A stretch of 48,038 nt of DNA from Bacteroidales bacterium (GTDB taxonomy: Bacteria > Bacteroidota > Bacteroidia > Bacteroidales > P3): positions 1-48,038 of the forward strand of contig JAGCUZ010000061.1 in the NCBI GenBank assembly GCA_017962615.1, given 5' to 3'. The translations under genes and the position numbers were made by a program. Under the pieces are notes generated by a model, which did not search any database, had not been told where the DNA came from, and saw only the letters and a program-made list of their open reading frames with translations. Of the stretch, positions 1 through 48,038 are shown one piece after another (the stretch's first letter is position 1; each line of letters begins with the position of its first letter).

Positions 1-210
1 CATCCTGCATGGCGACATATACCACCATGTACATATTATATCCGGCTCGGTTCGAGGGCGCGTGCCGCTGGCACGCATATAGAGGATGGCATCAGCAGCC
101 CCACACTGCGCTCCGCTTGTGCGGGGTTACTGAGGGTCAGCCCCGCCGGGGCTGTGGACAGATGCTGTCAGTTTCTCATGCGTGCCGCTGGCACGTTTGT
201 ATATAGGGGG
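1..210. repeat. REP-like hairpin cluster downstream of the arginine decarboxylase gene
   Basis: No credible gene lies here. The 15-mer CGTGCCGCTGGCACG, a hairpin with 6-bp arms and a GCT loop, occurs at 61-75 and again at 181-195, exactly 120 bp apart. Each copy is followed by a short AT tract containing TATA. Between them, 139-153 forms a second hairpin (AGCCCC, loop GCC, GGGGCT). The cluster lies just past the stop of the minus-strand decarboxylase gene, so it may end that transcript. Such palindromes resemble REP elements, but no REP-associated transposase is visible. Confidence 0.5.
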
Positions 211-1611
211 TCAGTAGCCCAGGATTTTGAGCATCGACTTGTGGCTCTGCTCTTTGGCGAAGAGCTTGGTGGTGTAGACGCCGTCGTCGTCCTTGTCGAT
301 GATGATATGCTTGGGGGCCGGGATGAGGCAGTGCTGTATGCCGCCGTAGCCGCCAAGGCTCTCCTGGTAGGCACCGGTGTGGAAGAAACCTATGTAGAGC
401 GGCGAGTCTTTCTGCAGCTTGGGGAGGAAGATGGCGTTGGCGTGCGAGTCGGCGTTGTAGTAGTCTTCGCTGTCGCAGGTGAGGCCGCCGAGGAAGACGC
501 GCTGGTACTCGCAGTCCCAGTGGTTGATGGGCAACATGATTAAGCGCTGGTTGATGCCCCAGGTGTCGGGCAGGGTGGTGATGAACGAGCTGTCGATCAT
601 GTACCACAGCTCGCGGTCGTTCTGCTGCTTCTGGTCGAGTATGCTGTAGAGGGTGGCGCCGCTCTCGCCCACGGTGAAGCTGCCGAACTCGGTGAAGATA
701 TTGGGTTCTTCGACGCCTCGGTTGGTGCATATATTCTTTATCTGAGCGAGGATTTCCTCGGCCATGTACTCGTAGTCGTAGTTGGCGGCCAGGGAATTCT
801 TGCAGGGGAATCCGCCGCCGATGTTGAGCGAGTCGAGGTCGGGGCAGATGCGCTTGAGGTCGCAGTAGACGTTGACGCACTTGGCCAGCTCGTTCCAGTA
901 GTAGGCGGTGTCGCGGATGCCGGTGTTGATGAAGAAGTGGAGCATCTTGAAGCTGTACTTGGCGTTGTCTTTAACCTGTTCTTCGTAGAAGCTCACTATG
1001 TCGTTGTAGCGTATGCCGAGGCGCGAGGTGTAGAAGTCGAACTTGGGCTCCTCCTCGGAGGCAATGCGTATGCCGAGCTTCATGGGCACGGCGGGGTTCT
1101 GCACGGCCTCGTCGAGCAGGCGCATCTCGTTCTTGTTGTCGATGATGGGGACGATGTTGTGGAAGCCCGAGGCGTAGAGGTTGGCGATGTTCTCGATGTA
1201 CTGCTGGCGCTTGAAGCCGTTGCATACGATGAATGTGTTTTCGTCGATGAGGCCCTGCTCGTGCAGCTCCTCGACGAGGTTGATGTCGAAGGCGCTACTG
1301 GTCTCGAGGTTGATATCGTTCTTGAGCGCTTCCTCGAGCACGAAGCTGAAATGGCTGCTCTTGGTGCAGTAGCAGTAGTTGTAAGTGCCACGGTAGTCGG
1401 TCTTTGCTATGGCGACATTGAACATCCTCTTGGCACGCTGTATCTGCTGCGTTATCTTGGGCAGATAGGTAATCTTGAGCGGGGTGCCGTACTGCTTGAT
1501 TACCTCCATGAGGGGGATGTCGTGGAAATAGAGCTCGCCGTCTTCGGTACGAAATTCGTCCTGCGGAAACTCAAAAGTCTGGTCGATTAAATCGTAGTAC
1601 TTGTTTTTCAT
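211..1611 (-). CDS. speA: Arginine decarboxylase-like PLP enzyme (fold type III)
   Basis: A 466-residue Orn/DAP/Arg decarboxylase-2 family enzyme, predicted to convert arginine to agmatine for polyamine synthesis in the cytoplasm. Visible features are the PLP lysine in YCTKSSH (K84), the phosphate-binding glycine run NIGGGFP (about 263-269) and the active-site Cys motif LTCDSEDYYN (Cys near 378). It matches the compact decarboxylases annotated as arginine decarboxylase in Bacteroidota rather than the roughly 630-residue E. coli SpeA. I start at MKNKYYDLIDQ because the upstream in-frame extension reads like intergenic DNA and contains a promoter-like site. Substrate is inferred from family similarity; another basic amino acid or carboxynorspermidine cannot be excluded. 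It stands alone, downstream of an exporter on the same strand. Confidence 0.8.
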   Translation of the reverse strand: MKNKYYDLIDQTFEFPQDEFRTEDGELYFHDIPLMEVIKQYGTPLKITYLPKITQQIQRAKRMFNVAIAKTDYRGTYNYCYCTKSSHFSFVLEEALKNDINLETSSAFDINLVEELHEQGLIDENTFIVCNGFKRQQYIENIANLYASGFHNIVPIIDNKNEMRLLDEAVQNPAVPMKLGIRIASEEEPKFDFYTSRLGIRYNDIVSFYEEQVKDNAKYSFKMLHFFINTGIRDTAYYWNELAKCVNVYCDLKRICPDLDSLNIGGGFPCKNSLAANYDYEYMAEEILAQIKNICTNRGVEEPNIFTEFGSFTVGESGATLYSILDQKQQNDRELWYMIDSSFITTLPDTWGINQRLIMLPINHWDCEYQRVFLGGLTCDSEDYYNADSHANAIFLPKLQKDSPLYIGFFHTGAYQESLGGYGGIQHCLIPAPKHIIIDKDDDGVYTTKLFAKEQSHKSMLKILGY

Positions 1612-1687
1612 TTCTTGCAACCAATTTAATTGGATTAATATATTTTCCGCCATCCAACCGACGCGGATTGTCCGCGTTTTGGGGATG

Positions 1688-1719
1688 CAAAAGTACAACA
1701 AATATTCAACACGGCGCAA
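1688..1719 (-). promoter_or_regulatory. Bacteroidota-type promoter for the arginine decarboxylase gene
   Basis: On the minus strand TACTTTTG (1688-1695) fits the -7 consensus TAnnTTTG, with TTG at 1717-1719 about 21 bp upstream as a -33 element. Transcription would begin near 1681, giving a leader of about 70 nt. That leader contains a near-palindrome, CCAATTTAATTGG, at 1621-1633, just before the start codon. Identified by eye only. Confidence 0.5.
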
Positions 1720-1880
1720 TAAATCTTCACACAAGCCCTGCCGCAGCACTGCAGCAACACCACATATAGCATTATAACACAAAAATATAGCCATAAAAAC
1801 ACACCTTCAGCAAAGGGCAAAGAAATATGCGGAGCCGTCGCCGCGCGGGGCTCAAAAACGGCAAATCCGAGTGCGGTAAA

Positions 1881-2795
1881 TCAATTATTAGACACCTTAT
1901 CCGAGTTGATTTGTGCAACAAAAAGTCCCACAATCACGATTGCCACACCTATAATCCTCACCCACTCGAACGACTCCTGCCCGAGCATCATGGCCAATAT
2001 CAGGGACGAGACGGGTATGAGGTTGGTGTAGACCGTTGACACCGTGGCACCCAGGTGGCGCACACCACGGTTGAAGAAGACATAGGCCAGCGTGGAGCAC
2101 AACAGGCCGAGGAAAGCCACCAGGGCGAGCATCTTGGGCGAGTAGCTGAGGCTCGTCAGGCTGCCCCTGTTGAACAGCAGCACAAGCGGTATGAAATACA
2201 AAAGGGCGAAGAGATTCTGGTACACCGTGATGGTTACCGGCTCGTAGCGGTACACGAGTTTCACCAGCACCAGCGTGTAGAGCACAGCCACCATCACCGA
2301 GCCGAAGAGGAAGAGCAGACCTACCGGATCGACAACGAGCTGCATGTTGCCGTCGAAGAGCATGATGGCCAGACCGAAGAACGACACCACGATGCCGGCA
2401 AGGGTGCTCCACCTGATGCGCTCGTGGTAGACGAGGGCCATGCCGAAGGGGAGGAATAGGGGTATAGTGGCCGTTATTATCGACGCCAGGCTGCCCGTTA
2501 TGCGGCTTATGCCCGAGGTCTCGAATATACTGTAGAGGAACGGCTCGCCGAAGGCTATGAGCAGGAAGAGCGGCACGTCGCGACGGGCTATGCGCTCGAG
2601 CTTGCGCGCGAAGAACAGCAGCGGAAAGGCGAAGAGGGTGGCCACGGCAAGGCGCAGCATGACCAGCACGAAGGTGGTCATGTTGGGCTCGCACAGTATC
2701 AGCTCCTTAATAAATATGTAAGAGCAGCCCCACAATATCGACGCGGCAAGCAGAAGGAGGTGGGCAAGCAGTATATTCTTTCGGTCAGAAGGCAT
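1881..2795 (-). CDS. EamA/DMT-superfamily transporter
   Basis: A 304-residue inner-membrane protein with about ten hydrophobic helices in two repeated halves, the layout of EamA (drug/metabolite transporter) exporters. The N-terminal half carries ILWGCSYIFIK, typical of the first EamA helix (W-G-x-x-y/f-x-x-x-K), and the second half ends in a short hydrophilic tail. Length is normal for the family. Substrates of this family are usually small metabolites or amino acids and cannot be read from sequence. It precedes the decarboxylase gene on the same strand, but 269 bp with a promoter-like site separates them, so joint function is only possible. Confidence 0.85.
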   Translation of the reverse strand: MPSDRKNILLAHLLLLAASILWGCSYIFIKELILCEPNMTTFVLVMLRLAVATLFAFPLLFFARKLERIARRDVPLFLLIAFGEPFLYSIFETSGISRITGSLASIITATIPLFLPFGMALVYHERIRWSTLAGIVVSFFGLAIMLFDGNMQLVVDPVGLLFLFGSVMVAVLYTLVLVKLVYRYEPVTITVYQNLFALLYFIPLVLLFNRGSLTSLSYSPKMLALVAFLGLLCSTLAYVFFNRGVRHLGATVSTVYTNLIPVSSLILAMMLGQESFEWVRIIGVAIVIVGLFVAQINSDKVSNN

Positions 2796-2852
2796 AACAA
2801 AACAAAGGCGTTCAACATTTTAGCCACATACAGCACAAACTGTACGGCACTG

Positions 2853-2860
2853 CAAAAATA
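2853..2860 (-). promoter_or_regulatory. Probable -7 box for the EamA gene
   Basis: On the minus strand TATTTTTG matches the Bacteroidota -7 consensus TAnnTTTG, 58 bp upstream of the EamA start. No convincing -33 TTG lies at the usual spacing, so the call is weak. Confidence 0.35.
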
Positions 2861-2956
2861 CAACTTTTCCACGACATTGAGCATAAATCGTAAGCCCTAC
2901 AACAATAAAAACGTACACACGCGCGTTATACACACGCAATATTATAAAAAGCCACC

Positions 2957-3454
2957 GTGAAACGCATAGGAGTACTATCGGACACACACGGAGTTGTACC
3001 GCAGCAGGTGTACAGCTTCTTCAAGGACTGCGACGAGATATGGCATGCCGGCGACCTGGGTCCCGGGGTACTCGACGAGCTGGAGCAGTTCAAGCCCGTG
3101 CAGGCCGTGTTCGGCAACATGGACGGGAGCGAGATGCAGTACCGCCTGTGGCCCACCCTGCTGTTCGAGCGCGAGGGCAACAAGATACTGATGACCCACA
3201 TAGGTGGCTACCCCAAGCACTACGACCCTAGGATACTGCCGCTGCTGCGCAGCGAGAAGCCCGACATATTCGTGTGCGGCCACTCGCACATACTCAAGAT
3301 AATGTACGACCAAGAGCTCAACCTGCTGCACATAAACCCCGGCGCCTCGGGATGGCAGGGCTTCCACAAGGTGGGCACGCTGGTACGCTTCGTGCTCGAC
3401 CCCACGCCGCAGCAGATGGAGGTGCTCGACTTTGACAAATACAGCAACACATAA
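2957..3454 (+). CDS. YfcE/MJ0936-type metallophosphoesterase
   Basis: A 165-residue cytoplasmic calcineurin-like phosphoesterase. Metal-binding signatures appear in canonical order: DTH (D9, H11), GD (D33), GN (N54), H81 and GHSH (H109, H111), which together coordinate two metal ions. The family (YfcE, MJ0936) hydrolyses phosphodiesters in vitro and its physiological substrates are mostly unknown. Length is normal and there is no signal peptide. It opens a compact plus-strand gene run, with the next start codon 12 bp downstream. No clear Shine-Dalgarno is present, which is usual for this phylum. Confidence 0.9.
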   Translation: MKRIGVLSDTHGVVPQQVYSFFKDCDEIWHAGDLGPGVLDELEQFKPVQAVFGNMDGSEMQYRLWPTLLFEREGNKILMTHIGGYPKHYDPRILPLLRSEKPDIFVCGHSHILKIMYDQELNLLHINPGASGWQGFHKVGTLVRFVLDPTPQQMEVLDFDKYSNT

Positions 3455-3466
3455 CACACAACAACC

Positions 3467-4015
3467 ATGAAAGAACTGTCGATGCACGTGTACGACCTTA
3501 TGGAGAACTCCACCGCCGCCAACTCGACGGAGGTGAAGCTCACCATACGCGACAGTGCAAAAGATAACGTATACGACTTCACCATAGAGGACAACGGCAA
3601 GGGCATGACGCCCGAGTTCCTTGCCAAAGTCACCGACCCCTACACCACCTCGCGTACCACGCGCAAGGTGGGGCTCGGCCTGCCGCTCATCAAGATGAAC
3701 AGCGAGCACTGCGGCGGCGGCATGACCCTCGAGAGCACCGTGGGCGTGGGCACCAAGCTCCACTTCTGGTTCCAGCTCGACCACTGGGACCGTCCGCCCA
3801 TGGGCGACCTGAGCGGCACCATAGTGATGCTCTCGGCAGCACACGAGGACATACGCATCATATACCGCCACATCACCGACGACGGCGAGTACGTGTTCGA
3901 CACCGACGAGATACACGAAGCCCTCGACGGCATGAGCATGAACGACGTCAGCGTGATGAATTACCTGAAGGAGATGGTGCAGGAGAACCTCGAAGCCATC
4001 AACTACCACGACTAA
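3467..4015 (+). CDS. Stand-alone GHKL (HATPase_c) ATP-binding protein
   Basis: A 182-residue protein that is essentially one histidine-kinase-type ATPase domain. The N-box Asn lies in LMENSTA (N14), the G1 box is DNGKGM (42-47), the G2 box is GLGLPL (69-74) and a G3-like VGVGTK follows (93-97). It has no phosphoacceptor His/dimerisation domain, sensor domain or membrane segment, so it is not a conventional sensor kinase. It may be an anti-sigma-like or partner-dependent ATPase. The C-terminal half (about 115-182) is acidic and matches nothing I know. Tight packing between a phosphoesterase and a TerB-domain protein suggests co-transcription. Confidence 0.75.
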   Translation: MKELSMHVYDLMENSTAANSTEVKLTIRDSAKDNVYDFTIEDNGKGMTPEFLAKVTDPYTTSRTTRKVGLGLPLIKMNSEHCGGGMTLESTVGVGTKLHFWFQLDHWDRPPMGDLSGTIVMLSAAHEDIRIIYRHITDDGEYVFDTDEIHEALDGMSMNDVSVMNYLKEMVQENLEAINYHD

Positions 4016-4033
4016 CCCGCAGCAGCCACACCC

Positions 4034-5245
4034 ATGGATTTCCAGGAACTGAGAGAGACCATAAAGCGCTATGCCGGCAACAAGGCCAACAGCATAATCC
4101 TCGACGAGTCGTGGGGGCTTAAGACGACGGGCTACCGCTATGCTGACATATCGGCCACACGCATAGAATACACCTTTGAGCGCATAACCTTCGCCGCCGA
4201 TGAGTCCACCGCTGCCATCCTCAGCGGCATGGCGCAGGGCAAGGCCGAGCAGGAGCCGTACCCCGCCATGGAGGAGGCGGAGCTTCTGCGCACCTTTGCC
4301 TCCGACCACAGGCAGACCATGCGCCGCCCCGACCACTTTGACCCCAAGCGCATACACCTCAACGCCAACGACAGCACGCCACTCGACGCGCAACCCCTCT
4401 TCATAATACCGCAGGAATGCCGCCTATGCGCCAGCCCCGAGGGCACAGGCAACGAAGGCACAGTGGCCTACGCAAGGGTGCACCTCGTGAAAGAGGAGAA
4501 GCAGCTGATGATGCACAACTACGAGGACATCATCTACCTCAAGCCTTCAATACTGCGGCGCCACATACCGACCAACGCCGTGCGGCAGCGCACCATAACA
4601 CGCTTCGCCTCGTACGACGAGACGTTCTACAGCAAGGCTATGAAACCCTACGTGAAACGGCTGCACGACGAGCTGGGCTACACACCCGACATCGAAGAGC
4701 TCTACTGGCAGGTGATAGACTGCGTGGCCTTCGCCTACCACGAGGTGGTGAGCGGCGAACGCCGCTACGGCGCCGTCGTCGACCTCAAAGGCGAGCCCGA
4801 GGTGGTGTTCTCGCTCAACAACTTCGCCGACAAGGTGTCCGACCAGATAAAAGACTCGGTAAAACTTATCAGCAAGGCCATAGGCAACCTTGCCTCACCC
4901 AGCAACCGCAAGAACCAAGCCGACAACCGCCGCACCATGCGCCTGCTGCTGGCCATCGCTGTGGCCGACGGCGAGGTGAGCGACGACGAGAAAGCATGCC
5001 TGCGCAACAGTCTGCAAAGTGCCACGGCGCTTACCTCGCGCGAGAAAGCCGAACTGTCGGAACTTCTCAATCAAGGTGGCGGCAACAACTTCCTCACCGA
5101 CGACGACTTCAACTTCAACAGCCCCGACAACGCCCGCAGCGCCCTCGACCGCATGAAACTGGTAGCCTCGGCCGACGGCGAGCACGAGTCGGAGACGGCA
5201 ATAATCAAACAGTTGCAAAATATTTACGGATTTTTGGAGTTATAG
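4034..5245 (+). CDS. Protein of unknown function with TerB-like C-terminal domain
   Basis: A 403-residue soluble protein without signal peptide or membrane segment. The C-terminal ~100 residues hold two copies of a motif typical of TerB/TerB-like helical domains: LLLAIAVADGEVSDDEK (about 306-322) and MKLVASADGEHES near 375-387. In that family the acidic ADGE segments bind metal and the domain occurs in stress and tellurite-associated systems. The N-terminal 300 residues contain two closely spaced cysteines (CRLC, near 133-136) but no domain I recognise. It sits 18 bp after the GHKL ATPase gene and 4 bp before the next gene, so it is very likely part of the same operon. Confidence 0.6.
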   Translation: MDFQELRETIKRYAGNKANSIILDESWGLKTTGYRYADISATRIEYTFERITFAADESTAAILSGMAQGKAEQEPYPAMEEAELLRTFASDHRQTMRRPDHFDPKRIHLNANDSTPLDAQPLFIIPQECRLCASPEGTGNEGTVAYARVHLVKEEKQLMMHNYEDIIYLKPSILRRHIPTNAVRQRTITRFASYDETFYSKAMKPYVKRLHDELGYTPDIEELYWQVIDCVAFAYHEVVSGERRYGAVVDLKGEPEVVFSLNNFADKVSDQIKDSVKLISKAIGNLASPSNRKNQADNRRTMRLLLAIAVADGEVSDDEKACLRNSLQSATALTSREKAELSELLNQGGGNNFLTDDDFNFNSPDNARSALDRMKLVASADGEHESETAIIKQLQNIYGFLEL

Positions 5246-5249
5246 AGTT

Positions 5250-6521
5250 ATGAAAATGCGAAAGACAATAACGCTGCTGATGCTGTGCCTGGCGTGCCTC
5301 TCGGCCCGCGCCGCATACATCCTGATACCAATGGACGAGCACCAGCGCAACCACCTGAAAGCCTATGGCGTGGCCTACTGGGAGCTGGAGCGCGACGTGG
5401 AGGTGACATGGCTGCTCAACTACCGCGGCGGTGCCTTTATGAGCAAGCATGCTGACGCTATAGAGAAAGAGTGCAAGCTGCGTGGCGTGAGCTACGAGGT
5501 CATAGCCGACGGTCAGTCTACCGCCATCCTCTCGCAGATTGCCGAGCCCTCGGTCAACATGGATGCAGTGAAACTGCAGAAAGCGCCTAAGATTGCCGTG
5601 TATTCGCCCAAGAACAAGCTGCCGTGGGACGACGCCGTGACCCTGGTGCTCACCTATGCCGAGATACCCTACGATGTGGTCTACGACGAAGAGGTGATGG
5701 CCGGAGTGCTGCCCATGTACGACTGGCTGCACCTGCACCACGAGGACTTCACAGGCCAGTACGGCAAGTTCTGGGCCAACTACCGCAACCAGCAATGGTA
5801 CCAGGAAGACGTGCGCACACAGGAAGCCATGGCACACAAGCTGGGCTACTCCAAGGTGTCGCAGCTAAAGCTGGCAGTGGCTCACAAGATACGCGACTTC
5901 GTTATGGGCGGCGGCTTCCTCTTCGCCATGTGCTCGGCTCCCGACAGCTACGACGTGGCCCTGGCCGCCGAAGGGGTCGACATCTGCGACGTGATGTTCG
6001 ACGGCGACCCCGCACAGCCCGACGCACAGCAACGCCTCGACTACAGCAAGACCTTTGCCTTTAAAGACTTCCGTCTCAGCATGAACCCGTCGGAATACGA
6101 GATATCGTCTATTGACATCAACCAGCAGAGCCGCATGAAGATAGTCAACGAGAAGAACGACTTCTTCACCCTCTTCGAGTTCTCGGCCAAGTGGGACTGG
6201 GTGCCCACCATGCTCACGCAGAACCACACCCGCATCATACACGGCTTCATGGGACAGACCACGGCCTTCAAGCGCGACCAAGTGAAGAGCAGCGCCGTCA
6301 TCCTTGCCGAGAACAAAGAGCTCGGCGAGGTGCGCTACCTGCACGGCGAATACGGCAAAGGCACCTGGACATTCCTCGGCGGCCACGACCCCGAGGACTA
6401 TCGCCACTTTGTGGGCGACCCGCCAACCGACCTGTCGCTATACCCCAACTCGCCCGGCTACCGGCTTATACTCAACAACATACTGTTCCCCGCCGCCAAG
6501 AAAGAGAAACACAAAACCTGA
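5250..6521 (+). CDS. Conserved exported protein ('asparagine synthetase B'-like label)
   Basis: A 423-residue protein with a signal peptide (about 1-21, ending ARA) followed by YILIPMDEHQRNHLKAYG. This start is one I associate with Bacteroidota proteins routinely labelled 'asparagine synthetase B'. I see neither the N-terminal nucleophile Cys of a glutaminase nor an ATP-pyrophosphatase SGGxDS loop, so that name is probably an inherited error. The middle and C-terminus (GGGFLFAMCSAP near 225-236, GKGTWTFLGGHDPEDY near 367-382) look like a glutamine-amidotransferase/ThuA-type fold, which is inference. It starts 4 bp after the TerB-like gene and probably acts in the periplasm. The operon likely ends here. 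Confidence 0.6.
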   Translation: MKMRKTITLLMLCLACLSARAAYILIPMDEHQRNHLKAYGVAYWELERDVEVTWLLNYRGGAFMSKHADAIEKECKLRGVSYEVIADGQSTAILSQIAEPSVNMDAVKLQKAPKIAVYSPKNKLPWDDAVTLVLTYAEIPYDVVYDEEVMAGVLPMYDWLHLHHEDFTGQYGKFWANYRNQQWYQEDVRTQEAMAHKLGYSKVSQLKLAVAHKIRDFVMGGGFLFAMCSAPDSYDVALAAEGVDICDVMFDGDPAQPDAQQRLDYSKTFAFKDFRLSMNPSEYEISSIDINQQSRMKIVNEKNDFFTLFEFSAKWDWVPTMLTQNHTRIIHGFMGQTTAFKRDQVKSSAVILAENKELGEVRYLHGEYGKGTWTFLGGHDPEDYRHFVGDPPTDLSLYPNSPGYRLILNNILFPAAKKEKHKT

Positions 6522-6725
6522 TTAATCCATATAGTTTTCATTAAGAAACTTTTAAATAAAAACCTGTAATGATTTTGAAACATTAATTATCGTATAATTA
6601 TCCATTAATTTCTCGTCAACATTTTTTAACATTGTTAATTAACGATTAATTAATGGTCAATTAACGGGAATTAACGTTAAAGTATATACGGTGACACCGT
6701 AATCACGCAATAAAAAGCACATACC
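6522..6725. promoter_or_regulatory. AT-rich regulatory region with palindromes
   Basis: This 204-bp spacer contains repeated ATTAA words and two perfect palindromes close to the propeller gene: TTAACGTTAA at 6671-6680 and ACGGTGACACCGT at 6688-6700 (6-bp arms, 1-nt spacer). They end 25 bp before the ATG and would suit binding of a dimeric regulator. No clear TAnnTTTG box was found on the plus strand. Role inferred from position and symmetry only. Confidence 0.4.
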
Positions 6726-8177
6726 ATGAGCAAAAAGATTATCGCAATAGCCGCCTTGCTGATGTCCGTTGCCTGCTTCGCACAGCCGCAGAGCAGCTGG
6801 ACCGTCTTCGACATAAAGAACAGCGACATAATAGGCAACACCATCCTCGCGCTGGCCGCCGATGCCAAGCAGAACAAATGGGTGGGCACCAGCCAAGGCC
6901 TCTGCAAACTCTCGAGCAAGACCTGGACCGACTACGCCATGTTTAACGACAAGCTCAAAGGGCAGTTCGTCAACTGCCTCACCGTCGACAAGCGCAACAC
7001 CCTGTGGATAGGCACCGACGACTACGGCGTCATCGAGTTCGACGGCCGCCAGTTCACCGAGCACAGCCAGGAGACCCGCCGCCTCAACATGAAGTTCATA
7101 CGCTGCATAACCATCGACAAGAACGACGTGAAATGGTTCGGCGTCACCCTTGGCGGCATAGTGCGCTACGACGGCAACGACTGGACCAAATACACGTCGG
7201 CCGACTGCGGCCTGACGAGCGACTTCATACTCTGCATCTCCATCGACCGCCGCGGCCGCAAATGGATAGGCACCAACGACGGCCTCTGCCTCTACGACGA
7301 CAACCGCTGGATAAGCTACACCACCAAGAACTCCAAGCTGCCCGACAACATAGTGCCTGCCATCGCCATCGACAAGGACGACGTCAAATGGCTCGGCACC
7401 CTCTCGGGCCTCTGCCGCTACGACGGCAACACCTGGACCACCTACAACAAAGACAACTCGCCCCTGCCGGGCAACCAGATCAACGCCCTCGCCTTCGACC
7501 AGGCCGGTGCCCTATGGATAGCCACCGACAACGGCATCGCCGTGTTCGACGGCGAGCGCAACTGGAAGACATACACCACCGCCAACAGCCCCTTCCCCGC
7601 CAAGAACGTGCAGACCCTCGTCATCGACAACCAGGGCAACAAATGGTTCGGCACCGACTTCCAAGGCCTCGTGCGCCTCTCGTCCAACGGCGTGAGCGGC
7701 CGCGTTACCGACGAGCAGGGCAACCCTCAGTCCGGCATCAAGGTGGCGTGCGGCAACATGGAGGCCGAGACCGACGACAACGGAATCTACTACCTCGAAG
7801 TGCCTACAGGCACCTCCGCCTCGGTACGCATAGCCGACAGCGACGTCTCCCCCACCCCGGCTCAGCACGACGTGTCGCAGCTGCGCGGCTTCGCCTTTAA
7901 CCAAGACTTCACCGTGGGCAGCGCCATGACGGCACAGGGCAAGAGCAGCGAGAAGGTCGTCGTAAATCCCTTCCTCGAGCAGGGCTACATCACCATCACC
8001 ATGGAGAGTCCCACCGCCGAAGTGGAGTTTGTCAACGCCGCTGGCACCAGCATACGCAAGATTCCGCAGTACCAGAACGGCAACCGCATCACCATCAGCA
8101 AGATGCCCAAAGGCATGTACACCGTATACATCCGCACCGCCAAAGGCGAGAAAAGCATCAAGTTCAACCTGCGCTGA
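6726..8177 (+). CDS. T9SS-exported beta-propeller protein
   Basis: A 483-residue secreted protein. Residues 1-19 form a signal peptide ending in CFAQ. Residues about 22-318 are seven repeats of roughly 42 residues with the pattern KWIGT..GL..YDG..W..Y, typical of two-component-regulator (Reg_prop) propeller blades; here no membrane kinase follows. Residues about 320-375 (GVSGRVTDEQGNPQSGIKV) resemble a carboxypeptidase-regulatory-like beta-sandwich. Residues about 411-483 form a type IX sorting domain, ending GMYTVYIRTAKGEKSIKFNL. The protein is therefore predicted to be released or anchored at the surface; a ligand cannot be inferred. A strong hairpin terminator follows. Confidence 0.85.
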   Translation: MSKKIIAIAALLMSVACFAQPQSSWTVFDIKNSDIIGNTILALAADAKQNKWVGTSQGLCKLSSKTWTDYAMFNDKLKGQFVNCLTVDKRNTLWIGTDDYGVIEFDGRQFTEHSQETRRLNMKFIRCITIDKNDVKWFGVTLGGIVRYDGNDWTKYTSADCGLTSDFILCISIDRRGRKWIGTNDGLCLYDDNRWISYTTKNSKLPDNIVPAIAIDKDDVKWLGTLSGLCRYDGNTWTTYNKDNSPLPGNQINALAFDQAGALWIATDNGIAVFDGERNWKTYTTANSPFPAKNVQTLVIDNQGNKWFGTDFQGLVRLSSNGVSGRVTDEQGNPQSGIKVACGNMEAETDDNGIYYLEVPTGTSASVRIADSDVSPTPAQHDVSQLRGFAFNQDFTVGSAMTAQGKSSEKVVVNPFLEQGYITITMESPTAEVEFVNAAGTSIRKIPQYQNGNRITISKMPKGMYTVYIRTAKGEKSIKFNLR

Positions 8178-8251
8178 CACCCCTCGCAGAACACCGCTAT
8201 TAGAAAAGCCTGCGGCTCACTCGTATAGTGATGTCACAAGTCTCTAAATGA

Positions 8252-8280
8252 ATGGGGGATATGCGGTGCATATCCCCCAT
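8252..8280. terminator. Bidirectional rho-independent terminator
   Basis: A perfect 13-bp inverted repeat (ATGGGGGATATGC at 8252-8264, rc at 8268-8280) closes a 3-nt GGT loop, followed on the plus strand by a T-rich stretch. It lies between the convergent propeller gene (ends 8177) and the giant protease gene (ends 8305), so it can serve both. Confidence 0.85.
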
Positions 8281-8304
8281 TGTATGTTGTTTTCTGTGTG
8301 TTGA

Positions 8305-11300
8305 CTACCTTGTCAGCACCTTATGGGTTGCGGTGCCGGTCTGGACGAGGTAGAGGCCGGGGTGGGCTACGTGGATGACCATGTCGCCGTGGGCGGCGGT
8401 GCGCTCGGCAACGAGGCGGCCCGTCACGTCATAGACCTTTACAGCCTCGCCGGCAAGGCCGGCGACGTGGATCGTCATGGCGTGACTCCACACGCGCAGC
8501 TCGGTGTCATCGGCCTCGTCGATGCCTTGCGTGGTGCTCTCGAAGATAGCGGTGTAGTTGAGGTTGTATTGCACCACAACGCTGATGGAGCTCTCTGTCT
8601 CGCCGCTGCGCCAACGCACGAAGCGGTAGCCGCTGTTGGGCACTGCACGGAGCGTGGCTGTGGAACCTATGGCATACTTGCCGCCGCCCTCGACATGGCC
8701 CATACGGTCGTCGTTGGCGCGAGCGGTGACGGTGGCGCTGTCGGGCGAGAAGACGGCCACGAGGGTCATGTTGCCATTAACTGTTATGGTACGCTGTGCG
8801 TTGGTGTTGCCGTCGCTCCAAATCCTGAAGAGGCAGTGCGCTGCCGGATAGGCCGCAATGTGCACCGTGGTGCCTTCTGCGTAGGTGCCGCCGCCGCTCA
8901 CACGGCCGAGGTTCTCGTCGCTGCTCATGACGGAAATGGTGTAGGTGTGGTTGTCGGGTGGCACAGTGGCGCGGAAGGTGGCGGTAAAGGTGGTGTCGCT
9001 CAGTATGGTGACGTTGCGCGGGTTGGAGGTTACGCCGTCGGTCCAGCTGTCGAACTCATAGCCGTCGTTGGCTGCGGCGCGGATTGTCGCCGTGGTGCCG
9101 GCATCGTAGGTGCCGCCGCCGAAGGTGCTGCCCAAGGTGGGGTTGGCGCTCACCACGGTGAGGGTGTACTGCTGCACGCCCTGCACGAAGTAGGCCGTGA
9201 GGGAGGTGTCGCGCATCACCTGCAGGCGGCGCGGGTTGAGGGTGTCGCCGTCGCTCCAGTGGTGGAACACGTAGCCGTTGCGCGGCGTGGCCGTCAGGGT
9301 GGCGTAGGCCAGATAGTCGTAGCTGCCGCCGCCGCTAACGCTGCCTTGCGCGTAGTTGGCGGGCTGCGCGTCGACGCGGAACTGCTGCACGCCAAAGTAG
9401 GCCGTAAGCGTGATGTCGCCCGTCATGGTGATGAAGCGGTGTGCGGTGCTGTCGCCATCGCTCCAGTGGCTGAATATGTAGCCGTGGTTGGGTGCTGCCG
9501 CTATGTTGCGGCGGCTGCCGTAGGCGGCGGTGCCCGAGCCGCTGACAATGCCGCGGTCGGGGTTGCCGTTCACTATGGTGACGGTGTAGCTGTTGCCCTC
9601 GAAGATGGCAGTGAGGAGTGTGTCGCGCGTGACGGTGAAGGTGTAGGGGTTGGCTGTGGCGCCGTTGCTCCAGCGCACGAAGCGGTAGCCGCTGTTGGCC
9701 GTGGCGCGCACCGTGGCGGAGGCGCCCTGCAGCACGCGGCTGTCGCCCACTACGGCGGCCTGTCCCATGGTGCTGTTTGCCGAGAGTGCGCGCACGGTGT
9801 AGTACTGCGTCGGTGTCGAGGTTGTTATGGTGAGGTGCAGGGTGTCGGTGCCCGGGCAGCCTTCCGTGGTTGTGTAGCTGTTGGTGTAGGTGCCGCTCTG
9901 GGAGTAGGTGTTGGTGGTGCCGTGGCTGGTCCAGGTGTAGCTGGCGGTGTCGCTCACGGTGTACACCATGCTGCTGTCGTAGAATATAGTAAGGTTGAGC
10001 GTCACTGTGCTGTCGCAACCTGCGACATTGGTGGTGTGGAAGGTTGCGGTGTCAGTGCTGGCCGAGAAGGTGCGGCCGTGCCATGTGTAGCTGTTGCAGG
10101 CGGTGTCGGTCTCGGCGCCAACACTGCTATAGTTCACCGTTAGCAGAAGGGTGTCGGTGCCGTAAACGTACATGTTGCTCTCGGTATAGGTCTGCCCGGT
10201 GATGTCCCAATGGAAGCTGTCGCACGCTGTCAGCTCTGTCAGCGAGCAGTAGTTTATGACGAGGTCGAGGGTCACGGTGCTGTCGCAGCCTGCGGCGTTG
10301 GTGGTGTGGTAGGTGGCTGTGTCGGTAGAGGCCGAGAAGGTGCGTCCGTGCCACGTGTAGCTGTTGCAAGCCGTGTCGATCTCAGTACTTGTGGTGCTGT
10401 AGTTCACCGTGAGCAGGAGTGTGTCGCTGCCGCTGATATACATGTCGGTTTCGGTGTAGGTCAGCCCGGTGATGTCCCACAGGAAACTGTCGCAAGCTGT
10501 CTGCAGCGTTTTGGAGCAGTGGTTGATGGTGAGGTTCAGCGTCACGGTGCTGTCGCAGCCCGCGGCGTTGGTGGTGTGGTAGGTGGCGGTGTCGGTGGAT
10601 GCCGAGAAGGTGCGGCCGTGCCATGTGTAGCTGTTGCATGCCGTGTCGGTCTCGGTGCTCGAGGTGCTGTATATTATGGTGAGCACCAGGGTGTCGGTGC
10701 CACTGGTGAAGGTCCCGCCGGTGGTATAGGCGGTGCCATGCCAGTCGTAGAGGTCGCAGGCTGTGATTTCCGTGAAGGAGCACTGGTTGATGGTGAGGTT
10801 CAGCGTTACGGTGCTGTCGCAGCCGGCGGCGTTGGTGGTGTGGTAGGTGGCGGTGTCGGTAGATGTCGAGAGGTTTCTGCCGTGCCACAGGTAGCTGTTG
10901 CAGGTCGTGACGGTCTCGATGCCGGAGGTGCCGGAGTTAATGGTAAGGTGCAGGGTGTCCGTGTTGATGCACGCCCCGCTTACCCACCGGCGTGTGTAAG
11001 TTCCTCCGAGAATGTAAAGGGTCTCGTGCCACAGTAGGCTGTCGCATGCAATGCTGTCTGTCGCAGTGCTCTGGGAGTTCTGAATCGTCAGGTGCAGAGT
11101 GTCGGTGCTTTGGCAGCCCGCGGCGTTCGTGTAGTTGTATGTGTAGGCTCCGTTGGCACTGTATAAGGTCTCGTGCCAGAGGATGCTGTCGCACGCCGTT
11201 ATTGCCGTGTCGGTGAAGGTGCTGTTGTTTATGGTAAGGTAGAGTGTGTCCACGCTGAGGCAGCCTTCGGGGGTGTAGTAGCTGCTGAAGTAGGTGTTGC

Positions 11301-14300
11301 TCGAGGTGAATGTGCCGCTGCTGCCGTGGTTGTTCCACAGGAAGCTGTTGCAGGCGGTGTCTGTCTCGCTGGCGCTGCTGCTGTAGTTCATCGTGAGGTT
11401 AAGGGTGATGGTGCTGTCGCAGCCCGCGGCGTTGGTGGTGACGTAGGTGGCGGTGTCGGTGCTGGCCGAGAAGGTGCGGCCGTGCCATGTGTAGGTGTTG
11501 CAGGAAGTGTCGGACTCTGTAGAGGAATTGTCGTATATTCCTTGGATATTGCTGAAGTAGCTCCAGCCATTGTTGGCGCGATAGGTCGCTTTCGTGCCAC
11601 AGGGGACATATACTTGCGATGTGGAGGGAACACTGGAGAACACACTGCGTCCAAGTGTTGGCGGCACGGTTGCGAGTGAGGTTATTGATGTGAGGCCGCT
11701 GCATCCGTTGAACGCCCATTGATCGATGGAGTCGACGGTGTTGGGGATGGTGACCGATGTTAAGCCCATGCAGTCTTGGAACGCACCCCAGCCGATGTGG
11801 GTGGCGGAATCGGGCATTGTGACTGATGTGAAGCCGCAGCCCTCGAATGCATAGTCGGCGATGCGGGTGATGGAGTTGGGAATGGTGAGCGCGCCGTTTA
11901 GGCCCATACAATAATAGAATGCATACGAGCCGATGGAGGTGACGGAGCTGGGGATGGTGAGCGCGCCGCTGAAGCTCATGCAGCTAAAGAACGCATATTT
12001 GCCTATGGTGGTGACGGAATTGGGAATGGTGAGCGCGCCGTTTAAGCTGCTGCAGCCATTGAACGCATATTCGCCGATGGTGGTGACGGAATTGGGGATG
12101 GTAAGCGCGCCGTTTAAGCTTCTGCATGCATTGAATGCACTTTTGCCAATGAGGGTGACGGAGCTGGGAATGGTGAGTGCGCCGGTGAGACTGGAACACC
12201 TATAGAAAGCAGAGTCCCCAATGGAGGTGATGGGGTAAACAATGCCGTCGACAGTAATGGTGTCGGGAATTGCTAAAGAGCCAGAGACGGTGCCGTTGTA
12301 GCCTATGAGGGTTGCGGTGGTGTCGCAGTTGAGGTAGTAGTTCAGCGACTGGCCTGTGCTGCATACGCGGCTGACGACGGTGTCGCAAATGAAGTCAGCC
12401 TCGCACTGTATGTTGCTGAAATAGCTCCAGCCAGCGTCTGCGCGATATGCCGCCACTGCGCTACAAGGAACATATACAGGTATTGTGTTGTGGACATAAT
12501 CAAATACGCCGCTCCCAAGTGTTGGCGGCACTGTAGCGAGGGATGTAATCGAGGTCAAGCCGTAGCAATTATAGAACGCCTGCCTGTCGATGGAGTCGAC
12601 GGTGCTGGGAATGTTAAGTGATGTGAAGCCGCTACAGCCATAGAACGCCCTGTAGCCGATGGAGGTGACGGAGTTGGGGATGGTGAGCGCGCCGTTGAAG
12701 CCGCTGCAGCCAGAGAACGCATGGACGCCGATGGAGGTGATGGAGTTGGGAATTGTGAGCGTTCCGTTGAAGCCGCTGCAGCCAGCAAACGCGCCGTCGC
12801 CAATGGAGGTGACGGAGTTAGGAATGGTGAGCGTTCCGTTGAAACCGCTACAACCATTGAATGCTTCTGTGCTGATAAAGGTGATGGAGTTGGGAATGGT
12901 GAGCGAGCCGCTGAAGCCGCTACATTCACGGAACGCATCATTTTCTATGGAGGTGACGGAATTGGGGATGGTGAGCGAGCCGTTGAAGCCGCTACAGCCA
13001 AGAAATGCTGCGTATCCGATGGCGGTAACTGAGTTTGGGATGGTGAGCGGGCCAGTGAAGCCGCTACAGCCACGGAACACACTTTCACCGATGGAGGTGA
13101 CGGAATTGGGGATGGTGAGCGCGCCGTTGAAGCCGCTGCAGTCATTGAAGGCATACTCGCCGATGAAGGTGACGGAATTGGGGATGGTGAGCGCGCCGTT
13201 GAAGCCGCTGCAGCCATTGAAGGCAAACTCGCCAATGAAGGTGACGGAATTGGGGATTGATAGCGTGCCGGTGAAGCCGTTGCACCCTTCAAATGCCTCG
13301 TTTCCGATAGCAGTAATGGGGTAAGTATAGCCGTCGACAGCAATGGTGTCGGGGATTGCCAAAGAGCCAGAGACGGTGCCGTTGTATCCTACGAGGGTTG
13401 CGGTGGTGTCACAGTTGAGGTAGTATCTTAGCGACTGGCCTGTGCTACATACGCGGCTGACTGTGGTGTCGCAAAGGAAGGGCATTGCGCACTGTATGTT
13501 GCTGAAACTGCTCCAGCCTATTGCGCTGCTGTATGCCGACAATGCGCTGCAGGGGATGTAGAGGGGTTTGGAGGTGACGCTATTGTCGAAGGCGTAGCTC
13601 TCCATTGTTGGCGGCACTGTTGCCAGGGACCTTATGGAGTCCAGCCCGCTGCAGCCGAAGAAAGAGTAGCCGAGTATGTTGGTGACGGAGGCGGGGAGGG
13701 TGAGGGAGGTGAGGCCGCTGCAATCGCGGAACGCGGAGGAACGGATATATGTTATTGAGCTGGGAATGACGAGAGTCCCCGAGAGCCCGCTGCAGCCATA
13801 GAAAGCCCCACTGCCGATGGACGTTACGGAGTTGGGGGTGGTTAGGGTTCCGGTGAGCCCTGTGCAGCCACGGAAGGCGAAGTTGCCAATGGAGGTGAGG
13901 GAATCGCCGAAAGTGAGCGATGTCAAGCTGGTGCAATTCCTGAACGCGCTGTCGCCTATGGCTGTTACGGTGTAAGTCGCGCTGTTGTGTGTTATGCTAT
14001 TGGGGATGGTCAAGGCGCCGGAGGGCATGGTGTAGCCAGTCCAAGAGCCGTTGGCGTTGGGGTAGGTGACTGTGGCTTTGCCGGTGGCGCAGTCGAGTGT
14101 GTAGTAGAGTGTTTGGCCGGAGCTGCACACCTGGCTTATCTTGGTGACGCTTGCGGCGAACTGTGCCGTGATGGTGGTGTCGCTGCCGACGACGAGCAGG
14201 CGCGGGTTGTTGGTGTCGCCGTCGCTCCACTGTGTGAAGGCGTAGCCGCAGTTGGGCGTGGCCGCCAATATGGCGGTGTCCCGCGCGGCATAGCTGCCGC

Positions 14301-16407
14301 CGCCCGTTACGCTGCCCATGGTAGCGTTGCTGCTACTGGCTGTGACGGTGTAGGTAGAGTTGGTGTTGATGTAGAACGACAGCGTGTAGTCGACATTGAA
14401 TGGCTGGGCGTAGGTCTGTTCCGTATTGGTGTATGTGCTTCCATAGGCAAGATGCAGGATATCGGTGCTGCCGGAGGTGTATTTACGAAGATACCGCCCA
14501 TCGATGGAATCCAAGAGCGGCAGGTTTGCCACAGCGACAGTGCAATTGACCATGCGCCTGTCGGCCAAGATGGCACTGCTGCCACCGACTTCTACAGCCA
14601 CCCAGAAAGGACTGTTGCCAACGATATAGGGGATTGAGAGAGTGACAATCTGCTCGCCATACTCCTGTTGGGTGTAGGCCTGTGAGCGCACCACGGTGCC
14701 AAGGCAATCGTTTGCCAAAGCGTAGCCGTTGGAAAGTATGCTGGAGTTAAGCCTGGAGCCTTCGTACACCTTGACGGTGAAGCTATTGTTGTCGTAGCCC
14801 GAGGCATCGTATGTGCTGAACCTTATCTGCGAAAGCTGGCTTCCGGCAGGGAAGTTGCCAAGGCACTCGGGGCGCACGATGAACTCCCTGCCAGCGTCGA
14901 ACGACATGTACATGCTGGCTGAGGTGTTGCCATACCAGCCTGAGGGGCTTGTGGTGCCGTCGGGCTGTATTACAAGAATAGTGTCGCGCTCAGAGCCTTG
15001 TGTAACAACGATGGCTGCGGTTCTTGTAATGCTGGTAGTGTTTGGCTGTGCCGTTATGTGCACGAGCGTCTGCTGGCCTGAGCCATTGCCACTTGTGGGG
15101 CTTATGGTGAGCCAGCTGCTGTTGCAAGAGGCTGTCCAGCCAGTGCTCACCTGGTTGTTGGAGCGCACGTAGACGCTGTCGGAGCCGCCGAGGCCCGAGA
15201 GGGTGACGCTCGACGGCGTGACGCGCAGGGAGCCGCTGTTGGGCTCGATGCCTACAATCATGGTCTGGCCGCTGTTGAAGGTGTAGGTGGCATTGCTGCC
15301 GGTGCCGCCACCGCCAGGGTTGAGGGCACTGAGGGCAAAGAAGCCGTCATACGCGCCTTGCCAGCCCCAGTTGATGTGGAAATGGGTGTTGTTGTCGTAG
15401 CCGTCGCAGACAAAGGCATGTCCGCCCGACTCGTCGTGGCCTGTATAGATGACTGGGCGCCCGGCGTCCAGCTCGGTGATGACGCGAGAGGTCCACGTGG
15501 CATCGTCGTAGTCGTCGCGCTGCATGCCCACGAGGGTGGTCTTATAGTCAAAATACTGTTTCAGAGCATTCTCGGCGCACACTGCCGACGCGGAGCCATA
15601 GGCTGTGGTCTGCGCAGCGCTGCCGCCGTTGGCAGAGATGTCGTAGAACATCTCCACGGCAACGCCGCAGTGGTACATCAGGGTGGCCACAGCGGTCTTC
15701 TCGGTCTGCGAGGAATTGTTGTTCAGTGCGTCGGGCATGTGGGTCCAGTCGTAGTAGGTGTTGGAGAAGTTGGCGCTCAGGTTGCCGTAGACGCTGTGGG
15801 TGTAGGTCTTGGAGGAGAGGCCCACGGTGGGCTTGTTCCAGAACTTCATCAGTTGCGCCATTGCCGTTGCCACGCACCCTGTCACGGTGCGCTCATTGGC
15901 GGTATTGTCGAATGGACACAGGTCGTTGTAGTGTGTGCCCTGTCCCCAGGTTGTCGTCAGCATAGCCGCCACGGTGTTGTGCGGCACATCGGGGTCGTCC
16001 AGAGGCGCACCCTCGCGCAGACGGCGCCACTGCTCGGCGATGTCGCTGGTGGCAGGCACGTCGTTGTCTACACAATAGCGGATGGCGGAGGCATAGTCCT
16101 GCAACCAGGCACGCACGCTAACGGGCACCAGCTCGGAGGCAGCCTGCTGGTCGGAGTAGGCCAGGATAGGGATCACGCAGTCATCTGCGGATATGATGAC
16201 AAATCCTGCGGACTTGGTGTTGCTGAAGATATACATCTCCGGGAAGAGTGCCGACGAGGCAGACTCTTCCATAATGGCTTCGCCACCATAGTGTTGTGTC
16301 CAGAAGTTGGCTGCTATACGCGCCGCTTCGCTACGGCTTACAGGTGAGGCTTGCAGCGTCACCGCACAAAGTACCAATGTTACAAACGATAATATTTTCT
16401 TTATCAT
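8305..16407 (-). CDS. Giant T9SS surface protein: C10 protease, BACON, BspA LRRs, Cys-rich and InlB-like repeats
   Basis: A 2700-residue exported multidomain protein. Residues 1-20 are a signal peptide. Residues about 22-130 resemble the C10 (streptopain) propeptide. The peptidase follows, with the catalytic Cys in TGCVATAMAQ (C178), the His in GGHAFVCDGYD (H330) and HINWGWQG (344-351). A BACON-like domain lies at about 395-485 (WLTISPTSGNGS), then a jelly-roll-like segment and one InlB-like repeat near 690-750. Three blocks of BspA-type LRRs (about 24 units of AFxGCSGFxGxLTIPNSVTxI) span about 770-1622, each block opening with a similar CSTGQSL header. Twelve Cys-containing repeats around YTWHGRTF follow (1622-2192), then six InlB B-type repeats (2192-2615) and a T9SS-like tail (2620-2700). 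The catalytic pair is intact, so an active secreted cysteine protease with adhesive repeats is likely. Confidence 0.88.
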   Translation of the reverse strand: MIKKILSFVTLVLCAVTLQASPVSRSEAARIAANFWTQHYGGEAIMEESASSALFPEMYIFSNTKSAGFVIISADDCVIPILAYSDQQAASELVPVSVRAWLQDYASAIRYCVDNDVPATSDIAEQWRRLREGAPLDDPDVPHNTVAAMLTTTWGQGTHYNDLCPFDNTANERTVTGCVATAMAQLMKFWNKPTVGLSSKTYTHSVYGNLSANFSNTYYDWTHMPDALNNNSSQTEKTAVATLMYHCGVAVEMFYDISANGGSAAQTTAYGSASAVCAENALKQYFDYKTTLVGMQRDDYDDATWTSRVITELDAGRPVIYTGHDESGGHAFVCDGYDNNTHFHINWGWQGAYDGFFALSALNPGGGGTGSNATYTFNSGQTMIVGIEPNSGSLRVTPSSVTLSGLGGSDSVYVRSNNQVSTGWTASCNSSWLTISPTSGNGSGQQTLVHITAQPNTTSITRTAAIVVTQGSERDTILVIQPDGTTSPSGWYGNTSASMYMSFDAGREFIVRPECLGNFPAGSQLSQIRFSTYDASGYDNNSFTVKVYEGSRLNSSILSNGYALANDCLGTVVRSQAYTQQEYGEQIVTLSIPYIVGNSPFWVAVEVGGSSAILADRRMVNCTVAVANLPLLDSIDGRYLRKYTSGSTDILHLAYGSTYTNTEQTYAQPFNVDYTLSFYINTNSTYTVTASSSNATMGSVTGGGSYAARDTAILAATPNCGYAFTQWSDGDTNNPRLLVVGSDTTITAQFAASVTKISQVCSSGQTLYYTLDCATGKATVTYPNANGSWTGYTMPSGALTIPNSITHNSATYTVTAIGDSAFRNCTSLTSLTFGDSLTSIGNFAFRGCTGLTGTLTTPNSVTSIGSGAFYGCSGLSGTLVIPSSITYIRSSAFRDCSGLTSLTLPASVTNILGYSFFGCSGLDSIRSLATVPPTMESYAFDNSVTSKPLYIPCSALSAYSSAIGWSSFSNIQCAMPFLCDTTVSRVCSTGQSLRYYLNCDTTATLVGYNGTVSGSLAIPDTIAVDGYTYPITAIGNEAFEGCNGFTGTLSIPNSVTFIGEFAFNGCSGFNGALTIPNSVTFIGEYAFNDCSGFNGALTIPNSVTSIGESVFRGCSGFTGPLTIPNSVTAIGYAAFLGCSGFNGSLTIPNSVTSIENDAFRECSGFSGSLTIPNSITFISTEAFNGCSGFNGTLTIPNSVTSIGDGAFAGCSGFNGTLTIPNSITSIGVHAFSGCSGFNGALTIPNSVTSIGYRAFYGCSGFTSLNIPSTVDSIDRQAFYNCYGLTSITSLATVPPTLGSGVFDYVHNTIPVYVPCSAVAAYRADAGWSYFSNIQCEADFICDTVVSRVCSTGQSLNYYLNCDTTATLIGYNGTVSGSLAIPDTITVDGIVYPITSIGDSAFYRCSSLTGALTIPSSVTLIGKSAFNACRSLNGALTIPNSVTTIGEYAFNGCSSLNGALTIPNSVTTIGKYAFFSCMSFSGALTIPSSVTSIGSYAFYYCMGLNGALTIPNSITRIADYAFEGCGFTSVTMPDSATHIGWGAFQDCMGLTSVTIPNTVDSIDQWAFNGCSGLTSITSLATVPPTLGRSVFSSVPSTSQVYVPCGTKATYRANNGWSYFSNIQGIYDNSSTESDTSCNTYTWHGRTFSASTDTATYVTTNAAGCDSTITLNLTMNYSSSASETDTACNSFLWNNHGSSGTFTSSNTYFSSYYTPEGCLSVDTLYLTINNSTFTDTAITACDSILWHETLYSANGAYTYNYTNAAGCQSTDTLHLTIQNSQSTATDSIACDSLLWHETLYILGGTYTRRWVSGACINTDTLHLTINSGTSGIETVTTCNSYLWHGRNLSTSTDTATYHTTNAAGCDSTVTLNLTINQCSFTEITACDLYDWHGTAYTTGGTFTSGTDTLVLTIIYSTSSTETDTACNSYTWHGRTFSASTDTATYHTTNAAGCDSTVTLNLTINHCSKTLQTACDSFLWDITGLTYTETDMYISGSDTLLLTVNYSTTSTEIDTACNSYTWHGRTFSASTDTATYHTTNAAGCDSTVTLDLVINYCSLTELTACDSFHWDITGQTYTESNMYVYGTDTLLLTVNYSSVGAETDTACNSYTWHGRTFSASTDTATFHTTNVAGCDSTVTLNLTIFYDSSMVYTVSDTASYTWTSHGTTNTYSQSGTYTNSYTTTEGCPGTDTLHLTITTSTPTQYYTVRALSANSTMGQAAVVGDSRVLQGASATVRATANSGYRFVRWSNGATANPYTFTVTRDTLLTAIFEGNSYTVTIVNGNPDRGIVSGSGTAAYGSRRNIAAAPNHGYIFSHWSDGDSTAHRFITMTGDITLTAYFGVQQFRVDAQPANYAQGSVSGGGSYDYLAYATLTATPRNGYVFHHWSDGDTLNPRRLQVMRDTSLTAYFVQGVQQYTLTVVSANPTLGSTFGGGTYDAGTTATIRAAANDGYEFDSWTDGVTSNPRNVTILSDTTFTATFRATVPPDNHTYTISVMSSDENLGRVSGGGTYAEGTTVHIAAYPAAHCLFRIWSDGNTNAQRTITVNGNMTLVAVFSPDSATVTARANDDRMGHVEGGGKYAIGSTATLRAVPNSGYRFVRWRSGETESSISVVVQYNLNYTAIFESTTQGIDEADDTELRVWSHAMTIHVAGLAGEAVKVYDVTGRLVAERTAAHGDMVIHVAHPGLYLVQTGTATHKVLTR
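11560..14100 (-). repeat. DNA-level tandem repeats encoding BspA-type LRRs
   Basis: Inside the giant protease gene, units of about 69 bp (23 codons) encoding the IPNSVTxIGxxAFxGCSGF motif repeat in three blocks. The central block, about 12600-13280, is the most uniform at nucleotide level: words such as GTGACGGAATTGGGGATGGT recur many times with only a few changes. This homogeneity keeps several other frames open, which explains spurious ORFs here. Confidence 0.8.
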
Positions 16408-16468
16408 AATGATTGATTATTTGTTATTCTTTTGCAGTCGTTTGTTCTATTTAGAAGAATAGAATTTG

Positions 16469-16498
16469 CAAAGTTACATCTTTTTATTGACATGGCAA
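16469..16498 (-). promoter_or_regulatory. Promoter for the giant C10/LRR gene
   Basis: On the minus strand TAACTTTG (16469-16476) matches the -7 consensus TAnnTTTG, and TTG at 16496-16498 lies 19 bp upstream as the -33 element. The box is 62 bp upstream of the ATG, leaving a short AT-rich leader. This is one of the best promoter matches in the window. Confidence 0.6.
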
Positions 16499-16629
16499 GA
16501 AAAAAGTATCACCACAATGTTTTTTATCGCGACACGTTGCCAAGTCAGGACTATGACGCACTACCGACGGGACTCCGACAGGACTTTGACAGATGGCGGT
16601 ACGGACACGGCCTACGAGACACTGACTGA
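16484..16629 (+). other. Short ORF of doubtful status in a gene-poor stretch
   Basis: The 605-bp gap 16408-17012 holds no full-length gene. An ORF can be read from an ATG near 16491, MARKKYHHNVFYRDTLPS onward, about 45 residues, rich in basic and aromatic residues and without homologues I recognise. It overlaps the promoter region of the divergent C10 gene and stops at 16629. Its composition hints at the N-terminus of a DNA-binding or transposase-like protein, but the following frames are broken. It may be a decayed fragment or chance. Confidence 0.2.
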
Positions 16630-16680
16630 GGCGTGACTGGGACATGTCATGAGGGACATCCGTCCGGTACGGAGGTGTAC

Positions 16681-16885
16681 AATAATCCCAAATCGATCAT
16701 AGGGGTTTATGACAGATTAGTATTTGTTTCGAACAGATTGGCCGTGTCGCTGACGAAGCCGTAGCGGGCCATGGCGAGACTGGGATGCAGGCATGATGCC
16801 GAAAGAAATGCCGATATAGCTTGAACAGACCTAAAACAGACAAGATTGATTGAAAAGTCGGCCTAATGACCGATTTGGGATAATA
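16681..16885. mobile_element. Candidate 197-bp MITE-like element
   Basis: Imperfect terminal inverted repeats of 16 bp, ATCCCAAATCGATCAT at 16685-16700 and ATGACCGATTTGGGAT at 16866-16881 (15 of 16 positions pair), enclose 165 bp with no intact gene. The element is flanked by the direct repeat AATA (16681-16684 and 16882-16885), which could be a 4-bp target-site duplication. Size, inverted ends and absent transposase fit a miniature element. A second copy would be needed to prove mobility. Confidence 0.4.
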
Positions 16886-16925
16886 CAGACAGCGGTGGCA
16901 CTACCGTTCCACCGCTGTCTGTATT
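16882..16925. terminator. Strong 17-bp hairpin, probable terminator
   Basis: A perfect 17-bp inverted repeat (16882-16898 with 16909-16925, centred on AGCGGTGG/CCACCGCT) surrounds a 10-nt loop. On the plus strand it is followed within a few bases by six T residues (16932-16937). It lies about 90 bp beyond the stop of the minus-strand OmpA gene. The T run is on the wrong side for that gene, so its direction is uncertain. Confidence 0.5.
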
Positions 16926-16938
16926 CATGCGTTTTTTA

Positions 16939-16996
16939 CCGGGTCAGTTGGGACGCGCTCTGCAGTGACCCGGGGTTGACAGGCAGGAATGCCTGT
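16939..16996. repeat. Two small hairpins after the OmpA-like gene
   Basis: CCGGGTCA (16939-16946) pairs with TGACCCGG (16966-16973). ACAGGCA (16979-16985) pairs with TGCCTGT (16990-16996) around a GGAA tetraloop. They begin 16 bp past the OmpA stop and may act as transcript-end structures, but neither has a following U tract on the minus strand. Confidence 0.4.
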
Positions 16997-17012
16997 ACTC
17001 CCAAGGTAATGA

Positions 17013-18002
17013 TTAGTTGACCATCTTGATAAGGTCGCCGAGGTTGGGGGTGAGGATAATCTCTGTGCGACGGTTCTGCGCCTTGTTGGCGGGACTGTCG
17101 TTGGGGACCTTGGGGGCGAACTCGCCGTGGCCGCAGGCCTCTACCCTGGCGGGGTTGATGCCGGGGCCGTACTTCAGGAGGAGTTTAAGAATGGCGGTGG
17201 CACGCATCACGCTGAGGTCCCAGTTGTCCTTCACTTCGGCTTTGCCATTGTAGGGGTCGTTGTCGGTGTGGCCCTCTACGAGGATGTTGAGGTCGGGATT
17301 GTCCTCGAGCACCTTGGCGAGGCTGCGGATGGCCTCGGCGCCCTCCTTGGAGACGGTCCAGCTGCCCGACGAGAACATCAGCTTGCTGTCGAGCGAGACG
17401 TACACTTTGCCGTTCTTCGACTCGACGTTGAGGCCTTTGTCGGCAAAGCCCGTCAGGGCGTTGTTGACGGCGTCGCGCAGGGCTTTTATCTCGCGCTCTT
17501 TGTCACCGAGGGCCTTGCGGGCTTCGGCCTCTTTGCGCTCAAGCTCTTTCTGCTTGGCGGTGAGGGCGTTCTGCTGACGGCGGAACTCCTGCTCCTTGGC
17601 GGCGAAGGCTTCTTCGCGCTGCGTGAGCTCCTTGGTACGTGCGGTGAGCAGGTTGTTGGCCCGCGTGAGGTCGCGGTTCTTGCTGGTTACCTGCTGCATA
17701 TAGTTCTCGATGACAGTGTCGTAACCGAGCTTGAGCTTGCCTATCTCGTCCTGCAGCTGCTCGTTCTCGTCCTGAAGCTGCAGGTTGTGGTTGCGCAGAT
17801 CCTGCACCGAGGTGGAGAGCAGCTCGTTCTGCCGCAGCAGTTCGGCCTGCTCGGCCTGCATGTCTTTCATCTCCTGCTTGGCGATGTTGTTCTCTTTCTT
17901 GAGCCTTGTATTCTTGTTCTCGAGGGCTTCGTACTTGCCCAGAGTGACGCACGAGCTGCACAGCAGTGTGGCCGTCGCTATAAATATTATATACTTTTTC
18001 AT
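17013..18002 (-). CDS. OmpA-family peptidoglycan-binding lipoprotein with coiled coil
   Basis: A 329-residue envelope protein. The start MKKYIIFIATATLLCSSC gives a lipoprotein-type signal with Cys18 as likely lipidation site. Residues about 25-190 are a long, highly charged coiled coil rich in Glu, Gln and Lys. Residues about 205-329 form an OmpA C-terminal domain with ILVEGHTDNDPYNGKA, NWDLSVMRA and NRRTEIIL, the usual peptidoglycan (DAP) contacts. It probably tethers the outer membrane to the cell wall across the periplasm. I chose this start over a longer frame because that frame runs back through the divergent ClC gene. It is divergent from that gene across an 82-bp AT-rich spacer. Confidence 0.88.
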   Translation of the reverse strand: MKKYIIFIATATLLCSSCVTLGKYEALENKNTRLKKENNIAKQEMKDMQAEQAELLRQNELLSTSVQDLRNHNLQLQDENEQLQDEIGKLKLGYDTVIENYMQQVTSKNRDLTRANNLLTARTKELTQREEAFAAKEQEFRRQQNALTAKQKELERKEAEARKALGDKEREIKALRDAVNNALTGFADKGLNVESKNGKVYVSLDSKLMFSSGSWTVSKEGAEAIRSLAKVLEDNPDLNILVEGHTDNDPYNGKAEVKDNWDLSVMRATAILKLLLKYGPGINPARVEACGHGEFAPKVPNDSPANKAQNRRTEIILTPNLGDLIKMVN

Positions 18003-18034
18003 ATGCTTGTATAACGCAATTGAAAAAAAAATCG

Positions 18035-18042
18035 TACCTTTG
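18035..18042 (+). promoter_or_regulatory. -7 box for the ClC transporter gene
   Basis: TACCTTTG matches TAnnTTTG exactly, 42 bp upstream of the ATG at 18085. No well-spaced -33 TTG is obvious (nearest at 18007-18009 and 18020-18022). It lies in the divergent OmpA/ClC spacer. Confidence 0.45.
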
Positions 18043-18084
18043 CAGAACATTTTTTTTAAAAGCAGGAGAGCAAAACATCCGCAG

Positions 18085-19878
18085 ATGTCTAAGACACTGA
18101 TAAATATATACAAGAAGGCACATATATGGCGGCTGCGCCACATATCGATGCCGGTGTATATGGTGCTGCTGAGCATCGTGGTAGGGGTTTGTTCGGGCTT
18201 TGCCGCCGTGCTGCTGAAGACGGGCGTGCACTTCCTCGGGCAGGCGCTCACGCGGCTGAGCGTGGCCACCGTTGCCGGGGGCAACCTGATGATACTGGTG
18301 TACCCGTCGGTGGGCATACTGCTGTCGGTGCTGTACGCGCGCTACGTGGCCCACGGCGAGATAGGCCACGGCATACCGTCGGTGCTGCTCTCGATATCGA
18401 GGCACAAAGGGGTGCTGCCGGCACGCAACATATACAACCCGCTGATTGCGTCGAGCCTTACCGTGAGCTTCGGCGGGTCGGTGGGACTGGAGGCCCCCAT
18501 TGCCTCCACGGGCAGTGCCATAGGCTCGAACGTGGGGCAGTTCTGCCGCCTCAATCTGCAACAGGTCAAGCTGTTGCTTGGCTGCGGTGCCGCCGGTGCC
18601 ATAGCCGGCATCTTCAAAGCCCCGATAGCGGGTATACTCTTCGTGGTGGAGGTGCTGATGTTCGACCTGAACAAGACGTCGGCCGTGCCGTTGCTCTTCT
18701 CGTCGCTGAGCGCCAACACGGTGGCATACTTCCTGATGGGCCCCGACGTGCAGTTCGCCTTCCAGGTCACCGAGGCCTTCGCCCTCTCACAGATACCCTT
18801 CTATGTGCTGCTGGGCGTCTTCTGTGCGGTGTGCAGCGTCTACTTCCTCCGCATGACCGACGCCGTCGAGCAGTACTTCGCGCGGCACCGCCGCCGCACG
18901 CGCTTCGTGCTGGGCAGCGTGCTGCTGGGCGTGATGATATTCCTCTTCCCGCCGCTTTACGGCGAGGGCTACGGCTCGCTCACCGCCCTCTTGCACGGCA
19001 ACAGCGACATACTCTTTGCGGGCAGCATCTTCGCCCCGATGCAGGGCAAGTCGTGGGCGGCCATAGCCATGCTGCTGGTGCTGATACTCACCAAGGCCAT
19101 AGCCACCGCCACCACCATAGGCAGCGGCGGCGTGGGCGGCACCTTCGGCCCCTCTCTGGTGCTGGGAGGCCTCAGCGGCTACTGCGTAGCACTGATATGC
19201 AACCAAATGGGACTGCCCGAGCAGTCGACGGCCAACTTCGCCCTCGTGGGCATGGCGGCGGTGATGACCGGCGTGATGCAGGCGCCCTTCATGGCCACGC
19301 TGCTCATCGCCGAGATTACCGGCGGCTACGCGCTGCTGGTGCCGCTACTCATCACCTCGGCGGTCACCTTCATCTGCGTGAGCCCTTTCGAGCGGCACTC
19401 CATCTACGCCCGCAAGCTCGCCGAGCAGGGCGACCTGCTAACCCACGACAAAGACCGCTCGGCATGGCAGCTTATCAACATGCGCAAACTCATAGAATGC
19501 AACTTCGCCACGGTGCGCCAGGGGCAGACCCTCGGCCAGCTGGTCGAGGCCGTGAAGAACTCCCGCCGCAACATATTCCCCGTGCTCTCGGCCGACGATA
19601 AGTTCCTCGGCGTCATCATCCTCGACGACATACGCCAGGTCATGTTCCGCACCGAGCTGTACGACACCACCACCGTCGACGAGCTGATGCACCCGCTGTC
19701 AGAGGGCGACGTGGTGTCGATCGACGACTCGCCGCAGACCGTGGTGCAGAAGTTCCGCTCCAGCGAACGCTATAACCTCGTGGTAATCGACACCGACGGC
19801 CGCTACATAGGCTTCCTGTCGCGCGCCAACACCTTCAGCGCCTACCGCCGCTTCATCAGCGACACCAGTGATGAATAG
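18085..19878 (+). CDS. ClC-family chloride transporter/channel with CBS pair
   Basis: A 597-residue inner-membrane ClC protein. Selectivity signatures are present: GHGIPS (94-99), GLEAP (134-138, gating Glu E136) and GGVGGTFGPSL (about 349-359). In E. coli ClcA the helix after APLAGILF carries two glutamates, the second being the internal proton Glu203. Here the matching stretch is APIAGILFVVEV, with E189 followed by V190. That suggests loss of the canonical proton pathway and possible channel rather than antiporter behaviour, which is inference. Two CBS domains (about 470-590) should provide nucleotide regulation. I start at MSKTLINIYK, just downstream of a promoter box; the longer frame runs into the divergent gene. 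The stop is followed after 3 bp by a heptad repeat. Confidence 0.88.
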   Translation: MSKTLINIYKKAHIWRLRHISMPVYMVLLSIVVGVCSGFAAVLLKTGVHFLGQALTRLSVATVAGGNLMILVYPSVGILLSVLYARYVAHGEIGHGIPSVLLSISRHKGVLPARNIYNPLIASSLTVSFGGSVGLEAPIASTGSAIGSNVGQFCRLNLQQVKLLLGCGAAGAIAGIFKAPIAGILFVVEVLMFDLNKTSAVPLLFSSLSANTVAYFLMGPDVQFAFQVTEAFALSQIPFYVLLGVFCAVCSVYFLRMTDAVEQYFARHRRRTRFVLGSVLLGVMIFLFPPLYGEGYGSLTALLHGNSDILFAGSIFAPMQGKSWAAIAMLLVLILTKAIATATTIGSGGVGGTFGPSLVLGGLSGYCVALICNQMGLPEQSTANFALVGMAAVMTGVMQAPFMATLLIAEITGGYALLVPLLITSAVTFICVSPFERHSIYARKLAEQGDLLTHDKDRSAWQLINMRKLIECNFATVRQGQTLGQLVEAVKNSRRNIFPVLSADDKFLGVIILDDIRQVMFRTELYDTTTVDELMHPLSEGDVVSIDDSPQTVVQKFRSSERYNLVVIDTDGRYIGFLSRANTFSAYRRFISDTSDE

Positions 19879-19881
19879 AAC

Positions 19882-20087
19882 TGAGTTATTAGTTCTAAGC
19901 TTTAAGTGGCTGGCGCGCCAACCGCGTCAGCCACTTTTAATTTCTTTTAGTTCTCCGACTGCGCAGCAGTCCTTTTTCTTTTAGTTCTTTTAGTTCTGAT
20001 TGAGTCCTTGACTGCGCAGCAGTCGTACCGACTGAATCAAAACCGCGTCAGCTACTAATAACTAATAACTTAAAACTTAAAACTTAG
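19882..20087. repeat. Heptad/hairpin intergenic repeat, copy 1 (composite, between convergent genes)
   Basis: This fills nearly all the space between the ClC stop (19878) and the stop of the convergent barrel gene (20089). From the left: heptads (AGTTATT, AGTTCTA, AGCTTTA), then AAGTGGCTG (19904-19912), which pairs with CAGCCACTT (19928-19936). Next come T-rich TTCTTTTAGTT repeats, the hairpin GACTGCGCAGCAGTC, a second GACTGCGCAGCAGTC, CGCGTCAGC and a right heptad array (CTAATAA, CTTAAAA). Positions 19928-20006 are identical over 79 bp to 25367-25445. The two ends are in mirror orientation, so each faces the stop of its own gene. Confidence 0.85.
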
Positions 20088-20088
20088 A

Positions 20089-20784
20089 TCACCCTTCTGG
20101 CAGCGAAGGCGTGGCCTTGTCGCGCTTCTTGAGTGTGAAGCCTATGCCGAAATGCACGTCGGCATAGTCAACGCCTATCGACGTGACACCCAATCCAAGA
20201 ACCAGCCGCTCCTTGACGCACAGCGTGCCGCCGAGGTCGACGGCCAAGCCGCTGTGGCTTGCCCCGGGCTGTACCACCCACACGTCGTTGGCGGTAAGCC
20301 ACGACAGGGTGCGCTCGCCGTAGCCAAGGCCCACGTTGAGCCATAGGCTCTTATTAATCCTGCGGCTGTAGCCAGCCACCAGCGACAACCGCTGACGCGA
20401 CACCTCGCCGGTATAGAACGGCTGCTGAGTACCCACGACGCCCTCGGCCACGTCGCCGTAGACCGTTGCCATGGTGCCGTCGGGCTCGGCCACTACGGTG
20501 CCTTTGTCGAAGTTGAAGCCCGTCATGGCGGTGACGTACCAGCCATTTCTTTTCACGCTGCCCAGCGTGACACCCGCCGACAGCTGCGGCGCCACGTTGC
20601 CCGCCACGTTGAACATAAGGTAAGTATGCGGCGTGTTAGCCTTGTGGAGGCTCATGGTCCCCACCTGTGCGGCGGCTTTGCCGTCACCTCCCTCCTGCCC
20701 CACTGCCTGCGCCGAGAGTACTGCAAGGCACAGCACTGCGGCAGCCACCCGCCTCAAGAACTTTATATCTATACTGTATGTCAT
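20089..20784 (-). CDS. Predicted outer-membrane beta-barrel protein
   Basis: A 231-residue exported protein with an N-terminal signal region (hydrophobic about 12-28, ending AQAVGQ). The remainder alternates polar and hydrophobic residues with many Gly and aromatic positions (VTAMTGFNFDKG, LWLNVGLGYGERT, HFGIGFTLKK), as expected of about eight to ten beta-strands. The polar tail after the last strand (KKRDKATPSLPEG) is unusual because most barrel proteins end in an aromatic residue. I recognise no specific family. It is the last gene of the Wzz/O-antigen-ligase/lipoprotein run, 60 bp after the lipoprotein, so a role in the same envelope process is possible. Confidence 0.6.
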   Translation of the reverse strand: MTYSIDIKFLRRVAAAVLCLAVLSAQAVGQEGGDGKAAAQVGTMSLHKANTPHTYLMFNVAGNVAPQLSAGVTLGSVKRNGWYVTAMTGFNFDKGTVVAEPDGTMATVYGDVAEGVVGTQQPFYTGEVSRQRLSLVAGYSRRINKSLWLNVGLGYGERTLSWLTANDVWVVQPGASHSGLAVDLGGTLCVKERLVLGLGVTSIGVDYADVHFGIGFTLKKRDKATPSLPEG

Positions 20785-20844
20785 ATTGTTTCTAATAGGT
20801 TTATTTATCTATCGCTTCTACCGTATCTATCGCCTCTATACCAT

Positions 20845-22896
20845 TTACTCGTTAACCACCAGTCTCACGGCCTCGCCCATATAGCGCAGGCCGAGACCAT
20901 TGGCCACGTTTATCGCGATGGCGCTGAAGTTCATGTCGTAAGCGTAGCGCGACGTGTGGATCGACGCACTCCAATAGTACCCGCAGGCGTCCACGTCGGA
21001 CACTGCAGAGCCGCTGCGCCGTCCCGAAGCAGGGAGGAACACGGCTCCGGCCTGCTGCATGAGATCCCATTGGTACTGCGTGTAGCTGTTGGTAGCATAG
21101 CCGTTGGCATAACCCGGGTGGAACTCGCAGTAGCCCGGCAACGTCCAGCTGTCGGGCAGCACCACGACGCCCGTGTAGCTCACCCCGTTGACCGTGATGG
21201 TGGCCAACGCGGCCTTGTTGGCAGCACCCGGACGCACGTTGAACAGGTAGTTCCACTCGTCGTGCGTCAGCGTGCGCCACTTGCCTGCGCGGTTGCCGCC
21301 GTTGCTCACCGCATTGTACACGCCCCAGTCGGCGTTGGCGTATGGTCCCGACAAGGTTGCCGAGGTGCTGCCGCCGGGCATGTAGTCGGCTGTGGCGGTG
21401 GATACCGACCAAGGATCGTAGGCATTGGCACCGCTGTTCCAACCGCTGGTGCCCCAGCCGAAGAGGTCTATCCAGCCGTCGTAGCCGTCAGCCACCGCCT
21501 GGTTGGGCATACCGATATACTCGTATTGATTGTCGGCAAAGCGCCACTCACCGGTGGTTGCCCTGTAGCGCAGGTTGCCCTGCGAGAAGCGCACCCGCTG
21601 CGACACGCCCACGGTAAAGAGGCCGCCGAGCGCGCCGAAAGAGGACGACGTGACGAAGTCGTCGCCATAGCCCACGCCCAAGGCGTTGACGGCGTATGGA
21701 CGTATGTAGTACACCGTGTTGGGCGCAAGACCCGTGACCGATGCGGTGAACGTTGCGTTGGCCTGCACATGCGACGCGTTGTCAATCGTGGGAGCCGGAG
21801 TGGTACCCCAGCAGAAACCCGTCTCGGTGACCGAGGCTCCGCCATCGCTGACCACCGTTCCCTTCGCCGTCATCGACGAGGCTGACGACTCGTAGATGTC
21901 GTCAAAGTCCACCATAGGCGGCATGGGGGCCGTCGTCGTCACCGTGTATTCCTCGCCGTAAGCCACGCCGCTTCCGTTAACGGCGTAAGCTCTCACGTGA
22001 TAGGTGCTGCTCGGACTCAGGCCGTTGACGACGCAGGCGAAGGTGTCGGCGCGCAGCACGGCCTGCACATGGGTGCCATTGATTGTAGGCTGAGACGCCG
22101 TGCCCCAGCACACGCCGCATGCCGTCACCGGCAGTCCGCCGTCTGACACTATCGCTCCACCCGTGCGGAACAGCGTTGCAGCTATCGAATAAGGCGTGCT
22201 CGTGGTCACAGCGGGCTCCTGTAAAGCCAGCGTGCGGAACACCGTGTCGGAGCCGTAGCCCACGCCCGCCGCCCCTTTGGCGAAGGCTCTTACATGATAG
22301 GTAGTGCCGGGTTGCAAACTGTCGAAGGTGAACTCGAAGAGTCCAGTCTGCGACAGCGCCACGCACTGGCAGAGGTCGTCGACTGTGGGATTGGTTGTCG
22401 TGGCAAGGCATATACCGCAGCTGTCAACAGCCATATTGCCCACCGCCATCAACGCCCCCTGTATATCCGCCTCTCTGTAGCTTGGCGTTATCGACAAGAC
22501 CACAGGCTCGCCGGGACGCGGCGCCACCGTAGTGAAAGCGGTGTCGACAAGGCGGCGCGAGCCGTAGTCGTTCATAGCCACCACCGCACAGCCGTAGGCC
22601 GTGGCGGGCAGCAAGCCTTCCACATGCAGCGAGAAGCGGCGGCTCCAGAGGCCGGCCTGCTCCATGGCATATACCTGCGTGTCGGTCGACTCCGACCAGC
22701 AGCGGAACTCCAGCTGCATGGTGCCGTGCAGATTGGCAAGACTGCAGTCAACATCCAATGATGTCATCGTGGTCGACAGCTCTATAGATGCCATCTGCAG
22801 CTCGTTGAGCGCCACCTCGGGATCTTTGCTGCATCCCGTCAGCAGCACCATCGCCGCCAACAGCATATAATACACTTTAAACCAATGCTTTCTCAT
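20845..22896 (-). CDS. Large surface lipoprotein with FN3-like repeats and Fib_succ-type C-terminus
   Basis: A 683-residue lipoprotein. MRKHWFKVYYMLLAAMVL followed by LTGC gives a lipobox with Cys22. About four FN3-like modules of roughly 95 residues follow (about 30-400), with recurring GLxPxTxYxVRAYAxNxxGVxYG and CGVCWGT or GFCWGT motifs. The C-terminal third (about 415-683: VSQGNLRY-like start, GYDGWIDLFGWG, LPASGRRSG, GYYWSAS, and YMGEAVRLV at the end) resembles the Fibrobacter succinogenes major paralogous domain. Its start overlaps the end of the O-antigen-ligase-like gene by 20 bp, implying translational coupling. Probably surface-exposed; binding partner unknown. Confidence 0.75.
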   Translation of the reverse strand: MRKHWFKVYYMLLAAMVLLTGCSKDPEVALNELQMASIELSTTMTSLDVDCSLANLHGTMQLEFRCWSESTDTQVYAMEQAGLWSRRFSLHVEGLLPATAYGCAVVAMNDYGSRRLVDTAFTTVAPRPGEPVVLSITPSYREADIQGALMAVGNMAVDSCGICLATTTNPTVDDLCQCVALSQTGLFEFTFDSLQPGTTYHVRAFAKGAAGVGYGSDTVFRTLALQEPAVTTSTPYSIAATLFRTGGAIVSDGGLPVTACGVCWGTASQPTINGTHVQAVLRADTFACVVNGLSPSSTYHVRAYAVNGSGVAYGEEYTVTTTAPMPPMVDFDDIYESSASSMTAKGTVVSDGGASVTETGFCWGTTPAPTIDNASHVQANATFTASVTGLAPNTVYYIRPYAVNALGVGYGDDFVTSSSFGALGGLFTVGVSQRVRFSQGNLRYRATTGEWRFADNQYEYIGMPNQAVADGYDGWIDLFGWGTSGWNSGANAYDPWSVSTATADYMPGGSTSATLSGPYANADWGVYNAVSNGGNRAGKWRTLTHDEWNYLFNVRPGAANKAALATITVNGVSYTGVVVLPDSWTLPGYCEFHPGYANGYATNSYTQYQWDLMQQAGAVFLPASGRRSGSAVSDVDACGYYWSASIHTSRYAYDMNFSAIAINVANGLGLRYMGEAVRLVVNE

Positions 22897-24352
22897 TATC
22901 ACCATCCTTTCGCTGTGTATCGAGTTTTTCAGAGTATATATCCAGAGCCACTATCACTGCCGTGAAGCCCCAGAACGGTACCGACAACTTGTCGGTATCG
23001 AGGAAGTTGTTGAATATTCCATGTACGTAATAGGTCAGCAGGCTGAGCGTGAACGCCAGCGCGGTGTGCGCCACTGCAGTGTCGCGCGCCGTCCGGTATA
23101 TGCGCACGCCCGTGGCAAACGTCACCATGAATATCCCCGCCACCAGCAGCACGCCGGGGATGCCCTGCTCGGTCATGGGACCTATATACTCGCTGTGGGC
23201 GTTGCCCAGGTTGCCCGAGTTGGTGCTGATGACGCTAAGCTGATAGCTGCGCTGATAGCTGGCATACACAAACTGGTAGGTGCCAGGGCCGCAGCCAAGC
23301 AGCGGGTTTTCCTTCCATATACGCACCGCCGAGGCCCAGCGGTTAAGCCGCTCGAGGTTGCTGGCGTCGGTGGAAATATTGGATATGGACTTTATCTGGC
23401 CCGCCAGGTCGTACGACGAGTCCTGCTTGTTCTTGCCAAGCTTATAGAGCACGTCCGACTGATAGACGAAGAACACCCCCACGCAGAGCGCGAAGCCCAG
23501 CATCATCCACTTCACCTTCATGCCCATGCGCACAAGCACGTACACGCCTATAGCCGCCAGCACGCTGAGCCATGCGGCACGGCAGTAGGAGAAGAACAGT
23601 CCCACCACGAGCAGCCCGAACAGCGCCAGGAACATCAGGCGGCTCCAGCCTTTGCTCTTGCGGCTGAATATGAAATAGAAGGCAGCGGGGATGAACAATG
23701 CTATCACGCAGCCGTAGGCCGTATGGTCGTTGTAGAACGGCCGCATCACGCGGTGCAGCGTCTGCAGGTCGCTGAAGTTGCCGAGGGTCTTCAGGGTCGC
23801 CAGCAGCACCACAGCCACAAGCCCTATGGCATAGCACCAGAAGAACTGGCGTATGCGCCTGCCATCCTTGAATATCTGCGCTGCAGCGAAGAAGAAAGGC
23901 ACCACGAACCACAGCCTCGCCAGGAAGTACTTCACCGACACCCACGGCATACGCGACGTGCACGCTGTTATCAGCATCCACGCCAGCGACGCCAGCACGA
24001 GTATCGACACCGGGTGCCGTAATATGCGGGTGTCGTAGTTATGCGCCACCAGCACCCTGAAGAAGAAAATCAGCGAGAAGAGTATCATCATCGGCTCCAC
24101 AGGCATAGACAGCTCCATGCCTTGCAGCAGCGACATGTTGATTGCAAAAGGCGTACACAGTGCCATGAAGAGGAACGCCGTCTCGAGCCTCAGCAGCAGC
24201 AAAGCCACCACCAAAGCGCCCAGCGGGAGCAACGAAAGATAGTAGAAGTCTTTTACCAGAAGTATGCAGTTGGCCACCAGAAAGAGCAACGACAGCACCA
24301 CCGCCACGACGGCGGCCTTGTTGCCTGCAAGCCACTCTTTCACACGTGCCAT
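22877..24352 (-). CDS. O-antigen ligase / Wzy-family polysaccharide membrane protein
   Basis: A 491-residue inner-membrane protein with about twelve hydrophobic segments. The Wzy_C signature is present: a periplasmic-loop Arg in SYCRAAWLSVL (near 257) and ENPLLGCGPGTYQFVYASY followed by NAHSEYIGPMTEQGIPG (His near 384), as in O-antigen ligases and polymerases. It may ligate or polymerise surface polysaccharide; the two activities cannot be told apart by eye. The start at 24352 follows the Wzz-like stop by 8 bp and has a GAGGAGGAG tract upstream, while an earlier in-frame start would lie inside the Wzz-like gene. No glycosyltransferase genes are nearby, so it probably acts with a locus elsewhere. 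Confidence 0.8.
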   Translation of the reverse strand: MARVKEWLAGNKAAVVAVVLSLLFLVANCILLVKDFYYLSLLPLGALVVALLLLRLETAFLFMALCTPFAINMSLLQGMELSMPVEPMMILFSLIFFFRVLVAHNYDTRILRHPVSILVLASLAWMLITACTSRMPWVSVKYFLARLWFVVPFFFAAAQIFKDGRRIRQFFWCYAIGLVAVVLLATLKTLGNFSDLQTLHRVMRPFYNDHTAYGCVIALFIPAAFYFIFSRKSKGWSRLMFLALFGLLVVGLFFSYCRAAWLSVLAAIGVYVLVRMGMKVKWMMLGFALCVGVFFVYQSDVLYKLGKNKQDSSYDLAGQIKSISNISTDASNLERLNRWASAVRIWKENPLLGCGPGTYQFVYASYQRSYQLSVISTNSGNLGNAHSEYIGPMTEQGIPGVLLVAGIFMVTFATGVRIYRTARDTAVAHTALAFTLSLLTYYVHGIFNNFLDTDKLSVPFWGFTAVIVALDIYSEKLDTQRKDGDNEKALV

Positions 24353-24360
24353 AGCCACGC

Positions 24361-25233
24361 CTACTCCTCCTCTTTGGCCTTGCGGTCGACAAGCAGCAAC
24401 ACGAGGATGCACATCACCAGCGCACCGAAGCTGCCCAGCAGCACAATGATGGTGCGTTTGGGCCATGCCTTGGTGTCCGACGGCGACGCCTTGTCGAGCC
24501 AGAACTTATAAGCCACGGCCAGCGAGGCGTCCACCTTGGTCTGCGTGGCACGCGTCTGCAGGTCGGCCAGCTGCTCGCACTTGTACTCTATAAGGCTCGA
24601 CGTGCTGTTGCGATGGCTGGGGTCGGTCGACATCTGGTCCTCGAGGGCGTGGATGTCCTCTGTCATCTGGTCGCACACGGCCTCCATGATGCCGCTGGCA
24701 TCCATGGCACGGTCGTGGTGTATGCGGTGGCAGATAGCATCGTAGCCCGAGGCGATGTAGTTGGCCATGTCGGCAGCCCACTGCGGGTCAACGTCGAGTA
24801 CCGACACCTCAACACCGAGGAACTCGGTGCGCTTCACGTTCACGTTGCCGCGATACTGCTCGTGCAGCTTATGCAACTTGTGCGGGTCATTGGCGCTTAT
24901 GCCGTAGTGCTCCAGCAGGTTGAAATGGTTGCACACGCTGTCCTCCATCGACTTCGACGAGAGTATCTGTATAGCATACTCGCAGTCGCGCTCAATGCCG
25001 TAGTCCATGAAGTCCAAGCTGTAATGGTAGTCCATAATGGCCTTCGACATTCGGTTCGAGTTGGTCGGAAACAGCGTAGCCGTCGACTTATAACGCGGTG
25101 TAATCAGAAGAGATGCCACCACCGAGACCACCAGAGCCCCGATGAAAACCCACATCAGCAGCTTCCACCATTTCTTGAAGAATCGCACCGTCAACTCACG
25201 GTCGTAATTGTTGCCAAAGTTTTTATCGCTCAT
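24361..25233 (-). CDS. Wzz/chain-length-determinant-like protein
   Basis: A 290-residue polysaccharide co-polymerase-type protein. TM1 at about 25-44 is followed by TPRYKSTATLFP (45-56), the typical Wzz motif after the first helix. A helical periplasmic domain follows, with TM2 near 262-283 and a short charged tail (DRKAKEEE). There is no cytoplasmic tyrosine kinase. It would set the length of the surface polysaccharide handled by the adjacent O-antigen-ligase-like protein, whose start lies 8 bp downstream. It is the first gene of a four-gene minus-strand operon reaching the barrel protein at 20089. Confidence 0.8.
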   Translation of the reverse strand: MSDKNFGNNYDRELTVRFFKKWWKLLMWVFIGALVVSVVASLLITPRYKSTATLFPTNSNRMSKAIMDYHYSLDFMDYGIERDCEYAIQILSSKSMEDSVCNHFNLLEHYGISANDPHKLHKLHEQYRGNVNVKRTEFLGVEVSVLDVDPQWAADMANYIASGYDAICHRIHHDRAMDASGIMEAVCDQMTEDIHALEDQMSTDPSHRNSTSSLIEYKCEQLADLQTRATQTKVDASLAVAYKFWLDKASPSDTKAWPKRTIIVLLGSFGALVMCILVLLLVDRKAKEEE

Positions 25234-25264
25234 AATGATTTTATCTGTTTATCCGTTGATGTTC

Positions 25265-25337
25265 TATGTTGATATGTCTTATGTTGATATGTCTTATGTT
25301 GATAAGTTGATATGTGAAGAAAGTCCAGTGGACTTTC
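25265..25337. repeat. 15-bp tandem repeat and 9-bp-arm palindrome upstream of wzz-like gene
   Basis: TATGTTGATATGTCT occurs twice head-to-tail at 25265-25294 with a degraded third copy to about 25313. It is followed by a hairpin with 9-bp arms and a single-base loop (GAAAGTCCA, G, TGGACTTTC; 25319-25337). Both lie in the leader or promoter region of the polysaccharide operon, between its first gene and a heptad repeat. Confidence 0.6.
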
Positions 25338-25360
25338 GATAGCGAAGCGGAGAATTTAAA

Positions 25361-25535
25361 TCGCGCCAGCCACTTTTAATTTCTTTTAGTTCTCCGACTG
25401 CGCAGCAGTCCTTTTTCTTTTAGTTCTTTTAGTTCTGATTGAGTCAAAACCGCGTCAGCCACTTAATGCCGAAGGCTGTGAGCACCGCTGAATAAAAACA
25501 TGGATAGCGAACAACTTAAAACTAATAACTTATAA
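25361..25535. repeat. Heptad/hairpin intergenic repeat, copy 2
   Basis: Read from the gene at right (stop 25530-25532, minus): heptads, then a unique tail (25479-25514, ending at TGAGCACCGCTGAATAAAAA on the plus strand), then the core CGCGTCAGCCACTT (25451-25464). After these come the T-rich segment with hairpin GACTGCGCAGCAGTC and a second core (CGCGCCAGCCACTT, 25362-25375). Positions 25367-25445 are identical to copy 1. The heptads run into the coding sequence on the right and supply its stop codon. Confidence 0.85.
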
Positions 25536-26852
25536 CTTATCTGTGCTTTTTCCAAATGCATACTCGTCATCATTGCTTGTAAACCCGTCGTCCTCCACCT
25601 TCGGAGCAGCCGCCGTCGAGTCGGGCTTACGGTACTCCAGCCCCTTCTCCGGACGGTTGCAGTCACTCATGTTGTCCTGTATCCTGATAATCTCGCCCAC
25701 CGACAGCCTCCGGCCGTTGTCGCCAACAAACCTATCGGGCCAGAAGGGGAACGCCTGCGCCAGGTCGCCGCTGTAGTAGAAGTCAAAGCCTATGGCACCA
25801 AAGGTATATGTGACTCCGTCCACCTCTATGCGCGAACCACCGCACACGGGGTTCGACTTTGGCACCGACTGCGAGAAGCCCACATTAAACAAAGTGAAGA
25901 GTATGTCGGGCCGGTCGCTGATGTCGTACCCTGCCCGCTTCCACTGCAACATGGTCTGGTGCAGGATGCAACCCGTATAGATATACGAATACAGGTGGTT
26001 GCGATAGTCCACCAAGCGGTTGTAGCGTTCTGTCTCGTGGTCCTCCGTCTCGAAGTCGAGGATGTTCTCGTACTGCCGTCCCATGTAGAACACCGATGCC
26101 GTGTCCTTCAAGTGTTCTTCCACCATCTGCGCCGTGTGCTCCTTTATGCCGTTCACGCCGTATGAGAACTGCGACTGCACCGACAGCATCTTCACCGGCC
26201 CGAGGTATTTCTTCACCATCTCGCGTTTGGTGTTGAACAGCCTTATCTGCTCGCCCACCAGACACCCCACTATCATCCTCGGCTCCACGCCCGTCAGCCT
26301 GCCCGCCTCGTTGATCAGCGCGCTGTCCTTCAGTATCGACTGCCGCAGGTACTCCCATTCCACGGTGTTCATCCATGGTATTACGTTGGGATTGTCCCTC
26401 TGCGGCTGCTTCGCTATGACAGCCTCCAGCTCTTTCATGAACGACACGTAGTCGTCGCTGTCGCTGGCATAGAGCGACACGGCCGCCAGCATTTTGTCAA
26501 CAAGTATCGGGTCGTTGCTCTCCTGCGCCGCATGCATTATCAGGCGGGCGTTCTCGGGATAGAACTTGCCGAAGGCCGCCAGCCGCGCGTACTGCGTCAT
26601 CCAGGCAGCATCCATCTGCTGTTTGCTCAGCTTCTTGCCCTTCATGTCGCGTATCTCCGACACTGACATCAAGTAGCGGTAATTCTCATCCACACCGCCT
26701 TTGTTGTTGGCAAAGCCCAGCTGATAGGCAGCCCATGCGCCCGTTATGCCGAAGCCCGCCAAGGCAAAGGCTACCAGCAATACGTCAAATATTTTGCGTC
26801 CCGCACTGCGCCGACGCCAGTTCTTCAGAGCTACGCCAAGTCTCGAAGCCAT
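25530..26852 (-). CDS. Membrane-anchored lysozyme-like protein, function unproven
   Basis: A 440-residue protein with one N-terminal membrane anchor (about 20-43) and a helical extracytoplasmic body. The segment GVEPRMIVGCLVGEQIRLFN (about 195-214) followed by SQFSYGVNGIKEHTA resembles the catalytic Glu helix and following GxxGIKxxTA of lytic transglycosylase-like folds (DUF1402-type), so peptidoglycan cleavage is a reasonable guess. The catalytic assignment is unverified. Its start overlaps the end of the NhaD gene by 22 bp, implying translational coupling. The C-terminal codons (Asp-Lys-Leu-stop) lie inside a heptad repeat, so the natural C-terminus may have been altered by that repeat. Confidence 0.6.
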   Translation of the reverse strand: MASRLGVALKNWRRRSAGRKIFDVLLVAFALAGFGITGAWAAYQLGFANNKGGVDENYRYLMSVSEIRDMKGKKLSKQQMDAAWMTQYARLAAFGKFYPENARLIMHAAQESNDPILVDKMLAAVSLYASDSDDYVSFMKELEAVIAKQPQRDNPNVIPWMNTVEWEYLRQSILKDSALINEAGRLTGVEPRMIVGCLVGEQIRLFNTKREMVKKYLGPVKMLSVQSQFSYGVNGIKEHTAQMVEEHLKDTASVFYMGRQYENILDFETEDHETERYNRLVDYRNHLYSYIYTGCILHQTMLQWKRAGYDISDRPDILFTLFNVGFSQSVPKSNPVCGGSRIEVDGVTYTFGAIGFDFYYSGDLAQAFPFWPDRFVGDNGRRLSVGEIIRIQDNMSDCNRPEKGLEYRKPDSTAAAPKVEDDGFTSNDDEYAFGKSTDKL

Positions 26853-28189
26853 GCCACCTGTTCAAAAAGCGTTACATCCATCAGCACAAAGACGATGGCT
26901 CCGGCAATGTAACCGGCAAGTGCCAGCAAGGATATCTTCTTGAGGTACCATATAAAGTCTATCTTCTCCATGCCCATCACGGCCACACCGGCAGCCGAAC
27001 CTATGATAAGCAGCGAACCGCCCGTACCGGCGCAGTAGGCCAGAAACTCCCAGAACGCATGGTTCTGATGGAATATAATGTCGGCACCGTCTATGGGGTA
27101 CATGCCCATGACTGCGGCCACCAGCGGCACGTTGTCGACAACCGACGAGAGCGCTCCGATGATGATGTCTATAAAGAAGAAGCCCGGGGCGGCTGTGCCG
27201 AACACGTTGTTCAGTCCTCCGGCAAGACTTCCCAGTATGCCAGCCACCTTCAGGCAGCTAACGGCCATCAGGATGCCGAGGAAGAAGAGTATGGTAGGTG
27301 TGTCTATATGCTCCAGCGTGCTCACCGCTGTAGGCAGCTTGTGGCCTTCCTTCTCATATTTGCGGCTGATAATCTCAGTGGTAATCCACAGCACGCCGAG
27401 GCCGAACAGCATGCCCAGATACGGCGGCAGATGCGTGATGGTCTTGAAGATAGGCACAAATATCAAGGCTGCCACGCCCATGATAAGTACCAGCCTGCGC
27501 AGGTGCACAGGCACCTCTATGCCGCCACCCTGCGCTGCGGGACGCTCTATGTCGCCCTTAAGGGTTGCGCCGACGATAAGCACCGGCACCACCATACACA
27601 CAAGGCTGGCAACGATGGTCTTAACTATGATGTTAACGGTAGTCACCTGGCCGCCAATCCACAGCATAATCGTCGTCACGTCGCCTATGGGGCTCCATGC
27701 GCCGCCCGCGTTGGCTGCAAGTATCACCATGCCGGCATAAAGCCAACGTTCGCGCTGGTCGGCGATGAGCTTGCGCAGCAGCGCCACCATCACTATGGCC
27801 GTCGTCATGTTGTCAAGCAACGCCGACAGGAAGAAGGTCAGGATGCTCACCACCCACAGCAGTTTCTTCTTGTTCGTGGTCGTTATCTTGTCGGTTATGA
27901 CGCGGAAACCCTGATAATCCTCTATGAGGGTCACGATAGTCATGGCTCCCAGCAGGAAGAAGACTATCTCGGCCGTCTCGCCAAGGTTTTCGATGAGATG
28001 CCCGCTGATGAAGGCATGCCATGTGTCTATGTCCATGCCCGGCTGCGCCGCGGCGTGGCAGAACGAATACACCGCCCACACTACCACTCCCAGAAGGAGC
28101 GCCGTCGCGGTCTTGTTTACTTTCAGCGGATGCTCCAACGCTATGCAGGCGTATCCGATAATGAATATTGTTACCAGTGCTGCTACCAT
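26831..28189 (-). CDS. nhaD: NhaD-type Na+/H+ antiporter
   Basis: A 452-residue inner-membrane protein with about twelve to thirteen helices, in the NhaD branch of the ion-transporter superfamily. Signature segments are SALLDNMTTAIVMVALLR (near 119-136), ANAGGAWSPIGDVTTIMLW (near 157-175) and ALSSVVDNVPLVAAVMGMY (near 345-363), containing the paired DN(M/V) motifs expected of the ion-binding site. It would exchange sodium or lithium for protons in pH and salt homeostasis. It has its own -7 box at 28273-28280, so transcription need not come from YidC. The leader contains heptads (28199-28230). Its 3' end overlaps the lysozyme-like gene. Confidence 0.88.
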   Translation of the reverse strand: MVAALVTIFIIGYACIALEHPLKVNKTATALLLGVVVWAVYSFCHAAAQPGMDIDTWHAFISGHLIENLGETAEIVFFLLGAMTIVTLIEDYQGFRVITDKITTTNKKKLLWVVSILTFFLSALLDNMTTAIVMVALLRKLIADQRERWLYAGMVILAANAGGAWSPIGDVTTIMLWIGGQVTTVNIIVKTIVASLVCMVVPVLIVGATLKGDIERPAAQGGGIEVPVHLRRLVLIMGVAALIFVPIFKTITHLPPYLGMLFGLGVLWITTEIISRKYEKEGHKLPTAVSTLEHIDTPTILFFLGILMAVSCLKVAGILGSLAGGLNNVFGTAAPGFFFIDIIIGALSSVVDNVPLVAAVMGMYPIDGADIIFHQNHAFWEFLAYCAGTGGSLLIIGSAAGVAVMGMEKIDFIWYLKKISLLALAGYIAGAIVFVLMDVTLFEQVAWLRDLA

Positions 28190-28198
28190 AATAATATT

Positions 28199-28230
28199 TA
28201 ATTTTAAGTTATTAGTTTTAAGTTATTAGT
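28199..28230. repeat. Inverted heptad array in the NhaD leader
   Basis: TAAGTTA and TTAGTTT heptads are arranged in the opposite orientation to the large array at 28644-28822. Together the two arrays flank the four-helix-bundle gene (28281-28643). The GC-rich core is absent on this side, replaced by GTGCTACGCAGGTC. Confidence 0.6.
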
Positions 28231-28272
28231 GCTACGCAGGTCTTGTCTCGATACTTTTTTGTTTATGCGTTG

Positions 28273-28280
28273 CAAAGATA
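28273..28280 (-). promoter_or_regulatory. -7 box for nhaD
   Basis: On the minus strand TATCTTTG fits TAnnTTTG, 84 bp upstream of the nhaD start and directly abutting the stop of the four-helix-bundle gene. The -33 element would fall within the end of that gene; none is obvious. Confidence 0.45.
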
Positions 28281-28643
28281 TTACTGTGCTGATTTTTTCT
28301 TCATCGTCAGAACCGATGCTGTCATCATTTTGATAAGTTCCACCGACGAATCATATAGTGGTTCAAATACATTTCTCTCGATGTAACCGCCTTCAACAAG
28401 AAGTTCTAACCAATATTGTGTTTCATGTGTTTCTTTTATTGCAAGTGATATTTTGTGGATAAAATCATTGTCGCTTTCTGCAGCAATAGCTTCTCTATAG
28501 TTTGCTCCTATGCTTGTAGCCGAGCGGAATATTTGGTTTGAAATAATAAATTCTCTATTTTCCTGTAACTGCTTACACAATTTTATGACAGCCAATGCAA
28601 ATTCCTTACTTCTATTGTATATGGGACCTCTCTCCTTCATCAT
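28281..28643 (-). CDS. Four-helix-bundle protein (S23 / 23S rRNA IVS protein family)
   Basis: A 120-residue, all-helical, highly charged protein with the family pattern: ELAV-like start (SKEFALAVIKLCKQL), IFRSATSIGANYREA (about 39-53), DFIHKISLAIKETHETQYWLELL (about 60-82) and a last helix near 95-115. Family members occur in 23S rRNA intervening sequences, as free-standing genes, and as the Avd accessory protein of diversity-generating retroelements. No reverse transcriptase, rRNA or template/variable repeats are present here. Its start codon lies 4 bp from a large heptad array and a smaller inverted array lies beyond its stop, so it is bracketed by repeats. It is noticeably AT-richer than its neighbours, suggesting transfer. 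Confidence 0.85.
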   Translation of the reverse strand: MMKERGPIYNRSKEFALAVIKLCKQLQENREFIISNQIFRSATSIGANYREAIAAESDNDFIHKISLAIKETHETQYWLELLVEGGYIERNVFEPLYDSSVELIKMMTASVLTMKKKSAQ

Positions 28644-28822
28644 AAATCGCGTCAGCCACTTAAAACTTAGAACATATAACTAAAATCGCGTCAGCCACTT
28701 AAAACTTAAAACTCATAACTTATAACTAAAAACCGCGTCAGCCACTTAAAACTTAAAACTCATAACTTATAACTAAAAACCGCGTCAGCCACTTAAAACT
28801 TAAAACTTAGAACTTAAAACTC
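28644..28822. repeat. Tandem heptad/core array between the four-helix-bundle gene and yidC
   Basis: The core CGCGTCAGCCACTT starts at 28648, 28687, 28734 and 28781, each followed by AT-rich heptads (CTTAAAA, CTCATAA, CTTATAA, CTAAAAA). Units 28687-28733 and 28734-28780 are identical 47-mers; the unit at 28648 is shorter (39 bp) and diverged. The array fills the whole gap: it ends about 5 bp before the yidC stop on the right and about 4 bp from the four-helix-bundle start on the left. Confidence 0.9.
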
Positions 28823-28825
28823 TCA

Positions 28826-30796
28826 CTATCGTCTCTTATTCTGTTCCTTCTGCATTTGCTCGGCCATCTTCTGCATCTCCTCCAGGCGCTGCTGGAACTT
28901 GCTCTTCTTGGCTTTTTCTTTGCCGTTGGCGTGCTTGGCGTCATACTCTGCCATGCGGGCACGCACCTTATCCTCACTTGTAAACTTGCGTATCAGTATC
29001 ATCTGTATCATCGTAAGACTCAACGACGTGAAGTAATACAGGTTCAATGCCGCCGACTGGCTGTTGAACAGAAACAGCATCATGAACGGCATGAAATACA
29101 TCATCAGCTTCATGCCCGGCATGTTCATCTGGCTCTGCTGACCCTTCATTGTGTACCACGTATAGAAGAACTGCACGCCGAACATCAGCAGGCAGAACAG
29201 CGACACATGGTCGCCGTACAGCGGTATGTTGAAGCCGAAGTCAAGCACCGAGTCGTATGACGACAAGTCGTCGCACCACAGGAACGACTTCTGCCTCAGC
29301 TCTATCGACGCAGGATAGAAACGGAACATAGCCCAGATTATAGGCAGTTGTATCAGCATGGGCAGGCATCCCGCCATGGGGCTGTAGCCCGCCTTCTTCT
29401 GCAGCTTGGTCATCTCCTGCTGCTTCTGGAACGCCTGGTCCTGATTGGGATACTTCTTGTTGAGGGCGTCCATCTCGGGCTTCAGTATGCGCATTATAGC
29501 GCTGCCTTGGTACGACTTGAACGTCAGCGGGAACAGCACCAGCCTCAGCAGGAAGGTCAGCACCAGCACTATCACGCCGTAGTTCCAGTTGAACTTCTCC
29601 AGGAAGTTGAACACCGGTATGATGGCATAGCGGCTTATCCACTGCGTCAGGAAGAAACCCCAGCCCAGCGGCAGCATGCGCTCGAAGCCGTTGTGCTGCT
29701 CGCGCAGGTCTTTGTACTTGCTGGGACCGAAGTACAGGCTCATCCCCAGCTTGTTGTTGGTCGCAGGGTCGTATGTGAAGCTTATGTCGCTGAACATGTC
29801 GCACAGGTAATTCACTGCCGTGTCCTGCTTGTTGGTGCTGGTCGAGAGACGCGCGTTCTCAAACACACTGTCGCTCACCAGTATAGCGCAGAAGAACTGC
29901 TGCTTGTAGGCAATCCATTCTATCGGGGTGCTCACCTTCTCCTCGTCGTCCGAGCCGTCGCGCAGGCGGTCTACCTTGTCGCCTGCCGGCTTGTAGTACA
30001 GAGTGCTGTTGAAACGCTCCGCGTCTTTGTTGCGGTTGCGGCTGTTCCTCATGCTCTGGTCCACCTTCTCCTGGCGGTTCATGCGGTTCTGCCATGTCAC
30101 GCCCATTATGGCGTTGGCGTCGATATGTTTCTCGAGGTTAACGAAGTTGACGTCGAAGTCCACCTCGTAGCTGTTAGGGCTGAACACATAGCGGAACTCA
30201 AGGTAAGCATCATCAGCGGTTGTCGAGTCCTTCACGTAGGCACGCATGCTCAGCACCAGCGAGTCGGTATCGACCTTCAGCGCGGTGCCGTCGGCCTCCT
30301 TGCCGTCCACAAACGGACGGAACACCAGGTCGCGGCTGTTAACCACCTTGTGGTCGCTGGTCGAGAACACTATGTTGAAGTTGTCGCGCGACGGCGTTAT
30401 CAACACCAGCGGCATGCTGTCGAAGGTCACATAGTCGGCCAGCGTCACCTTGTTAACCTTGGCACCCAGCGGCGACACCTCCACGGTGAACACGCCGTTC
30501 TCTATGCTCAGGCACGCCGTGTCCTCGGCCATCTCCTGACCGAAAGCGCCCAGTTTGGCCAGCTGCTGCTGACGGTTCTGCTCCTCGGCCACCGAGTCGC
30601 CCTGCAACGCCGCCAATGCCTTGGCGGTCTCCGCACGTTCTATGCTGTCCAGCATCACGGCACGCACCGAGTCCTGATACAACTTCTGCTCCTGCCGCAG
30701 CTGCTCCATTTGCTCCTCCGTGGGCGACACCCACCACATAAAAGCTATGAATATGGCAAATATCAGCCCGAAACCTATTAACGACTTCTTGTCCAT
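28826..30796 (-). CDS. yidC: Membrane protein insertase YidC
   Basis: A 656-residue YidC/Oxa1/Alb3 insertase that integrates and folds inner-membrane proteins. Residues about 5-22 form the first membrane segment (IGFGLIFAIFIAFMWWV), followed by a large periplasmic beta-domain (about 60-365). The conserved core is at about 375-600: NYGVIVLVLTFLLRLVLFPL with the hydrophilic-groove Arg, GYSPMAGCLPMLIQLPI, and later GVQFFYTWYTMK and ALNLYYFTSL. The C-terminal tail (about 605-656) is Lys/Glu-rich, as is usual for ribosome contact. Length is typical for Bacteroidota. A repeat array begins a few bases past its stop; a promoter-like box lies upstream. Confidence 0.97.
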   Translation of the reverse strand: MDKKSLIGFGLIFAIFIAFMWWVSPTEEQMEQLRQEQKLYQDSVRAVMLDSIERAETAKALAALQGDSVAEEQNRQQQLAKLGAFGQEMAEDTACLSIENGVFTVEVSPLGAKVNKVTLADYVTFDSMPLVLITPSRDNFNIVFSTSDHKVVNSRDLVFRPFVDGKEADGTALKVDTDSLVLSMRAYVKDSTTADDAYLEFRYVFSPNSYEVDFDVNFVNLEKHIDANAIMGVTWQNRMNRQEKVDQSMRNSRNRNKDAERFNSTLYYKPAGDKVDRLRDGSDDEEKVSTPIEWIAYKQQFFCAILVSDSVFENARLSTSTNKQDTAVNYLCDMFSDISFTYDPATNNKLGMSLYFGPSKYKDLREQHNGFERMLPLGWGFFLTQWISRYAIIPVFNFLEKFNWNYGVIVLVLTFLLRLVLFPLTFKSYQGSAIMRILKPEMDALNKKYPNQDQAFQKQQEMTKLQKKAGYSPMAGCLPMLIQLPIIWAMFRFYPASIELRQKSFLWCDDLSSYDSVLDFGFNIPLYGDHVSLFCLLMFGVQFFYTWYTMKGQQSQMNMPGMKLMMYFMPFMMLFLFNSQSAALNLYYFTSLSLTMIQMILIRKFTSEDKVRARMAEYDAKHANGKEKAKKSKFQQRLEEMQKMAEQMQKEQNKRR

Positions 30797-30872
30797 CCTT
30801 TGTTCTATATTCCAAATATTTGTTTACAAATGAATAACTTACTCTATCACCCCGCAGTGTGGGATGAATTTG

Positions 30873-30880
30873 CAAATTTA
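30873..30880 (-). promoter_or_regulatory. -7 box for yidC
   Basis: On the minus strand TAAATTTG matches TAnnTTTG, 77 bp upstream of the yidC ATG. A TTG on the minus strand at 30903-30905 lies 22 bp further and may be the -33 element. Confidence 0.5.
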
Positions 30881-31081
30881 CGATATATTTTGCAATTGGC
30901 AGCAAAAATATACACGCATGTACATACTTTTACACCGATACCCTCTTTCTACACCCTCTTGCGTGTCGTGCTTTGCCTACCGAGCCCGACGAGCCAGCTC
31001 ATACAACATCCGCATCCTTTACGCCGCCATATTACACTAACAACCAACGCCATACAGCAACGCAAAAAAAAATACGAAAAA

Positions 31082-31115
31082 TTTGCGAATAATTCAAAAA
31101 AAACACATAACTTTG
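31082..31115 (+). promoter_or_regulatory. Promoter of the small lipoprotein gene
   Basis: TTTG at 31082-31085 and TAACTTTG at 31108-31115 (22 bp between them) fit the Bacteroidota -33/-7 pair. The predicted start site is near 31122, giving a leader of about 50 nt. Confidence 0.6.
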
Positions 31116-31170
31116 CAAAAAAGTTCCAAACAATTAACCAAAGTTCATTAACATTAAAACTCAACCACTT

Positions 31171-31356
31171 ATGAAGAAATTAATGCTTGTAGCGGGCGTC
31201 GTCGCCCTGTTCGCAATGGCTTCGTGCAGCAAGAGCTGCCACTGCAAAGACGGTGTCACCGGTGAAGAGATCACCAACGCCGCCATCGAGAATTATACCC
31301 AGGACATGTGCAAACAAGTCAACATGCCCGGCGCTCTCGAATGCACCTGGCAATAA
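31171..31356 (+). CDS. Small Cys-rich lipoprotein
   Basis: A 61-residue protein: MKKLMLVAGVVALFAMASC is a lipoprotein signal (Cys19). The mature part is only about 43 residues and contains five more cysteines or Cys pairs of note (SCHCKDG, DMCKQ, LECTW). I recognise no family, but the well-formed promoter, lipobox and terminator support a real gene. It is divergent from yidC and convergent with a barrel protein. A role as an abundant small surface or periplasmic lipoprotein is only a guess. Confidence 0.7.
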   Translation: MKKLMLVAGVVALFAMASCSKSCHCKDGVTGEEITNAAIENYTQDMCKQVNMPGALECTWQ

Positions 31357-31374
31357 ACAGCCACTACCATCAAC

Positions 31375-31410
31375 AAAAAAAGCCAGACCTCTCAAGGCCT
31401 GGCTTTTTCT
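31375..31410. terminator. Rho-independent terminator between convergent genes
   Basis: AGCCAG (31381-31386) pairs with CTGGCT (31399-31404), with CCT/AGG continuing the stem after one mismatch. A run of A precedes it and T5 follows, so it can work for the small lipoprotein gene (plus) and for the barrel gene (minus). Confidence 0.85.
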
Positions 31411-31430
31411 TTTCCCTTTTTCAAACGCCC

Positions 31431-31925
31431 TTAGAATCTGTAGCGCACGCTGAAAGCGTAGGTGTATAGCCACGGCTCGTCGTGGGCGAAGCCCAGCAGG
31501 TCTATGCCCGGACGGGCGTCAAGGGCAAGCTGCAGCGGGAAGTCGAAGTTGTACTCTATACCTCCCTGACACACAGCGGCCAGTCCCAAGCGGGTATGGT
31601 TTGCATCTTTAACGGCGTCATAGTGGTTATGGATACCTATCTGTGCACCTGGACCTATAAACCACTGCAGACCCGCCACGATGGGGAACGTCCAGTGGTA
31701 TGCAGCCGTAGCGGTCGTGTACATGTTGTGGTGGCCGGCACCGGCATCCCATCTTGCAAGACCGAGGTCGATTTCAAGGCGGTTGGCGTCGCTGAATATT
31801 CTCTGCATTGAGAACTCCGCTCCGAGGCCCCAACCGTCGTTGATACGGGCACCCATGTTCCACTGTGCCATAGCACTGCCGCCCATCATGAACAAGGCGG
31901 CCAAAGCGATGATAAGTTTTTTCAT
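31431..31925 (-). CDS. Small outer-membrane beta-barrel protein
   Basis: A 164-residue exported protein. The signal peptide is about 1-20 (GGSAMAQ). The mature part alternates amphipathic beta-strands (GWGLGAEFSMQRIF, LEIDLGLARWDAG, YTTATAAYHWTF, YEYNFDFPLQLALDARPG-like segments) and ends in SVRYRF, whose terminal Phe is the classical barrel-assembly signal. About eight strands fit the length. I do not recognise a specific subfamily. Several His/Asn-rich loops (GHHNMY, IHNHYD) are notable. Confidence 0.75.
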   Translation of the reverse strand: MKKLIIALAALFMMGGSAMAQWNMGARINDGWGLGAEFSMQRIFSDANRLEIDLGLARWDAGAGHHNMYTTATAAYHWTFPIVAGLQWFIGPGAQIGIHNHYDAVKDANHTRLGLAAVCQGGIEYNFDFPLQLALDARPGIDLLGFAHDEPWLYTYAFSVRYRF

Positions 31926-31959
31926 TTTTGTACTGATTTTTAGTTAAGTTATGTGTTAG

Positions 31960-32006
31960 TAGATTTGATTCTAAAAACCGAATATAGAATAGATTTGATT
32001 CTAAAA
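31960..32006. repeat. Direct repeat of 17 bp
   Basis: TAGATTTGATTCTAAAA occurs at 31960-31976 and 31990-32006, 30 bp apart. The second copy includes the stop codon of the 160-residue protein gene and the first lies in the leader of the barrel gene (both minus). This could be a regulator half-site pair or a small duplication. Confidence 0.7.
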
Positions 32007-32483
32007 CGTATAAGTGAACGACCGTGGCTCGGGGTACCAGCTGTTGAGCACAATAGTGTAAGTACCCGGCTCCACGCCACTGATGTCGAACTCGTTGTTC
32101 ACCTCGCACATGCAGTTGGCCATCGGAGCGTTCTCGTCCTCCAATTCGTTTATGGTGATGGTCGAGCCCTCGCGCACAACCCTCACCTCGATGCCGCCAT
32201 CCATCGCGGCTATGCCGCAGTTAACCATCAGGTTGTAATGCGTCACATGCAGCGTGCCGTTCCGATATTCAACACCCAACGAGTCGGGATTCTCGAAACC
32301 CTTGGCAGCTTCAGCGTCGGTGTGCAGCAGGCACGGCGAGTGATGCGCGTTGTACCCTGCCGCCACAGGCTCTTCCTCGGGCTTTACCGGCGACTCCTCC
32401 GACTTGCCGCACCGGTACGCCGTCAGCACCGCCGCCGTCATGGCAACCATCGCCATCGTCTTGTGTAAAACACTATGTTTCAT
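32001..32483 (-). CDS. Small exported Bacteroidota protein with Cys motifs
   Basis: A 160-residue protein with a hydrophobic N-terminal signal (MAMVAMTAAVLTAYRC; the Arg before the Cys makes a lipobox uncertain). The mature part has HYNLMVNCG, IEVRVVREGSTITINELED, NCMCEVNNEFDISG and GTYTIVL. I associate this pattern with a family of small Bacteroidales lipoproteins of unknown function with paired cysteines. I start at the Met of MKHSVLHKTM; an in-frame Met 11 codons upstream is less plausible because it would precede a normal signal peptide with a charged stretch. Confidence 0.65.
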   Translation of the reverse strand: MKHSVLHKTMAMVAMTAAVLTAYRCGKSEESPVKPEEEPVAAGYNAHHSPCLLHTDAEAAKGFENPDSLGVEYRNGTLHVTHYNLMVNCGIAAMDGGIEVRVVREGSTITINELEDENAPMANCMCEVNNEFDISGVEPGTYTIVLNSWYPEPRSFTYTF

Positions 32484-32599
32484 ATCGTTTGTACCATTCC
32501 AAAAGTCCGCCGGCATCTATTCCGACAGACGAAGTACAACAATAACGCGGCAACTGTTTTTTTATTGTCTGCCGCACCTAGCCCATCCATTTTTTACAT

Positions 32600-32648
32600 A
32601 CTTTCGGGCTATAACCCCACCAAAAAACACCTCTTATAGCCCGAAAGT
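32600..32648. terminator. 15-bp hairpin, probable terminator of the FN3 adhesin gene
   Basis: ACTTTCGGGCTATAA (32600-32614) pairs perfectly with TTATAGCCCGAAAGT (32634-32648) around a 19-nt C/A-rich loop. It starts 30 bp past the stop of the 2171-residue adhesin (minus). T-rich DNA follows on the plus side and A-rich/T-rich on the minus side. Confidence 0.75.
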
Positions 32649-32677
32649 TTGCAATTTTTTGTCGCACCTTCTCTGCC

Positions 32678-35600
32678 CTATTCCACCACAATCTTCTGCG
32701 TAGCGGTGCCATGCGGTGTCTCTATGCGCAGTATGTAGCTGCCTGTGGCCAGGCCTTGCAGCGGGATGCCAGCTTTGCCGCCACCTTGAAGGGCAGCCGT
32801 ACCCATCCGGTCGCGGCCTACCGTGAGCTTATGCCGTCCCACTTCGCGGCCCACCATGTCGAACAGGGTCACACCTATCTCCTGCCCCCGCTCCGCCTCG
32901 GGTCCCGCCAGCTCTATCGTCAGCAGACCCGTCTTGCTTGCGGGGTTAGGGTATATGTGCAGCGTGAGCCCCTGCAGGCTTACGGTCTCTATGACCTGCG
33001 GCGAACGGGTGGTAGCCGCCGCGTGGTCCGACCAGTTGCTGTACACTCCCGCGTTGCAGATGCTGCGCACGTAGAACCAGTAGGACGTGCCGGGCTCCAA
33101 GCCGCTTATTATGGCGGGATTGGTGGCAACGTTTGTACTCAATCCCGTGCTGTCGCCAGGTCTGAAGCCCTCCGGCCCGTACTCCACCTCCCAGTAGTTC
33201 ACTGTCGAAGGCGTCGTCCACCGTAGCGTCACCGAGGTCTCAGCGCTGTTGCTCGCCTCGAGGCCCGTAGGCTCAGGGCATGGCTGAGGTGTGTCGAGCG
33301 TAGCAAATCGTCCGTCGGCCCAGCTCGAGTAATAATTCTCGCCGCACACACGTCGCACACGCCAGTCGTACATAGTGCCAAGTGTAAGGTTGTTGAACAC
33401 CATCGAGTCCGAAGTGGTCTCCACTGCGGCAGGCCATGTTGCATCGGTGACAAGCTTTACAGCCGCCTCGCACCTTATGCCCTGCTCGCTCCACGACAGC
33501 GTGGCCTGGTAGTCGCTCGCCGTGACAGCGACCGTCGGCATGGCACAGCCGTTGCTGCTCGGGCCTACAACCACATCGTCTATAAACAGGTTGTTGCTGC
33601 CAGCGGCCAACAGGCATATACGCCCCGACGCGCCCCTGTAGCGGTCAAAGATTACAGAGTCTTTCATATAAAATGTCGACCTGAAATTCATCGTGTCGTA
33701 CGGGGTGAATGTGTTAATGTCGGCATGATCGGTTATGATGCCCGCAACCAAATAGCCCGTATTGCTTGAGCCGGCACTCATCCTGCGTCCCCACACCGTG
33801 AGTTTCAGGTTACTGATATCGTCGGCAAACTCCGGCAGCACCGCGTACATGTAGTTCTGCGTCCCGCCGGGATACATGTAGCAGCAGTACGAACCCGAGC
33901 GTTGGTTACTGGTGTACCCCCTCGGATACGAACTCGTGCTGCTTCCCAAGTCCCAGCATCGGCTAAACTGTCCCGAGCCGGAGTTGCAGTCCTCGAAGCC
34001 GCAGCTGTACGGCATCTGCCAGTGGGCAACAGGGCCGCAGGCCGTGTTGAAGCTGCCTCTTGTGGAACTGTACTGAGACGTGTCGCTCGCCGAGCATACC
34101 GAACGCACGACATACTCATAGTAGGTCGACGGCAGAAGGTTGGTGAGTGTAAACGGGTTGGATGTTGTGCTCACGGTGGTGCCGCTGCCAAGGGCGAAGC
34201 CTGTGGGCCCGTATTCCACAAGCCATTGCGTAGCCCCCGCATTGTCCTGCCAACCTATATAAGCCGTGGTAAGCGTTATCGAGTCTGCATTTGCCGACAA
34301 CTGGTTTGGCGGCACACAAGTCCCGACACTGTCAACCGTAATATCATCAATATCAAAGTTTATCGAGGAATTAGACTTGGGCATGATTGCGATATGGCGG
34401 CCGCTGCCGGTGTATCCACGCAGGTACACGGTAAACTCCTGCCAACTTGTATTTGACAACAGCACACATGTGTCAACCGCTGTAAACGTGGTTATATCCC
34501 CGGGATTGTTCATTACGCCGACCAACACATAACCATAGTTGCTTACCGATTCGCGACGACACCAGTATCTTAGTCTGAGATTATTTATGTTAGCTCTGAA
34601 TGTGGGCATAGCCACATAGCTGTAATAATAATTCGAAACGTATGCACACAATGAGTATTGACCGCTGTGACGCGCATTCGTTGTGGGATAAGGGTATTGT
34701 ATAGAATGGTTTGTACCCTTTGTCCAGCAATGGTCTATAAGACCCATCTGCCCGTCGCTTGTAGCATCCTCGAAGCCGTAGCTGTACGGCAATTGGCTTA
34801 TATCGCCGCATACGGTGCTGAATGTCAGTACCAACGATATGTTCGAAGAATCACCGCCGCGGCACACGGCCTGCACGTACACGTTGTACGTACTGCCCGC
34901 TGTCAAGCCTGTAAGGGTTACACGTTCCACTGTGGCAATAAGCGTGGTCCCCTGCCCTTGGGCAAAGCCGTCGGGACCGTATTCCACAATATACCTGGAG
35001 GCTCCGTGGCCGTCCCATGCAATGGTGACCGTGTTCGCCGTGGTATCCGTAAGGCGCAGGTTGTCAGGAGTCGGGCAGCTTACGGCACGCGCCACGCTTA
35101 TGTCGTCAATATAGTTATTGCTGTTCAGTACATTGGGCGAAAGAATTGCAATATGACGTCCCGCGCCTCGGTACGAGGCAAACGACACTGTGAACGGTTC
35201 CCAAACGCCGAATGTTGAGCATTGCAAATCCGGCCCCACCTGAACAAAAGAGGAGATGTCGCTCACATCCTCCATCACACCCACTTTGAACACATTGGCG
35301 TCAGTAGTGCTTTTCTGTGCCCATAACGAGAGTTCAAGACTGTCTATCGGCGCATCCATCACTGGCAGCACCAAGGCTCTGTTTTTTCCGATGCCCGAGT
35401 TCAGCATGAACGATTTGCTTCCGCTGCGCGAACGGTCGTCCGCACACAGCCTTGTATTCTGTGTACCAAGTGTAACCCAGCATGCAGGCGGTGTCGCAAT
35501 GTTGGTGTAGGCTGCATTCCATGCCTCGAAGTCCTCGCTGAATGGCAGCGCAGCTGCGGCACATTGCGTGTGTACAAGGACCGCCGATGCCAGCGAGTCG

Positions 35601-38600
35601 TGCGACGGCGAGCAGCTCGGCGTCACGCGCACCTCGTAGTAGTTGTCGGGCTGCAGACCGGTGAGGCGGAAGCTCTGGGCCGTGATGCCTACCGCGGCCA
35701 CGGTCCATACAGCGCTGCCCTGAAGCCTGTAGTCTATGTCCCACGATGTTTCCCTGTAGCCCGGCACCCAGCGCAGCGTGACATCGTTCGCCCCTGCGTC
35801 GTCTACGTGGATGTTGGGAGGCATGCAGCTTACGCTGTTGTCGCAGGGGGTAATGAAGGTAACGTTGACGCGGTAGTCTCTGGTATAACCCGATTCCGTA
35901 GGCGCACTCTGCAGGCTCCAGGCCCTGCTGTCACGCGGTGCGTACAGCGTCACGTTCGGACGTGTGTAGGTGCTGTAGGCGTTGAATCCCGTGCTCGACT
36001 GCCCATTGCCAATCTGGTTCATAACTATAGTCATCACCACGTTCGACGTGCCGTCCCAATGAAAGTTGTAGTCAAACTGGTATGTCGCCTCGCCGTTGGT
36101 GCCTAAAGGGAGTTGGTGATTGTAAACCATATCGTTGACGCCTATCGGCTGCCACGAGCTTGCTGTGGTCCCCTGGAAACTGGCGGCCGACGTGGTGGTG
36201 AGGAATATCGACAGCTGCTTCCCGTTGGTGCTGGCTGCCGTCCATGTTATCTTGCAGCCGCTTATGTCGCCCGACCTAAGACCGTACGAGTGCAGCTCGT
36301 CGGCGGTGAAAATGGTCTGGCTGAAAGTGTTGTCGTATGAAGAACTTATAGGCGCACCCGATTGGTCGTTGTATTCTCTTCCCGAAGGTATCGCGTCGCC
36401 TCCGCCAAGGCAGCTGGTGACGAACCGCACCGTGTCCCATTCGGTGTATGCTCTGCCGCTGCATATTCCGCGCACCAGCACTGTATATTGCGTGCCGGGG
36501 TTCAAACCTCCCAGCAGCAGCCATTGCGTATTGCTCGACGCCGTTCTGCGGTTGCCCGTGCCGGCCGCCTCCACCTCTATCTCGTACGACGTCGGCGGCT
36601 GCATCGTACTGCTGAGCAGCCGCCACGATATCAGGGCCGACGTGCTTAGTATGTTGGAGGCAACCACCGACGATATGCTCGAACATTCGGGCCGCACGTC
36701 CACCTCTATATCGTCAAGGTAGAAGTTGCGGCTGGCTCCTGCGGGGGCCCTGAAGGCTATGTAGCGTCCCGTGTCGCTGTAGCCCGACAGGTCGACCGAG
36801 AACAATTGCCACGAATACCCTGCGCTGGGAGTGATTGAGCTTATGGTGGTGAACGTGGTGTAGTCGTCGGGGTCGGTCATCACGCCAACCTCAAAGCCAG
36901 TGTAACTACCCATCGAATACAATTGGAACCGTACCATCAGGCCGGCCACGCTGCACCCGCGCTCCACGGCGGGCAGAGCCATGCATGCCCACGAGGTGGC
37001 ATCGCTGATAAAGTTAAGCGAGTAGCTTCCCGAATAGCTTCTGGTCGACGCCGAGGGATAGTTCGGGTTTCTTGTGCTGTTGGTATGCTTGGTGCAGCAT
37101 TGATTCAATATGCTGTTGGCACCCTGCAGGGCATCGTCGAAGCCGTGGCGCCACGGCAAGGCTCGGCGGCTTATTTCGCCGCAAGGGGTGTGTAGGTTTA
37201 TGTAGGCTATGGCCGACGTGTCACGGCCGCACAGCCGCCGCACGTAGACATCGTACGAGCTGGAGGCCGCCAGCCCCCTGAGGGTGTACGTGGTGTTGCC
37301 TTGCACCGTCACGGCGCTGTCAGTCCCCATGGCATAGCCTTGCGGGCCGTGGTTTACGATATAAGTGCCCGTGCCCGCGGTGTCGGTCCACCTAAGCACC
37401 GCCTCCGAGTCCGTGATGCTGTCGCACCGCAACGCCGCAACGCGGTGGCACGCCGTGGACAGCCTCAGCTCCAAGTCGTCGACATACAACATGGCGCTGC
37501 CCGACACATTGCTTGCGTTGCGCGCCATGATGGCTATATGATGACCCGTGCCGGTGTAATTGGCAAAGTCTGCCTCGAAATACTCCCACGTGTTGCTGTT
37601 GCGCTGCACCACGCTGTCAACCGTAACGAATGTCGCAACGCTGTCGGGGTTGTCCATCACACCAACATACAGCACACGCTCCGCCTGTGAGGTGTTCAGC
37701 ATCCAGAACGACAGGGTTTGCCCCTGCACCGTCATAACCAACATCGGCAGAGCCAGATACGACCAGCCGCCCGACCTCTGCTCAAACTGTATGGCATTGT
37801 TCCCACTGTGCCGATAGTAATCGCCTGTGTGCGGCAGGTTTGTGTATTGCCCGGCGCTGTACCAGCAGGGCGGCATGACGACCGTGTTGCCCACGGGCCA
37901 TGCCTCGAACCCTTCGCGGAACGGCAGCGCCGTTATCTCGCAGGTGGTCGTAAAACGTATCAGGCTGCTCACCGTGGTGTCGCCGCACAGGGGCGTGACG
38001 CGCACCAGGTACTGCGAGCTTGGCAGCAGCCCCGCTATGGTGCAGTTGGTGTCGTTAATACCGTTCCAGTCGAGCTGCCACCGCGTGCTGTCCACATGGC
38101 GGTACTCCACGTTCCAGGCCGTCTCCTGCCATCCCCTCGCCCAGGCTATCTCGGCCGACGAGTTTGTCACCTGCGCCACCACCACCTGCGGCGGCACACA
38201 GGTCAACGGCTGCAGGCAGCGGCCCGAGGTGAACCGCATACACGGGCGGTACACGCTCGCGTAGCTGTTCCATATCAGGTTGGCGCCTCTACGCAGCCGC
38301 CGCAGCACCGCCTCAGTGTAGGGATTGTTGCCATACACGTACAGCACCTGGTTACTCGCTGTTTCGTGGTTCCACCCGTGCGTCTCGCAGCCGTAGGCAA
38401 CGCCGTCACTCTCCCCGCTGTTGTTAGCCACCGCCACCACCAGCGTCCGCGTGCTGTCGTACCTTATCGACCCTCGGTTGAACATCCAGTGGTTCCATCC
38501 CTGCGCCACGCCGTTGAGCGGCCCCTCGTACACCAGCGTCAGCGAGTCTATCGGCTCAAAGTCCGACTGATACCCCGAGCCGCCAACGCTGTCGTAGTAA

Positions 38601-39193
38601 GAGTACACCGTCGTATGATTCGTATACCCCAAGTATATCGAGCAGTTGGTGGCATGCGTCATGGGGTGTATGTAGTTGTAATAAAACTCTATGCCCGTCA
38701 GCAGCGCGCCGTCGGGCACACTGGCCATGTCCGTCGGCTGCACCAGCCACATCGCATATGAATACGGCGCACCCTGCACTATGGGCGTGCTGCTGACGCT
38801 GTAAGTCGTCCCCTGCGTGCCCACGGCCAGCGTGTCGCTGGCGACGTCGTACATGGCGCACCCCAGGCTCAGCGTGCGGAACACCGCCGTGTCGCCGCGC
38901 AGCAGCACCCCGTTCACCCATTCGCCAACGGTAAGCCTGTACAGCGTGTTTTCGTTCAAGCCGCCTATCAGCACACAGCTGTCGCCTACGGTGCTGCTGT
39001 ACACAAGCGCCCCGGCATTGTCGTAAAGGTTTATGTCGTAGTAATACGTCGGGCTCGGCATGCTCCATTCCGCATACACGCTCGACGTCGCCACCGTCAC
39101 CTGCAGCCTCCCGCCGCCCTGCGCCGCCACCCTTCCCGTAGCCGACACCATCATCATCACCGCCGCCGCCAACAAAAACCGTAATCCTTTCAT
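32678..39193 (-). CDS. Giant T9SS adhesin with FN3 and cleaved-adhesin/MAM-like modules
   Basis: A 2171-residue surface protein. Signal peptide at about 1-24. A gingipain-adhesin-like unit (about 110-325, from GCAMYDVAS to MRFTSG) is followed by alternating FN3 modules and jelly-roll cleaved-adhesin/MAM-like modules. The jelly-rolls open with LPFxEGFExW or LPYSYGFEDA near 423, 680, 1216, 1466 and 1726. FN3 units lie near 335, 590, 834, 1121, 1373, 1624, 1883 and 1971, most opening with C-x-x-P or C-P-x-P. A second adhesin-like unit lies at about 930-1120. The end (about 2080-2171) is a type A T9SS sorting domain (LHIYPNPASKTG, GSYILRIETPHG). Probably binds host or matrix glycoprotein or haem-related ligands by analogy with gingipain adhesins; ligand unproven. 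Confidence 0.9.
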   Translation of the reverse strand: MKGLRFLLAAAVMMMVSATGRVAAQGGGRLQVTVATSSVYAEWSMPSPTYYYDINLYDNAGALVYSSTVGDSCVLIGGLNENTLYRLTVGEWVNGVLLRGDTAVFRTLSLGCAMYDVASDTLAVGTQGTTYSVSSTPIVQGAPYSYAMWLVQPTDMASVPDGALLTGIEFYYNYIHPMTHATNCSIYLGYTNHTTVYSYYDSVGGSGYQSDFEPIDSLTLVYEGPLNGVAQGWNHWMFNRGSIRYDSTRTLVVAVANNSGESDGVAYGCETHGWNHETASNQVLYVYGNNPYTEAVLRRLRRGANLIWNSYASVYRPCMRFTSGRCLQPLTCVPPQVVVAQVTNSSAEIAWARGWQETAWNVEYRHVDSTRWQLDWNGINDTNCTIAGLLPSSQYLVRVTPLCGDTTVSSLIRFTTTCEITALPFREGFEAWPVGNTVVMPPCWYSAGQYTNLPHTGDYYRHSGNNAIQFEQRSGGWSYLALPMLVMTVQGQTLSFWMLNTSQAERVLYVGVMDNPDSVATFVTVDSVVQRNSNTWEYFEADFANYTGTGHHIAIMARNASNVSGSAMLYVDDLELRLSTACHRVAALRCDSITDSEAVLRWTDTAGTGTYIVNHGPQGYAMGTDSAVTVQGNTTYTLRGLAASSSYDVYVRRLCGRDTSAIAYINLHTPCGEISRRALPWRHGFDDALQGANSILNQCCTKHTNSTRNPNYPSASTRSYSGSYSLNFISDATSWACMALPAVERGCSVAGLMVRFQLYSMGSYTGFEVGVMTDPDDYTTFTTISSITPSAGYSWQLFSVDLSGYSDTGRYIAFRAPAGASRNFYLDDIEVDVRPECSSISSVVASNILSTSALISWRLLSSTMQPPTSYEIEVEAAGTGNRRTASSNTQWLLLGGLNPGTQYTVLVRGICSGRAYTEWDTVRFVTSCLGGGDAIPSGREYNDQSGAPISSSYDNTFSQTIFTADELHSYGLRSGDISGCKITWTAASTNGKQLSIFLTTTSAASFQGTTASSWQPIGVNDMVYNHQLPLGTNGEATYQFDYNFHWDGTSNVVMTIVMNQIGNGQSSTGFNAYSTYTRPNVTLYAPRDSRAWSLQSAPTESGYTRDYRVNVTFITPCDNSVSCMPPNIHVDDAGANDVTLRWVPGYRETSWDIDYRLQGSAVWTVAAVGITAQSFRLTGLQPDNYYEVRVTPSCSPSHDSLASAVLVHTQCAAAALPFSEDFEAWNAAYTNIATPPACWVTLGTQNTRLCADDRSRSGSKSFMLNSGIGKNRALVLPVMDAPIDSLELSLWAQKSTTDANVFKVGVMEDVSDISSFVQVGPDLQCSTFGVWEPFTVSFASYRGAGRHIAILSPNVLNSNNYIDDISVARAVSCPTPDNLRLTDTTANTVTIAWDGHGASRYIVEYGPDGFAQGQGTTLIATVERVTLTGLTAGSTYNVYVQAVCRGGDSSNISLVLTFSTVCGDISQLPYSYGFEDATSDGQMGLIDHCWTKGTNHSIQYPYPTTNARHSGQYSLCAYVSNYYYSYVAMPTFRANINNLRLRYWCRRESVSNYGYVLVGVMNNPGDITTFTAVDTCVLLSNTSWQEFTVYLRGYTGSGRHIAIMPKSNSSINFDIDDITVDSVGTCVPPNQLSANADSITLTTAYIGWQDNAGATQWLVEYGPTGFALGSGTTVSTTSNPFTLTNLLPSTYYEYVVRSVCSASDTSQYSSTRGSFNTACGPVAHWQMPYSCGFEDCNSGSGQFSRCWDLGSSTSSYPRGYTSNQRSGSYCCYMYPGGTQNYMYAVLPEFADDISNLKLTVWGRRMSAGSSNTGYLVAGIITDHADINTFTPYDTMNFRSTFYMKDSVIFDRYRGASGRICLLAAGSNNLFIDDVVVGPSSNGCAMPTVAVTASDYQATLSWSEQGIRCEAAVKLVTDATWPAAVETTSDSMVFNNLTLGTMYDWRVRRVCGENYYSSWADGRFATLDTPQPCPEPTGLEASNSAETSVTLRWTTPSTVNYWEVEYGPEGFRPGDSTGLSTNVATNPAIISGLEPGTSYWFYVRSICNAGVYSNWSDHAAATTRSPQVIETVSLQGLTLHIYPNPASKTGLLTIELAGPEAERGQEIGVTLFDMVGREVGRHKLTVGRDRMGTAALQGGGKAGIPLQGLATGSYILRIETPHGTATQKIVVE

Positions 39194-39636
39194 AATCGCT
39201 TAGTTTTTAATGTTTTATTTATCGTTTTAATTATATGTACTTTTATCGTTCCAATATACATAGATTCACTGCCGTCACAGCCTCCACCCCGCCTAACACC
39301 CTTAGTACACGTCCCTTACGCCACTCCGCCCCCACAACAAGCATCCACAAACGCCACTGCAAAGATAAACATCTTTTACATATATAGACGGGAAAAATCA
39401 CCATTTTGCCACAATTCCCCCTAAAAAAAGTTATCAACACCACCCCAACCACATGGTTATCAACTTGTAGCAAGTATGATATTTTTTTACAGACACCAAC
39501 ACATTCCATAACCCACCAACACTTTTATCACCACCTTGCCGCATACTGTAGCAAAGTTTTTGCTGCCGTTTGAAAAAATATCCGTACTTTTCGCAATATT
39601 TTTTGCCATACAGCGTTACCATTTGAAAAACAAGAC
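39194..39636. other. Intergenic region upstream of the FN3 adhesin
   Basis: 443 bp without a gene. It contains the adhesin promoter box (39360-39367, minus) and a segment (39426-39535) that aligns by eye with 47532-47642 upstream of the PKD-like gene. The segment starts AAAGTTATCAACA, contains ATATTTTTTTAC and ends CCACCAACACTTT. A small hairpin, AGCAAA-GTT-TTTGCT, lies at 39550-39564. Confidence 0.6.
39360..39367 (-). promoter_or_regulatory. -7 box for the FN3 adhesin gene
   Basis: On the minus strand TATCTTTG fits TAnnTTTG, 167 bp upstream of the adhesin ATG, implying a long leader of about 160 nt. Its equivalent near the paralogous PKD-like gene is at 47457-47464. Confidence 0.45.
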
Positions 39637-39885
39637 ATGTGCACATACAGCATAACATTGAATGATTCTCTTGTCGAAAAAGTGCGGCCGGCTTTTGCCG
39701 ACGACGAAGCCTTGCAGCAATGGCTCCAAAAGAAACTTTCGGACTATACACGGCACCTGATTACCCTGTCGCTGCCTACGGCAACCAAGCGTCACCGCCA
39801 CGAGTCGCTGTGCGGCATCCTCGACACAGCCGCCCCCGAAGAGGACCTTGTGGAAGAATACCTGAAGGAAAAGTACAGCCTTTGA
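39637..39885 (+). CDS. Antitoxin-like partner of a truncated PIN toxin
   Basis: An 82-residue, basic-then-acidic small protein: a ribbon-helix-helix-like N-terminus (MCTYSITLNDSLVEKV...DEALQQWLQKKLSDY) with acidic C-terminal tail (APEEDLVEEYLKEKYSL). This is the size and charge layout of antitoxins paired with PIN-domain toxins. The following PIN gene starts 22 bp downstream. The pairing is inferred from context; I do not recognise a named antitoxin family. Confidence 0.65.
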   Translation: MCTYSITLNDSLVEKVRPAFADDEALQQWLQKKLSDYTRHLITLSLPTATKRHRHESLCGILDTAAPEEDLVEEYLKEKYSL

Positions 39886-39907
39886 CCTTTAAAGAAAGGA
39901 TTTGTGC

Positions 39908-40090
39908 ATGAAAGTATTTCTCGACACCAATATCTTCCTCGAATACTTTGGGCGCAGGAAACAGTATCAGGCTGTCGGCCGATTGTTTGACGCCATCGAG
40001 GACGGCCGCCTTAAAGCAGTCGTGTCGGCCGGTTGCGTCTATACTCTGGCCTACCTTGTCCGAATGGGATTCATGAGCACCGCTGAATAA
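39908..40090 (+). pseudogene. Truncated PIN-domain (VapC-like) toxin
   Basis: The first ~55 residues read as a normal PIN domain: MKVFLDTNIFLEYF with the first catalytic Asp, then VVSAGCVYTLAYLVRMGF. PIN toxins usually run to about 130 residues and need further acidic residues in the second half. Here the frame continues only into MSTAE-stop, and that junction (ATGAGCACCGCTGAATAA, from 40073) coincides with the start of the same sequence found in repeat copy 2 at 25479. The gene is therefore probably broken by the repeat element and inactive, leaving an orphan antitoxin gene upstream. Confidence 0.7.
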
Positions 40091-40174
40091 AAAACATGGA
40101 CAGCGAACAACTTAGAACTTATAACTAAGAACCGCGTCAGCCACTTAAAACTTAAAACTAATAACTTAAAGCTT
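40074..40174. repeat. Heptad/hairpin intergenic repeat, copy 4 (abuts truncated PIN gene)
   Basis: Plus strand: TGAGCACCGCTGAATAAAAA, CATGGACAGCGAACAA, heptads (CTTAGAA, CTTATAA, CTAAGAA), core CGCGTCAGCCACTT (40134-40147), then heptads (CTTAAAA, CTAATAA, CTTAAAG) running into the coding end of the minus-strand T9SS gene (stop 40166). Its left end coincides with the truncation of the PIN gene. It shares about 43 bp of tail sequence with copy 2. Confidence 0.85.
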
Positions 40175-42151
40175 AGTTATTTTCTCCCTTCTCACCCCCG
40201 TTTCAGTGCGCACCTCGAGGTAGTAGACGCCAGCGGCGAGGTGCGAGAGGTCAATCCTACCGTCGCGGCAGGCCACGCGCTCACGGCGTCCCAAGGTAGA
40301 TATTACAGCAGCCTCCTTCACCGTGCAGCCGTCGCAGCCCACCTGCACCACGCCCGTGGTGGGGTTGGGATATAGCGTCAGGCGGTAGTTTGGCTCCGAT
40401 GCCCGTGGTATTGACTGCCCCTCGTTGCCCTCGCGGTGCACGTAAGGATGCATAAAGGCGGTGTCCACGTAGCGCGCCACGTATGCCTGGCTGTGCCCCG
40501 TACTTCGCAGTGTGATGGTGTCGAATGTGGCATCCTCGTTCATCGTCCCTGTCAGATATACCGCGCTGTCAACCACATGTATCAACCCTTTTAGGTTGTC
40601 GTATGATTCCACATTGTAATCTTTTATCAGCAATTCATCTCCATTATAACCCCATATGAAGAATGCCATATCATATCCCGATGTCGCCTCAATTGTAGTG
40701 TCAGCAAATTCAACCCCCCAAAATTGTATCTGTGCAAACAATCTGTTATTTTTTGCGGCGGATGGCCCCCAACTCATAGCTCCACCGTTCCCTAAAGGAA
40801 CAGCATATCCATACGAAAGTAAGTCGTAACTAGACAAATCTATACGAAGCCATAATGCTGTACCCTTTCGTGGCACACTTATTGAGTCTCCATTATAGAA
40901 AAAAGTCGTAAGGATACCAGGCCAATATATATCAGTCATGACAAATATTGAATTGCTTTCCCAATCCATACAATAATTGTATAATCCGAAACCTGTGACA
41001 GAGTTGGTGTCGTCACTTGTAAGTTGTATAAGGCTTTCGGGAATCAGGTCGGTATTGTATACTACCACGTAACCAAACATCTTCCTTGCATCAATATACA
41101 AAGAGTCGGAATTATGTACATATAGTTGTTGTCGATTGTTTTGTATTGCGAAATGATTTACATACAAATTGTTATGTAAATCCGTACTCATATATATGCT
41201 GTAGGTCTCAATTTCGTTAATATTTCTGTTTGACGAGTCAAACATATATACGCCGCCAATCAGACTGTCGAAGTGTGGGGCAAACTTCAATAACTGCAGG
41301 TTCTCATACGGCGACGGCATATCAAGTTGATGCACAAATGAGTGTCTGCCGTTCACCATAATCTTCAAGGCGCTGATTGTTCCATCTTGGGTGCTGATTG
41401 TATGCCCCAACATTGGTACAAAGTCGCAGTTCCTACGGATAACATATATATTGCCGTCATGGTCAATAGCGAATGTCTCATGCGAAAGTCCATCTGTGTA
41501 CAATGCAGTGGCATAGCGGTAGGATGGATCATTTGCCGCAACGCCGTAGGTGATGACGGTTCCGCTGCTGTCGATGTAGCCCACTTCAAGGCTGTGCCTT
41601 TCAAGTACATTCCCGTCGAGGTCGAAAGTTATAAAAAAGGTCGCATAACCGCCGCACCATGTGCTGTCTTTCGACGTCAGGTATCCCTCGTCGGCCGATG
41701 TAAGCATTGTGTCAAGAAAGTACAGAGATGACGGCGGATAGGAATCATAGTAATGCTTCAGTGACGTACGGCACATGACCATAAAGGCGGTGTCGCCCAT
41801 CCGGCTTAACGCGTGGGCATCGCAGTCATAGCCCGAGGAATATATAGGTTTATGCCATACAAGCTGCCCGTCGGGCGAAATCTTGGCAATAACCACGCAC
41901 TGCCGGTTGTAGGCACCCCTGTTTATCTCGCGCGGCAGAAGCTCAACGCCCAGTATTTCACCCCATGCCGACATGTTGCCCACTATATATATGTTACCTT
42001 GAGCATCCACGAACGAGCCTTTTATCTGATTCATGTTCTCAAACCTGTCGGTGCCCGAATAAGCCTTCACCCACTCAAAGCCCTGTCCATAGGTAATCAA
42101 TGTTGCTGAGACAAACAAAGCTGCCAATAAGAAACTCTTTATATTTTTCAT
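40166..42151 (-). CDS. T9SS-exported SBBP/propeller-like protein
   Basis: A 661-residue secreted protein. Signal peptide about 1-22 (LITYGQ). The body reports like 'FVDAQGNIYIVGNM' (about 45-60), 'FAIDHDGNIYVIRR' and similar strands, an SBBP/Kelch-like pattern of DxxGNIYV repeats. The last ~70 residues are a T9SS sorting domain (LTLYPNPTTGVVQVG, GVYYLEVRTETGVRREKITKL). I start at MKNIKSFLL because a perfect AAGGAGG (42160-42166, minus) sits 8 nt upstream; the preceding in-frame Met lacks this. It begins 22 bp after the PKD-like gene and is co-transcribed with it. Final codons lie in a heptad repeat. Confidence 0.82.
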   Translation of the reverse strand: MKNIKSFLLAALFVSATLITYGQGFEWVKAYSGTDRFENMNQIKGSFVDAQGNIYIVGNMSAWGEILGVELLPREINRGAYNRQCVVIAKISPDGQLVWHKPIYSSGYDCDAHALSRMGDTAFMVMCRTSLKHYYDSYPPSSLYFLDTMLTSADEGYLTSKDSTWCGGYATFFITFDLDGNVLERHSLEVGYIDSSGTVITYGVAANDPSYRYATALYTDGLSHETFAIDHDGNIYVIRRNCDFVPMLGHTISTQDGTISALKIMVNGRHSFVHQLDMPSPYENLQLLKFAPHFDSLIGGVYMFDSSNRNINEIETYSIYMSTDLHNNLYVNHFAIQNNRQQLYVHNSDSLYIDARKMFGYVVVYNTDLIPESLIQLTSDDTNSVTGFGLYNYCMDWESNSIFVMTDIYWPGILTTFFYNGDSISVPRKGTALWLRIDLSSYDLLSYGYAVPLGNGGAMSWGPSAAKNNRLFAQIQFWGVEFADTTIEATSGYDMAFFIWGYNGDELLIKDYNVESYDNLKGLIHVVDSAVYLTGTMNEDATFDTITLRSTGHSQAYVARYVDTAFMHPYVHREGNEGQSIPRASEPNYRLTLYPNPTTGVVQVGCDGCTVKEAAVISTLGRRERVACRDGRIDLSHLAAGVYYLEVRTETGVRREKITKL

Positions 42152-42159
42152 TTCTAATT

Positions 42160-42166
42160 CCTCCTT
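42160..42166 (-). promoter_or_regulatory. Strong Shine-Dalgarno fixing the start of the propeller-like gene
   Basis: AAGGAGG with an 8-nt spacer to the ATG at 42151. Full anti-SD complements are uncommon in Bacteroidota, so this site stands out and decides the start codon. Confidence 0.75.
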
Positions 42167-42173
42167 GTTGTTA

Positions 42174-45100
42174 TTACTGTTTGACAAGTTTCAGGTAGGT
42201 TATCCGCTCTATGGCATCCGCACCATGTATGCTTTTAATACGTACTATATAGGTGCCCGTTGCAAGGTTGGCAACATTGAATGATGTTGTATTGCTGAAA
42301 GTGGCCATCTGCCGCCCCTTCATGTCCATCACCAGCACCTCGGTCACCTCGTCGTTGCTTACCACGCCAACCATTCCTGTTGCAGGGTTGGGCTTCAGCT
42401 GCGGCGCGTCGGTCGTCTCTGGCGGGACACCGCTTCCGCGTTTGCTTTGTTGCATACCTGGTTCTATAATTACAATACCGAGGTCGATGATGTAGCGATA
42501 CACGCATAAGCCTTGCCCTGTGCACACAAGTGCATACAGGTAGAAATTGCCCACCGTACTGGGCGACTCGAAGACACATAAACCTGTAAGGGCATGGCTC
42601 GTGGTATTGAAGTTGTAGTTGACTATCGATGCAGGACTGCTCCATACGGCCAGCACATTCGAAACCCAGCTCAAAGATGTCGCGAAGTCATAGTATTGCA
42701 ATTCCCCTCCCGAGAGAGAGGTGTTAAATGTGGCAATATTTCCAGCAGTCACTATGTCGGTCGTACAGTTTATGCTGGGTGTCAATTCCACGCTGAAGTA
42801 AGTTTCGCAGTTGTTGCAGCCGTCAATAAGTTTAAAGGTTGCTATAGTGGGTGTAAATTGTGTTACCCTAAGTATGATATTGAATGTAATACAGTTGCCT
42901 ACCCCCAAAGCATTTGGGGCGAATGTGGTGTTTGTCATTGTGATGTTGCCTGACCGGGTGTCGTACTGTGGTATCAGCTCTTTCAGGCAGCACCCTGGAT
43001 TGGAATTGTTGCACACCGTGACATCAATGTCGTAGAACATCTGGCAATTGCTCTCGGTTACTGAATTTATCTGGCAAGATACATCCAAGCCGTCGCATTT
43101 GCAATGGTCGGCTTTCGTAAGTACGAGCTGTTTCGACTTGGCTATGCAGTCATCATGGTAGTTTACGTCCAGCCGATATTTGCCGAAGCCATTCAGTGGC
43201 AGCAAAAGTGGGTGTGCGTTGCTGCCGAAGCTTTGGCCGGCAAAAGGATTGTTATTATAAAACCATTCCCATCCATATTCCTGCCACCACGGCAGCATAC
43301 CGTAGACTGGCAGTTCGGTAAAGGCGAGATTTTCACATATATTGTAGCAACCCGTAAGCAGAGCGTCGAAGTCGGGTGGCTCTGGCATTTTCAATATGGC
43401 TGAATCGGAGCGGCAGCCTGTATTATAGTCATAGTACCAAGCCATTGCCACGCCAGGGTAGTCGTAATAAGTGCCGGGACCATATCTGCCGTTGCTCCAA
43501 TGTGTCTCGTTAATATCGCTAACAAGTTTAATTGGCGATACGTGTATGCAGTGTGGATGCCCAAAACCAATATCAGGGGCTTGGGGAGGACCCTGCACAG
43601 GTAGCGTCAATGTGGTGGCCGAATTGGTGCAGCCGTGTGCATCGGTGACGGTAAGGTCGATAATATAGTTACAGGCGTTGTTGCCCGCGGGGAATGTCAC
43701 GGTGCCGGTGTTGTAATTTGAGGTCATGCCTGTCGTGGTGTTGTACACCGTCCACGAATACTGGTAGCTGTGATTGTCGTCAGGTTCGCCGTATAGCACT
43801 ATTGTCTCGCCTGTGCAGTAACTGTACTTCTTTGGGATTATTATTGCCGAGGGTTTGCCAAAGTACGACACGGATTGGCTTGCCTTGCCGGTGCAATAAT
43901 CATGGTTGAAGGCGTCTACATGGTACGTGCCTTCGCCATTTACAATACGAACGTTTGACTGGTTGGTCTCAGAGAATTCAATCCAATTGTAGTACGACGT
44001 GGCAGGCGGCGTTGCCAAGCTTGCCAGATATCGAATATATACATCAAGCCCGGGGCAAACAGGGTAACTGTACAAGAAATCCGTCCCGGCGACTTCCAGT
44101 GGATTCGTTTTCGAGACTATATCTATACTGTCTTTGCTTGCGCAACCATTCTCATCAATCACAGTGACCTTTACATGATATGGGGAAAGACCTCCAGTGT
44201 GTTTAAATGTATGATAAACAGAGCCGCCTACGGTGTCTAAGAAAGTGTCGTGGTCGCCGAACTCCCAGTGTGTCGACACCACAGTGTGCGGCGGGGCAAT
44301 GGCGGCGGTGAGTTCTATGGGTGTGTTGGTGCAAGTGGTGCTTTGGTTATATGGGTTGGCGGTGGTAATCGTAACGCTCGAGCCTGCACTGTTTGTAATG
44401 GTCACAGAGCCTATATTGCATGGGATGGAAAAGGTCTGCATGTCGTAGCCTGTCAACTTGAAGTCGAAGGTGCCGCCGTTGCCGGTGTAGTAGTTTATGG
44501 TGTCTTTGTTGACGCGGTATGTGCCCATCGTCGTGTTGTTTACCGACAGCGTCATGAACTTGTTGGTGTCGGTATACATCGACTTGTTGATAATGGTTAC
44601 GTAGGTGCAGTGCTTCTCTATATCGAACCGAGGCAGGAAGTCGACCGTAAACTGGGCATGGCCGCGGTAGCAGGGTTGGTCGCTTGTGGCGGCAGTTACC
44701 AAGTAATTGCCAACAGAGTCAATAGGTATGGTGACGGTCTGATTGTAGGTGCCTGTGTACGAAAGTGTACCATGCCAATCGCCCTGTATGTTCCATAAAA
44801 TGTTTGAAGGAGGGTTGGGGACCTGGAATTGTATATTCCTGTTGCAATAGTCGAAAGTGCCAACCTGCTGAACGGTCAGCGGGCCGCATGGTGTGCTGCC
44901 GCTACCGGCGCTGGTGCCCACGGTGACGGAACAGTATGGTGCTGTAAGGCTTGTGATGGTGCAGGTGTAGCTGCTTTGGTTGGGGTTGCCGGGCACAATG
45001 CTGCTGTTTGTCGTGGTGTGGCCCCACTCAAACAAGTAGTCGTTGGTGCTCATCGGCGGCACGGTATAGACATTGGTGCCGTCGTAGAATATGTCTACCA

Positions 45101-47342
45101 CTGGTTGAGGCGTCACGTATACGCTGGTGGTCACCGAGGTGTAGTATTCTCTGTTGGTGCAATAGTCGTAGGGGTTGCACGACATTGTTATATCGTAATA
45201 CCCCGACCTTTTGAATGTGTGGTTGAAGGGGTTGCCCGTATAGGTGTGGTTGTCGCCCGCTATGTTCCATTGGTAGTCGCCCGAGCAGCCTGTGCCCTGC
45301 AGTGATGCTTGCATCCACTGGCAGATGCCGTTGGGCGGCGTTATGCCGATGGTGGCGTTGGGATTGTCGGTTATCTGTAGATGTACGGTATCAGTGTCTG
45401 CAATCCCCGAACAGTAGGTGCGGTACAGGTACAGGTCAAACGTCTGTGTGTTGAATGGTTGGGGGAAATCGTTGATGCGCAGCGATATGGTGTTGGAATG
45501 CTTGTCGCCCTCGATGGTGGCGCAGTACTGTTTTTGGTCCGCCAGCTCCCATTTGTAGATTACTTCGGGTTGGTAGGGCACATCGTTGCCGGTCCATGTT
45601 ATCAATGTGCCAGGGCACACTACCTGCACATCCGACGGCAAAGAAACGGGCTCTAGTTCGAACGGCTCCACATGATGGCTGTACGCATTGTCCGAGCGGC
45701 ACCGCAGCCTGCGGTCGTAGGTGTAAACCTCCACATCGCACACCTCGTCGTCGTAGAACAGCGTTACGTCGTCGCCGCTTGCCGACGAGTTCGGCTCGCA
45801 TGCGGTTTGCCATATCAGGTTATACTCGGGGTTGTACGTCTTCCCCAGCAGATGTATGCCCGAACGGGGGCAGGCCACTGTGGGATTGCCCGGGTCCATG
45901 TTGAGTATGGTAGGCGCAGGCGGCGGGTCTTTCACCGAGATGACGAACTCTGCAACGTTGCAGTAATTAGGCTCAGAAGCGGTGATTTTGTACACGCCAG
46001 CCGCAGTGATGTTGCCTGTTGTAAAGAATTCCGTCTCGGGTTGCGACGAGATGTACACCTGGCCGTTATTGTAGAGGTCGTAAACCGTCCAAGTGCAGTA
46101 AGCACCGCTGTTCGTGGTATAGCGTGCGTTGTTGGTGAGGCATACAACGTCTTCGCCTTCAATCTCCAGCTTCGGCTTAACCTTCACCTCAAGTTGATGC
46201 GCGTTGAATGTGCCGCATGTCAGAAACTCGCACCCGTACTCCACATTTATAAAGTATGTGCCCGCCCTGTCAAACTTATATATAATCTTGTTTGCATCGT
46301 TGTAGCGTATCTCATCCACATCGTTACTGTTCGAAATGGTCCATGTGTATTTAGTGGAACCGTACAGCGGTACGCTGTATACTACAGCCTCGCCTTCGCA
46401 CACCGACGTCTGCCCTGCAATATCGACACCGTCTATTATAATGGGCACTTTCACGCTGAGATGCCCGTGGCAGGAGTTGCCCCCGCAAAGATTGCCGTCA
46501 AGGCTGATGACGCCGTAGCCATCCTGAGGATGACCCCATTCTACTATAAAAGTGTCCCTACCTTGTTCGCTTACCAACGTGCCACCATCTATAATCCATG
46601 TATAATTGCTGCAACTGGGCGATGTGGCTTGATACTTGACAAAACTGCCTTCACATGCGGTTCCGTAGCAGGAAATCACCAAGGGGTCGCCTTTGAGTGT
46701 ATCTATATAGAATTCCTCCTCGTCGTAACAACCACAATTGTTGTACACCCTGTGCGTTATGGTGCAGCCAGAGGTGACGTTTTCAAGTGTGAAATTGCGT
46801 GATGTACTTGTTGTGCCACATCCTTCCCATAAATAACCGACTATGTCGCTGTTTGTAGTGTGGGAATCGTCCGTGAACTCAACGTTCATGCCTTTGCATA
46901 TTTTTATTACATGGTTACTGTTGTAGCTCGGAACCGTGATGGCTCCCGCCACAGGAGTTTCCACAATGCTCACCAGACGGCTTTGGCTGTATGTGTAACC
47001 TGCATCGGTTGTTATCGTTACGACCAAGAAACCCTGACCGGCGCTGCCCCACGTTACAATTGCATTTTCGTTGTTCGAGTAATCTAAATTGCCGCCTTCC
47101 ACATACCACGACCAACTCTCAACGTTGTCTCCGTTGGTGTTGGCATAGGCAACATATTCCACTTTCATCCCTTCGCAGACGACCAATGTCTCGGGAAGTT
47201 CGTCTACATAAAACGGTCCTTCATTTGGCAATAGGCATTTGGCTTCAAAGTTGCCAGTAATCAGAATGCTGTAGCCCTGGGCATGGATGCCCACGGACAT
47301 CATGCTCGTCAAGAGCATACATAAAATAAAAAACTTTTTCAT
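42174..47342 (-). CDS. Giant T9SS protein with PKD-like domains
   Basis: A 1722-residue exported protein. Signal peptide about 1-21 (VGIHAQ). The body is a string of roughly 90-residue beta-sandwiches of PKD/Ig type, many opening with a VCEG- or CxG-type turn (ETLVVCEGMKVEY, QTSVCEGEAVVYS, SYCTGETIVLYG) and containing WxxxGG or YxWxV strands. A cysteine-rich region near 1500-1570 (CKCDGLDVSCQIN, NPGCCLKEL) precedes the end. Residues about 1645-1722 are a T9SS sorting domain (LKPNPATGMVGVVSNDE). I start at MKKFFILCML, giving a normal signal peptide. Ligand unknown. It is first in a two-gene operon with the 661-residue T9SS protein. Confidence 0.85.
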   Translation of the reverse strand: MKKFFILCMLLTSMMSVGIHAQGYSILITGNFEAKCLLPNEGPFYVDELPETLVVCEGMKVEYVAYANTNGDNVESWSWYVEGGNLDYSNNENAIVTWGSAGQGFLVVTITTDAGYTYSQSRLVSIVETPVAGAITVPSYNSNHVIKICKGMNVEFTDDSHTTNSDIVGYLWEGCGTTSTSRNFTLENVTSGCTITHRVYNNCGCYDEEEFYIDTLKGDPLVISCYGTACEGSFVKYQATSPSCSNYTWIIDGGTLVSEQGRDTFIVEWGHPQDGYGVISLDGNLCGGNSCHGHLSVKVPIIIDGVDIAGQTSVCEGEAVVYSVPLYGSTKYTWTISNSNDVDEIRYNDANKIIYKFDRAGTYFINVEYGCEFLTCGTFNAHQLEVKVKPKLEIEGEDVVCLTNNARYTTNSGAYCTWTVYDLYNNGQVYISSQPETEFFTTGNITAAGVYKITASEPNYCNVAEFVISVKDPPPAPTILNMDPGNPTVACPRSGIHLLGKTYNPEYNLIWQTACEPNSSASGDDVTLFYDDEVCDVEVYTYDRRLRCRSDNAYSHHVEPFELEPVSLPSDVQVVCPGTLITWTGNDVPYQPEVIYKWELADQKQYCATIEGDKHSNTISLRINDFPQPFNTQTFDLYLYRTYCSGIADTDTVHLQITDNPNATIGITPPNGICQWMQASLQGTGCSGDYQWNIAGDNHTYTGNPFNHTFKRSGYYDITMSCNPYDYCTNREYYTSVTTSVYVTPQPVVDIFYDGTNVYTVPPMSTNDYLFEWGHTTTNSSIVPGNPNQSSYTCTITSLTAPYCSVTVGTSAGSGSTPCGPLTVQQVGTFDYCNRNIQFQVPNPPSNILWNIQGDWHGTLSYTGTYNQTVTIPIDSVGNYLVTAATSDQPCYRGHAQFTVDFLPRFDIEKHCTYVTIINKSMYTDTNKFMTLSVNNTTMGTYRVNKDTINYYTGNGGTFDFKLTGYDMQTFSIPCNIGSVTITNSAGSSVTITTANPYNQSTTCTNTPIELTAAIAPPHTVVSTHWEFGDHDTFLDTVGGSVYHTFKHTGGLSPYHVKVTVIDENGCASKDSIDIVSKTNPLEVAGTDFLYSYPVCPGLDVYIRYLASLATPPATSYYNWIEFSETNQSNVRIVNGEGTYHVDAFNHDYCTGKASQSVSYFGKPSAIIIPKKYSYCTGETIVLYGEPDDNHSYQYSWTVYNTTTGMTSNYNTGTVTFPAGNNACNYIIDLTVTDAHGCTNSATTLTLPVQGPPQAPDIGFGHPHCIHVSPIKLVSDINETHWSNGRYGPGTYYDYPGVAMAWYYDYNTGCRSDSAILKMPEPPDFDALLTGCYNICENLAFTELPVYGMLPWWQEYGWEWFYNNNPFAGQSFGSNAHPLLLPLNGFGKYRLDVNYHDDCIAKSKQLVLTKADHCKCDGLDVSCQINSVTESNCQMFYDIDVTVCNNSNPGCCLKELIPQYDTRSGNITMTNTTFAPNALGVGNCITFNIILRVTQFTPTIATFKLIDGCNNCETYFSVELTPSINCTTDIVTAGNIATFNTSLSGGELQYYDFATSLSWVSNVLAVWSSPASIVNYNFNTTSHALTGLCVFESPSTVGNFYLYALVCTGQGLCVYRYIIDLGIVIIEPGMQQSKRGSGVPPETTDAPQLKPNPATGMVGVVSNDEVTEVLVMDMKGRQMATFSNTTSFNVANLATGTYIVRIKSIHGADAIERITYLKLVKQ

Positions 47343-47882
47343 AATGTTTTTAGATTTTAAATTAGTTTTTGTTGTCAACGTATGATGCTGATTGTCAAAT
47401 CTCAATATTGAAAATCACCCTCAAAACAGCCCCCTTTTCCTCGAGATTCGGCACTGCAAATATACAAACTTTCCCGATACTACCAAGAAAAAAATATGAA
47501 ATCTGCAATATTTTTTTCGATAAAATGCCAACAAAGTTATCAACAATACAATAACACCATGAATGTCAACTGATAACAAGCATAATATTTTTTACAATCA
47601 TTAATCATATCCCACCATTCACCAACACTTTCACTCCCACCCGTCCATACCGCCAAGACAGCAACACCCATGTCGCCATGCCCCGATAAATATTGTGTGG
47701 CACCTCAACGATTTTGTCGCCAGCCACTTTTTAATTTCTTTTAGTTCTCCGACTGCGCAGCAGTCCTTTTTCTTTTAGTTCTTTTAGTTGCTCATTAATT
47801 TTATTGATTCAATAGGTATTCGCAGGCATGCCACTGATTGAGCAAAAACCGCGCCAGCCACTTAAAACTTAAAACTAATAAC
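47343..47882. other. Intergenic region upstream of the PKD-like gene
   Basis: 540 bp without an intact gene. It contains the PKD-like gene's promoter box (47457-47464, minus) and a segment (47532-47642) similar to that at 39426-39535. Repeat copy 5 (from 47717) runs into the coding end of the next minus-strand gene. Other DNA is AT-rich with no further structure I can see. Confidence 0.6.
47457..47464 (-). promoter_or_regulatory. -7 box for the PKD-like T9SS operon
   Basis: On the minus strand TATATTTG fits TAnnTTTG, 115 bp upstream of the ATG at 47342. It is preceded (minus) by the same conserved module seen before the FN3 adhesin. Confidence 0.45.
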
Positions 47883-47892
47883 TTAAAGCTTA
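47717..47892. repeat. Heptad/hairpin intergenic repeat, copy 5
   Basis: Core CGCCAGCCACTT (47717-), T-rich TTCTTTTAGTT repeats around GACTGCGCAGCAGTC, a spacer, then core CGCGCCAGCCACTT and heptads (CTTAAAA, CTAATAA, CTTAAAG) running over the stop of the next minus-strand gene. Positions 47721-47789 match copies 1 and 2 apart from one extra T. The right half matches copy 4 almost base for base. Confidence 0.85.
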
Positions 47893-48038
47893 GTTATTTT
47901 CTCCCTTCTCACTCCCGTGTCGGTGCGCACCTCGAGGTAGTAGACGCCTGCGGCGAGGTGCGAGAGGTCGATCCTCCCGTCGCGGCAGGCCACGCGCTCA
48001 CGGTGTCCCAAGGTCGATAGTACAGCAGCCTCCTTCAC
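47883..48038 (-). CDS. C-terminal end of a T9SS cargo gene (cut by the window edge)
   Basis: The last 51 residues (from VKEAAVLSTLGHRERVACR to GVRREKITKL) of a minus-strand gene that continues past 48038. They are nearly identical to the end of the 661-residue protein at 40166-42151, including the final Lys-Leu-stop encoded inside a heptad repeat. It therefore encodes another T9SS sorting domain; the rest of the protein is outside the window. Confidence 0.85.
   Translation of the reverse strand: MKEAAVLSTLGHRERVACRDGRIDLSHLAAGVYYLEVRTDTGVRREKITKL

Follow-up and report, generated by a model that had tools for sequence, protein, structure and literature searches.

We think it fairly probable that the dispersed repeats described here derive from a small DNA insertion element carrying a gene of the IVP family, being either its end arrays or forms of it that lack the ORF. 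The window (the whole stretch of DNA analysed, 48,038 nt) is contig C33 of a Bacteroidales genome of 2.0 Mb in 71 contigs, 67% complete, and the reported copies are intergenic. A complete unit of about 0.45-0.63 kb would consist of a left array, a GC-rich core (in the family seen here), the IVP gene, a further core and an inverted right array. Re-mapping confirmed the five copies of the preliminary description at the positions below (copies 1, 2, 4 and 5 and the upstream arm at 28644), and the stretch at 28199-28230, earlier called heptad-only, is the far arm of the element carrying the IVP gene:

19882-20087, copy 1: heptads and core in inverted orientation (19882-19917), a core (19923), a T-rich segment bearing the hairpin GACTGCGCAGCAGTC twice, then a core variant (20044) with heptads; flanked by two convergent ORFs.
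25361-25535, copy 2: core, the T-rich module with its hairpin, another core, D module, and heptads up to the stop of the ORF at 25530-26852 (minus strand).
28197-28238, 3' (downstream) arm of the element with the IVP gene: heptads in inverted orientation and variant core AGTGCTACGCA; arm score 49 (locus L212).
28281-28643, minus strand, IVP gene: four-helix-bundle protein of 120 aa (PF05635 23S_rRNA_IVP, TIGR02436); candidate element protein.
28644-28822, 5' (upstream) arm of the same IVP element: four core-plus-heptads units in tandem, up to the 3' end of a YidC-like gene (28826-30796, minus strand).
40074-40174, copy 4: D module adjoining a partial PIN-domain ORF, heptads, core, and heptads up to the ORF at 40166-42187 (minus strand).
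47717-47892, copy 5: T-rich hairpin module, core and heptads.

Core-like sequence occurs ten times on the plus strand of the window (19923, 20044, 25362, 25451, 28648, 28687, 28734, 28781, 40133 and 47850) and once on the minus strand (19905-19917), and the core and inverted core of copy 1 form a 14-bp hairpin (RNA fold z=-5.2). The hairpin GACTGCGCAGCAGTC is present in three copies, as had been described, at 19957, 20010, 25396 and 47751, twice within copy 1; the identity of copies 1 and 2 is likewise exact over 79 bp (19928-20006 and 25367-25445), suggesting that the T-rich GACTGC-GCA-GCAGTC hairpin module was recently copied or converted. This module, which also lies at 47714-47800, is a side module and does not define the family. 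Copies 2 and 4 have an extra module in common, GAGCACCGCTGAATAA..CATGGAYAGCGAACAACTTA, at 25480 and 40075. The D module (GAGCACCGCTGAATAA..CATGGAYAGCGAAC; 25480-25518 and 40075-40114 in the window) recurs in other host copies, and at 40074 it lies directly 3' of an ORF matching the first half only of a PIN domain. The end of the window that includes part of copy 5 (47844-48038) resembles 40127-40321 at 94%, a likeness that takes in the coding ends on either side. An Rfam scan of the window at gathering score gave 0 matches.

In the copy at 28197-28822 the IVP gene lies between inverted arrays, the arrangement of an ORF enclosed by inverted repeats that is known from rRNA intervening sequences. 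Its product matches PF05635 (94.1 bits against a curated cut-off of 33.8; E 7.4e-27) and TIGR02436 (106.2 against 24 bits; E 9.7e-31), its nearest solved chain belongs to 2rld (E 2.5e-26), an entry with five chains, and no catalytic domain was seen in it. The neighbours are the YidC-like gene and a CitMHS/nhaD-like gene, so the unit does not share the location of intervening sequences within an rRNA gene. A second host IVP gene (L211) lies between inverted octads, GTTGATAT, an array class also found beside core copies, and a third host PF05635 gene (L213) is without arms; in a relative (L126), the IVP gene is bounded by AAGTGGCTACGCAGTC and GACTGCGCCAGCCACTT ends. The IVP gene inside a window copy supports the original suggestion that the element family is non-autonomous and has a candidate protein next to it.

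Across the host genome the core CGCGYCAGCCACTT has 52 exact copies, against 1 for the reversed pattern, and GCGYCAGCCACTTA has 92, against 0; the repeats are therefore not due to chance. Arrays were read around 80 cores, taken from the window and from 40 stretches chosen for holding copies, with ORFs from greedy, uncurated calls. In a walk allowing one mismatch per unit, at least two heptads were found on the AAGT side of 63 of the 80 cores, and four heptads, which make five units once the first core word is counted, in 35 of these 63. The heptad consensus is NTDAGTT, with A 125, T 71, G 9 and C 3 at the free position of 208 exact heptads. Cyanobacterial STRRs are intergenic heptamer arrays, and the host arrays are likewise tandem 7-nt intergenic units. 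The ORF on the AAGT side is known for 58 arrays and lies at most 60 nt away in 45 of them (median 32 nt; 32 at 3' ends and 13 at 5' ends). On the opposite, core side an ORF is this close in 12 of 63 cases; arrays thus adjoin ORFs and cores point away. Many of the ORF-less host copies are one-armed by eye. In host stretches L061-L100, octads TATCAACA, 9-mers TCTATCGCA and ACTAGTGCT, and heptads TTTTAAT fill the remainder of many gaps, often beside GCGTCAGCC. Nearly every NTDAGTT heptad holds TAA, TAG or TGA, and a period of 7 places stops in three frames. We rejected a stop-codon array as the main function, since the 13 of 45 near arrays found at 5' ends point antisense and the free position shows no clear avoidance of C.

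Is the pairing of IVP genes with inverted arrays general? We scored the inverted match between the two flanks of a gene. In a first set the median score was 33, against 17 for mismatched pairs, with 31 of 42 loci scored; the 11 loci missed by the ORF motif were dropped, and later rescoring used an HMM built from that set. For a held-out set, 20 unseen IVP loci were chosen with up to 20 kb around each, of which 18 were scored (all but L270 and L272) together with 6 unchosen IVP genes in the same regions. These 24 genes have stronger inverted flanks than 271 other genes of the same regions (p=1e-12), 17 of them exceeding the control 95th percentile (score 25) and 12 the 99th (38). On cyanobacterial plasmids, 13 of 14 IVP genes score at least 29, a value reached by 3 of the 57 annotated neighbour genes in a control list drawn up by hand (p=3e-8; the list omits 6 uncut annotated neighbours), which makes the likeness to cyanobacterial heptamer arrays proposed in the preliminary description an apt one. 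The plasmid sample covers 14 of 35 matching records; the 21 left out include near-duplicates, partial matches, Riemerella, Azospirillum and Gemmatirosa. The best period is 7 in 11 of the 13 armed plasmid genes and 8 in 2, and some plasmid IVP genes stand between co-directed neighbours (cas10/cmr3, cas6/cas4). As an internal control, 23 of 25 canonical IVP genes in the host and 12 members of its genus are armed, against 0 of 6 divergent PF05635 genes above the cut-off; this set comprises 33 loci read of 61 matches, with L351 and L352, below the Pfam cut-off, set aside (L351 has a flank score of 34).

When distinct IVP ORFs are pooled, 61 of 84 are armed and 23 unarmed by the cut-off used; the pool consists of non-identical ORFs and includes the earlier sets, and hence is not an independent test. 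Among the 61 armed ORFs the best period is 7 in 41, 8 in 18 and another value in 2, and G exceeds C reading inward in 57. Lag-7 identity in the arms is 0.57 over a background of about 0.28. Arms hold a median of 4.75 units, near 35 nt, with 4 or 5 units in 34 of 59. The arm word differs between elements but is common to both arms of one element, and IVP genes stand between inverted arrays in genomes of two phyla with unrelated arm words. Mean word similarity follows protein identity, being 0.84 above 80% identity, 0.29 at 50-60% and 0.11-0.12 below 50%; the correlation has a Mantel p of 5e-4 over all pairs and is not significant (p=0.09) for pairs below 60% identity. An arm word reaches its highest frequency in the sampled stretches of its own genome in 8 of 23 cases, where 1.9 are expected, with a p of 4e-4 that assumes independent arms, an assumption that does not hold for arms of one genome. 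The remaining 15 cases weigh against the element reading; the two host arm words rank 2 and 3 of 12 by own-genome frequency. Two loci, L253 and L257, carry three and four IVP genes at a spacing of about 1.6-2.5 kb, each gene with its own arm word.

The mismatches between arms bear on whether the repeats are read as RNA or as DNA. Over 80 arm pairs, 78 mismatches are compatible with G-U pairing and 82 are not (p=0.81), and this lack of a G-U bias makes it more likely that the repeats are recognised as DNA than that they pair as RNA. The likeness of the two arms is thus probably not maintained by RNA pairing; a protein reading the same word at both ends could maintain it. Selection on the arms as RNA hairpins was the candidate examined by this wobble bias, and none was found. 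Nor did the analysis, outside any family search, bring up RNA or reverse-transcriptase evidence; the notion of an RNA-derived repeat, raised at the outset, is unsupported.

Mobility was examined at the gap between yidC and nhaD, compared over 30 loci, the host's included, from 58 matching genomes. Among the 29 readable genus loci (L289 was unreadable), the IVP gene is absent from 26, nearly all of which have a short AT-rich gap, and present in the host, in G049 and, with other arm words, in G001 (the gene at L290 was recognised by eye and again in the genus set); G038 has an array of another word there, without an IVP gene. At a second site, G152 holds an extra segment of about 0.44 kb, an IVP gene with TCAG-word arms, relative to G124, the flanks being 91% and 79% identical. 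Insertion relative to an empty site, as in MITE- or IS-type elements, is seen for the IVP-bearing form only. No target-site duplication was seen at the yidC-nhaD loci or between G124 and G152, where the spacers have diverged or been replaced. In the nearest relative, G038, the gaps of copies 2 and 3 contain arrays of a different word, suggesting that sites are reused or words replaced. Empty sites in relatives, which had been named as the proof of mobility, thus exist for the IVP-bearing form, and not at copy 2, where G038 has the other-word array. The finding named at the outset as refuting mobility, that all copies sit at orthologous sites, does not hold for the IVP copy. Some ORF-less elements of relatives, however, occupy orthologous positions and are conserved there, as would be expected of an old insertion or a functional spacer, so many may be old.

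The host's relatives in the searched collection are rumen and gut Bacteroidales MAGs. Of 99 genomes of the genus, 20 contain the sequence GCGYCAGCCACTTA: the host, with its 92 copies, and 19 others with 1 to 6 copies each; since the reversed pattern matches 13 of the 99, single matches within the genus can be due to chance. The 30 genus loci examined mostly show an array context around the match. A 21-nt array-plus-core pattern detected 38 stretches in a collection of 84,980 species, 32 in Bacteroidales/Bacteroidetes MAGs and 6 in three Spirosoma species. In most of the Spirosoma loci examined, AAGT words surround the same core in a near-perfect palindrome between genes (L207 and L210 lie within ORFs), with one-mismatch counts of 42, 23 and 15 against 6, 14 and 6 for the reversed pattern; the single element folded gave a near-perfect hairpin (z=-10.7). 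A pattern scan of the phylum stayed at chance level (5 of 395 genomes, including the host, against 12 for the reversed pattern); by eye, the four non-host matches comprise one gene-end hairpin (G347) and three sites that seem to be coding. Viral contigs searched for the pattern gave 0 matches.

ORF-less elements in relatives retain both ends of the IVP element, for instance at L143 and L136 (by eye). In three ortholog groups of MAG relatives, of 5, 4 and 2 genomes, the gaps holding ORF-less elements are 98.0, 95.5 and 98.9% identical, against 84.7, 88.9 and 91.7% at neighbouring third codon positions, after removal of the 21-nt search string and of near-identical rows; these are three of five groups, D (coding) and E (beside rRNA) being left out. 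The ORF-less elements in these groups are constrained, or kept alike by conversion. In two MAG relatives (L136 and L165) an ORF-less element apparently lies, by eye, in the 23S-5S rRNA spacer. An ORF in L117 (701-1978, plus strand), which we take to be MurD-like, carries core and heptads in frame (TRQPLKTYSLKLKT), with other array-like peptides in its translation (ENGKWRTECGEWRSEW, FSILNSQ); the full translation was made for L117, and by eye the same kind of ORF with an array is found in L114, L151, L155, L157 and L167. Arrays seem able to sit inside coding sequence.

We propose the following model for such an element. A member of the IVP family is reported to be a toroidal homopentamer (PMC4990558, citing Lin 2006), which together with about five units per arm suggests one unit per subunit. 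The IVP protein would bind the end array in this way and bring the two ends together, thereby marking the unit, with or without its gene, so that it would be copied or inserted into gaps between genes by the replication or repair functions of the host. There the arrays could serve as gene-flanking spacer and come to be conserved. No enzyme was consistently tied to the IVP element at the loci examined; at 3 of the 14 cyanobacterial loci a transposase or integrase gene comes next in the annotation, making a helper enzyme possible.

How else might these repeats be explained? One may consider the inverted intergenic arrays as gene punctuation, that is, as RNA hairpins acting as terminators or as processing or stability signals, with the IVP gene a passenger or an RNA binder as in rRNA intervening sequences. 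The near-perfect hairpin of the folded Spirosoma element, the intergenic position of most Spirosoma loci, the adjoining of arrays to ORF ends and the conservation of three ortholog groups beyond neighbouring third codon positions all fit such a role, yet the arm mismatches show no excess of G-U-compatible changes, many host copies are, by eye, one-armed, 13 of 45 near arrays are at 5' ends, and it would be left unexplained why IVP genes in particular are flanked. On balance we regard punctuation as unlikely. Less likely again is a purely mutational origin, in which slippage and template switching lengthen short arrays and palindromes as far as the next coding sequence and nothing moves. This would account for period-7/8 arrays of differing words that fill gaps up to ORFs, and for the other-word arrays of G038 in the gaps of copies 2 and 3, but it fails to place an IVP gene between the arms, to tie arm words to IVP relatedness or to give armless divergent PF05635 genes.

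An ordinary REP or MITE family moved in trans by a transposase, with the IVP gene as captured cargo, would equally yield dispersed, intergenic and palindromic repeats with ORF-less forms, and the transposase or integrase genes next to IVP genes at three cyanobacterial plasmid loci are in keeping with it. We nevertheless give this explanation little credence, because many genomes of two phyla repeat the placing of IVP genes between inverted arrays, with arm words that are unrelated, and because the next annotated genes at the other 11 cyanobacterial loci are not transposases.

If the repeats are indeed the ends and derivatives of an IVP element, two puzzles may be one: the role of the widespread S23/IVP four-helix-bundle genes and the presence of heptamer arrays at gene ends in distant bacteria. 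The link between word and protein predicts an array for each IVP protein to bind. IVS elements, heptamer repeats and REP or MITE families are already known; in the literature searched, with most subscription journals outside the search, no paper ties IVP genes to inverted heptamer arrays. We speculate, with a little less than even confidence, that IVP proteins define an unrecognised class of insertion element, its ends being iterated sites of five 7- or 8-nt units for a five-fold ring, that the heptamer repeats of cyanobacteria, Xanthomonas, Beggiatoaceae and Bacteroidota are largely such ends or gene-less remnants, and that rRNA intervening sequences are one special landing site.

The heptamers GGGAATC of Xanthomonas and GGGGAYT of Nostoc are reported to lie at most 50 bp from ORF ends, in sense orientation downstream of stops and antisense upstream of starts, with inverted pairs in 70 and 75 cases in Xanthomonas (Rehm 2015, PMC4692102). 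The geometry of the Xanthomonas arrays is like that of the host arrays; in the available portion of that paper they are treated as quadruplex repeats and no protein is linked to them (Rehm 2015, PMC4692102). Unlike IVP arms, the G-rich heptamer of Nostoc PCC 7120 has few inverted pairs and, as far as that portion goes, none on plasmids (PMC4692102), which counts against the element reading. The TAACTGA repeats are intergenic heptamer arrays, like those described here, in Beggiatoaceae, cyanobacteria and five Bacteroidetes, but they are mostly upstream of starts and have been read as possible post-transcriptional binding sites (MacGregor 2015, PMC4679880); a search of that paper for 'S23', 'IVP', 'four helix' and 'intervening' found none of these terms. 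REP/REPIN sequences with RAYT proteins resemble the IVP system in being short intergenic palindromes whose GTAG class has a linked protein family as candidate mobiliser (PMC3733652), although RAYT is a tyrosine (Y1) transposase and IVP a four-helix bundle. A CGTC-tagged REP class, with an 8-9 bp stem that has CGTC at one of its ends, a 4-5 nt loop and a CCA-type tail, is reported from some Bacteroidetes (PMC3733652), and the host core contains CGTC, a likeness by letters alone. With Avd, the accessory protein of DGRs, 2 of 5 IVP proteins scanned show weak kinship (NF033474; 1.7e-6 and 5e-8, below the cut-off).

The closest counterparts are the rRNA intervening sequences with an S23p/IVP ORF, which involve the same protein family, place the ORF between inverted repeats, are sporadic, have been proposed to be mobile and, at 428-444 nt in one case, are of similar size to the IVP element (PMC4990558). 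They differ in lying within rRNA genes and in forming an RNA stem that is cut by RNase III, whereas the IVP units examined here are without an RNA-pairing signature, lie between protein genes, end in arrays of 7- or 8-nt units and are accompanied by abundant ORF-less copies.
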